From: Cliona cf. orientalis
Lineage: Eukaryota; Porifera; Demospongiae; Clionaida; Clionaidae
DNA length: 64,000 nucleotides
Direction: 5' to 3'
Assembly: GCA_963930775.1 (NCBI GenBank)
Contig: OZ005707.1
Location: forward strand, 310,001 to 374,000
Part shown: piece by piece, positions 1 through 64,000 of the stretch
Layout of the letters: the number at the start of each line of letters is the position of its first letter
Numbering within the stretch: the stretch's first letter is position 1
Translations under genes and position numbers: made by a program
Notes under the pieces: generated by a model
The model's database searches: none
Told to the model about the DNA's origin: nothing
What the model saw: only the letters and a program-made list of their open reading frames with translations

Positions 1-1622
1 GTGACAGAGACATTGTCAATTTCATTAAGACGGCTCAAGATGTCGGTCTACTGGTGATACTGAGAGCCGGACCATACATATGTGCTGAATGGGACATGGG
101 AGGCCTGCCGAGCTGGCTACTCACAAACAGGAGCATGGTGCTACGATCTTCCGATCCTACTTACCTGATGTACGTCGACCGATGGTTCTCTGTCCTTCTA
201 CCGATGATGAAGCCACTGTTGTATGAAAACGGTGGTCCCATTATCACTGTACAGGTAGAGAACGAATATGGAAGCTATTACACGTGCGACAAGGCGTACC
301 TCAGTCACCTTCATGCGACTTTTCGAAAGTATCTTGGTGACAATGTAGTACTTTTTACAACTGATGGAGATGCTGAGTCTTACCTGAAGTGTGGTTCTGA
401 TCCTAGTCTGTTTTATGCTACCGTTGATTTCGGGATTACATCAGATCCCATGAAGAACTTCCAAGCTCAGCGCGCTGTGGAGCCGCATGGTCCTCTCGTA
501 AACTCCGAGTTTTATACGGGCTGGCTTGATCACTGGGGACAGCCCCACAGTCGGAGGGACATGAAACAAGTGGCCGACTCCCTCGATGCAATACTCAAAC
601 TCAACGCCAACGTCAACATGTACATGTTCATCGGTGGAACCAATTTCGCATTTTGGAATGGAGCTAATGGTGGCGCTTCAAGCTATCTCCCCCAGCCGAC
701 TAGCTATGACTATGACGCCCCTCTCACTGAAGCGGGTGACCCCTGGGACAAATACACCGCGATCCGTGATGTCATTAAGAAGTATCATCCCGTCCCTGCC
801 AACGTACCTCCAGCCACACCCAAGACAGCCTATGGCCAGGTGCAAGCTGATCAGTATAACACTCTCTCAAATTCACCAAATTTAATTTCTCGTTCTGACG
901 GAGGGGACAACCCCATCTGCATGGAGGTCTTGACACAGGCCTATGGGTTCATCAACTATACAAAATCGTTTCAACCTCCTTCAGGCAAATCTGCTGCGAA
1001 CCTATCCATCATGGGACTACGTGATAGAGCGGTTATATACATCGACGATGTAAAGCAAGGAATTTTGGAGCGCACTCGGGGTGATGATGTCGAGCTCTCT
1101 TTAAACATCACTCTTCCTCCGTCCACAGGCAGTGTGAGATTGTCCATTATAGTGGAGAATATGGGTAGGATTAACTACGGTTCTTACCTTAACGACAGTA
1201 AGGGGATTTTGGGGACAGTAGCACTTGATGGAGTTCCCCTAACCACCGACTGGCTATCTCAAGCAATTCCTCTCAACGACACTGAGTTCTATCCGCTGTT
1301 TATTCACATCGATACAAATAAGACAAGCCTTCTCCCTGATAGTACGGCGTTTTATCATTTCTCCTTTTCGATCACTGGAACTGCCAACGATACTTACCTT
1401 GATGTGAGCAACTGGACGAAGGGCATTGCGATTATAAATGCCTATAATATTGGTCGCTATTGGCCTGAGCGAGGTCCGCAGAAGACGCTATATGTGCCGG
1501 CTAGCGTGCTGAAGTCAAATGGTGCCAACGAAGTTATTCTCTTCGAGATTGACTCAGCTCCTTGCAGTGCCGACTTCAGTAAATGTACCATCACCTTTAC
1601 CACCACACCCAATATTGGGTAG
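1..1622 (+). CDS. GLB1: Beta-galactosidase, GH35 (5' truncated by window edge)
   Basis: Retaining beta-galactosidase that removes terminal beta-galactose from glycoconjugates, normally in the lysosome. The frame is open from base 3 to the stop at 1620-1622, about 539 residues with no intron. It starts inside the TIM barrel (ILRAGPYICAEWDMGGLPSW). The acid/base Glu lies in QVENEYGSY (codon 264-266) and the nucleophile Glu in NSEFYTGWLDHWG (codon 507-509), both as in animal GLB1. The C-terminal jelly-roll domains follow and end with GRYWPERGPQKTLYVP. Animal GLB1 is about 650-680 residues, so roughly 100-130 N-terminal residues including the signal peptide lie outside the window. It converges on the minus-strand Calx-beta gene, with 229 bp between the two stops. 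A GLB1-like paralog (GLB1L) cannot be excluded. Confidence 0.95.
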   Translation, partial: DRDIVNFIKTAQDVGLLVILRAGPYICAEWDMGGLPSWLLTNRSMVLRSSDPTYLMYVDRWFSVLLPMMKPLLYENGGPIITVQVENEYGSYYTCDKAYLSHLHATFRKYLGDNVVLFTTDGDAESYLKCGSDPSLFYATVDFGITSDPMKNFQAQRAVEPHGPLVNSEFYTGWLDHWGQPHSRRDMKQVADSLDAILKLNANVNMYMFIGGTNFAFWNGANGGASSYLPQPTSYDYDAPLTEAGDPWDKYTAIRDVIKKYHPVPANVPPATPKTAYGQVQADQYNTLSNSPNLISRSDGGDNPICMEVLTQAYGFINYTKSFQPPSGKSAANLSIMGLRDRAVIYIDDVKQGILERTRGDDVELSLNITLPPSTGSVRLSIIVENMGRINYGSYLNDSKGILGTVALDGVPLTTDWLSQAIPLNDTEFYPLFIHIDTNKTSLLPDSTAFYHFSFSITGTANDTYLDVSNWTKGIAIINAYNIGRYWPERGPQKTLYVPASVLKSNGANEVILFEIDSAPCSADFSKCTITFTTTPNIG

Positions 1623-1851
1623 TTGGCTACATACATGTACATAGATTTTTGCTCAATATTTTTCTCTCTTGAACAATTGTCTCTTAAAAAAATTAATGTG
1701 TCTCAAGTGGTAATTTTTGTAGTTATATAATATACAATGTCATGAAATACATGCTACCATTAATTTTAGTATTAAATTTTTATCAGTGCTAGCTATAATA
1801 CAATGTCATTATAAGTAATGCTACAATCAGTACTGTGTTGTTTTTGTCTTT

Positions 1852-2923
1852 TTAACGGCATCTTCTCTGCTCAAATCTACTGTATTCAAACTCCGTATCG
1901 AAAGGTCCACTCACGATATAATCAGTGTACAGTCCCTCAATTACAGGGTCACTATATCCCTCGATCTCATCCGTTCTTCCAGCTTGGTGGCTTCCAGCAT
2001 AGAGGCACGGCTGGTACTCTCCTCGGACAATCTCCCATGAGCGAGGCCAGAGGAAGGCAGCAAACTGACGCACGGGAGAGTCTGGGTGAGACACTGTCAC
2101 CGTATAGTAATTCAGGTTGCTGCCTGGGGCCACGTCAAGCACTGTGCCATTATAGGGCTCAGCAATGATCGGAACATTCCAAAATTGACCTGTAGATAAC
2201 AATAATAATATCAATAATTATTGGTTCTACAGTAATGAATACTAATACATAATTATTATGCATAAGTTGGAAGTGAAATTTACTATTGTGGTCTCAGAAG
2301 CTTCTGTAAGCATTCATAATTATTATTATTATGATAATCTTATTACTATTAGCATGGATCGAAGATTCTCTACTGCCTACCAAGTATTCCATGTGAACTC
2401 TGTTGGAGGTTGAATCCCCTGGCAATCACAAACTTCATCATGGTCACACTGACTCTGATGGCATCACCTTGATCATTGTAGTCAGTGAGTGTTCTATTCT
2501 GACATATGACCCACATGACCAGATCAGCGTGAGCGCAGTTCGGGACAGCGATTCGCACGTGGTGCTGATACTTTCTCACAGAAATGCCACCTTCGGAGAA
2601 TCTGGTGACTACTTCACCATCCACAGTCACTGTTCCACCTCCCTCTTTGCTCACGAGGATATTCCTGCAATTTCTGGAATTATCAATCGCCCTCACTCCA
2701 ATTTCATCAATGACATTGAAACTAGCCACTCCAAGATAGTGGGCGGAGACAGAGGTGCATATATCACTGACAAAGTTGAAGTATTTGTCACTCTGACCAT
2801 GGACTTCATAGCAGAGGGAGACGTTTTGATCGACGTTTAGATCGTCAAGGTTACTGATTAGAAGGGGCACTGTGAGCAGTGGGTCACCTATGACTGTATC
2901 ATTCACTTGATCAATTGGAGAAC
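1852..2923 (-). other. ITIH-like C-terminal region of the Calx-beta protein
   Basis: Exons 2381-2923 and 1852-2189 code for about 293 residues that are not Calx-beta. Features in order: SLCYEVHG near the start, a NILVSKEGG...VTVDGE segment, KFVIARGFNLQQSSHGILG across the last intron into GQFWNVP, and near the end DPVIEGLYTDYIV. In inter-alpha-trypsin inhibitor heavy chains the corresponding segments are a CFNID-type stretch, a glycine-rich HGLLGQFF motif and an EGLIDG-HTDYIV-type end. The match is from memory of the family, not a search. The von Willebrand D fold uses similar CGLCGNF turns and is the main alternative. Confidence 0.6.
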
Positions 2924-5900
2924 CTGTCACACATGAAAATCAGAAACTTAACGTGTCTTCTACAACTATTCCTTAATTAAAAAAAAATTAGCAGAACCAT
3001 GATCCTAGTGGTACCTGTCACAAGGCTAAACATGCAAAGGTGGAGCCATAAAGCCATTAAAACAGTACCAGGTATCTAGCCTCCCAATTTTTTTTATTAA
3101 TGTGTGTATCGATTGAAATTTGTGCTCATACCATCCACAATTGTGATGTTTGCCACCGCTGGGCTGATCAGTATCTTGCTGGGTGGTAGAAGTGGATCCA
3201 AAAGACTCAAAATGGCTAGAAAATATTCACTAAGTTCAGGTATACCATCATTGATGATGAGCACTTCAATGTCATGTGACACCACTGTCTCATTGAAGAA
3301 CAGCAGCTGCTCTGTGCTGGTGAAATCCAAGGGACCTGACATCATTTGGAAATAAAATTAATATTGATTACAACATAGCTAGAGAGCATAATATTGCAAT
3401 ATAATAATTATTATAGCATACTCATGGCTGTGCCATTTTGAGTTGTGAAATCGACTGTGATGGGTGTAGTAGTCCCGCCATCCAGGACTGAGACCACCAG
3501 CGTCACCACTCCAACAGACTCTTCTCCTATCACAGCACTCAGCTCAAAACCAATGACCACATCTGAAATGATCATCATGAATTATTGCTTAGTATATATC
3601 ACATGGAAAATTGTGCAAGTCGTGTGTCTTACAATCGTCATCAATGATTTCAACAGTGGATTCTTCTGGATCGATGGAGACAGGCACATTTGATCCCCCC
3701 TGAGCCAGAGAAAGTTGAAGGGAAAAGTCTTCAGTATCCTCAAGAGCCAAATCATCAGTGATGTTGACCTCGAAACACTGTCTGTGAGTAGAGGGGTCAG
3801 AGGTGAAGGCCACAAGAGGATTGTTGGAAGCATCAATTCCATCATAGTCCTCAGTATCTATAGTAATTTCGTGAATCAATGTTCGAGAAATAGTCAATGG
3901 TATTCGTTGCATGAGTAGAGTTTACCAGCTGTGCCAGGCACCGAGATTAGATCAAGAGAGAAGCTCATGTTGATGTGGGTTGGAAGCAAGGCTGCTTCAG
4001 TGAAGATACGAACACACAATTCAACTGTATCATTGCCTTCGTAAGCAGATGCAAGAATTGTCTCAAATCCAACAAGAATACCTGTAGGGATTGATATGAA
4101 TGATCTACTTTGTCTCATTCTTGAGCAATCCTTACCATCATCATCAATAATCTCCACTTCAGAGACATCAGGATCCACAACCACAGGGACATTGGAGCCA
4201 TCAGCTAGAGTGAGAGTGAGACTAAACCTCTCTGTGTCCTCAAGAACCAGATCATCAGTGATGGTGACATTGAAACACTGTCTGTGAGTAGAGGGGTCAG
4301 AGGTGAAGGCCACAAGAGGATTGTTGGAGGAAGTAAATTCATCATAATCACTGGAATCTGAAACAAGGATCGACTCGGAGGTGAAATCACAAAATATTTT
4401 TATCAAAATATGTTATACCAGCGGTCCCAGGTAGAGAGAGGAGGTCTAAGGAGAAGCTGAAGACGGTGTGTGTTGGAAGGAGGGCTCTGTCAGTTAGGAT
4501 GGCTACACACAACTCAAATGAACCACTGCCTTCATCAATGGAAGTGAATATCTCCTCAAATCCAACAGATATGACTGAAGGAGAGTACATCCATGGAATC
4601 ATGACAATTTGCAAGCATATTATGCTAGGCTTACCATCTTCATCTTGTATCTCCACTTCCGATAAATCTGGGATGACCTCCACTGGAACAGTGGCACCAT
4701 TTGCTAATGATAAGCGCAGATTAAATCTCTCTGTGTCTTCAAGAACCAGATCATCAGTGATATTGACATTGAAACACTGTCTGTGAGTAGAGGGGTCAGA
4801 GGTGAAGGCCACAAGAGGATTGTTTGACGAGGTGAATTCAAGATAGTCACTGGGGCCTGAATAGACAAAATACAACCATTAGGTACATCAATTACGATTG
4901 TTTAAAAAATATTCCACCTGCTGTGCCAGATATTGTAATCAAATTAAGAGAGAATTGGAAGCTGTCAGGCAGAAGAGAAGCATTTGTAAAGATTGCAACA
5001 CACAACTCAAAGGCTCCAACAGTTTCAATAACGGGGGTGAAAGTTTCCACAAATCCAACAAAGATCACTGAAGGAAAAATATGCAAACTCAATAATATTA
5101 TTTAATATTTCATAGACTGAGAACAGACCATCATCATCGATAATCTCCACTTCAGAGACATCAGGATCCACAACCACAGGGACATTGGAGCCATCAGCTA
5201 GAGTGAGAGTGAGACTAAACCTCTCTGTGTCTTCAAGAGCCAGATCATCAGTGATGTTGACATTGAAACACTGTCTGTGAGTAGAGGGGTCAGAGGTGAA
5301 GGCCACAAGAGGATTGTTGGAGGAGGTGAATTCAAGGTAGTCTGAAGTACCATCTATAAATCGAAATAGGGCAATAATGCACGTATTAGTTATGCAATAA
5401 GACTACTTGCCTGCTGTGCCAGGCACTGAGATAAGATCAAGAGAGAAACTGAAATTCATGTGTGTTGGAAGGAGGGTGGCATCAGTGAAGATACGAACAC
5501 ACAACTCGAAGGAACCAATCCTTTCATTGACGGAGGTGAACTCAGAGTCAGTCTCAAATCCAACAATTAATCCTTATAAGTAAAGATCATAATAACGGTT
5601 AACTAAATCAGCATTTGTTGCTAGTTTTCTGCTTACTGTCATCATCAACAATCTCCACTTCAGAGACATCAGGATCCATAACCACAGGGACATTGGAGCC
5701 ATCAGCTAGAGTGAGAGTGAGACTAAATCTCTCTGTGTCCTCAAGAACCAGATCGTCAATGATGGTGACATTGAAACACTGTCTGTGAGTAGAGGGGCTA
5801 GAGGTGAAGGCCACGAGAGGATTGTTGGAGGAGGTGAATTCATTATAATCACTGGAATCTGAAGCAAAGAGGTGAAATCACAAAATATTTTCTAAAATAT

Positions 5901-8900
5901 GTTACCAGCGGTCCCAGGTAGAGAGAGGAGGTCCAGAGAGAAGCTGAAGACAGTGTATGTTGGAAGGAGGGCTCTGTCAGTTAGGATGGCAACACATAAC
6001 TCAAATGAACCACTGCCTTCACCAACGGAAGTGAATATTTCCTCAAATCCAACAGTTATGACTAAAGGAGAGTACATGGAGTCATTATGACAATTTGCCA
6101 GCATAATATTATGCTATAGGCTTACCATCTTCATCCTGTATCTCCACTTCTGATGAATCTGGGATGACCTCCACTGGAACAGTGGCACCATCAGCTAATG
6201 ATAAGCGCAGATTAAATCTCTCTGTGTCCTCAAGAATCAGATCATCAGTGATATTGACATCAAAACACTGTCTGTGAGTGGAGGGGTCAGAGGTGAAGGC
6301 CACAAGAGGATCATTGGAAGGAGTGAATTCAAGATAGTCACTGGGGCCTGAGAACAGAGAAACATATTAACACTTTAGGTGCATCAATTGTGTAAAAATT
6401 ATTCCACCTGCTGTGTCAGGGATTGTAATTAAATTAAGAGAGAATTGGAAGCTGTCAGGCAGAAGAGAAGCATTTGTAAAGATTGCAACACACAACTCAA
6501 AGGCTCCAACAGTTTCATTAACTGGAGTAAAAGTTTCCACAAATCCAACGAAGATAACTGGAGGAAAAACATGCAAGCTTAACATCTGACTTTTTGTAGA
6601 TTGATAACAGACCATCATTATCGATAATTTCCACTTCAGAGACATCAGGATCCACAACCACAGGGACATTGGAGCCATCAGCTAGAGTGAGAGTGAGACT
6701 AAATCTCTCTGTGTCCTCAAGAGCCAGATCATCAGTGATGGTGACATTGAAACACTGTCTGTGAGTAGAGGGGTCAGAGGTGAAGGCCACAAGAGGATTG
6801 TTGGAGGAAACAAATTCATCATAATCACTGGAATCTGAAACAAGGATCGACTCGGAGGTGAAATCACAAAATATTTTCATCAAAAGTATGTTATACCAGC
6901 AGTCCCAGATAGAGAAAGGAGGTCCAGAGAGAAGCTGAAGCCAGTGTGTGTTGGAAGGAGGGCTCTGTCAGTTAGGATGGCTACACACAACTCAAATGAA
7001 CCACTGCCTTCATCAATGGAAGTGAATATCTCCTCAAATCCAACAGTTATGACTGAAGGAGAGTACATGGTGTCATTATGACAATTTGCAAGCATATTAT
7101 GCTAGGCTTACCATCTTCATCCTGTATCTCCACTTCTGATGAATCTGGGATGACCTCCACTGGAATAGTGGCACCATCAGCTAATGATAAGCGCAGATTA
7201 AATCTCTCTGTGTCTTCAAGAACCAGATCATCAGTGATATTGACATTGAAACACTGTCTGTGAGTAGAGGGGTCAGAGGTGAAGGCCACAAGAGGATTGT
7301 TTGACGAGGTGAATTCAAGATAGTCACTGGGGCCTGAATAGACAAAATACAACCATTAGGTACATCAGTTACGATTGTTTAAAAAATATTCAACCTGCTG
7401 TGCCAGATATTGTAATCAAATTAAGAGAGAATTGGAAGCTGTCAGGCAGAAGAGAAGCATTTGTAAAGATTGCAACACACAACTCAAAGGCTCCAACAGT
7501 TTCAATAACGGGGGTGAAAGTTTCCACAAATCCAACAAAGATCACTGAAGGAAAAACATGCAAGCTTAATATTTGATTTTTCATAGACTCATAACAGACC
7601 ATCATCATCAATAATCTCCACTTCAGAGATATCAGGATCCACAACCACAGGGACATTGGAGCCATCAGCTAGAGTGAGAGTGAGACTAAATCTCTCTGTG
7701 TCCTCAAGAACCAGATCATCAGTGATGGTGACATTGAAACACTGTCTGTGAGTAGAGGGGTCAGAGGTGAAGGCCACAAGAGGATTGTTGGAGGAGGTGA
7801 ATTCAAGGTAGTCTGAAGTACCATCTATAAATCGAAATAGGGCAATAATGCACGTATTAGTTATGCAATAAGACTACTTGCCTGCTGTGCCAGCCACTGT
7901 GATAAGATCAAGGGAGAAACTGAAATTCATGTGTGTTGGAAGGAGGGTGGCATCAGTGAAGATACGAACACACAACTCGAAGGAACCAATGCTTTCATTG
8001 ACGGAGGTGAACTCAGAGTCAGTCTCAAATCCAACAATTAATCCTTATAAGTAAAGATCATAATATTATTGTGAATGCCCTGGTAATTAAATCTGGCTAA
8101 TTTTCTGCTTACTGTCATCATCAACAATCTCCACTTCAGAGACATCAGGATCCACAACCACAGGGACATTGGAGCCATCAGCTAGAGTGAGAGTGAGGCT
8201 AAACCTCTCTGTGTCCTCAAGAACCAGATCATCAGTGATGGTGACATTGAAACACTGTCTGTGAGAAGAGGGGTCAGAGGTGAAGGCCACGAGAGGATTG
8301 TTGGAGGAGGTGAATTCAAGGTAGTCACTGGAATCTGAAGCAAGGAGGTGAAATCACAAATATTTTTGATCAAAAGTATGTTATACCAGCAGTCCCAGAT
8401 AGAGAAAGGAGGTCCAGAGAGAAGCTGAAGACAGTGTGTGTTGGAAGGAGGGCTCTGTCAGTTAGGATGGCTACACATAATTCAAATGAACCACTGCCTT
8501 CACCAATGGAAGTGAATATTTCCTCAAATCCAACAGTTATGACTGAAGGAGAGTACATGAATCATTATGACAATTTGCCAGCATATTATGCTAGGCTTAC
8601 CATCTTCATCCTGTATCTCCACTTCTGATGAATCTGGGATGACCTCCACTGGAATAGTGGCACCATCAGCTAATGATAAGCGCAGATTAAATCTCTCTGT
8701 GTCCTCAAGAATCAAATCATCAGTGATATTGACATTGAAACACTGTCTGTGAGTGGAGGGGTCAGAGGTGAAGGCCACAAGAGGATTATTGGAGGAAGTA
8801 AATTCATCATAGTCACTGGGGGCTGAACATAGATAAAATGCAACTCATTAGTTACGATCGCTTAAAACAATTATTTCACCTGCTGTGCCAGGTATTGTAA

Positions 8901-11900
8901 TCAAATTAAGAGAGAATTGGAAGCTGTCAGGCAGAAGAGAAGCATTTGTAAAGATTGCAACACACAACTCAAAGGCTCCAACAGTTTCATTAACAGGAGT
9001 AAAAGTTTCCACAAATCCAACGAAGATAACTGGAGGAAAAACATGCAAGCTTAACATCTGATTTTTTTGTAGATTGAAAACAGACCATCATCATCAATAA
9101 TCTCCACTTCAGAGACATCAGGATCCACAACCACAGGGACATTGGAGCCATCAGCTAGAGTGAGAGTGAGGCTAAATCTCTCTGTGTCCTCAAGAACCAG
9201 ATCATCAGTGATGGTGACATTGAAACACTGTCTGTGAGTAGAGGGGTCAGAGGTGAAGGCCACAAGAGGATTGTTGGAGGAGGTGAATTCAAGGTAGTCA
9301 CTGGAATCTGAAGCAAGGAGGTGAAATCACAAATATTTTGGATCAAAAGTATGTTACCAGCAGTCCCAGGTAGAGAAAGGAGGTCCAGGGAGAAGCTGAA
9401 GACAGTGTGTGTTGGAAGGAGGGCTCTGTCAGTTAGGATGGCTACACACAACTCAAATGAACCACTGTCTTCATCAATGGAAGTGAATATTTCCTCAAAT
9501 CCAACAGTTATGACTAAAGAAGCATGTCATAATAGTAATATTATTATAATATCAGGTAAGAGGTAACTTTGATTTACAGTTTTGATCCTCTATCTCAACT
9601 TCCGATGAGTCTGGGATGATAAGTACTGGAAATGTTGGTTCCTCAGCGAGAGACAAATTCAGACTAAATCCCTCTGTATCCTCCAGAACTGCATCGTCAG
9701 TGATGTCGACTTCAAAACACTGTCTGTGAGTAGAGGGGTCAGAGGTGAAGGCCACGAGAGGATTGTTGGAATCAGTAATTTGACCAAAATCACTGGTACC
9801 TGGGTGTTAAGATCAGTAAGATCAACTGTGATAATTCTTTTAGTGATATATAATATTACCTGCTGTTCCAGGAACTGTGATCAGATTGAGACTAAATTCA
9901 AAATTTTCTGGCAAAAGTGAAGGATCAGTAAAAATTTCAACACACAACTCAAATGATCCAACAGATTCATTAACTGATGTAAAATTTCTCTCAAAGCCAA
10001 CAAGAATATCTGTAAAGGGACAAGATTATCACAGAATTTTAGTCATGCATATACTTACTGAAAATAATACAGATTAACTAACTATCATTGTCAATGATTT
10101 CCACTTCAGAAGTGTCAGGGTCTACTATCACAGGGATGTTGAAACCATCAGCCAAAGTGAGACTCAGATTGAATCTCTCTGAGGTCTCAACAGCGTCATC
10201 ATCAATGATGGTGACATTGAAACACTGTCTGTGAGTGGAGGGGTCAGAGGTGAAGGCCACAAGAGGATTGTTGGAGGAGGTAAATTCATCATAGTCACTG
10301 GAATCTGATAAATATGCTATGATATAGCTAAAATTATTAGTAATAAGAGATATACTTGCTGTGCCAGGCACTGTGATAAGACCAAGGGAGAAACTGAAGT
10401 TAGTATGTATTGGAAGGAGGGCGGCATCAGTGAAGATACGAACACACAACTCATGGGAGACCATATCTTCATCGATACGGGAGAAAACACTCTTAAATCC
10501 AACAACAAGAACTGCATGATAAAAGAGATAATCTCTATCCACTCACAGATGTAGAGTTACTAGGCTATAGCCATACACATTCACACTGAGTCTTGCTTAC
10601 AGTCTGTATCGATGATTTCTACTTCAGAGACATCAGGATCCACGACCACAGGGACATTGGAGCCATCAGCTAGAGTGAGAGTGAGACTAAACCTTTCTGT
10701 GTCTTCAAGAATCAGATCATTAGTGATATTGACACTGAAACACTGTCTGTGAGTGGAGGGGTCAGAGGTGAAGGCCACAAGGGGATTGTTGGAGGAGGTG
10801 AACTCGCCATAGTCATTTGCATCTGAGCGAAAAAAATCACAAGTGACCATAATACACAAAAATGATACGGTGCATAAATATGCATGAAATAATATACCTG
10901 CAGTTCCAGAGAGAGACATAAGATTCAATGAAAAGTCGATACTAACGTGAGATGGAAAGAAGATTGGATTAGTAAAGATACTAACACACAACTCAAATGA
11001 GCCATCAACTTCGATTACAATGGAGAAATTTCTCTCAAATCCAACTAGAATAACTGCAAAATATGCAAAAAAGTTAATACTGGTCTACCATAATTGATAA
11101 ATGTGATCATACAATCATCATCTATGATTTCAACTTCTGAAATAGGAGGCTGCACTTCCACTGGAACAGTTGGGCCCTCTATGAGGGAAAGAGCGAGGTC
11201 AAACCTCTCTGTCTCCTCCAGAAATTCATCATCAGTGATATTGACAAAGAAACACTGTCTGTGAGTGGAGGGGTCTTGTGTAAATGGTACAAGAAGGTTG
11301 TTTGGAGCAACGATTTCCTGAAAATCTCCAGCATCTAATAAATTAATGTAAGGGATTACAAATATTGCTGAAGTGCACTGTGAAGCATACCTGCTGTGTT
11401 AGTGACGGTAACAAGATTTAAGGAGAACTCGAACATCGCTGGCAAAAACCTGGCTTCCGTGAAGACTCCCACACACAGCTCAAACGAGCCAACGCTTTCG
11501 TCGATAGAGGTGAAGTTTCTCTCAAATCCAACAATAATGACTGTAATTATAGGACCAATGATTGACTATAATAATATTATTTTAATATTTTGTTACCATC
11601 ATCGTCTATGATGTTGACTTGTGCAGAGTCTGGAAAAACAACAACAGGAATTGTATAGTTTGCACTAAGAGTCAAATTTAGAAAGAAATTCTCTGTGTCC
11701 TCAAGAATCAGATCGTCAGTGATGTCGACTTCAAAACACTGTCTATGAGTAGAGGGGTCAGAGGTGAAGGCCACAAGAGGATTGTTGGAGTCAGTAATCT
11801 GCCCGAAATCTAGGGAATCTGTATGTGTTAGAAGATCGATGCAAATAAAAAATCCATGCAGCCAAAATAATAATGCCTTACTTGCTGATCCAGTGGTGGA

Positions 11901-14108
11901 TATGAGGTCTAGAAAGAAGTTTATTTCCGTATGATTTGGAAATAATGTAGGATTGGTGAATATCCGAACACACAACTCAACTGAGCCAGCACTTTCATTG
12001 ACTGACAATAAATCCGTTTCAAAGCCAACAAGTATGACTGTGTACAGGGACAATAATATTATTATCATAATATCAAAAATCTATTGCTACTTACAGTCAT
12101 CATCGATAATCTCCACTTCAGAGATATCGCGGCTCACCACCACATCAATGTTGGCTGCAGCTAGAGTGAGAGTGAGGTTAAATCTCTCTGTGTCCTCAAG
12201 AACCAGATCATCAGTGATGGTGACATTGAAACACTGTCTGTGAGTAGAGGGGTCAGAGGTGAAGGCCACAAGAGGATTGTTGGAAAGAGTGAATTCAGCG
12301 TAATCGTTCGCATCTTGAAGGGAGAAGATGATGCAAAAAATTAGATGACAGAATTCAAAGTGCATGAGTGCATGTGAAGCTAGCTACCTGCAGAACTGGC
12401 TACTGAGAAGAGATCAAGTGAGAACTCAGTGCTGGTTGGCAAGAGGGAAGCATCAGTGAACAGGCGAACACACCATGGAAATGAGCCAGCACTTTCGTCG
12501 ACAGAGATGAATCCCTGCTCAAATCCAACCTTAGCAACTAATTCACAAATATAAGGTGGTCACAAGGTTAATGCAATTACGTCGTATGCTTACAATCATC
12601 ATCAGTAATATCCACATGTGAAATATTTGGACTGATATTGACTGGTATGGTTGAGCCTTCTGCTAGTACCAAACTGAGAAGAAATCTCTCTGTGCCTTCA
12701 AGAACCAGATCATCAGTGATATTGGCATTGAAACACTGTCTGTGAGTAGAGGGGTCAGAGGTGAAGGCCACAAGAGGATTGTTGGAAGGGGTGAATTCAA
12801 GATAGTCTGCGGTACCATCTACAAAGAAAGAGTATTATAAGTTTTCATTCAGTCAGATGGTGCATAGTAACATTGTGGTACATTACCAGCTGTTATAGGT
12901 GTGGAGCTCAGGTTCAAATTGAAGCCAAATGAAATATTGAAGAGCTCAACTTCAGTGAAGATACGAACACACAGTTCAAATGATCCAACACTTTCGCTAA
13001 CAGAAGTAAAGTTCCTCTCAAAGCCGACAGTCACTTCTGCACGAAAAAAACAGTATAATGAAATTAATTCTGTCACTCTGTTGTTTGCAGGTGATGTATA
13101 TACCGTCTGTATCAACTATCTCGACTGATGACATGTCTGGATCGATAATAATGTTCAATCTTTGCCCCGAGGTGTCGTTAAGTGTTAAACGCAGACTAAA
13201 TCTTTCTGTGTCTTCAAGAACTTCATCATCAGTGATATTGACATCAAAACACTGTCTGAAGGAGGATGGGTTGGAGGTGAAGTTCACGAGAGGATTGTTG
13301 GAGAAAGTAATTTCAACAAAATCGGCTTCATCTAAAAAGTTCATAAAAATCAAGATTTATTTCAACAATGCATGACACTGTATGCTATGCACCTGCGGAG
13401 TCTTGAACAGAGAAGAGATTAAGTGAGAAATACACATTTTCACTGATGGTGATCCCTGGAGTACTGATACTAGCACACAGCTCAAATGACCCAACACCCT
13501 CAGATACTGATGTAAAATTCCTTTCAAATCCAACAGTAATACTCCCTGTAATCAATTCCAATGATTGCATGTAGGATTAATCATCAAGTGGCACAATATT
13601 AGATTTTTGTTCAACTTTTACTTACTTCTTTCAACGACATTCACGATAGTCGAAGGAAATTCTCCAAACAAGAAAGGTACGGAGTTTATATTGTTTGACA
13701 TACCAATCCCAAAAGACTCTACTCCTTCAAAGACAGAGTCAGCAAGAACAGTTAGCAAAAGCCTGATATCCTGCTGGAAGGAAAAGATTGGTCTCACCAC
13801 AGAATCTGCATAAAAAATCAATGTCACAATTACGACAGAAGTACTATAGATGCCACTTTATTATCATCATCTTTATTTTGGTTGACCAGGTACTTTATGA
13901 TCTGCTTACCGAGAGTTCCAAATATATAGTCAATTCGGCGAGTAGCTGTGGGAAAAGTGGTGTTGGGAGATTCAATTTGGAACCAGATTTGCAGCAGTTG
14001 CTCAGTCATAAGTCCGTTAGACTTAATCACAGATACGTCATCATAAAATTCTTCAAATTGGGTTTCTTCTAGGTTATATTCCGGAAATTCAAAACTGAGA
14101 AAAATGGC

Positions 14109-14180
<72 letters not shown>

Positions 14181-15673
14181 GGGGGGCACAGGTAAAATAT
14201 CGAATGGTATCCAAATCTATTGTTTAGTTAGTGACGTACGATCATCATCTCTTATGATGCAGCGAGTTGAATTTCTCCTGGCTGTATCGACAGAATCTCG
14301 ACGAATGGTAGAGTTCAATCTCAAAATGAGGACAAAGTTCTGGACAGCTTCATTAATGTCATCGGCTACCACCTTGACAGTGAAGGGGTAATCCTCCTGA
14401 CTCAGTTCACTTGGCTCCATCTCGATCACAATAAGATTATCATCAAAATCTTCCCCACCTGTGAAAATGATACCCAGTTCCATCTTTGCATTAGCTATAG
14501 GAAATTACCCGAATGCCCCTAGCCTGCTGAGCTCATTACCAAGTACAAGGCAGAACTCCCCTCCCCCACTCCCCCGCTCCCCCCCCCCCCCCCCCCCCCC
14601 ATAGATCGAGGTGGTGCTTTCTAATTATGAATATGATTGAATGAATTATCATTTTTCCTAGCTGCTCTGCTTAGGAGATTATACAATATCATACAATGTT
14701 GTACTGAACTATGACATGTGCTGTATGTGGTGATAGACTCACTTGTTGCAACTGTAGGCCTTGCTATGTCGTCGGGTGGGATGAGTGTCTCTTCGGATAA
14801 TTGAAGGGGCTCACCCTTAAATATGACGGGTGGAGCTATCCTCGACCGATTCGCAAAGGTGTTATTCAGTGGATACACGAAGACGGTGATGGGTGTGGCT
14901 ATCGCTATTTCCCTTACGACCACCGCAGTAAGATTTTGTGCATCCTCAGGTGCAAGACTATAGTCAACTTCAGAAAAGAAAATGCTCACAACTGGAAAGA
15001 GAAAAGCGACAATATACACTCCTCATTTAGCCTCGTCTCCAGTACTGTAGTATAACTAAAGAGCTGGGAGTGGACTTACTGGGGGGGGGGGGGGGGTGAA
15101 CTTACCGTCAATGTCAATGATTGTAATACTGATTGTGTCCCTAAGAAACACATTTTCTGCTAATGTAGTGCCGCTCATGGGCATAAGAATCAGCTGAAGA
15201 ATTTCATCTTCCTCCAGTGCTACTGCATCAGGCCTCAGAGTGACCCTAGCATCGTTCCCCAACCCCACAATCGTGGTCGATAGAAAGTAGTCAGTATCAC
15301 CTGGACAGGTTGAGGTACAAAGTACAAACTTGAATACACGCCTCTTTCAGGAGAATGACTCCAAATAATGAGTAATAAATATTCTGGTTAGAGGCTTGTA
15401 CCATACTACTTTATTTACCCATAATTATGATTTTAGGCCCGGGACTGATTGACAGTATCTAGTACCATCAGAACATACTTGTAGTATTGATATTCCTGGT
15501 TCTGACTTGAAACTGGGGTGTGGTAGTGAGTCCAGATCCTTTGATGTAATCCACTCTAATATCATAGCCAAGGGGGTCCTCTGGAGCAGTGAAACTATCA
15601 ATGCCCATCTGAGTGGTTGCGTTAAACCAGCCAATTACTGAGTAATAAGGGGGGGGGGTTGGTGCAGTTTGAT

Positions 15674-15704
<31 letters not shown>

Positions 15705-16394
15705 GGGGAGTGGGGGAGAGAAGAGCATATTGATGTAGATTGTGAAGGTAGCTCACTCTATAAACAACCAAAAGTATTTCAGAGAGCTGACTGGGAATGT
15801 AATCAGCTTAGATAATCAAGCGCCAGAGTACAACGGTACTATTTATAGCTAAACTCTTATGCAGACTTATAACATAGGATCACGACTGTAGCTAGTCGAA
15901 AAATAAAATCTCTCATCAAAGATATCACCTTTTTCTGTTGCTTTCATGCTGAGCTTAATATTCCCATACCAGAGTTCCATTAAACGCTCGGTCGTTTGTA
16001 CCTTTACATGCCAATAACACTCACATTACCTCACAACTATGTAATTCCGTTCTATTATGTTAGCTAAAATCCTCAAAGTTATTCTTATGTCCAGACACTA
16101 GACATGTTGGTAATTCTCCAGCACATGATACTGTACATTCTATTAAGTGACGTATGATGTTTATTACCAACTTTCTTAATAGTACTTACCGATGCACATT
16201 TCACATGTTGTGCTACTTTGGAGGGAATAGAAGTATCCATCTCCCTGGCAGCAGGTGGCTATGGTGTCCACCTCTACCACAGCAGCAGTGCCATCACACT
16301 GGGTGTCTGTTCTATCGGTGAAGCATCTGACTATCCCTGAATGCATGCACAAACAGAGAAAAACAAAAACTATAGTACGCACTGTAGCTATCAT
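1852..16394 (-). CDS. Secreted giant Calx-beta repeat protein with ITIH-like C-terminus
   Basis: Predicted extracellular protein of about 3,388 residues in 51 exons. From the N-terminus: a hydrophobic leader (MIATVRTIVFVFLCLCMHSG), a six-cysteine module ending CEMCIG (exon to 16190), 24 Calx-beta domains (15637 down to 3132), then a C-terminal region of ~290 residues in two exons. Calx-beta domains bind Ca2+ in other proteins. Each is coded by two exons joined in phase 1: a first half (VGFE...ELCVRIFT...PGTAG) and a second half (SNNPLVAFTSDPSTHRQCF...EVEIIDDD). Most carry one Cys in each half, probably a disulfide. The C-terminus (HGILGQFW, then IEGLYTDYIV) resembles inter-alpha-trypsin inhibitor heavy chain C-terminal domains. 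No membrane helix is seen. The start is uncertain: a pyrimidine-rich tract ending TTCAG at 16337 could be a splice acceptor, putting the leader further upstream. An aggregation-factor-like role is inference. Confidence 0.85.
4136..6612 (-). repeat. Tandem block 1: five Calx-beta domains with introns (2.48 kb)
   Basis: First of two head-to-tail copies inside the Calx-beta gene. By the sequence of the first-half exons the domain types in plus order are P (4419), Q (4918), R (5411), P (5906), Q (6408). The introns are also shared with block 2; for example the intron between 5354 and 5410 matches that between 7825 and 7881 almost base for base. Confidence 0.9.
5573..14470 (+). repeat. (GA)n microsatellite with G run at 14113-14186, within the repeat-rich gene
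   Basis: At 14113-14170 about 29 GA units run directly into 17 G at 14170-14186. On the coding minus strand this is C17 followed by (CT)n, immediately upstream of the acceptor of the exon ending at 14107, so a microsatellite serves as the polypyrimidine tract. The wide coordinates mark the host repeat region of the gene; the microsatellite itself is 14113-14186. Confidence 0.7.
6613..9085 (-). repeat. Tandem block 2: five Calx-beta domains with introns (2.47 kb)
   Basis: Second copy, with the same order P (6897), Q (7395), R (7882), P (8387), Q (8880). Distances between matching exons of the two blocks are 2471-2481 bp. A further P-type exon pair at 9086-9513 begins a partial third copy, after which the order is lost. 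Confidence 0.9.
14581..14600. repeat. Poly-C run (20 bp)
   Basis: A pure run of 20 C in an intron of the Calx-beta gene. Nearby introns hold further G runs at 15081-15096 (16 G) and 15649-15658. Confidence 0.9.
15649..15708. repeat. G run, (TG)n and second G run
   Basis: A G run at 15649-15658, a short (TG)n at 15673-15687 and 21 G at 15688-15708, in the intron upstream of the exon 15479-15637. On the coding strand these are C-rich tracts near the acceptor. Confidence 0.85.
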
Positions 16395-16977
16395 TCACAA
16401 GTGATATCAATCAGTGATGGGATGATAAACTGTATTCCTGAATGTTAAGTGTTATTGACGTACCTGCTTGTCTCTTAACCTGAAATTGTAATGTATGTGT
16501 GTGTGCATTATAATTATTAAAGTTTTGCAAAGTCACATAATTACCGGACTACCATATTGCACGACTATTGTTTTTGCATTGTACACATACTTCTGTTACC
16601 ATTGATAACGCACTGACTGTGATATTATTTTTGAACGGGTGGCTCGAGTGTGGAGATAATCAGATCGCATACCTTGGAGTAGCCACAGGAAAGCTTGGGC
16701 TAACCCCGCTGGCTGGCTATGGCCTGTATAGCTGCAGCCTGGCTACAGCCTAGCTATGATACCGCAACCACTGATGCCTGACATCTGTCGCTACCAAAAT
16801 CATATCGCTACGAGAGCCATGGGTGCTTGAGATAAATATTATTATTACTATAGTCAGGTGACCATAATTATGATTATAAACAATTATTGGCGAAGATAAA
16901 AAGGAGACTGAAACAAGAATCTTCGATGTAAATTGTACCTTTGATGGCAATGTATAATTGCATTGAACCCTAGCTAA

Positions 16978-17217
16978 TTAGATTAACACAATAAGGATGA
17001 TACTGTAGAGTATGATTGTGAGGGTGAGGCTTAATTTTTTATCTGGTGTTCAGCAAAATTGCATTAATGTGCCTAATTATATAGACACGCCAGCTCACAC
17101 AAAGGTGTACATACTACTGCGAGCACATTAATGCAATTTTGCTGAACACCAGATAAAAAAATAAGCCTCACCCTCACAATCATACTCTAAAATATCATCC
17201 TTATTGTGTTAATCTAA
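16978..17217. mobile_element. Palindromic MITE-like element (240 bp)
   Basis: Two arms of about 95 bp are near-perfect inverted copies (TTAGATTAACACAATAAGGA at the left, its complement at the right end) around a ~50-bp centre. The structure is that of a foldback or MITE derived from a DNA transposon. It codes for nothing and lies between the six-Cys exon and the candidate leader exons. Confidence 0.8.
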
Positions 17218-17317
17218 AATGTAATGAGATTACGGCCAAAAATCTGCACACTGCCATGTGTATGGCCATGGCATGCATGTGTATCTGTTGTGGATGACAG
17301 CTGGTATAATATATGAC

Positions 17318-17545
17318 CTTGTGTTGATCTCTCTCCTGCTGGCTGCCATCAATGGCTGCTCCGTGTACTGCCACTGACGATAGCCTCAGGCTCACCATCA
17401 CCAGGGCAGCTAGGAGCACCAGGATCTATAGGAGCAATACTGTGCATGATTACTGTGTATACACTAATCACAGCTTAAAATTTGGCATAATATGATACCT
17501 TATGCTAGAGCATGATTGACTTACCCAAGTTTGCTGTCTGGACAT
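17318..17545 (-). CDS. Candidate leader exons (signal peptide), owner unclear
   Basis: An ATG at 17543-17545 starts a 21-bp exon (MSRQQTW) ending in a good donor, G|GTAAGTC. The next acceptor, CCTATAG at 17426, opens an exon reading ILVLLAALVMVSLRLSSVAVHGAA. Joined in phase 0 the two give a classic signal peptide. The second exon may stop at ATG|GTGAGC (17396) or run to 17318 or beyond. Neither donor has the phase 1 needed to join the six-Cys exon at 16336, so an exon may be missing, or this may be an alternative first exon or a separate small gene. Confidence 0.4.
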
Positions 17546-18353
17546 TCTAGGCAGTGATATCTCTGACACCCAGAGTCAGGGAGCTCCAACCATGCAGCAG
17601 CTAGCAGCTATGAAACGACACAGCACTTGACCTGCAATAGTGTCTGTCTGAGCTACAGCCTGCCTATATATAGCCGTCTGCTTAGTGCAAGCACTTTGGT
17701 GAAGCCGGCCGGAGTGCAGATGGAGTTTATGTAGCCCACTGATGCATACCAGCGGGAAGCTCTAGAGCTGCAGTGAACGCTGGCCCATGCCCACGGTGAG
17801 ATCAGAGGGCTGTAGCTGCGGTTTAGGATCGGCCACAAAAAACGGAGTGCGTCATAATCACTCACACTCTTCTAGTGTATTATTAAAGTGGTTCGTGTTT
17901 GAAACAAACTGCAAACAATTTAGTGGCAGACAAGGTATATAATTAGCTATGGACTAGGTGATGTGCTCAGAATTAATATACTCACATGCTGGCATCCATG
18001 CATTATTCTTGTGTAGAGATGGCATAGCATCAGTATACTAAACTGTTGTGTGTGTACTTTGATGAAATTTAACGAGAATTATTCAGTTGGCGGATGAAAT
18101 TTGATACAGTTTTTTGAAGTGGCCATGCACAGCTGTTAATAATTATCACTTGTAGAAGTACAGAGGGGCGCTGGCAGAGAAACAGCCAGAAAAGTGACAC
18201 ATTAAATTTGTCTCTCCGGATGAACTGCAACAGTTACTCATTGAACCATGGCAAGAATTCATCGAGTAAAAACAGAAACTTATGATATGCATGGTCAACT
18301 GATAGCGAGAGAGAAAGAGAGAGAGAGAGAGAGAAAAGTGTTATTAAAGTCAG
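17546..18353. other. Intergenic spacer without recognised content
   Basis: About 0.8 kb between the candidate leader exons and the 3' end of the ARMH1 gene. A (GA)n stretch lies at 18307-18336. I see no coding exon with splice support, no RNA gene and no repeat shared with the rest of the window. Confidence 0.6.
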
Positions 18354-21983
<3,630 letters not shown>

Positions 21984-22147
21984 GGCGGTTTATTCTAAAT
22001 GACGCACATCGCTACGTTTCCATAGCAACGTCCGAGCGAGCATGCGCGATGCATGCAGCTTGCACATTACGAGCCCCACCTCCTTCTAGCTCCCTGCACG
22101 CTCGCGCTGCACACAAGCATTTTTGAAGCACACCCACTTTTGGCGAA
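21984..22147. promoter_or_regulatory. Bidirectional promoter of ARMH1 and the filamin gene
   Basis: Only 164 bp separate the two divergent ATGs. The stretch is much richer in CpG than its surroundings (GCGCGATGCATGC, CACGCTCGCGC) and holds an X-box (22016-22029) and a GCATGCGC element of NRF1 type at about 22040. Sharing of a single promoter by both genes is inferred from distance. Confidence 0.7.
22016..22029. promoter_or_regulatory. RFX X-box
   Basis: GTTTCCATAGCAAC matches the symmetric X-box GTTGCCATGGCAAC at 12 of 14 positions. It lies 33 bp upstream of the ARMH1 start codon. RFX X-boxes close to start codons are typical of ciliary genes. Confidence 0.65.
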
Positions 22148-25100
22148 ATGGCGTCCAAGCTCCCATTCGAGACGCGGCGAAAGACCGACGATACCTGGAA
22201 GAAAATTCAGGAGCGTGCCTTCACCAATTGGTTCAACGATCGACTCCGTGGAAACCTAAAAGTCGCAAAAAAGCAGGTTAGCTCGACAAATCGGTTCGAT
22301 AGTAATAGCTATTGTCAAAAATAATGTAGCTCCCGATTTGCAATACTATCAGCCTCCTTCAGTAGCTATGCCCCTTGACCTTTGCATCTATTTTTTGGCA
22401 GGTGAAGGACCTTAGCACTGATTTGCAAGATGGGCTACTGTTGGTGCAGCTGCTGGACAAGCTAGCCGCGCCCAAAACGGTGGGGCGCTACAGCAAGAAT
22501 CCAGTGAACATGGTTCAAATGATAGAAAACCTCGGGAAAGCCCTGCAGTTTATCCACAGCCAGAACATCAAGCTCGTTAATATCGGTAAGAGTATGAAAA
22601 AGATAGGGGCGGATTATTAAAGTGATAGTGCAGTTTAAATTTAGCTATGTCGGAGGGTGTGTGAAAGTCAGCAACGTTGTTTATGAATGATGGCCGTGCT
22701 TGAATAATGTTATAGCCACACCTAGTGATGAATATTTAATCTCATTCATAAATGCTATTCATATTCTGAGTCCCATACTTTTATGATCGATATCCTTCAC
22801 ATTTTGCACGTGTACATCATACAATAATTGTTACAATATTCAGAGGTGACCCTCCCCTTTCCAATGATATATACACAGGCCCTGAAGATATTCATGGGGG
22901 AAATCTCAAGCTGATCCTTGGTCTGATTTGGACACTCATCAAGGAGTACCAAATCAAGAGCTCAGGTCGCGGCATGTCTACCAAGAAAGCAATGCTTGGC
23001 TGGATAAACACCATCATTCCAGAATATCACATCTCCAATTTTGGCTCGGATTGGAATGATGGTAGAGCTCTCTGTGGCACAGTCGATCACATTCGTCCAG
23101 GTGCCTGCCCCAATCATTTCGCTCTAGCTTCGAGTCGTGGTCTTGAAAATTGCTCCATCGGAATGGATCTTGCCGAAAATCTCTTCGATATCCCGAAGAT
23201 TTTGACCCCGGAGGATCTGAATAATCCCGATGTTGATGACCTCAGTGTTATGACGTACATCTCGTATTTCTGCGACCCGGCCAATCAGCTTCTCCTCCAG
23301 TGGATCAGGAAGAAGATCCCCGAGCGAAACATCAAGAATCTCTCGACCGATTGGAATGATGGAATCAACCTTGGAGCTCTCGTTGAAGCGTGCTTCCCTG
23401 GAGTCTGCCCAGACTGGGAGAAAATGGATCCAGCTGAGGCCATCGAAAACAACAAGCGAATGATTGGTCTCATCAAAGGAAAGCTGGGGCTGGAGTGTCC
23501 AATCACCGCCGCAGAGCTTGCAAACCCAAAAGTTGATGAAATCGTGGTAGCTACCTACCTCAGTGGATTTAAGAATGCAAAGCTTCAGGTGTCCCCAGAG
23601 GAGTTTCGTCTCAACGTTCCAAACCTACCCAGGGGCTCTGCTCTTGTCCGCGAGCCAGTCACCTTCTCCGTCAATGTTTCATCACAGTCACCTGAATTCC
23701 TCAAAGAGCTGAAGGTGTCCGCACACGGGCCATCAGCTGATGCGGCCGTCATGCTCAAGCCGAGTGGTAATCCTGGTGAGCTACAGGCCACCGTGACACC
23801 AACGGAAGCAGGAAAATACGACATCATGGCCGTCTATCAGGGAGAGAATATTAGCGGAAGTCCATTTCCTCTCCCGGTTGCTGACCCGAGCAAGTGTCAG
23901 ATATTTGGTGATATTCCGTACTTCATGCAGGTAGGAAAGCCACAGGAGATAACAGTGAAAGCAAGAGGGGCTGGAATTGGAAGCTTGAGCTGCAATTGCT
24001 CTTCGGCTACATCTGGTGAAGGTTCGCCAGCTCCACTGCTCGCTGAAGTAAAGGAAAATAAAGAGAATGATGAGTATGTGATCACCTTCACTCCCAATAA
24101 AGTCGGAGAAGTTGGAGTTGAGCTCAAGTGGTGTGACGAGCACATTCCACAATCCCCATTCCAGACGAATATCTGTGATGCCAGCAAGTGCTCGGTATCT
24201 GGAATGAAAGATGAAGCGAAAGTAGGCGAGCCGGTTACCCTCAAAGTGATCGCCAACAGCAAAGAAGCTGGCAAAGCTACACCCGAGATTACACCCAGGG
24301 GCCCGAGCGCCAACTACACTCCCGAGATCACGGACAATAACGATGGAACTTACGATGTCAAGTTTACTCCATGGGAGGTTGGGCCACACAAGGTCGATAT
24401 TCTCTATGGCAAGGAGCACATCAAAGGGAGCCCTGTCTCCATGAACGTGAAGGCAGCTCCTGATGCTCAGTCCTGCAGTGCTACCGGAAAGGGGCTAAAG
24501 AAAGCCATCGCAGGTGTACCAACAAGCTTCGATCTTCTTACTCCAGAGAAAGGTCTCGCTGGAAAGCGTAAGGAAGGGATTGAGATTGATTTCGACTCGT
24601 ACGATGGAAAAGTTGAGCACGACGTAGTCGATAATGGAGACGGGACGTACAAGGTGACCTACACTGCCGACAAGCGTGGTGCCTACAGCATTGCTGTGAA
24701 GTGTTACAATAAGCACATTCCTGGCAGCCCGTTCAGTTTGACGGTCGTACCAAAAGCAGACGCGTCAAAGTGCAAAGCTGAAGGGCCAGCACTCCATCCA
24801 AATTCACTAAAAATTGAGGGGAATCCCCTTGACATCACAGTCGACACCACACAAGCTGGCACGGGTGACCTCCAGGTGGAGGTCAAAGGTCCCGGTGGCA
24901 TTGAACCCACCGTGTATATCGCTGACGAAGATGGCATATACTCGCTCAAATTTGACGTGCCAAAGGCTGGGAAATACTTCATTCACATAACATGGGCCGG
25001 AGATCATATTCCTGGCAGCCCATTTAAGCTTAAGGTTCACCCAGGACCAAATGCAGGTGCTGTGAAAGCTTACGGGCCTGGCTTAGAACCTAGCTTTGAA

Positions 25101-25796
25101 GTTGGTGAGGTGGGAGAGTTCACCATCGAGACTAAAAATGCCGGAATCGGTACCCTCTCTATTCGAGTGCATGGCGTCAAGGGAGCGTTTAAGATCACTG
25201 CGGAACCTGTGAAAGATGACGACCCTCGCACCCTGAGGGCTCACTATGACCCGAAAGAGGCTGGCGACTACATCGTAGCAGTGAGGTGGTCTGGAACACA
25301 CGTACCAGGCAGTCCATTCAATGTGAATATCCGCAAAAAGCCTAAGCCAAAAAAAGTCAAGCTTCCCGTCACAGTAAAGCAGGTCGAAGGATTTGAAGAA
25401 TTAGATGAAGAAGAAGAAGAAGAAGAAGAAGAAGAAGAAGAGGGATCGCCTAGCGAGCAGAAGAAGAAGGAAAAGAAAGAGAAGAAGAAAGAAGAAAAAG
25501 ACAAAGAAAAGAAGAGCAGCAAGTCACCGAAACAAGCTAACGATGGCTCATCAGCTGCGGCGGCCATGGCCAGTGATCAACAGCTACAGCAGTTGCCTCC
25601 TGGTACCTACATTCCGGCATTTCCTGTGAGCCCAACACGAGGGGCGCCGCTTCAGTCGATCGGACAGGGAGGTCTGATGGCATCACGCAGCCATGTCATA
25701 CAGCAGCATCATAGGGTTACCACTACCACAACCTCATCAGGATCTGTGTCACAGACACAGTCGAGTAGTAAAGGAAAGAAAAAGAAGAAGTTCTAG
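22148..25796 (+). CDS. Filamin-family actin crosslinker with three CH domains
   Basis: A 1,076-residue protein from three exons (22148-22276, 22402-22585, 22879-25796); the last exon of 2.9 kb codes for 90% of it. Domains: CH1 (~17-125; WKKIQERAFTNWFNDRL, LLVQLLDKL), CH2 (~137-245; AMLGWINTIIPEYHISNF), CH3 (~246-345; LLLQWIRKKIPERNIKNL), six Ig-like filamin repeats (~346-930, each ending in an H[IV]PGSPF-like motif), an acidic run (~945-957), a Lys/Glu-rich segment (~960-990) and a Ser/Gln/Thr tail ending KGKKKKKF. The CH domains bind F-actin and the Ig repeats act as spacer and docking sites in the cytoskeleton. Ordinary filamins have two CH domains and more repeats; three CH domains recall insect Jitterbug. 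It shares a promoter with ARMH1. Confidence 0.93.
25406..25441 (+). repeat. In-frame GAA/GAG repeat in the filamin gene
   Basis: A run of about twelve GAA/GAG codons coding for the poly-Glu stretch after the sixth filamin repeat. Its length is likely to vary between individuals. Confidence 0.85.
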
Positions 25797-25934
25797 CTGA
25801 CTCATTTCCACTTAGTAGTATATGCAGTACGTTGACATAAACCATTATTAGCTACGTAGGTCTCTGTGTGTAAACATGTACACTTTGACTATTATTATGG
25901 ATACTTAGTTGCTGTGCACGCATACCAAAACGAA

Positions 25935-26245
25935 TATCTCCGCACAGGACTGCAGAACCCTCACTGCTACATGCATGCATATAGCATGGCTTACTGTGTG
26001 ATATCTTGGAGTATTGAACTACACATCCTGCACCTGAATAGGGTACTGGTGACTATGGACTACTACATACCCTGCAGCTAAACAGGGTTTTGGTTCAGAG
26101 TCAGTGATCTGATTCGAATCTAAGTCAGTGATCTAAGAGTTGGGGGAAGGCACCTGGCTATGTCCACTCTTCCTTTATGCCACCAAGAGGATGGACAAAA
26201 AATATTAATAATCCTCCGCCTACGCTTTGCGGCGGGGGGTCAAGA
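25935..26245. repeat. Dispersed repeat R1, copy 1
   Basis: Matches 55005-55525 in the same orientation: a GCAGAACCCTCA...CTACATGCATGCAT start, then AGAGTCAGTG, AAGGCACCTGGCTATGTC, and a closing small palindrome CCTCCGCCTACGCTTTGCGG. No open frame. It lies in the spacer between the filamin gene and receptor A. The family is not recognised. Confidence 0.6.
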
Positions 26246-26317
26246 TCGTTAATTATGGATCCCTCAAAGGAAAGATATCACCAAAATACATTTGACTCAG
26301 TCCGCAGCCTGCCTATT

Positions 26318-26344
26318 AGGACCGGAAATTCAATTTCCGGTCCT
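26318..26344. promoter_or_regulatory. Palindromic paired ETS-like site upstream of receptor A
   Basis: AGGACCGGAAATT and its complement meet around one central base, giving two head-to-head CCGGAA cores. ETS factors bind GGAA. It lies 85 bp upstream of the receptor A start codon, next to a CpG-rich segment (26350-26378). Function is inferred. Confidence 0.45.
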
Positions 26345-26387
26345 TTTGTCACGCGGTCGCGCGCCTCTTCGCTGCGAGGCCCAGTAT

Positions 26388-26428
26388 TATAGCACTGAAC
26401 TCAGGTCGGCAGTCCAGTGCTAAGAAGC
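26388..26428 (+). promoter_or_regulatory. Conserved 5' leader of receptor A
   Basis: CACTGAACTCAGGTCGGCAG followed by TCCAGTGCTAAG runs up to the start codon. The same block precedes all four candidate leader exons of the array (here, 38932-38973, 40702-40742, 52843-52884), while sequence further upstream differs. That suggests it holds the transcription start and 5' UTR. Confidence 0.5.
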
Positions 26429-29400
26429 ATGATGGAAGTGAAGCAGAGGACATCCATCGATACATTCATCTTTATTTCCATAATTGGCGTGGTTACTTTA
26501 TATGGTGAGTGGAGGAAGATTGAGTAGTACTGAAGGGTTGATTTTGAGGTGAATTTTTGAGGTGAATTTTTATACTGAGGGGACATGGTAGTGAATAACA
26601 AGCATTGATGGGGTAGCTCATCCAGGGTGTGGAGGAATTATTAGCTATCAGATAATCTGTTTTATAGGGTAAAATGGGGATTTTATAGCATAAAATCATT
26701 ATGATTTCACAAATTATGATAATCCTCAGTATAATTATAGCAATAATTAAATTTTTTGCGGTTATTATGATGAAACCTATGGTGTAATCTATGAGGTAAC
26801 TATGAGAAAATTCAGGGCCTCGATGGAGCCCTTCTGGTACTTGAAATTCAGTGAATATGTACATGTAGAGTAGCTTACAAGCAGTATGTTTCCTTCCCTG
26901 ACGAGCAGCAACGGCTGAACTTTCTAGGCTGACGTAATCCCATGGATATATAGATATAGCCCTGATGAATATGATTGAGTTCTCAAATTTCCTGCTCTAT
27001 ATTATCTTAAATAATAATTGAAGTGCATTTAGGCATAAAGCAGTTACTGTAGCTATAAGAGTGTGAAATTCAGTGCGGACTGTGATTATCTGAAAGGTCA
27101 TAGATATACAATGACATGAAATTTGATTGTCAGTGTAGCGCTATAGCTATAATAATTATTATAATATTATTACAAGTATAAAAAACAATGAAATTGAAGG
27201 ATGAAGTAGGGATGGGAGGGCCAAAAAGTACATAAACAAGATTTATAGGGATAATCATGTCCACTATACATCCCTACGCTTGCTTTTCTCGATTATCTTG
27301 TGCCTGTTGACGGTGATTCGTAGGTCATTGCTGCCAGGTTAATTTATTCCTGTACCTACTCAAAAAGCAAGCGTAGGGATGTATAGTGGACATGATTATC
27401 CTTACAAATCTTGTTTATGTACTTTTTGGCCCTCCCATCCCTACTTCATCCTTCAATTTCATTGTTTTTTATATGTGTTTCTGTTCTTTTTTATTTCTCT
27501 TTATATAATTAGTGCAATTCATCAATGCTATCTATCAATGATGTTATTATTAACTCTTCATTTTCAATGGTGTAGTGGCATAATAATAAACTATGTACGT
27601 ATCCATACCCTGGATGATGAGCCAAAGTTGCATGTGCGAGTCGTTGCCAGGCCCCTCACTAGGTCGTCGTTTATATACTGTACCGCGGCCACACTCCGCA
27701 TAGGTGAACTCTAGATCTCGGCATATAAACAGTCAGCTCAGTAACTATAGCCTTGTTCCCAGGCCCAGAGAAGCTGCTGTCAACAATAAACTTACTAGTT
27801 TTACAAAAGATTCGCTCCCTAAGTTTTCATGGCCTATAGCGATAGCATGTTCTCAGGCTAGGCTTATAGTTCTGTCAGGTCCGCGGTCGTGTGCCCCCAC
27901 GTGATCGATGTGGTGGCGTGCGGTGCCAGCGCCAATAAACTCCTGTCACATGACTTCACCATGGTAACATATTATGAGCATGCGCATTATATGACAAAAT
28001 GGCGTATAAGACACACCCAATCGTAGACAGCACTGACCAAACCCACCATTACGTATAGCTACATAATTGTCATATTATATGCATGATAATACAAAGACAC
28101 TTCACTGCACGCTACAAAATGGAATGGATTTATATGAGAACTAAGGTGAGCGGTCCAGAGAGTCTTGAGTTAGTCCTAGTAATGAAAAAGAAGTAAAGAA
28201 TGACAATTGGCTATTTTTTTACACAGCTGGTTCAGGCATACCTGATCATTTCCATGGATGTGTGGGGTCTTGATAGATAGGTATTCTGGCGTAGATCATG
28301 AATATGAAAGTTAAAAATCTTAAAATCTAAGTTGCTTTGAGTTATTAACGTTTTTGTAATGTATTACATACATGGCATATCTGGGCCATCCATACTTAAA
28401 GAGTCTACTGACTCTATGATAAAAATCCAATGATCAGCAAATACGTATACACAGCCAGTGATGCAAAATAAGATCATGGTGATGTCATACAGATGCATGC
28501 TGCATGTATGTCATGTGTGATCAGCTATAATGCACGCCATGCCATAGCGGTAATGATATCATCACGGGAAACCACAAAACCTGAATAGGTATACACTTGT
28601 CATCAGTGAGTGGCATACCATCTGATCAAATGTATAATGGCAGTGAAAACTTTCAGATCTACTGCTGAAGGCTCTCCAATGTTTTCAACCACATAGTACC
28701 AATTATTGTTAAGCCTTTTACCTAATGTAGAGCATACCAGCAGAGTATGAGTATAATTCACTCTGTGCAGCAGGGCTAGCCTCATCCCCAGGACACTCAT
28801 GCGTAGGCATAGGAAGATGATTTGGTAAATGGGTGCTCTGATGCCTATGCATGTGTACACTAATTTAAATCGATATAACATATATAAAAACACTTCAGAG
28901 CAAAATGTTACTTAGTGTGTGTTCCACTCAGAAATTTCATGGGTGCACCCATGCTTCCTACACCAGTATCATCATGATGATCAATTGTAATGTTATACAC
29001 AGAAAGTTAGAATGAGCATCCATGCATGCAGTGAAGCACAGTACACGAGGATCCTTAATAAGCTAACTGAATATCTTTTAGTGGTGTATACCACACTGAG
29101 GATGCTTGTATCTGCAGTGGCAAAGGGTCCGGCTCAGACTGTTAATTAACACATACTTTTAATGTGTTTTGTGGGCGTATAATTTGTAACTATAATTTTT
29201 GTATCAAATAACCATAATAGTACTAGGCTGGTGTCCAGGTGTGAAATGTGTAATCAGACAAAGTAGGAAATACAATATCAGTTACGTCTAGTGTGTGCAT
29301 TCTCCACCATGATAGTGATCGCTTATGTGACTATATACGATTAAATTTAGTATCAGCTAATCTAGATATTTATTAGCCAGTAATAAAAATTAGTGGATTT

Positions 29401-32400
29401 ACCGTTTCAGTGCGAGGTCAGGAACCGGTAGTGTGCAGAGCCAGTTTCAACTGTGCTGGTGGACCAGGTGATGATCTAGGAGAGGCAGAGGATGGGGCAG
29501 GCTGCTGTCTGGGCAACCCAAGTTCTCTGGCCTATAATCCACCAGGCACCGAGGACTGTTTTGCTTGTATTGGTGAGTTCTAGTAGGCCAGACCTTCTCT
29601 GAGACAGTGGGTGATAATCATTCTCGCATGAAAATTCAGTTGTTGGATTCATTAATCCCTCATTCTCTGGTCTGGAGCAGGGACCTGGTCACTCTGTGCC
29701 AGTGGGCTACCTGAAAGGTGGTACAATAGCTGGACAAAACTTGGTGTTTGATGTCAGAAATACACCAGGCACTGCAAGTGAGTTCATAATCTATAGTAAA
29801 AAAACTCTGGGACCCGAAATTCAATGTGTCTCTGAGATACAGGCCAATACAAATTTTATGGTCATTGATTTGAAATTGTTTAAATTTATTGCTGATGGTG
29901 TACACAACCAAGATGACGCTTGTGCGTGGTAGTGGTGGTGGTGGTGGTGGGGGGGGGGGGGGGGGAGGGGAGGGGGGAGACCATGGAGGCCATACCTCCC
30001 CTCATGTTTCAGAGCTGGTTTTGCACCCAAGTCAAAAGTTTCTCTCCTTCTCAATGATTATTCTGTATCACTGTTCCTTCAAGTCTGTCGTGTCTCACAA
30101 TCACGTTTGCTACTGATTAGTCGATGTAGCTAAACCATTTTGCTGCACCATGCAGTCTCCACATACACAGACCTTTTCCCTTGAGCTGATCTAGCCATGG
30201 ATTTATGGCTAGTAATATCCAAGCAGACTTCCACGTGCAGATAATGTAAATCACCATAATTATAATGGGCTCTCTAAGAGTGTTATTGCTCCATAACTGC
30301 ATGGGCTACACCAACTTCAAAATTATAGAATTTGTTGTCAATTACAGGAGAAGGTTCCCAGTTTGATTATACAGTGAATACTTTGAGAACGAGGGCTTTA
30401 GCTAATGGCCAGATTTCAAATGTGGTGCTGACCTTCCGTGTGGATTCTATTGCTCAAGAACCCAACGAGACATTCACTCTTACACTGGATCCACTTGTTG
30501 CACCAAATCCAAGAGTGGGGTTGTTTTTCCGAAACTCCATTCAAGTGACAATTAGAGACAGTGACAGTAAGGAGAATATAATACTTGTAAACGCATTCAT
30601 AGTTAGAGTTAAGATCTGGGAGTATATGAACACATGCATTAGATATTGATGGTATTCCATGTCCTCTCTTTCTTAACAGATGTTGAATTCGCCATTACTG
30701 AACCTGATTTTCGAGCCAATGAGCCTGACTCATCTAATCCTACCACATTCCAACCTGTTTTAGTGTCCAAGTCTGCACAAATTGCTTCTCGAGTTGAACT
30801 AGTGGTTGTTCCTTTAACAGTTCAGGACGCTAGAGCCACATCTCTTCCCCTTCCTCCAAATATCCCTGATGATGACCCAAGGTCTCCACCCTTTGCAGGT
30901 AGGACAATAATTAAAATTTTGAGTACGCAGATGAATGCATGATGTCATCATAAATCTTGTCCAGATTTGGCTGACTTCAACAACACTAACATCACCCTTG
31001 TCTTTGAGCCTGATGAGGATGGAGAGGTCAATGAAAAGAGTGCTCCTATTTTTGTTACTGATGATGCTATCAATGAAGCAACTGAACAAGTATTTGTTGT
31101 AGAGCTGATACTTGTGAGCAGTTTAGACTCTGCCACAGTTGATCTCTCTGTACGACCATCAACTCTGTGCAGGATCATTGATAATGATCGTAAGTTTGAA
31201 TCAGAGTGTTATTACTGTTATATATGAGACCAACCTATCATATCATTGATACCGGTCACTATATTATAGCAATCAGGATTGGATTTGAGCTGCCTGGCTA
31301 CACATACACAGAGCCTCAATTGGATGAATTCATAGATCAATTTTATGTATCACCAACTGGTCGACCTGAAAATGGACCTGTCTTTCTGATCAAAGAAGAT
31401 AATGTAACTTCAGAACAGACTTTTCTGGTTTCTTTCCAAGTCATAGATTCAGCTCCTTCTGGCACTCAGTCAGCTGCTATTGACCAAGATTATCGCTTTG
31501 CAGGGGAAGGTCGAACAAGTCAAACTGAAATTTTCCCCCCCTCCCAACAGAGGATTCCTTTTCCATTTGAGTTACGTGGAAATACTCTCCCTGAAGGAAC
31601 TGAAGCATTTCAGGCTAGTGTATCTCCTGAAGATACTCGAGACATTGGTGGCGGGATAGTAGAGCAGTTTCCAACTTCCCTCAATCCTTTAACTTTGAGA
31701 TCTGACATCTTTATTACCATTTTAGACAATGATCGTAAGTTATAAACTCATTGTAATGTTTTTCATGTTATGTTATAATATTATTATTCTTTCCTGCATG
31801 TTTAGCTATTATCATTGGATTTACCATAACAAGCTACATTGTTATTGAAGATATTGGAACTCTGCAAGTTGATGTCCGAGTTCTCAATCCTCCTAATGAT
31901 CAGCCTCTACCAGCTTCTGCAGATCTTGTCATTCAATCAGTGTCTGGATCAGCAAGTAAGTGCACAGAGCCAGTGGATCTCAAAGTATTGATGTTTTATA
32001 ATATTAATATTCATTAGCTGGAGGAAGCGACTATCAGGAGATTATTGCACTAAACCTTGATGTATTCCTGATCTTTAATGATGCAAATCGCCAACAATCA
32101 TTTGATGTGACCATCATAGATGATACAATTTTTGAGGCTGATGAGAATTTCGCATTGGAGCTGAGATTTGATCCATTTGCACTTGAACCACCACCTTCAA
32201 ATGTAATACTCTGTCCAAATACCACCGCTGTTGATATCATAGATAATGAAGGTATCAAAACTATTCCAATTAGCCTGAAAGCATAATATATAATGCTATA
32301 ACAATAGCCCTTGAAGTGGTGATAGGCTTCTTGAATACTTCCTACACTGTGAACAAGGATGATGGTTTAGTGAATATCCAAGTTGGAATCATAAATGAGG

Positions 32401-35400
32401 GAGTACTAAATACTTCAGTGGAAATCATCTTCTTTATCAGCCAAAATCAGTCAGACAGGGGTAAGTCAAACATATGCGTATAGAAATGGTGAAGAAGTGT
32501 TGTCTTACTAATAATTATTTTTAGACAGTCTGAGGACTGATACTTTGGAATTTAATCCTACCACACCCATCATTGACCTTTCTGTGGCCATCACTGATTA
32601 TCTCCCTGAGTTCTCTGGATCAGTTGTGGCTAACATTAATTTCATGGGAGAACCAACTTCTGGAGTCACTTTGGATCCAGCTAACGCCTTGATAAATATT
32701 AATGGTTTGTTTACAATATTGCAAAAAAACTGATAATTTTGGAATGACAAGATGTAATCTATAGACCTTTGCTAAATTAATTTGGGTCAAAAGTCGACTA
32801 TCTCAAGAGTTGTTACTGGTATGAAAATGAACATGTTTTTGAGCAATATTATTAATTACCATAACAAGTTTGCAATTTTTTGTGGATGCACTACTGATAT
32901 CTTGATGAAGCATTTTTCTCCTAGGTTTATATTAATTATTTGTTTCAGCCATAGAAACAAATGATTCTCTGCAGACAACTTATAAAAACTGTGTTAAACT
33001 TGCTTACATTTCTACTAGATGCATCCTAAATGTATACATGCTTTGAGAATTTGACTTGCTCTTAATTAGGGTCTATAGCCATTTGCAAAATTACATGCAG
33101 CTCTTATCATTGGATTCAATAGCACAAACTACTTTGTGCGTGAAAGTGCTCAAAATGTTACGCTTGCCATACAAGTGAGAGGAGGGGTAAACCAGTGCAA
33201 TGAAACGGAATGGATGCTCGACTATGTCATACGAAATACTTCCTCTCAATGTATGTGAGCTCTTAATGCAGAGCTTTATAGCTGTATGGTGAATCTGTCA
33301 GTGAATGTTATTGCAGCTCCAGGGACAGTCTATGTGAATAACACATCACAGTCAATATTAGTGATACCACTGATTATGGTCGATGACAACACACTTAATT
33401 TAAACAAGATTTTACAAGTTGAAATCAGCCTGCAGAACCGTGAAGATAGGAACTGTGTCCTACTGCAGCCAAATGTAGCTAATATTACAATCATGGATGA
33501 TGATGGTGAGATTATGAAGATAAAGATGACGTTATAATTATTGTGGTGATCAATTCTCTGGTTTTAGTTGTTTTCATTGATGTGGTTTCTGATATTGACA
33601 CCATTACTGAGGGAGAGGAGAGATACTTCAATCTAACTGCTGAAATACGTTCAGATGGAGGACAGCTGGGAGTAGATGTGGTAGCAGAAATCTCTATCTG
33701 TGAAGGAAGCACTGCAAAGAGTAACGTTTTATAATTATACATGAATATCCATCCTTTGACGTGTATGCAATCTCCATTGTACTTGTCAGGTGGATCAGAT
33801 TTCGTGATAAACAGTGGTCTGTCACAAGTTGTCACCTTTAGTCCGGAAGCGAGAGTTCATTCACTCTCCATTAACATTACAATTGTTGATGATGATGTTT
33901 ATGAAGGTGATGAGATTCTTTGTGTCAGTTTGTCTACCAGCACAACCAACTTGGTGGATTTTAATCCAGCTTCTTTGACAATTGAAGAAAATGATAGTAA
34001 GACTATTGTATTGTTGTATTGTATCACTATAACAATTAATTACCATGCAATAGACATCACCATCGGGTTTAACAGCACTACTTATACCGTGACAGAGAGA
34101 GATTCCAGGGTGGCGTTATGTATCAGAGTAATAAGTGGAGAATTCGATGACACTGCAACTGTCAATGTTAGGTTGAACACAGTCAGCGGAACAGCAGACT
34201 GTAAGCAAATTAATAGATAGTAATGTACATAGCTAGCTAACTTTTCTTCTTCTCCCAGCTTCGGATTATGAAGATGAGATGGTGACGTTAACATTCTCTG
34301 GTGGAAGGAGAATGCGAACAGTGAACTTAAACCTCATTGATGATAATGCACTAGAGACTGATGAAACATTCACAGCTGTACTCGAACTGGTGGATAATGA
34401 CCGTACCATACTCCAACCAAGAGAAACTGAAATCTCAATTGTTCTAGATGATGATAGTAAGCATATTGGAGTAGTTTATCATTAAGCTTAATCTATAATG
34501 ATAATTATTGTACAGGGGTTGTGATTGGCTTTACTGAAGAGAACCATACTGTTTCTGAGGGTGTGGGTATGTTCACTGATATCATTGTTGGTCTGATTGA
34601 AGGAGAACTGGGGCAGGAGGTGGTGGTAACTGTCAGCACGCAAACTGGCACAGCAAAGGGTAAGTTCATCTTATACTATCATCATAGTGTTGTTACATTT
34701 ACCAGTTTCATAACAATTAATATTATAGGTGGAGAGGACTTTGATATGATAACCGACCATGAGCTTACATTTAGTCCAGGTGTGACTTTCCTCCCTGTCC
34801 CAATAAATATTACATCTGATGGTGACTTTGAAAAAACTGAGAATTTTTCAGTTATTTTGTCTGTCCGAGATTTTTCCTTGCAACTAAATATTGGCACAGC
34901 AGTCAACTTGAAACAGAAATTGTGCCAGGACAAAACTATCTTCAGCAGTGATAGTCGGCGTAATGATGAACCAATCAGCATTGACTTGAACAGAGTGTTT
35001 GTGTCTCAGGCTGAGAGTGGTATTTCTTTCAATCTTGCTGCTAACGAGAGTGAACGTGTTGGAGTTAGCCCGGCAAGGGCAAGTGTAACCATCAATGATA
35101 GTGACAGTAAGTTTAGTTTGTCTAATCAGTATCATAATTGCTAGATAGTAACCAACATCCGGAGTCCAGAACACCATGTGGCATCCAAATTACATAAGAG
35201 AAGTGTTCAAACTTACCCCTGAAATGGGGATACCCCTTTAATTAAGATGCTTAGGTACACATTCTGCTGTAATTAATAGAATTGCATTGTTTTGCCTGCA
35301 GCTGTCAGTATTGGATTCAGTATGTCCTCATATTCTGTGAATGAGTGCGAAAGTCAAGTAAGCGTAGTTGTTGTCGTCAAAGGCTCACTTAAGAGAACAA

Positions 35401-38400
35401 TAGCTCTTCATTTAAACACAAGTGATCTAACTGCTAATGGTAAGCTAATGGTCTCATGAGCAGACATGTAAACAATATTATTGTATATTATTTTCTTTTA
35501 ATAGCTGGTGTGAACTACGGAGAAGTGACCAACTATTTACTGATTTTTGACTCTGAAACGGAGAGAGAACGCACAGTGAATATTTCGATAAATGCCACCG
35601 ATGAAACTATCCTTGAAGTGGATGAAGAGTTCATAGTGACTCTTTTTTTTCCAGAATCTGAGCAACCTATTCCACGAGTGACATTGGAACCAGATAATGC
35701 TACCATTGCCATCCATGAAATCAACGGCCAAAGTATGTAAAATTATAATTATGGTTGCTAGTTTAATAATAATACTTACTTTATGGATCAGTTGGATTCA
35801 TACCTGATACTGAGACTGATATGATAGTGACCGGACCTCCAGCAAGCATCGTGAAGGTGGTTGATGAGGATGTTGGAAGAGTGAATCTGACTGTTGGATT
35901 GGAGGGAAGTATTTGTGGCGAAATAGAAATTGAGTTTCAAATTTCTAGCAACCACTCATTTACTGCAACAAATGGTACAATGCTTAATTAGAATACAGTA
36001 GAACCTGGATCCCACCCCCCTTTGAGGCAGCTTAAATGAATTCAATATCTTGACAAAACTAGGTGTTCATGTTTTAGAGGGGTTCCACTATAATAACTTA
36101 CATTCTGAATTAATTTTGTGTGTTTTTATCACAGGTGAAGACTACACTATAGCAATGGAGCGCCGTCTGATACTAAGCACTGAATCTCCGAATGCTACAA
36201 TCACAATTGACATCGTCGATGATGGTTTCTTTGAGCTGGATGAATCTTTCCTGGTATCTCTATCTTTCAAAGACCAGATAATGATCCCCAGGGTGACTCT
36301 GGATCCAAGATTTGCTAATATAACAATTCGAGGTATATATGAAGTTGAAGGCTGTCATACGATGCATAAATTGAATATCCTCTCACAAATATTGAAATTT
36401 ATAAGCGTCCATATAATAAAGAAAAGTCACTAAGTCTTATAAAATTATCTGTATAGCTGTTTTTTTTTTTATTATTGTATGTTTAGCTTCAGATCCACTG
36501 CCAGAGATACCACCAGCAGCCCCAATGCAATCAACAGACATAGCAACGATCATCGGTGGTACTCTGGGAGCTATTGCTGTTCTCATTATCTCTGGTATCA
36601 TACTGCTGATCATTTTCCTTTTACAGTTTAACAAGCGAACAGCTCAGAGTCTGAAACTGTGAGTATAAGTATTATAACAATCAATAATATTATAGGACTA
36701 CCATGCATTCACGTAAAATTAATGGATGCACACATACAGTGGTGAAGGAACTGGTCTACAAAATATGGCGGTAAATAGTTATTAAAATGTTAGACAGTAT
36801 TGGTACCATTATTATTGTATATTTTCTTCAAGGGTTTTTCTGTTCAGAGCTCCTATAAGCTCACACTACCACCGCACCTTACCGTCCATGCCACCAACAT
36901 CAAAATGACTGAGACTATCGGACAAGGCAAGCTTTAATAATTTTTGCACAAAAAAGTTATTATTAATCAATGGACATTTTAGGGGAATTTGGTGTGGTTT
37001 ACAAAGGACATCTTTTGGAGGATGGAGGAAATATAGTTACCGCAACTGTGGCAATTAAAACCCTAAAAGGTTAACTGAGCTTAACTGCTGGTTCATTAGT
37101 AGTATAACTGTTTCTTCAATCAATGCTTCTTGGTTTGTTATTCAGGATTCTATGATAGTGCTACTATCAGGGATATGCTGAAGGAATGCTCCAAAATGAG
37201 CAAGTTTGATCACCCAAACGTTCTCACTCTGAACGGTGTTTGTTTGGATGGAGGGCCAGCCCCTTTCATTATCATGCCTTTCATGACAAATGGCAGTCTC
37301 CTGGCTTATCTGACAAAGAATAGAGCAACACTGGTCATTGAGTCCGGTAACAGTCAGGACGACAATGAAGTACGTAATGACTACTAAGAGTTTTGAGCAG
37401 AGCATGCATGATTAAAAATGCACTAAATCACCTCATGTAGGAGAATGTTCGTAAGCGGCTGATGGACATGTGTCTTCAGGTGGCCAGAGGAATGGAGTAC
37501 CTTGCCAAGATGAAGGTGGTGCACAGGGACTTGGCAGCAAGAAACTGCATGTAAGTTTTGACACAATCATGTAAAATTTGATGGTATACTATCGTAAGCA
37601 TGATACTTAAACTTAAACATCCTATCTATATAATAATTATGCCACCATAATGTACTCAGGATTGACATGAACTATGTTATTAAAGTTGCTGATTTTGGAC
37701 TTGCCGAAAGTGTTGGGACGAATGATTACTTTCGTCAAGACAAATTTGTGGCTGTCAAACTTCCACTGAAGTGGCTGGCCCCTGAAAGTTTAGAGGACTA
37801 CATCTTTTCTGAGAAAACTGACGTGGTATGTCTACTAATTTTGTTACTAATAAAATTAATGCATTCATTTATCTCTACACACTAGTGGGCATATGGTGTG
37901 ACAAGTTGGGAGATCTTTACAGCAGGGAAGGTACCCTATACAACTGTCAACCTCAATGATCTTCCTAACAAGCTTCACAACGGATATCGTCTGGAAAAGC
38001 CCTTCAATGAGGCCTGTGACAGTGAAATGTGAGCAATAACTATCAAGTTAATGCAAGTCACCATTTGTAGATCCTCCCTTCATAGCTGGGGCCTTGGGAT
38101 CATGTTCTTGGTGTTACAGCAAGCAGCTGAACTGCATAATTATCGTGTCAGAGCATCCTATTCCATATCAGTAGACTAAGTGATAGCATTATTAACATGA
38201 TTCAAAGCTATTTTTAAATATTCTGACAGGTACATGCTCATGCAGCATTGCTGGGAGCTGGACCCTAAGAGCCGACCAAGCTTCTCTGATCTGGTCAGCT
38301 CCCTCTCACAGTCTCTGGAAGCCATGGCTGGTTACATGGATGTCGGTGCCTTTGGACAATTGCAAGTCTGTGAATCAGCATTGGAGATTGAACCTGGAGA

Positions 38401-38485
38401 AATTGAGGAGCAAAGGGTACCAGCTGAGAAAGAGAGTGAAGAAGATGAAGTTGTGGATGTGAAATCTGAAGAAACGCGTATGTAA
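26429..38485 (+). CDS. Calx-beta receptor tyrosine kinase, copy A
   Basis: Single-pass receptor of 1,938 residues in 32 exons. Order: signal peptide ([17 protein letters not shown]), a six-cysteine module (26-79, ending CFACIG), 11 Calx-beta-like domains (to ~1511), a short Pro/Thr stalk, a transmembrane helix (~1534-1557, [20 protein letters not shown]), a juxtamembrane segment and a tyrosine kinase (~1602-1925). Catalytic residues are present: glycine loop GQGEFG (1609-1614), VAIK lysine 1636, HRDLAARN Asp 1744, DFG Asp 1762, [10 protein letters not shown]. The LAARN form and FDHPNVL...GVC...IIMPFM hinge fit receptor kinases near the Met/Axl group. A short acidic tail follows. The ectodomain would bind an extracellular ligand, possibly with Ca2+; the ligand is unknown. 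Nearest relatives are copies B and C downstream. All junction phases agree. Confidence 0.9.
27177..27474. mobile_element. Palindromic MITE family M1, copy 1 (~298 bp)
   Basis: Arms of about 110 bp are near-perfect inverted copies, starting TATAAAAAACAATG and including GCAAGCGTAGGGATGTATAG near the centre. A second member is at 57016-57392. It lies in intron 1 of receptor A, in a ~1.27-kb segment (about 27150-28420) that copy B lacks. No coding capacity. Confidence 0.8.
27905..28430. repeat. Dispersed repeat R2, copy 1 (~0.5 kb)
   Basis: Matches 56035-56525 as an inverted copy. Shared landmarks (given in the 56-kb orientation): TCATAGAGTC...GTAGACTCT, GATGGCCC...ATATGCCAT, AATGGTGGGT, GTGTGTCT...ATACGCCATTTT, and GCCATGGTGAAGTCATGTGA. 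It includes an E-box-like CACATGAC and an X-box-like ACCATGGTAAC. No open frame or terminal inverted repeats found. Confidence 0.7.
29935..29974. repeat. (GGT)n and G run in intron 3 of receptor A
   Basis: A short GTGGTG repeat runs into 17 G at 29949-29965 and further G-rich bases. The matching intron of copy B (around 43545) has only a remnant (GGTGGTAGTAG). Confidence 0.85.
35995..36094. mobile_element. Short TIR element in intron 22 of receptor A
   Basis: Begins CAGTAGAACCTGGATCC and ends GAGGGGTTCCACTA, giving ~10-bp inverted ends of the kind seen in small pogo/Tc1-like MITEs. Remnants lie at the same place in copies B (49863-49955) and C (about 62012-62105), so it entered before the duplication. 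Confidence 0.5.
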
Positions 38486-38931
38486 GGGAAATCGTTAGCA
38501 GCTGAATAAAGACCTATACCTGTGACACCAGTAGCTACACGTATATCAAAATATTATTATTATTACTCTCTATAATAATTTCATGCATAAAAATGAATAC
38601 AAATGTACGTACGTGTTTATGTTTGGTCTGCGATTTCTGTCATTTGCGCGTCTGCGAATAGTACGGTAAAGGGTCGGCACATCCTGTGTGTATGCAAATG
38701 GTAATGGTCGCCCCAACAGGATAAGGTCACTCATTTGTTATTATTGCACGATTTGTGGCTCGTGAATATCGAATAGTGTGGCGCCTTTACGTATACAGGA
38801 AGAGGAAAGTGCGCTACATATAGCAGGCATGGATGTATCACCAGACTATGGTTGACTCCCTGACGCGGTGACATCTGTTGCCTAATTGAACTTGAATTTT
38901 TCCTTTTGTCACAAGCTGTGAGGGCCAGTAG
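38486..38931. other. Spacer between receptor A and the next leader exon
   Basis: A polyadenylation signal AATAAA lies at 38505-38510, only 20 bp after the stop of A; copy B has AATAAG at that place. The rest, nearly identical to 52404-52842, should include the promoter for the leader exon at 38974. It contains an ACAGGAAGAGG (ETS-like) motif near 38798 and no coding exon. Confidence 0.6.
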
Positions 38932-38973
38932 CTATCGCTGAACTCAGGCCGGCAGTCCCCAGTGCTAAGCAAC
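38932..38973 (+). promoter_or_regulatory. Conserved 5' leader before the first alternative exon of receptor B
   Basis: CGCTGAACTCAGGCCGGCAG followed by TCCCCAGTGCTAAGCAAC leads into the ATG at 38974. It matches the block before the other leader exons, in the version with GGCC rather than GGTC. Confidence 0.5.
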
Positions 38974-39040
38974 ATGATGGAAATGAAGCAGATAGATATA
39001 TTCATCTTTATTTTCATCATTGGCGTGGTTACTTTATGCG
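38974..39040 (+). CDS. Alternative first exon of receptor B (leader type 1)
   Basis: Codes for a signal peptide ([20 protein letters not shown], then LCG) and ends in a phase-1 donor, G|GTAAGC, which joins in frame to the six-Cys exon at 43031. It closely matches the single leader exon of copy C (52885-52954). A second leader of the other type follows at 40743, so receptor B has two possible first exons, 1.8 kb apart. Use of both is inference. Confidence 0.6.
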
Positions 39041-39099
39041 GTAAGCATAATAGTACTAGTATTATACTGTCATGCTACCGATAAAAAATTTAATGAAGA

Positions 39100-40560
39100 A
39101 ATTTTTAAGGGAGATTTTTATGCCAATCCCTGCTTGCTGCATCAAGGGAAAATTTTATGCCAAGTCCGCCTTGCTGTACAGCAAAGGAGGCAATGATGTT
39201 GGCATAAAATTAGCTAAAGAATGCCAAGGTAATTAACTATCATAATTAAAGGAGTATATATCCTCAACTTGAACGTACATAAAATTTTACCATAGTGTTA
39301 CTTCACAATGAAAATGCTTTATGCCAAACCAGCAAGGGTCCATGCATGCATGCATACTATTGAATGAAGGATGACCAGTCTATATAGACTTCTTAAGTTA
39401 GACTTGTTTCCTGCCCCTCCTTGAAAAATTGATACTAGCTAGGCAGTAGCTAGCTAGAAGGTGCATGCATCCCTCATACCCAAGCAGCTCTGGCTAGCTA
39501 TTTTGGATCCAAGCAGGCGGGCACTGGTGGGGGAGAGGTATTGATATTAATTTTTCTGCAGCCTTGTCCCCATGCACGCTTTCCCTCTCCCATTTCCATG
39601 TAGCTAAGTTGACAGCACACTATAGCAAAATGAAGAAACTTAAGGAGAGCATGGGAATAAAGCTTATCATTATGGGGGGGGGGGGGGGGGGGGGGGGGGG
39701 GTGAAGGGGGATCTACTTTAGCTATACTCACTTTTGTTATTAACGGATAGCTATAATATAGATGCACTGGTAGTTTAAACCTGTGTTAATATTGGAACAT
39801 AAAGTACACTATAGCTAAGTATGTGATTCGCCTCAGGATCTTCGTACACTGTCAGCTCTGATCTTATGCAGAAAATGCAAGTAATTTTAAAATTCTAGCC
39901 CTTGGAAGAACCAGTGAGCAGCTGCCATACAGACCCTTGAGACTAACCCTGCATGCTAACCATTTATGCCCGAAACCCAGCCTATGGCCCCTCTCGTAAA
40001 TGGCCGGGGACCATAGACAGTCCGAGGGGACCACTAATTTTCTGCGTTTCAGTGAACAGCTAATATAGTGTTAGTGCATGGGGATGTGGTTCTTGAGCAT
40101 TTTATTTGCCTCAGTGTGTGCATGCATAATAATAATAATTATTATTATTGTGTAGCATAAATTTGGAGATAATTATCTGAATAGGCTAAGTCATAATGCT
40201 CATGCATAGCTACACGATTATTACATGCCCGAGTACTATAGCTACAAATTTGGATATTGGCATAAAGCATTTTCGTTGTGAAGTAACATTATGGTATGCC
40301 AAACAGCTGCATACCTACATCCAAGTTGAGGATACTTAATTGTGACAGTTAATTAGCTTGGCGTAAAAATTCTCCTTTAATAGAATAAGCTAAGTCGTAT
40401 ACACATGAGGTAATCTTATGCCAACATCACTGGCATAAAGGCCTCCCTTGATGTACAGCAAGGCAGACTTGGCATAAAATTTTCCGATCCCTTGATGCAG
40501 TAAGCAGGGATTGGGATAAAAATCTCCCTTTGTGCAGCAAGACAAAAATTCCTATTTTAT
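39100..40560. mobile_element. Foldback element with ~300-bp inverted arms (~1.45 kb)
   Basis: Left arm about 39110-39345, right arm about 40250-40545, in inverted orientation. Shared pieces include TGTACAGCAA, TTATGCCAA, the ATCAAGGGAAAATTTTATGC type and CACAATGAAAATGCTTTATG against CATAAAGCATTTTCGTTGTG. The centre is unique and non-coding and holds a 38-bp G run (39674-39711). It separates the two leader exons of receptor B. Copy C keeps only the left arm (about 53040-53290). Confidence 0.7.
39674..39711. repeat. Poly-G run (38 bp)
   Basis: The longest homopolymer in the window, inside the foldback element. Its true length in the genome may differ, since such runs are hard to sequence. Confidence 0.9.
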
Positions 40561-40673
40561 GCCATTCCATGTCTGCATGCATTGACCATTTCTCCTCATT
40601 GTGTCTCCTGCTGCGAATCGCCATCTCGCTAGCCACACCTTTCAATCTCAAGGGGTGTGGCGCACGAGACTAG

Positions 40674-40715
40674 CTGAGTTCAGTGATATAATAGCTATTA
40701 TATCACTGAACTCAG
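40674..40715. repeat. Perfect 42-bp palindrome
   Basis: CTGAGTTCAGTGATATAATAG and its exact complement, with no spacer. The right half is the conserved leader block (ATCACTGAACTCAG); the left half is its inverted copy, absent before receptor A. It marks the left limit of homology between the second B leader and the A leader. Confidence 0.85.
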
Positions 40716-40742
40716 GTCGGCAGTCCAGTGCTAAGAAGCACG
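40702..40742 (+). promoter_or_regulatory. Conserved 5' leader before the second alternative exon of receptor B
   Basis: CACTGAACTCAGGTCGGCAG followed by TCCAGTGCTAAGAAGC, nearly identical to the block before receptor A. It runs into the ATG at 40743. Confidence 0.5.
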
Positions 40743-43700
40743 ATGGAAGTGAAGCAGAGGACATCCATCGATACATTCATCTTTATTTCCATAATTGGCG
40801 TGGTTACTTTATATGGTGAGTGGAGGAAGGTTGAGTAGTGCTGAAGGGTCGATTTTGAGGTGAATTTTTGAGGTGAATTTTTATACTGAGGGGACATGGT
40901 AGCGAATAACAAGCATTGATGGGGGTAGCTCATCCAGGGTGTGGAGGAGTTATTATCAGTTTTATAGGGTAAAATGGGCATTTTGATTAGTTTTATAGCA
41001 GAAAATGATTGATTAGTATTGATGATGATTTCACATAATCCTCAGTAGTTTTTTTGCGATTATTAGGTAATTATGTTATAGTTAATACTTATAGCACGGA
41101 GCCAGGGATTTATGGCAGTAAACCGACCGAGTCCGAGGGCGTAGCCCTCAAGGCCCAAATTATGAGATTTATTGTCCAGCCAATTCTATTGCAAAGGTAT
41201 AGGAGGTGGGATATATGAATAATTATGATGAAACCTATGGTATAATCTATGAGGTAATTATGAGAAAATTCAGGGCCTCGATGGAGCCCTTGTTCTGGGA
41301 CTTGAAATTCAGTGAATATGTAGAGTATCTTGCGTGTGTATCCAGCGACTACCTTACAAGCAGCGTGTTGCCTTCTCTGACGAGCAGCAACGGCTGAACT
41401 TTCTAGGCTGACGTAATCCCATGGATATATTATATAGATAGCCCTGATGAATATGATTGAGTCCTCAAATTTCCTACTCTATATTTATCTTAAATAATAA
41501 TTGAAGTGATGGTTGATCACCTAGGTACAAAGCAGTAGCTAAGAGTATGAAATTCAGTGCCGACTGTGATTATCTGAAAGTTCATAGATATGTAATGACA
41601 TGAAATTTGATTGTCAGCGTAGTGCTAGCTAGATTATATCCAATGATCAGCAAAATTAATACGTATAATATATACACAGCCAGTGATGCAAACTAAGATC
41701 ATGGTGATGTCATACAGATGCATTCTGCATGTATGTCATGTGTGATCAGCTATAATGCACGCCATGCCATAGCGGCAATGATATCATCATAGGAAACCAC
41801 AAAACCTGAATAGGTATACACTTGAATGGTGAATGCCATCCATAGGTGGCGGAACCCATAGGCCTTTGGGGCTGAAGCCCCCCCCCCTCCCCCCCAATAT
41901 TTGAGCCCCATAATAGCTTTTTGATGACTATATTATTACAGAAAAATAATTATTGACAATAGATAGCTAAATACATCAATATACCTACAAAAGCTGCCTA
42001 GAATAAGTTCAAGAATCGATCTTAGTGCACGTTTTCATGGTTTTCCACCATTTCTTTGTTTCTGATAACCGATAGCCCCGTATGATCTTTGAACTTCAAT
42101 TAAGTGGGTGTGGCCCTAAAATTTATCGCGCACACTTTGTGTGCAATCATTAGTATTAGCTCCCCCGAACAAAAGTTACTTCCATCGCCTATGCCATCAA
42201 ATGTATAATGGTAATTAAAACTGTCAGATCTATTACTAAAGGCTCTCCAATGTTTTCAACCACATAGTACCAATTATTGTTGAGCCTTTTACGTACCTAA
42301 CAAAATTAATGTAGAGCATACTAGCAAAGTATGAGCAGTTCACTCTGTGCAGCAGGGCTAGCCTCGTCCCCAGGCCACTCATGCATAGGCGTAGGAAGAT
42401 GATTTGGTAAATGGGTGCTCTGATGCCTATGTCTACACTAAATCGATAACATATATAAAAACACTTCAGAGCAAAGTGTGTGTTCCACTCAGAAATTTCA
42501 CGGGTACACCCATGCTTCCTACGCCAGTGTCATGATCAATTGCAATGTTATACACAGAAAGTTAAAATGAACATCCATGCATGCAGTGAAGTACGCATAG
42601 TACACGAGGATCGATCCTTAATAAGCTAACTGAATATCTTTTGTGATGTATACCACACCGAGGATGCTTGTATCTGCAGCAGCAAAGGGTCCGGCTCAGA
42701 CTGTTAATTAACACATACTTTTAATGTATTTTGTGGGCGTATAATTTGTAACTATAATTTTTATACTCGAGTCAAATAACCATAATATTATAATAGTACT
42801 TGGCTGGTGTCCAGGTGTGAAATGTGTAATCAGGCGAAGTAGGAAATACAATATCAGTAATCTACATTTGTTAATTATTTTTTACGTTTAGTGTGTGCAT
42901 TCTCCACCATAGTGATAGCTTATGTGACTATATACAATTAAATTTTATCAACTAATATAATTATTGTAGATATTTATTAGCCATTCAAGATCTGACAGTA
43001 ATAATAAAATAAGTGAATTTACCGTTTCAGTGAGAGGTCAGGTAGTATGCAGAGCCAGTTTCAACTGTACTGGTGGGCCAGGTGATGATCTAGGAGTGGC
43101 AGTGGATGGGGCGGGCTGCTGTCTGGGCAACCCAAATGCTCTGGCTTATACTCCCCAGGACAGTGAGGTCTGTATTGCTTGTATTGGTGAGTTCTAGTAG
43201 GCCAGACCTTCTCTGAGACAGTGGGTGATAATTTTCTCATTCTCACATGAAAATTCAGTTGTTGGATTCATCAATCCTTCATTCACTGGGTTTGAGCAGG
43301 GACCTGGTCACTCTGTGCCAGTGGGCTACCTGAAAGGTGGTACAATAGCTGGACAAAACTTGGTGTTTGATGTCAGAAATACACCAGGCACTGCAAGTGA
43401 GTTCATAATCTATAGTAAAAAAATTCTGAGATCCGAAATTAATGTGTCTCTGAGATACACACCAATACAAATTTATGATCATTGATTCGAAATTTAATTT
43501 TACTAATGGTGTACACAACCAAGATGACACCTGGCCGTGCATGGTGGTAGTAGACCATGGAGGCCATACCTCCCCTCATGTTTTCAGAGCTGGTTTTGCA
43601 CTAAGTTAACACCCAAGTCAAAAGTTTCTCTCCTTTTCAATGATTATTCTGTATCACTGTTCCTTCAAGTCCGTCATGTCACAATCTCATTTGCTACTCA

Positions 43701-46700
43701 TTAGTGGCTGTACCTAAACAATTTTGCTGCACCATGCAGTCTCCACATACACAGACATTTTTCCTTGAACTGATCTTGCCATGGACTTATGGCTAGTATC
43801 CGAGCAGACTTCTACATGCAGATAATATAAACCACTATAATGGACTCTCTATAGGAGTGCTGTTGCTCCATAACTGCATGGGCTACACCAGCTTAATTAT
43901 TGGAGCAAATAGCTAACAGTAACTAGAATTTGTTGTCAATTGCAGGAGAAGGTCCCCAGTTGGACTATACGGTGAATACTTTGAGAGCGAGGGCCTTAGC
44001 TAATGGCCAAATTTCAAATGTGGTGCTGACCTTCCGTGTGGATTCTATTGCTCAAGAACCCGACGAGACATTCACTCTTACACTGGATCCACTTGTTGCA
44101 CCAAATCCAAGAGAGGGGTTATTTTTCCAGAATACTACTGAAGTGTCAATTGTGGACATTGATAGTAAGGAGAATTATTAGATCTATACTTATAATAATA
44201 TGCATTCAGAGTTGTGAGTATGAATAAATATATATGCATGGTGCATAATAATAGTAATGATTTGTAGAAATTCCTCCTTTTCTTAACAGATGTTGAATTT
44301 GCCTTTACTGAAGACGATTTTCGAGCCAATGAACCTGACTCATCTAATCCTACCACTTTCCTACCTGTCTTAGTGTCCAAGTCTGCACGAATTGCTTCTC
44401 AAGTTGAACTAGTGGTTGTTCCTCTAACAGTTGATGAAGCTATAGCCTCATCTCTTCCCCTTCCTCCAAATATTCCTTCCTCCAAATATTATGACGTGCG
44501 GTCTCCACCCTTTGCAAGTAAGACAATAATTAAAATTTTGAGTACGCAGATGAATGCATGATATCATCATAAACCTTGTCCAGATTTGGCTGACTTCAAC
44601 AACACTAACATCACCCTTGTCTTTGAGCCTGATGAGGATGGAGAAATCAATGAACTGAGTGCTCGTATTTTTATTACTGATGATGCTATCAATGAAGCAA
44701 CAGAACAAGTGTTTGTTGCAGAGCTGATACTTGTGAGCAGTTTAGACCCTGCCACAGTTGATCTCACTATACGAACATCAACTCTGTGCAGTATCATTGA
44801 TAATGATCGTAGGTTTAAATCAACAGTATTTAATTTATTACTGCTTAAGCCCCGTTTACACGTACCAAACCAGTTTAAACTGAACCGGATTAAATCGCGT
44901 TTACATGCACATGCTTGACCCGAGTTAAGATATTCATAGCCCACTACTATGCACGTAACCCACTTCTAACCCACATCAGGATGTGGGTTACAACCCGGGT
45001 CAACTAATTCGGTTTACAAGTGGATTAGCGCGTTTACACATAAGCGAGTTAGTTTAATGCGGATCCTGACCCGAGTTAAGCCCTATGTGTAAACGGGGCT
45101 TATGAGACCAATCTATCGCATCATTGATACCACTTTATATATGTATATATAGCAATCAGGATTGGATTTGAGCTGCCTGGCTACACATACATAGAACCAC
45201 AGTTTGAAGAGTTCATAGATCAGTTTTATGTATCACCAACTGGTCGACCTGAAAATGGACCTATCTTTTTGCTCAAAGAAGATAATGTAACTTCAGAACA
45301 GACTTTTCTGGTTTCTTTCCAAGTCACAGATTCAGGCACTCAATCAGCTGCTATTGATGAAGATTATCGTTTTGCAGGATTTGGTCAAACTAGTCAAACT
45401 GAATTTTTTTTCCCCTCCCAACAGAGGATTCCTTTTCAATTTGAGTTACGTGCTGATACACTCCCTGAAGGAACTGAAGCATTTCAGGCTAGTGTATCTC
45501 CTGAAGATACTCGAGACATTGGTGTTGGGCTGGTGGAGCAGTTTCCAACTTCCCTGAATCCTTTAAATTTGAGATCTGAAATCTTCATTACCATTTTAGA
45601 CAACGACTGTAAGTTAATTATAAAATCATTGTAATGTTTTTCATGTTATGTTATATTATTCTTTCCTGTTTAGCTATTATCATTGGATTTACCAACACAA
45701 GCTACACTGTTAATGAAGATATTGGAACTCTGCAAGTTGATGTCCGAGTTCTCAATGTTCCTGATGATCAGCCTCTACAAACTTATGCATTTGTTGTCAT
45801 TCAGTCAGTGTCTGGATCAGCAAGTAAGTGAACAGAGCCAGTGTATCTCATTGAAGTATTGATGTTGTACATTCATTAGCTGGAGGAAGAGACTATCAAG
45901 AGATTCGTGCAGATTCCTTTGATGTATACCTGATCTTTGATGATTTTTATCGTCAACATTCATTCGATGTGACTATCATAGATGATTCAGTTTTTGAGCT
46001 TGATGAGAGTTTCACATTAGAGCTGAGATTTGATCCATTTGCACCACCTTCAAATGTAATTCTCTCTCCCAATGCCACCACTGTTGATATCATAGATAAT
46101 GAAGGTATTATAATTATTATCAACACTATATTAATTCCAGTATGCTATAATACTATGACAGTGGTGATAGGCTTCTTGAATACATCCTACACTGTGAACA
46201 AGGATGATGGTTTAGTGAATATCCAAATTGGAATCACTGAGGGAACATTACAGACTTCAGTCGCATTCATCTTCTTTATCAGCAAAAATCCATCACAGAC
46301 AGATGGGGTGTAAGTCAACTATGATACAGAACCGAAGTATTGCCTTACAAATTTTTTGATAGTCTGAGGATTGATATTTTGGAATTTAATCCTACCACAT
46401 CCATCATTGGTATTCCTGTGGCCATCACTGATTATCTCCTTGAGTTCTCTGGATCAGCTGTGGCTAACATTGATTTTCTAGAAGAACCGATTTCTGGAGT
46501 CACTTTGGATCCAGCTAATGCCTCGATAAGTATTAATGGTTTGTTAATAAAAATATTTAATTTTGTAAAGAAATAATCTATAGAAAGGTTGACTTGCTCA
46601 AGAGTTGCATGTTACTGGTATGAAAACTAACATGTTTTTGTGTAAATTAATCACCATAACAAATTTGTAATTTTGTGGATGCACTACTGATTTCTTCAGT

Positions 46701-49700
46701 GATGAAGCATTTTTCTAGGTTTTTGTTGATTAGTTATTTCAGCCACAGAAATAAAATTAATGAAGATTCTCTGCAAACATAATAAATCAGCATGCTGTAG
46801 TGGTTGCATCACCTGTTGGCATTATTCAACATTAATTTTATGATCAAATTATCTGTCACCATAAATACATGTCATGCCTTTGAAAATTTGACTTCCTCTT
46901 AATTAGGGTCTATAACCAAATTTTAAATTACATGCAGCTCTTATCATTGGATTCAATAGCACAAACTACTATATGCCTGAAGGTACTCAAAATGTTACAC
47001 TTGCCATAAAAGTGAGAGGAGGGGTAAACCAGTGCAATGAAACAGAGTGGATGCTCGACTATGTCATACGAAACATATCCTCTCAACGTATGTGAGCAGA
47101 GCTTCAGTATAGCTGTATGGTGAATCTGAATGTTATTGCAGCTTCAGGAGATAACATTGACACTGGGACAGTCTATGTGAATCATACATCACAATCAATA
47201 TTAGTGATACCACTGATTACGGTTGATGACAACACACTTAATTTAAATAAGATTTTACAAGTTGAAATCAGCCTACAGAACCGTGAAGATAGGAACTGTG
47301 TTCTACTGCAACCAAGTGTAGCTAATATTACAATCACGGATGATGATGGTGAGATTATGAAGATGAAGATGACAATATAATTATTGTGGTGATCAATTAT
47401 GGTTTTAGTTGTTTTCATTGATGTGCACGTGGTTTCTGATATTGACACCATTACTGAGGGAGAGGAGAGGTACTTCAATCTAACTGCTGAAATACTTGCA
47501 GATGTCGGAGGACAGCTGGGAATAGAGGTGGTAACAGGAATCTTTATCAGTCCAGGAAGCACTGCAAAGAGTAACTTCTTATAATTATGCATGAATATCG
47601 ATCCTTTGATGTGTATGCAATCTCCTGTCAGGTGGATCAGATTTTCTAATAAACGGCGGTCAGCCACTAGTTTTTACCTTTGGTCCGGAAGTTAGAGTTC
47701 ATTCATTCTCTATTACAATTATTGATGACAATATTTTTGAACCTGATGAGATGCTTCTTATCAGTTTGTCTACCAATACAACTAACTTCGTGGATTTTGA
47801 TTTTGCTATTTTGACAATTGAAGATGATGATAGTAAGACCGAGGCTATTATTATAGTATTGTATCACTATGACATTGGATTGCCCATGCAACAGACATCA
47901 CCATCGGATTTAACAGCACTACTTACACTGTGAGAGAGAGTGATTCCAGAGTGGCATTATGTATCGGCTTAATAAGTGGAGAATTTGATGACACTGCAAC
48001 TGTCAATGTTAGGTTGAATACAGTCAGTGGAACAGCAGACTGTAAGCAAATTAATAGATAGTAATGTACATAGCTAGCTACATCAGTTGACTTTTCTTCT
48101 CCCAGCTTCGGATTATGAAGATGAAACAGTGAGATTAGCATTCTCTGGTGGAAGGAGAATGCAAACAGTGAACTTGAACATCATTGACGATAATGCACTA
48201 GAGACTGATGAAACATTCACAGCTGTACTTGAACTGGTGGGTAATGACCGTGTCATGCTCCAACCAAGAGAAACTGAAATCTCAATTGTTTTGGATGATG
48301 ATAGTAAGCATATTGGAGTAGTTTATTATTAAGCTTAATCTATAATAATAATTATTGTACAGGGGTTGTGATTGGCTTTACTGAAGAAAACCATGCTGTT
48401 TCTGAGGGTGAGGGTATGTTCAATATCACTATTGGTCTGATTGAAGGGGAACTGGGGCAGGAGGTGGTGGCAACTGTCAGCACGCAAACTGGCACGGCAA
48501 AGGGTAAGTTCATCTTATGTTCTTTGCAGCAATACTATATATCATCATAGTGTTGTTACATTTACCAGTTTCATAACAATTAATATTATAGGTGGAGAGG
48601 ACTTTGATATGATAACTGACCATGAGCTTACATTTAGCCCTGGTGTGACTTTCCTCCCTGTCCCAATAAATATTACATCTGATGGTGACTTTGAAGAAAC
48701 TGAGAGTTTTTCAGTTATTTTGTCTATCCGAGATTTTTTCTTGCAACTAAATATTGGCACAGCAGTCAACTTGAAACAGGAATTGTGCCAGGACAAAACA
48801 ATCTTCAGCAGTGATAGTCGGCGTAATGATGAACCAATCAGCATTGACTTGAACAGAGTGTTTGTGTCTCAAGCTGGAAATGGTATTTCTTTCTATCTTG
48901 CTGCTAACGAGAGCGAGCGTGTTGGAGTTAGCCCGGCAAGGACAAGTGTAACCATCAATGATAGTGACAGTAAGTTTGGTTTGTTTAATCAGTATCATAA
49001 TAGCTACCAACATCCCCCCTAACCAGGAGTCCAGGACACCATATGACATCCAAATTACATAAGAGAAGTGTTCAAACTTACCCCTGAAATGGGGATACCC
49101 CTTTAATTAAGATGCTTAGGTACACATTCTGCTGTAATTAATAGAATTGCATTGTTTTGCCCGCAGCCATCAGTATTGGATTCAGTATGTCCTCATATCC
49201 TGTGAGCAAGTGCGAAAGTCAAGTAAGCATAGTTGTTGTCGTCAAAGGCTCACTTAAGAGAACAATAGCTCTTCATTTAAACACAAGTGATCTAACTGCT
49301 AATGGTAAGCAAATGGTCTCTTGAGCAGACATATACACAATATTATTGTAATATTATTTTCTTTTAATAGCTGGTGTGAACTACGGAGAATTGACCAACT
49401 ATTTACTGATTTTTGACTCTGAAACGGAGAGAGAACGCACAGTGAATATTGCGATAAATGCCACCAATGAAACTAACCTTGAAGTGGGTGAAGTGTTCAA
49501 AGTGACTCTTTCTTTTCCAGAATCTGAAGAACCCATTCCACGAGTGACATTGGAACCAGACAATGCTACCGTTGCCATCCATGAAAACAACGGACAAAGT
49601 ATATAAAATTCTCATTATGGTTACTAGTTTACTATTAATACATACTTTATGGATCAGTTGGATTCATACCTGATACTGAGACTGATATGATAGTGACTGG

Positions 49701-52403
49701 AACTCCAGCAAGCATTGTGAAGGTGGTGGATGAGGATGTTGGAGCAGTGAATCTGACTGTTGGATTGATGGGAAGCATTTGTGGCGAAATAGAAATTGAG
49801 TTTCAAGTTTCTAATAACCATTCATTTACTGCAACAGACGGTACAGTGCTTAATAATTCAGAATACAGTAGAACCTACATTAATCCCACCCCCCCTTAGG
49901 CAGCTTAAGTGAATATCTTAGGTGTCCATGTTTTAGAGGGGTTCCACTTCATGTAATAATAACCTACATTCTGAATTATTTTTATTTATCACAGGTGAAG
50001 ACTACACTATAGAGATGGAGCGCCGTCTGATACTAAGCACTGAATCTCCAAATGCTACGATCACAATTGACATCATCAATGATAACCAGTCTGAGCCCAA
50101 TGAATCCTTCCAGGTATCTCTATCTTTCAAAGGCCAGCCTAGGGTGACTCTGGATCCAAGATTTGCTAACATAACAATTCGAGGTATGAAGTTGAAGGCT
50201 GTCATACGATGCATAAATTGAATATCCTCTCACAAATTTTGAAATTTAATAGCACCCATAACGAAAAATCACTAAGTCTTATAAAATTATCAGGAATAAC
50301 TGCTTTTTTGTTGTATGTTTAACTTCAGATCCACTGCCAGAGACACCAACGACCCCAATGCAATCAACGGACACAGCAGCACTGCCAACGACCTCAGTGC
50401 AATCAGCAGATACAGCAGCACCGCCAATGGCCCCAATGCAATCAACAGATACGGCAGCGATCATCGGTGGTACCCTGGGTGCTATTGCTATTCTCATTAT
50501 CTCTGGTATCATACTGCTGATCATTTTTCTTGTACAGTTTAACAAGCGTACAGCTCGGAGTCTAACGAAACTGTGAGTATAAGTATTATAACAATCAATA
50601 TATAGCACTACCATGCATTCATGTAAAATTAATGGATGCACACATACAGTGGTGAAGGAACTGGTCTACAAAATATGGCGGTAAATAATTATTGAAATGT
50701 TAGACAGTATTGGTACTATTATTATTGTATATTTTCTTCAAGGGTTTTAGTGTTCAGAGCTCCTATAAGCTCACGCTACCACCGCACCTTACCATCAATG
50801 CCACCAACATCAAAATGACTGAGACTATTGGACAAGGCAAGCTTTAATAATTTTTGCACAAAAAAGTTATTATTAATCAATGGACATGTGTTTTAGGAGA
50901 ATTTGGTGTGGTTTACAAAGGACATCTTTTGGAGGATGGAGGAAACATAGTTACTGCAACTGTGGCAATTAAAACCCTAAAAGGTTAACTGAGCTTAACT
51001 GCTGGTTCATTAGTAGTATAACTGATTCTTCAATCAATGCTTCTTGGTTTGTTGTGCAGGATTCTATGATAGCGCTACTATCAGGGATATGTTGAAGGAA
51101 TGCTCCAAAATGAGCAAGTTTGATCACCCAAACGTTCTCACTCTGAATGGCGTTTGCTTGGATGGAGGGCCAGCCCCTTTCATTATCATGCCTTTCATGA
51201 TAAATGGCAGTCTCCTGGCTTACCTCACAAAGAATAGAGCAACGCTGGTCATTGAGTCTGGTAACAGTCAGGACGACAATAAAGTATTTAATCTATAGCT
51301 ATTAAGAGTTTGAGCAGTGCATATATACATGGTTAAAACTGCACCACATGCAGGAGAATGTTCGTAAGCAGCTGATGGACATGTGTCTTCAGGTGGCCAG
51401 AGGAATGGAGTACCTTGCCAAGATGAAGGTGGTGCACAGAGACTTGGCAGCAAGAAACTGCATGTAAGTTTTGACACAATCATGTAAAATTAAATGGTAC
51501 TGTCATAAGCATGATACTCAGTAAACTTAAACATCCTGTCTATATAATAATTATGCCACCATAATGTACTCAGGATTGACATGAACTATGTTATTAAAGT
51601 TGCTGATTTTGGACTTGCCGAAAGTGTTGGGACGAAGGATTACTTTCGTCAAGACAAGTCTGCAGCTGTCAAACTTCCTCTGAAGTGGTTGGCCCCCGAA
51701 AGCTTAGAGGACTACATCTTTTCTGAGAAAACTGATGTGGTATGTCTACTAATTTAAAATTAATATGATACATTATTTGTCTCTACACATTAGTGGGCAT
51801 ATGGTGTGACATGTTGGGAGATTTTCACAGCAGGGAAGGTACCCTATACAACTGTCAACCTCAATGATCTTCCTAACAAGCTTCACAACGGATATCGTCT
51901 GGAAAAGCCCATAAATGAGGCCTGTGACAGTGAAATGTGAGCAATAACTATCAAGTTAATGCAAGTCACCATTTGTAGATCCTCCCTTCGTAGCTGGGGC
52001 CTTGGGATCATGGTTGACAAGGTTCTGGGTGTTACAGCAAGCAGCTGAACTGCATAATTATCATGTCAGAGCATCCTATTCCATATCAGTAGACTAAGTG
52101 ATAGCATTATTAACATGATTCAAAGCTATTTTTAAATATTCTGACAGGTACATGCTCATGCAGCATTGCTGGGAGTTGGACCCTAAGAGCCGACCTAGCT
52201 TCTCTGATCTGGTCAGCTCCCTCTCACAGTCTCTGGAAGCCATGGCTGGTTACATGGATGTCGGTCCCTTTGGACAATTGCAAGTCCGTGAATCAGCATT
52301 GGAGATTGAACCCGGAGAAATTGAGGAGCAAAGGCTACCAGCTGAGAAAGAGAGTGAAGAAGATGAAGTTGTGGATGTGAAATCTGAAGAAACAAGTATG
52401 TAA
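40743..52403 (+). CDS. Calx-beta receptor tyrosine kinase, copy B
   Basis: Same plan as copy A: about 1,956 residues with the leader exon 40743-40815 or 1,954 with 38974-39040. Six-Cys module (ending CIACIG), 11 Calx-beta-like domains, stalk, membrane helix ([20 protein letters not shown]) and kinase with [29 protein letters not shown] and [10 protein letters not shown] intact. The stalk is the main length difference from A: three copies of a Q-S-[TA]-D-T-A-A unit against one. At exon 24 the acceptor TTAG used by A and C reads TTAA, so splicing must use CTTCAG eight bases further in, still in frame. The leader choice, the 18-bp longer exon 13 and two element insertions (introns 1 and 6) also set it apart. 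Kinase sequence is nearly identical to A. Confidence 0.9.
41841..42193. mobile_element. TIR element with 5-bp target duplication (353 bp)
   Basis: Starts CATAGGTGGCGGAA and ends TTCCATCGCCTATG, imperfect inverted ends, flanked on both sides by CCATC. The matching intron of copy A (near 28600) lacks it, so it inserted after the duplication. It contains a C-rich run (41879-41897) and no open frame. Confidence 0.75.
44846..45102. mobile_element. MITE with TAAGCCCCGTTTACAC termini (257 bp)
   Basis: Inverted ends TAAGCCCCGTTTACAC and GTGTAAACGGGGCTTA. It lies in intron 6 of receptor B; the same intron of A (31190-31269) lacks it. Inside, GACCCGAGTTAAG occurs twice. A TA target duplication is likely. 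No coding capacity. Confidence 0.8.
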
Positions 52404-52842
52404 GGGAAACCGTTACTGAATAAGGACCTATCCGTGACACCAGTAGCTACATGTATATCAAAATATTATTATTATTAGTCTCTATAATAATTTCATGCAT
52501 AAAAATGAATACAAATGTACGTACGTGTTTATGTTTGGTCTGCGATTTCTGTCATTTGCGCGTCTGCGAATAGTACGGTAAAGGGTCGGCATATCCTGTG
52601 TGTATGCAAATGGTAATGGTCGCCCCAACAGGATAAGGTCACTCATTTATATTATATTATTTGTGGCTCGGTGAATAGTGTGGCGCCTTTACGTATACAG
52701 GAAGAGGAAAGTGCGCTACATATAGCAGGCATGCATGTATCACCAGACTATGGTTGACTCCCTGACGCGGTGACATCTATTGCCTAATTGAATTGAATTT
52801 TTCCTTTTGTCACAAGCTGTGAGGGCCGGCCAGTAGCTATCG
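52404..52842. other. Spacer between receptors B and C
   Basis: Near-copy of 38486-38931, with AATAAG where A has AATAAA, the same ACAGGAAGAGG motif (near 52697), and no coding exon. It should carry the promoter of receptor C. Confidence 0.6.
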
Positions 52843-52884
52843 CTGAACTCATCTGCAGGCCGGCAGTCCCCAGTGCTAAGCAAC
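52843..52884 (+). promoter_or_regulatory. Conserved 5' leader of receptor C
   Basis: CGCTGAACTCATCTGCAGGC, then CGGCAGTCCCCAGTGCTAAG, before the ATG at 52885. Compared with 38932-38973 it has a small insertion (ATCTGC) inside the block. Confidence 0.5.
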
Positions 52885-55800
52885 ATGATGGAAATGAAGC
52901 ACTGGATAGATATATTCATCTTTATTTTCATCATTGGCGTGGTTACTTTATGCGGTAAGCATAACAGTACTAGTATAATTATACTGTTCTAGTATTATAC
53001 TGTCATGCTACCGATAAAAAATTTAATGAAGAAATTTTTAAGGGAGATTTTTATACCAATCCCTGCTTGCTGCATCAAGGGAAAATTTTATGCCAAGTCT
53101 GCCTTGCTGTACAGCAAAGGAGGCAATGATGTTGGCATAAAATTAGCTAAAGAAATCGGCCAAGGTAATTAACTATCATAATTAAAGGAGTATCCTCAAC
53201 TTGAACGTACATAAAATTTTACTATAGTGTTACTCCACAATGAAAATGCTTTATGCCAAACCAGCAAGGGTCCATGCATGCATGCATACTATTGTATGAA
53301 GGATGACCATGCAGTCTATAATATAGTGAAATGTGTAATCAGGCAAAGTAGGAAGTACAATATCTACATTAAATTTTGTTAATTATTTATACGTTTAGTG
53401 TGTGCATTCTCCACCATAGTGATAGCTTATGTGACTATAAAAATTAATTAGTGGATTTACCGTTTCAGTGCGAGGTCAGGGACCGGTAGTGTGCAGAGCC
53501 ACTTTCAACTGTGCTGGTGGACCAGGTGATGATCTAGGAGTGGCAGAGGATGGGGCAGGCTGCTGTCTGGGCAATCCAAGTGCTCTGGCCTATAGTCCCC
53601 AGGGCAGTGAGGACTGTACTGCTTGTGTTGGTGAGTTCTAGCAGGCCAGATCTTCTCTGCTGAGACAGTGGGTGATAGTTTTCTCATTCTTGCATGAAAA
53701 TTCAGTTGTTGGGTTCATCAATTCCTCATTCTCTGGCCAGGAACAGGGACCTGGTCACTTAGTGCCAGTGGGCTACCTGAAAGGTGGTACAATAGCTGGA
53801 CAAAACTTGGTGTTTGATGTCACGGATTCACCAGGCACTGCAAGTGAGTTTGTAGTCTATAAGTAGCTAAATATAAAATTCTGAGACCCTCCAGTAGAAA
53901 ATGACATCTCTAGATCAATGCAAAATAGTCATTAACCCAAGGTGATAATCTTTACAATGGAGCAATCGCTCATTTCTCTTTTGTGGCTTTAAATCATTAG
54001 TATCAGGTCGACTTTCACAAACAGATATATAAGTCGTTCCAAGAATATTTTACTCCATGAAGTCTTCATGGGCTACGCTGACTTCAAATTTGGTGGAGCA
54101 GATAGTTAGTCATATAGTTTTACTTATTTTTTTAAATTAGTGTGTATATTGATTTTATTGAATTTGTTGTCAATTGCAGGAGAGGGTTCCCAGTTTGATT
54201 ATACAGTAAACACTTTAAGAACGAGGGCTTTAGCTAATGGCCAAATTTCAAATGTGGTGCTGACCTTCCGTGTGGATTCTATTGCTCAAGAACCCAACGA
54301 GACATTCACTCTTACACTGGATCCAGCTGTTCAACCAAATCCAAGAGAGGGGTTGTTTTTCCGGAATACCATTGAAGTGACAATTGTGGATAATGAACGT
54401 AATTAACAGGGGCATCCTTTGTATGATAGTTTATCGTCTTTTCTTATTATAGGTATTCAGTTCTCATTCACTGAAAATAGCTATCGAGCTAACGAGCCTG
54501 ACTCTACTAATCCCACCACATTCCTACCTGTTTTAGTATCCAAGTCTACACGAATTGCTTCTCGAATTGAACTGGTGGTTGTTCCTTTAACAGTTGATGA
54601 AGCTAGAGCCACATCTCTTCCCCTTCCTCCAGATATTCCTCAGAATGATCCTCGGTCTCCACCCTTTGCAAGTAAGACAATAATTTGAGTGCATAGATGA
54701 ATGCATGATCAGATATTATCATCATAAACCTTATCCAGATTCGGCTGACTTTAACAACGCTAACATCACCCTTGTCTTTGAGCCTGATGAGGATGCAGAG
54801 GTCAATGAAAAGAGTGCTCCTATTTTTGTTACTGATGATGCTATCAATGAAGCAACAGAACAAGTGTTTGTTGCAGAGCTGATACTTGCGAGCAGTTTAG
54901 ACCCTGCCCCAGTTGATCTCACTAGACGACCATCAACTCTGTGCAGGATCATTGATAACGATCGTAAGTTTGAATCAGTTTACACTGCTATCATAATGAA
55001 TGCACTTGAGTGCAGAACCCTCACCGCTACATGCATGCATGACTCATGCGTATGTACAGCATAGCTCACTGTGTATGCTTGTTCAATATATTATTGAACT
55101 ACATACCCTGATGGTTATGGTACTGTTCAAGTCTCTTCAGAGTCAGTGCATGATCTAGGAGTAAGGGAAAGGCACCTGGCTATGTCACTATACAAACTGA
55201 AAGCTTCTGTGATAACCTAAACTGAATTATGCACTTGAGAGCCACTGCCTGTTTGCACTGTCACTGCACTGTCAACTGACCAGATTTGCAATCAGTCATG
55301 TAGCTGAGGTAAGAGCCATGTAAACACAGACGGGCAACAGCACTGGGCAGGACTTACATGATCACTATTCTTTTGTGTCCGGTATACCTTAAATGCATAC
55401 TTTCTCTCAGACGACCCTTACCATTTTGCATACGAGGGTTGCGACGGACGGACGGACGGACAGACAAAAATCGCCAAACGATTGCAGTAACCCCTCCGCC
55501 TACGCTTTGCGGCGAGGGTTAACTAGTGTCATGCAGGGCCTGTTTGGGGCGAGCCTGAGCTGAGCCTCTATTGGACTCCGGGACGGTAGCCAAAGACAAA
55601 GCCATAGCACGATAGATCCTGAAGACCATGCACTGACATACATGTAGATCCAAGCAGACAATGACAGTTCCCTCCACGTACGTATCTATCCATAGCCAAT
55701 AGTCAAAATTATAGCGTAGCTGCCTCTATTATCACAGGCTCAGTGAGCAGCACGTCTATCTTTATCACGTTCTTAGCTGCTCCTCGTGCTGTTGAGCTAG

Positions 55801-58800
55801 CTGACGATGAGTTTGTCTTTCTCTCTCTCCTGCTTGAGCCTTACTGTACAATGATGTACTTCTCAATCCCGTCCAGTGCATGCGCGATGTAGAAAAAAAA
55901 ACGAGGGTAAATTTGCAATTCGCTAAATTAGAACGGCATATATACGGCTCGTAGTGTCAGGCATGAGAATGCGCAATAGACTATTTCGCATTTATGTCCA
56001 TAGCTGGCTATTATAGGGTGACCGACGTACCATAATATATATATCATAGAGTCGGTAGACTCTATAAGTAGGGATGGCCCGGATATGCCATATATGTAAT
56101 ACATTAAAAATACCCAAATATCTCAAAATAGGTAATTTTGTGAAATTTTTAAGTGTGAAAATCAGAATCTCCAGCAAATTGTGCATCTAACAAGACCAAG
56201 ATCATTCATCAAAACAATTGTACACGTCAGAACCAGATGTTCAAAAAATAGGCCATTTGTCAATCTTTCTTTCTTTCTTTTTCATTACCAGGGCTAACTC
56301 AAGACTGCCTTGACCTCTCATCTTAGTTTGAGTATAAATCCAGTTCCTTTTGTAGCGCGCAGGTCCACGGCACGCTATTTTTGCGTTATCTCGATAGTTA
56401 CATAATGGTGGGTGTATACAGCGCGTTATGGGTGTGTCTGATACGCCATTTTATGATATAATGCACATGCTCGGAATATGTTGCCATGGTGAAGTCATGT
56501 GACAGCGCCTGGCCCTAGGCGCCTAGCGCATAGCTCAGATGCATGATCGATGATTGTACATCGCTAGCGCGTGCAACGGCGCGCTGGACCGATCATGGTT
56601 CAAGGCTCGAGGAGCGGTAAGGCGCTAGGCATAGCCGAGCTACTTACTAGCGCTTGCAGCGCTAGTACTACGCTGGATCGATCATAGATGTCATACCATC
56701 ATACGGCGAAGGCGCTAGGCTCGAGCAGAGGTATTAAACATAAAAATATGCCGGGTAGCTAGCTGCTGCCAACAGTATTAAAAACTCAGAACTTGGTCAG
56801 TTTCTCCCTAAGCAGAAAAGCATCATCACTACTTGGGGTGCCTAACAGCCTTCCGAGGCTTTGTCATCCTGTTCATCTGATCAGAACGCAAGTTAATGAG
56901 GGGCGTGGCAAAGATTTTTGTGCACCTCCCATCTTCCACTTAATCAGAAGTTGTCAGCAAACCATGTAAGATGGCATTGATAAGTTTACACTAAGTGCAA
57001 TAAAAAAGAACAGAAACAAGTATAAAAACAATTGAATAAAATTGAAGAATGAAGTAGGGATGGCAGGATCAAAAAGTACACAAACAAGAGATAATCGCAT
57101 CTACTATACATCCCTACGCTTGCTTTTGAGGGGTGAAAAAATAACCAGTAATAATGCGATTGAATCAAACTGATAAACCCGAACGATTGTGACAACTAGG
57201 GAACAACCTGCACGAATGTCTCCCACATACCGCACTCAACAAACACGTCAACCATGATTAATAGGTGCACAATAGTCGAGAAAAGCAAGCGTAGGGATGT
57301 ATAGTAGATGCGATTATCTCTTGTTTGTGTACTTTTTGATCCTGCCATCCCTACTTCATTCTTCAATTTTATTCAATTGTTTTTATACTTGTATATATAC
57401 AATTCGCGCATGAATGTACCGTTTATGTAGGGCTCGCTCAGGCTCGCCCCAATTATTATTGTATACTCCATGCACTATAGCAATCAGGATTGGATTTGAG
57501 CTGCCTGGCTACACATACTCGGAGCCACAATTTGACGAATTTATAGGCGAATTTTTTGTATCACCAACTGGTCGACCTGAAAATGGACCTATCTATTTGC
57601 TCAAAGAAGATAATGCAATTTCAGAACAGACTTTCCTAGTTTCTTTCCAAGTCACAGATTCAGCTCCTTCTGGCACTCAATCAGCTACAATTGATCAAGA
57701 TTATCGTTTTTCAGGGGAAGGTCAAACAAGTGAAACTGAATTTTTTTTCCCCAATCAACAGAGGATTCCTTTTCTATTTGAGTTACGTACAGATACTTTC
57801 CCTGAAGGAACTGAAGCATTTCAGGCTAGTGTATCTCCTGAAGATACACGAGACCTTGGTGGTGGGCTGGTGGAAATTTTTCCAACTTCCCTAAGTCCTG
57901 AATCTTTGGCACCCGATATCTTTATTACAATCTTAGATGATGACCGTAAGTTGTCAACTCATTAGTATTATAATGTTATCATCGATTCACATCTTTCTTG
58001 TTTTAATTATTTAGCTATTATAATTGGTTTTACCAACACAAGCTACACTGTTGATGAAGATATTGGAGCTCTGCAAGTTGATGTTCGAGTTCTCAATCTT
58101 CCTGATGAGCAGCCTCTACCAGCTACTGTAGATGTTGTCATTCAGTCAGTGTCTGGATCAGCAAGTAAGTTAACAGAGCCAGTGTATCTCAAAGTATTCA
58201 AGTGATGTTGTATATTCATTAGCTGGAGGAAGTGACTATCAAGAGATTCGTGCAGATTTCTTTGATGTATTCCTGACCTTTGATGATGCAAATCGCCAAC
58301 ATTCATTTACTGTGACCATCATTGATGATATAATTTTTGAGTTTGATGAGAGTTTCTCATTAGAGCTGAGATTTGATCCAAATGCACTTGACCCACCACC
58401 TTCAAATGTAATACTCTGTCCAAATACCACCACTGTTGATATCATAGATAATGAAGGTATCAAAAGTATTCCAGTTATCCTGAAAGTATATGCTATAATG
58501 CTATAACAATAGCACTTGAAGTGGTAATAGGCTTCTTGAATACTTCCTACACTGTGAACAAGGATGATGGCTTAGTGAATATCCAAGTTGGAATCATAAA
58601 TAACGGAACATTACGGACTTCAGTGACAGTCATCTTCTTTATCAGCCAAAATCAATCACTGATGGATGGGGTGTAAGTCAACTATGATACAGAACCGAAA
58701 AAGTATTGCCTTACTACAATAATTATTCTATCTTTGATAGTCTGAGGATTGATAATTTGGTATTGAGTTTCACCACGCCCATTATTGACCTTTCTTTGGC

Positions 58801-61800
58801 CATCACTGATTATCTCCCTGAGTTCTCTGGATCAGTTGTGGCTAACATCGATTTCATGGGAGACCCAATTACTGGAGTCACTTTGGATCCAGCTAATGCC
58901 TCGATAAATATAGATGGTTCGTTCATTAGTGTACAGTACTGAGGTTTAATAATCAGTTGTTATTATAGTCCCTATCATTGGATTTGATGACACTGAGTAC
59001 TCAGTGAATGAGGCTGATGGTAGTGCAATACTCACAGTACGTATTAGAGGAGGAGGGAATCAATGCAACAAAACGGAGTGGGCATTAAACTATACTATAC
59101 AAGATGTTTCAGCCCAACGTGAGCAAATTTGATTTGAACTGAAATCTTTATTACCAAACTTATAATAATATTATGTGTCACAATCTCAGCTTCTGAAGAC
59201 TACATTGCAACAGAAAGGATAATCAATGTGAGTGAATCACAGCCAGCATCAGTGATGATACCGATTATGGATGACAATGTACTTGAATTAAATGAGACTT
59301 TCCAAGTTGAAATTGGCATACTTAACGATGAGGACAGAACATGTGTTATACTGCAACCTAATGTAGTTAATGTTGTAATTGTGGATGATGACAGTGAGTT
59401 ATGTAAGATAATTATTATGACATTGTAGCGACACTCATAACAATAACAATATAGCTGCTGTAATTGGCTTGAGTGTGTCTGACAATGGCATTGCTAGTGA
59501 GGGAATGGAGAGACCTCTCAACCTCACTGTTGCAGTGACTTCTGGAGAGCTGGGAGTGGATGTAGCAATGGAACTTGTTCTCTTGCCAGAAGGCACTGCA
59601 AAGAGTATGATAATAAATTGTAGTGTGAAGTAACTATTTTATTGATGTTATTTAAATTTATTATAATAGATGGATCAGATTTTCTGATAAACGGTGGTCA
59701 AATTTTCACCTTTGGTCCAAAAATAGGATCTCATACGCTTTCCATTGATATTATTAATGATACTATTTTTGAAGCTGAAGTTGAGAGCTTTGCTATTCGG
59801 TTGTGTACCCTGAATGCAACTGGATTGCATAGACTACAATTAGGTACTCGGCATGCTGACTTGACAATACAAGATGATGACTGTAAGTTAAGCTCAGTAT
59901 TAGTATCATTATGATGATTGCCACTATCAATCGGTATACAATAGATGTCACCATTGGGTTTAACAGTACCACCTACACTGTAAGAGAGAGCAACGGTAGT
60001 GTACTGTTGCAGATCGATTTATTAAATGGAGAATTTGATAATAATTCTGCGGTTAGTGTCAGGCTGAATACAGTCGATGGATCTGCCAAATGTAAGCTCC
60101 AAATTATTCATGAAAATTGATTAGGCTGTCATATTTAAAATTAAATTTATTTTTAGCTACTTCAGATTTTGAAAAATTTAATGAGACAAGGCTGCCAGTA
60201 CGCGTATTCTCTAGAGTAGGGACAGTGCAAACAGTCAACATTAGAGTCATTGATGATAATGTATTTGAAGCTGACGAAATGTTCATGGCTGTTCTTGAAC
60301 TAGTGAATGACTCTCGTATTATTCTTCAACCTAATACAACAGAAATCTCAATAATTATGGATGATGATAGTAAGTATAGTAATTTATCAATTCATAAAAT
60401 TATAATATTCAATGCTATGATATTAATTTTAATGTATCCGTATAATTTATCCGTAGCTGTTATGGTTGGCTTTACTTATGAAAATTACACCGTTACCGAG
60501 GGGGTGGATATATTCGCTGATCTCACTGTGGATCTAAAAATGGAGGCTGTGATAGAACAAAGTGTGGTAGTAAGAGTCAGCACGCAAGCTGATTCTGCAA
60601 AGGGTACGTATGTATGTATGTTCATTAAAGCAATCAAGTTCAATGTGGCATACTGTAGTTGATATGAATGAATTCCTTTGTTTCATAACAACATTACATT
60701 ACAGGTGGAGAGGATTTTGATACGATCTCCGACCTTCAGCTTACATTTATCCCAGGAGTGACATCTCTCCCTGTCTCAATAAACATTACATCTGATGGTG
60801 ACTTTGAAGAAACTGAAAATTTTTTCATTATTCTATCAGTCCGTGATTTTGCTTTACAACTCAATACCAGCACACCTATCAACTTAAGACAGAATTTATG
60901 CCAGGGCAAAAATTTTTTCTCTATTGATAGTCGGAGTGATGATGATAAACGAATAAGCATTGACTTGGACAGAGTGTTTGTGTCTCAGACTGGAAATGAT
61001 ATTTCTTTCAATCTTGCTGCTAACGAGAGCGAGCGTGTTGGAGTTAGCCCATCAAGGGCAAGTGTAACCATCCTTGATAATGACAGTAAGTTTAGTTTGT
61101 CTAATCAGTATCATAATAGCTAGCTACTTCAAAAATCCTTTACAAGTTGGGGCTAGAGTAACCATCATCCCCCCTAACTAGGAGTCCAGGGCACCATGTG
61201 ACATCCAAACTACATAGGAGAAATGTTCAAACTTACCCCTGAAATGGGGGTGCCCCTATAATTAAGATGCTTAGGTACACATTCTGCTGTAATTAATAGA
61301 ATTGCATTGTTTTTCCTGCAGCCGTCACTATTGGATTCAGTATGCCCTCATATTCTGTGAACGAGTGCGAAGGTCAAGTAAGCATAGTTGTTGTCGTCAA
61401 AGGCTCACTTAAGAGAACAATAGCTCTTCATTTAAACACAAGTGATCTAACTGCTAATGGTAAGCAAATGGTCTCATGAGCAGATATGTACACAATATTA
61501 TATATTTTTTTAATAGCTGGTGTGAACTATGGAGAACTGACCAACTATTCACTGATTTTTGACTCTGAAACGGAGAGAGAACACACAGTGAATATTTCGA
61601 TAAAAGCCACCAATGAAACTAATTTTGAAGTGGATGAAGTGTTCATAGTGAGTCTTTCTTTTCCAGAATCTGAAGAATCCATTCCACGAGTGACATTGGA
61701 ACCAGATAATGCTACCGTTGCCATCCATGAAATCAACGGCCAAAGTATGTAAAATTATAATTATGATTGCTAGTTTAATAATAATGCTTACTTAATGGAT

Positions 61801-64000
61801 CAGTTGGATTCATACTTGATACTGAGACAGTGACTGGACCTCCAGCAAGCATCGTGAAGGTGGTGGATGAGGATGTTGGAACAGTGAATCTGACTGTTGG
61901 ATTGGAGGGAAGCATTTGTGGCGAAATAGAAATTGAGTTTCAAGTTTCTAACAACCGCTCATTAAATTTTACTGCAACAGACGGTACAATACTTAAAAGA
62001 TGATGAATTATAATTACCTGGACCCCTTGAGGCAGCTTAAATGAATGAACATCTTGACAAACTAGGTGTCCATATTTCATATCCTTATGGAGGGATTCCA
62101 CTCTAATAATAACTTACATTCTGAATTTGTGTGCTTTTATCACAGGTGAAGAGTACATTATAGCAATGGAGCGCCGTCTGATACTAAGCACTGAATCTCC
62201 ACATGCTACTATCACAATTGACATCATCAATGATAACCAGCCTGAGCCCAATGAATCCTTCCTGGTATCTCTATCTTTCAAAGACCAGATGATGATCCCC
62301 AGGGTGACGCTGGATCCAAGATTTGCTAACATAACAATTCGAGGTATGAGGTTGAAGGCTATCATACGATGCATAAATTGAATAAATTTAATAATTGAGG
62401 CAAGATTTGAAGTTTAAAAGTGCCCATGAGGAAAAGTCACTAAGTCTTATAAATCACCAGGAGTATATATGTGTAACTGTTTTGTTTTTTTTTTGTATAT
62501 GTTTAGCTTCAGATCCACCAACAACAGCCCCAGTGCAATCAACAGACACAGTAGCATCACCAATGGCCCCAGTGCAATCAACAGACACAACAGCGCCGAT
62601 CATCGGTGGTACTCTGGGAGCTATATCTGCTCTCCTTATCTCTGGTATCGTACTGCTGGTCATTTTTCTCTTGTGGTTTAACAAGCGAGCAGCCTTAAAG
62701 AAACTGTGAGGATATTAATCACACAATATTCAATGCTGCCATTGATTTTGGGTAACATTAATGCATGCACACATGTACATACAGCAGTGAAGGAGCAGAA
62801 GATGCAATTGGTTTACATAGGGCGGTAAATTTAAATATTATTATATACTATAGTATTGGTACTATCCTCATTAATTTTTTTTAATGTGCGTCATCTTTAA
62901 GGATTTTAGTGTTCAGAGCTCCTATAAACTCAAACTACCACCCCACCATATTGTTCATGCCAACAACCTCAAAATGACTGAGACTATTGGACAAGGCAAG
63001 CTTAACTTTTGCACAAAATAAGCGAATAATCATTACTTCATTGTTCAGGGGAATTTGGTGTGGTTTACAAAGGACATCTTTTGGAGGATGGGGGGAAGAT
63101 AGTTACCGCAACTGTGGCAATAAAAACTCTAAAAGGTTGATTACTGATTCATTAGCAGTATAATAATTTTAACTCACTCAAACTTTAATTAATTCATGCA
63201 GGATTCTATGATAGTGCTACTATCAGGGATATGCTGAAGGAATGCTCAAAAATGTGCGAATTTGATCACCCAAATGTTCTCGCTCTGAACGGTGTTTGTT
63301 TGGATGGAGGGCCAGCCCCTTTCATTATCATGCCTTTCATGATAAATGGCAGTCTCCTGGCTTACCTCAGGAAGAATAGAGCAACGTTGGTCATAGAGTC
63401 TGGTAATAGACAGCCTGAGGATGACAACGAAGTAAGACTTTTAATACGGTGGCAATAATAATGTTATTATGGTGAAAAATTTATAATGCCTTGATATTAT
63501 TTGGAGTCTGTAGTCATATGAATTAGGTAAAATTATCTCATGCAGGAGAATGTTCGTAAGCAGCTGATGGACATGTGTCTTCAGGTGGCCAGAGGAATGG
63601 AGTACCTTGCCAAGATGAAGGTGGTGCACAGAGACTTGGCAGCAAGAAACTGCATGTAAGTTTGCTGATGTTTAGAATCGACTGTTCTGCGAGTCACCAT
63701 GTGCACGTGCGCAATGTTATGTACTTAGGATTGATATGAGCTATGTTATTAAAGTCGCTGATTTTGGACTTGCCGAAAGTGTTGGGACAAAGGATTACTT
63801 TCGTCAAGACAAGTCTGCAGCCGTCAAACTTCCTCTGAAGTGGTTGGCTCCCGAAAGCTTAGAGGATTACATCTTTTCCGAGAAATCTGATGTGGTATGT
63901 CTACTATATGTTTGAGTAATTCTGCTAATGCATTCTCAATTTGTCTCTGCACATTAGTGGGCATATGGTGTGACAAGTTGGGAGATTTTCACAGCAGGGA
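52885..64000 (+). CDS. Calx-beta receptor tyrosine kinase, copy C (3' end beyond window)
   Basis: Same plan as A and B: leader [20 protein letters not shown], six-Cys module (ending CTACVG), 11 Calx-beta-like domains, stalk with two V-Q-S-T-D-T units, membrane helix ([20 protein letters not shown]), then kinase with [29 protein letters not shown] and [10 protein letters not shown]. Thirty-one exons can be traced, the last cut at base 64000 inside the [14 protein letters not shown] segment. Sequence identity to A and B is uneven: exons 2-11, 19-24 and 28-30 are close, exons 12-18 are clearly diverged, and the juxtamembrane exon 25 is different and longer ([13 protein letters not shown]). Intron 1 is only 514 bp because of a deletion, while intron 6 is swollen to 2.5 kb by inserted repeats. 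Confidence 0.9.
53040..53330. mobile_element. Left arm only of the foldback element
   Basis: Matches the left arm at 39110-39385 (ATCAAGGGAAAATTTTATGC, TGTACAGCAAAGGAGG, AAAATGCTTTATGCCAAACC), then stops near 53336 and continues as sequence homologous to 42815 onward. Confidence 0.75.
55005..55525. repeat. Dispersed repeat R1, copy 2
   Basis: Same elements as at 25935-26245, with more inner sequence, including a short CGACGGACGGACGGACAGAC repeat at 55441, and the same closing CCTCCGCCTACGCTTTGCGG. It lies in intron 6 of receptor C. Confidence 0.6.
56035..56525. repeat. Dispersed repeat R2, copy 2 (inverted)
   Basis: Inverted copy of 27905-28430, interrupted by small indels. It ends near ATGTTGCCATGGTGAAGTCA. 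The GC-rich stretch that follows (56525-56730) has local GCGCTAG repeats and no counterpart at the other copy. Confidence 0.7.
57016..57392. mobile_element. Palindromic MITE family M1, copy 2 (~377 bp)
   Basis: Arms start ACAAGTATAAAAACAATTG and include GCAAGCGTAGGGATGTATAG, as in copy 1 (27177-27474), with a different centre of about 130 bp. It inserted in intron 6 of receptor C, 89 bp before exon 7. Confidence 0.8.

What the first reader, a model, noticed from the sequence alone, without database searches (positions are those of the whole stretch)
26429..64000. Tandem array of Calx-beta receptor tyrosine kinases
Three adjacent genes combine a leader, a six-Cys module, 11 Calx-beta-like domains, one membrane helix and a full tyrosine kinase. 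Calx-beta domains are known from Na/Ca exchangers, integrin beta4, FRAS/FREM and sponge aggregation factors. I do not know of a described receptor kinase class built on them. All kinase catalytic motifs are kept in all three copies, so they are probably active receptors. Domain composition is read from sequence; the ligand is unknown.
Basis: partly seen in the sequence, partly recalled or inferred. Interest (0 to 1): 0.85.

Follow-up and report, generated by a model that had tools for sequence, protein, structure and literature searches.

The report
Receptor kinases with Calx-beta ectodomains
Three neighbouring genes in what looks like a sponge genome encode cell-surface tyrosine kinase receptors whose outer part is a chain of eleven Calx-beta-type (calcium-binding adhesion) modules, a receptor design not found in the papers searched, with relatives elsewhere in the same genome and very similar outer pieces on neighbouring proteins that lack a kinase.

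Summary
Window 26429-64000 (plus 609 bases beyond) carries three tandem genes, each modelled with 31 exons. Each encodes a leader, a 6-Cys module, 11 Calx-beta-type modules, one membrane helix and a complete tyrosine kinase. Pfam on the two copies scanned gives Calx-beta E=1e-103 and 2e-98, kinase 1e-83 and 7e-85. Seven of 11 RTK1 modules pass the Calx-beta cut-off; M1, M3 and M5 match by profile comparison; M2 is weakest. The kinases keep the catalytic motifs and are strongly constrained (omega 0.08-0.10; ectodomains 0.50-0.54). Ectodomain-kinase order recurs at six of seven other loci read (picked because hits lay nearby). The kinases most resemble MER/AXL/RON/MET. The N-terminal cassette recurs, 85% identical, on a predicted secreted Calx-beta protein and, 82% identical, on a kinase-less receptor with a tyrosine-bearing tail. 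Best reading: Ca2+-dependent adhesion receptor kinases meeting extracellular Calx-beta proteins, possibly aggregation-factor-like. Ligand, Ca2+ binding, kinase activity, expression and species are untested. New variant of a known kind (RTK). No transcripts or other sponge genomes could be searched.

The parts
26429..38485 (+). RTK1: 31-exon gene, 1922 aa Calx-beta receptor tyrosine kinase
   Evidence: spliced model; Pfam
26429..26504 (+). RTK1 leader exon (signal-peptide-like hydrophobic segment)
   Evidence: junction to exon 2 inferred
29411..29572 (+). RTK1 exon 2: 6-Cys module
   Evidence: no Pfam family reported there
29640..36332 (+). RTK1 Calx-beta-type modules M1-M11 (exons 3-23; M3 is one exon 31270-31734, the others two exons each)
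36487..36658 (+). RTK1 transmembrane exon
36850..36926 (+). RTK1 juxtamembrane exon, ends in a GC-AG intron within the Gly-loop
36983..38485 (+). RTK1 kinase domain exons and C-terminal tail with GYMDV tyrosine
40743..52403 (+). RTK2: 31-exon gene, 1911 aa, same architecture
52885..64000 (+). RTK3: 31-exon gene, 1943 aa, same architecture; last exon ends at 64609, outside the window (L025)
38974..39040 (+). extra leader-like exon between RTK1 and RTK2 (alternative first exon of RTK2, or relic)
1852..16346 (-). neighbouring Calx-beta array protein without kinase (49-exon model, 3420 aa, no strong membrane helix, first exon uncertain); its N-terminal part is homologous to the RTK cassette (29% identity, 100 bits)

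Best explanation
Three tandemly duplicated receptor tyrosine kinases of a new ectodomain class. A long rod of 11 Calx-beta-type modules capped by a 6-Cys module is held outside the cell, one helix crosses the membrane, and a MER/MET-like kinase lies inside. Likely mechanism: Ca2+ stiffens the Calx-beta rod; the rod or its N-terminal cassette binds extracellular Calx-beta proteins (aggregation-factor-like, encoded in the same chromosomal region) or like rods on the next cell; this clusters receptors, the kinases trans-phosphorylate, and the DYF activation-loop and GYMDV tail tyrosines pass the signal on. Shown: gene structure by model, domain order, conserved catalytic motifs, purifying selection, the shared cassette. 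Inferred: Ca2+ binding, ligand, dimerisation, signalling.
For: Continuous 31-exon frames in 3 of 3 copies, 27 of 30 introns at the same place and phase. Pfam Calx-beta and tyrosine kinase in one protein, 2 of 2 scanned. Other loci: in 6 of 7 fetched family loci (L029-L034, not L035) one predicted chain has both Pfam families; these seven were chosen because Calx-beta or 6-Cys hits lay beside the kinase, so they are not a random sample. Of the 48 kinase exons of this family picked (the three window genes among them), 25 have a 6-Cys/Calx-beta relative within 15 kb upstream on the same strand and 0 on the opposite strand; random placement gives mean 0.5, maximum 4 in 2000. Requiring no other family kinase in between leaves 22 of 48, 19 of 45 outside the window. 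Kinase omega 0.08-0.10 against ectodomain 0.50-0.54, all bootstrap limits below 1. Catalytic motifs in 3 of 3. NCX1, a Calx-beta protein, is the best solved match to M8-M9 (3e-11). Acidic DDxxxxE-like and xDF/Y motifs are both kept in M2, M4, M7, M8 in 3 of 3 copies by a loose pattern that also accepts ND. The N-terminal cassette is 85% identical to that of the predicted secreted protein C19:180534-196748.
Against: No transcript. No test of Ca2+, ligand or activity. M1, M3, M5 and M10 lack both acidic motifs in 3 of 3 copies, M6 in 2 of 3. M2 scores only 12% in profile comparison and 21 bits in Pfam. The leader junction is inferred and RTK2 has two candidate leaders. The C-terminal 292 residues of the neighbouring array protein match no Pfam family, its model starts without a signal peptide and 'secreted' rests on absence of a strong helix, so its identity as an aggregation factor is unproven. 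The 52-exon model could fuse two genes and holds two weaker hydrophobic stretches. 23 of 48 family kinases showed no Calx-beta/6-Cys relative upstream and 11 of 48 also had one downstream on the same strand (tandem arrays). Some loci also carry EGF domains.
Confidence: 0.6

Rival explanations
1. Same receptors, but the ligand is foreign or soluble (microbial or dietary): a diversifying innate sensing family rather than a matrix/adhesion receptor.
For: Large tandem-duplicated family with a faster-evolving ectodomain; Calx-beta genes changed expression after microbial stimulation in sponges (PMC11229196 and PMC6208332, passages seen).
Against: Ectodomain omega is still below 1 and no positive selection was shown; the cassette is shared with kinase-less host proteins, one predicted secreted, which fits host ligands or homophilic binding.
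Confidence: 0.25
2. Ectodomain and kinase are separate adjacent genes (a Calx-beta adhesion protein and a kinase) joined only by the gene model.
For: No transcript data; the gene finder is home-made and merged genes in its first run.
Against: The linking exons, phases and GC-AG intron are the same in 3 of 3 copies; the order is repeated at 6 of 7 fetched loci elsewhere, chosen for nearby hits; 25 of 48 (strictly 22) against 0.5 expected.
Confidence: 0.04
3. The receptors are mainly structural or decoy adhesion molecules with kinases of little use.
For: A close relative (L029) reads NFG in place of DFG, so kinase decay may occur in the family; tail-type paralogues without a kinase exist.
Against: RTK1-3 keep the catalytic motifs and the kinase is the most constrained part.
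Confidence: 0.07
4. The repeats are another beta-sandwich (cadherin-, Ig- or FN3-like), not Calx-beta.
For: M3 and M5 give no Pfam hit; AlphaFold of M3 failed (pLDDT 35).
Against: 7 of 11 RTK1 modules pass the Calx-beta cut-off (six singly; M8 as the best stretch of the whole protein); M1 and M5 match the strong modules at 93 and 97%, M3 at 92% with the 11-sequence alignment but 11% with the three copies alone; reversed controls at most 2.1%; NCX1 is the nearest solved structure to M8-M9.
Confidence: 0.02

Closest known systems
TAM/MET receptor tyrosine kinases (MER, AXL, RON, MET)
   Same: Closest solved kinase domains: MER 219 bits, AXL 218, RON 212, MET about 209 (an EGFR construct ranks first only because it holds two kinase copies of 159 bits each); single helix, Tyr in the activation loop.
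   Different: TAM ectodomains are Ig+FN3 and MET/RON Sema-PSI-IPT (recalled); here a 6-Cys module and 11 Calx-beta-type modules.
Sponge aggregation factors
   Same: Calx-beta proteins said to be encoded by a gene cluster that controls allorecognition in demosponges such as Amphimedon (PMC10815962, passage seen). Kinase-less Calx-beta array proteins lie in the same chromosomal region, and one shares an 85% identical N-terminal cassette.
   Different: The RTKs have a membrane helix and a kinase; the Wreath domain of aggregation factors (recalled) could not be tested.
Adhesion GPCRs with Calx-beta (ADGRV1/VLGR1 type)
   Same: Calx-beta domains on a signalling receptor (aGPCR ectodomains, PMC12716839, passage seen; ADGRV1 recalled).
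   Different: Seven helices and G-protein coupling instead of one helix and a kinase.
NCX Na/Ca exchangers, integrin beta4, FRAS/FREM
   Same: Calx-beta fold; NCX1 is the best PDB sequence match to M8-M9 (3e-11).
   Different: No kinase; other topology (integrin beta4 and FRAS/FREM recalled).
GPCR-TKs of sponges and choanoflagellates
   Same: Lineage-specific joining of a receptor part to a tyrosine kinase, found in sponges (PMC12716839, passage seen).
   Different: Seven-helix receptors; no Calx-beta mentioned in the passage seen.

Membership tests
Receptor tyrosine kinase | complete tyrosine kinase domain with catalytic motifs | tested here: met
   PK_Tyr_Ser-Thr 258/258 positions in RTK1 and RTK2; motifs in 3 of 3
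Receptor tyrosine kinase | single transmembrane helix between ectodomain and kinase | tested here: met
   one 19-residue stretch of mean hydropathy 2.8-3.2 per copy besides the leader; hydropathy only
Receptor tyrosine kinase | signal peptide | tested here: inconclusive
   leader exon hydrophobic (1.9-2.4), phase-compatible with exon 2 by the TTTCAG acceptor; no transcript
Receptor tyrosine kinase | tyrosine kinase activity | not testable with these tools
   needs assay; omega 0.08-0.10 is indirect
Calx-beta domain family (PF03160) | profile match over the curated cut-off | tested here: met
   RTK1 whole protein 342 bits against 27; modules M4, M6, M7, M9-M11 singly, M8 as best stretch; M1, M2 below, M3, M5 none
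TAM or MET receptor family | family ectodomain (Ig+FN3, or Sema; recalled) | tested here: not met
   Pfam finds only Calx-beta and kinase families in RTK1 at E<=0.01 (RTK2 also a sub-threshold DUF4843)
Sponge aggregation factor | secreted, no kinase (recalled) | tested here: not met
   TM helix and kinase present
Sponge aggregation factor | Wreath domain (recalled) | not testable with these tools
   no model of it at hand; the neighbouring array protein's C-terminus has no Pfam hit

The most novel reading that the evidence does not exclude
The Calx-beta gene region of this chromosome encodes a self-recognition or aggregation system with its signalling receptors: secreted aggregation-factor-like Calx-beta proteins, tail-type receptors with tyrosine-bearing tails, and Calx-beta RTKs carry versions of the same N-terminal cassette. 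The RTKs would be the missing receptors through which sponge aggregation factors signal.
Probability: 0.17. Interest if true: 0.88.

Novelty: new variant of a known kind. Interest (0 to 1): 0.64.

Why it matters
Calx-beta is known as a Ca2+-sensing and adhesion module, and in sponges as part of the aggregation factors. A receptor kinase built on the same module would link matrix adhesion, perhaps Ca2+-dependent, directly to tyrosine phosphorylation, in a lineage near the base of animals. It gives concrete candidates for the signalling receptor behind sponge cell aggregation and self-recognition, which can be tested by binding, by cDNA and by kinase assay. It also shows one kinase family beside Calx-beta or mixed Calx-beta and EGF ectodomains within one genome.

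Tried and rejected
AlphaFold of module M3 (single exon, 11 relatives) failed: mean pLDDT 35.4, so no fold search was made.

First gene-finder runs merged neighbours and used tiny false exons; penalties were raised, GC donors allowed and junctions curated by hand. An early RTK1 model read through a 57-base intron at 33997-34053; this was corrected before the counts. An early suspicion that RTK2 had lost two cysteines was wrong: the three copies keep six.

Acceptors 29377, 29381, 29394 (RTK1), 42970-43014 (RTK2) and 53452 (RTK3) for exon 2 were considered and set aside because, of the acceptors looked at, only TTTCAG|TG fits the leader's phase in the three copies (that acceptor was chosen by reading the sequence and used).

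Paper searches that gave no Calx-beta RTK. Of the papers listed I looked at passages of six (PMC8242945, PMC8662651, PMC12716839, PMC10815962, PMC11229196, PMC6208332), the rest only as listings. PMC8242945 names TyrKc and Calx-beta among the domains of one figure of sponge receptors, without saying in the passage seen that they share a protein. Srivastava 2010 is not held, and Grice 2017 on aggregation factors (recalled) did not come up. Other sponges, transcriptomes and sponge protein databases could not be searched.

The synteny count used 48 kinase exons picked by hand from the list (57% identity or more over the exon that starts the kinase C-helix; weaker matches to that exon were dropped, and the list itself was cut short), the 76 hits (E up to 0.1), and 72 of the Calx-beta hits (165 matches counted there; neighbours in dense arrays left out). 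One search scored only 150 of 973 candidates. So the count is a lower bound. The random control used the largest known coordinate of each contig as its length. Tail-type search: 10 places; two were modelled.
Full report
Setting. The window is G000:C19:310001-374000 of a 216.8 Mb, 149-contig genome.

Gene structure. I wrote a splice-aware Viterbi gene finder trained on open reading frames of the region and on its own exons, and ran it on the window joined to its flanks. After curation each of three genes has 31 exons: RTK1 26429-38485, RTK2 40743-52403, RTK3 52885-64609. Each copy has 29 GT-AG introns and one GC-AG intron, the latter splitting the Gly-loop of the kinase ([12 protein letters not shown]) in 3 of 3. 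27 of 30 introns fall at the same alignment column and phase in 3 of 3; introns 9 and 12 are shifted by a few columns and intron 10 differs in phase between RTK1 and the other two. Ectodomain introns are nearly all phase 1, those from the TM exon on are of mixed phase. The least certain junction is leader to exon 2, joined at TTTCAG|TG because this fits the leader's phase in the three copies. A further leader-like exon lies at 38974-39040.

Domains. Pfam on the spliced RTK1 and RTK2 finds Calx-beta (1.1e-103, 2.3e-98) and tyrosine kinase (1.1e-83, 7.4e-85); RTK3 was not scanned. By exon anatomy there are 11 modules per copy. In RTK1, M4, M6, M7, M9, M10 and M11 pass the Calx-beta cut-off singly and M8 (not scanned singly) is the best stretch of the whole protein; M1 (13.9 bits) and M2 (21.3 bits) are below it; M3 and M5 give nothing. 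Profile comparison against the strong modules gives 93% for M1, 97% for M5, 92% for M3 with an 11-sequence alignment (11% with the three copies alone) and only 12% for M2; reversed controls gave at most 2.1%. So ten modules are well supported and M2 is probable. AlphaFold of M3 was uninformative. The best solved match to M8-M9 is NCX1 (3e-11). Acidic motifs of the NCX kind (a loose DDxxxxE pattern and xDF/Y) occur together in M2, M4, M7 and M8 in 3 of 3 copies and, with changes, in M11; M1, M3, M5 and M10 lack both in 3 of 3. That any of them binds Ca2+ is inference. The ectodomains hold 32, 34 and 38 N-glycosylation sequons. The 6-Cys module was not named by Pfam.

Kinase. Nearest solved kinases are MER, AXL, RON and MET. 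Gly-loop, VAIK, HRD, DFG, APE and the SRP arginine are present in 3 of 3; the DYFRQDK activation-loop stretch and one tail tyrosine (GYMDV) are kept in 3 of 3. Kinase omega is 0.08-0.10 (bootstrap limits 0.03-0.17), ectodomain omega 0.50-0.54 (0.40-0.64). Both parts are thus under purifying selection, the kinase far more strongly; positive selection was not shown.

Are ectodomain and kinase one gene? A search of the genome with the kinase found many relatives, and a search with the 6-Cys/M1 piece found 76 places at E up to 0.1. Of 48 family kinase exons, 25 have a Calx-beta or 6-Cys relative within 15 kb upstream on the same strand, 0 on the opposite strand; random placement gave 0.5 on average and at most 4 in 2000; 11 of 48 also had one downstream on the same strand, as tandem arrays would give. 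Allowing no other family kinase in between leaves 22 of 48, 19 of 45 outside the window. Seven further loci were fetched because such hits lay beside their kinase: one predicted chain with both Pfam families was found in six (L029-L034), on C1 (two), C2, C3, C5 and a distant part of C19; L035 has the kinase and, by eye only, an M1-like module. L029 (C1:15.6 Mb) has nine Calx-beta stretches and a kinase in which DFG reads NFG, possibly a pseudokinase or altered kinase. L032, L033 and L034 also carry EGF domains. These are partial, uncurated models, some with only part of the kinase, but the repeated order makes an accident of gene joining unlikely.

Surroundings. The minus-strand gene at window 1852-16346 encodes a Calx-beta array of 3420 residues without a strong membrane helix; its N-terminal part is homologous to the RTK cassette (29% identity, 100 bits against 23.5 for the best of 20 shuffles); the model lacks a signal peptide, so its first exon may be missing. 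Further upstream, C19:180534-196748 (minus) is predicted to encode a 3501-residue Calx-beta protein with a signal-like N-terminus; over 495 aligned positions it is 85% identical to RTK1, as close as RTK2 (85%) and closer than RTK3 (82%). Two stretches of hydropathy about 2.0 in it are weaker than the helices of the receptors (2.6-3.2), so I call it secreted with reserve. C19:216497-224291 and 240590-247454 (minus) encode Calx-beta proteins with one strong helix and a short tail with YESV, YDEV and AYCSS tyrosines but no kinase; their N-termini are 82% and 70% identical to RTK1, the second model lacking the 6-Cys module. The tail sequence has 10 hits in the genome. So versions of one cassette are carried by secreted, tail-type and kinase proteins. 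These models may contain joining errors, above all the 52-exon one.

Mechanism. Most likely these are adhesion receptor kinases: Calx-beta rods, perhaps stiffened by Ca2+, that meet extracellular Calx-beta proteins or like rods on neighbouring cells, cluster and trans-phosphorylate. Aggregation factors, Calx-beta proteins of a gene cluster said to control allorecognition in demosponges (PMC10815962, one passage), are the natural ligand candidates. This is inference; the C-terminus of the neighbouring array protein matches no Pfam family.

Known or new. Calx-beta on signalling receptors is known in adhesion GPCRs, and GPCR-tyrosine kinase fusions are known in sponges (PMC12716839, passages). 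A survey of holozoan tyrosine kinases does not mention 'calx' in its main text (PMC8662651, term search). None of ten paper searches showed a Calx-beta RTK in the listings and passages seen, but subscription papers and sponge protein databases were out of reach, so earlier automatic annotation of such proteins is possible. I file it as a new variant of a known kind: a receptor tyrosine kinase with a new ectodomain class.

Noticed in passing
G000:C19:240590-247454 and 216497-224291 (minus): Calx-beta proteins with one membrane helix and a short tail with YESV, YDEV and AYCSS tyrosines instead of a kinase; 10 tail-like places in the genome.
   Followed up: partly
L029 (C1:15600001-15609600): Close relative with nine Calx-beta stretches whose kinase reads NFG in place of DFG, with HRD kept.
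   Followed up: partly
C1:7.66-7.87 Mb and C13:1.19-1.35 Mb: Runs of kinase exons of the same family; one C1 member (L034) has Calx-beta plus EGF domains. The C13 ones were not read.
   Followed up: partly
36927-36982, and the matching introns of RTK2 and RTK3: A GC-AG intron kept at the same place in the three copies, inside the Gly-loop.
   Followed up: yes
22148-25796 (+): Filamin-like gene with several calponin-homology-like segments and filamin-like repeats upstream of the array (read by eye, model).
   Followed up: no
1-1622 (+): 3' part of a beta-galactosidase-like gene (read by eye).
   Followed up: no
G000:C19:150001-374000: A stretch of over 200 kb rich in Calx-beta genes on both strands, including long kinase-less arrays.
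   Followed up: partly
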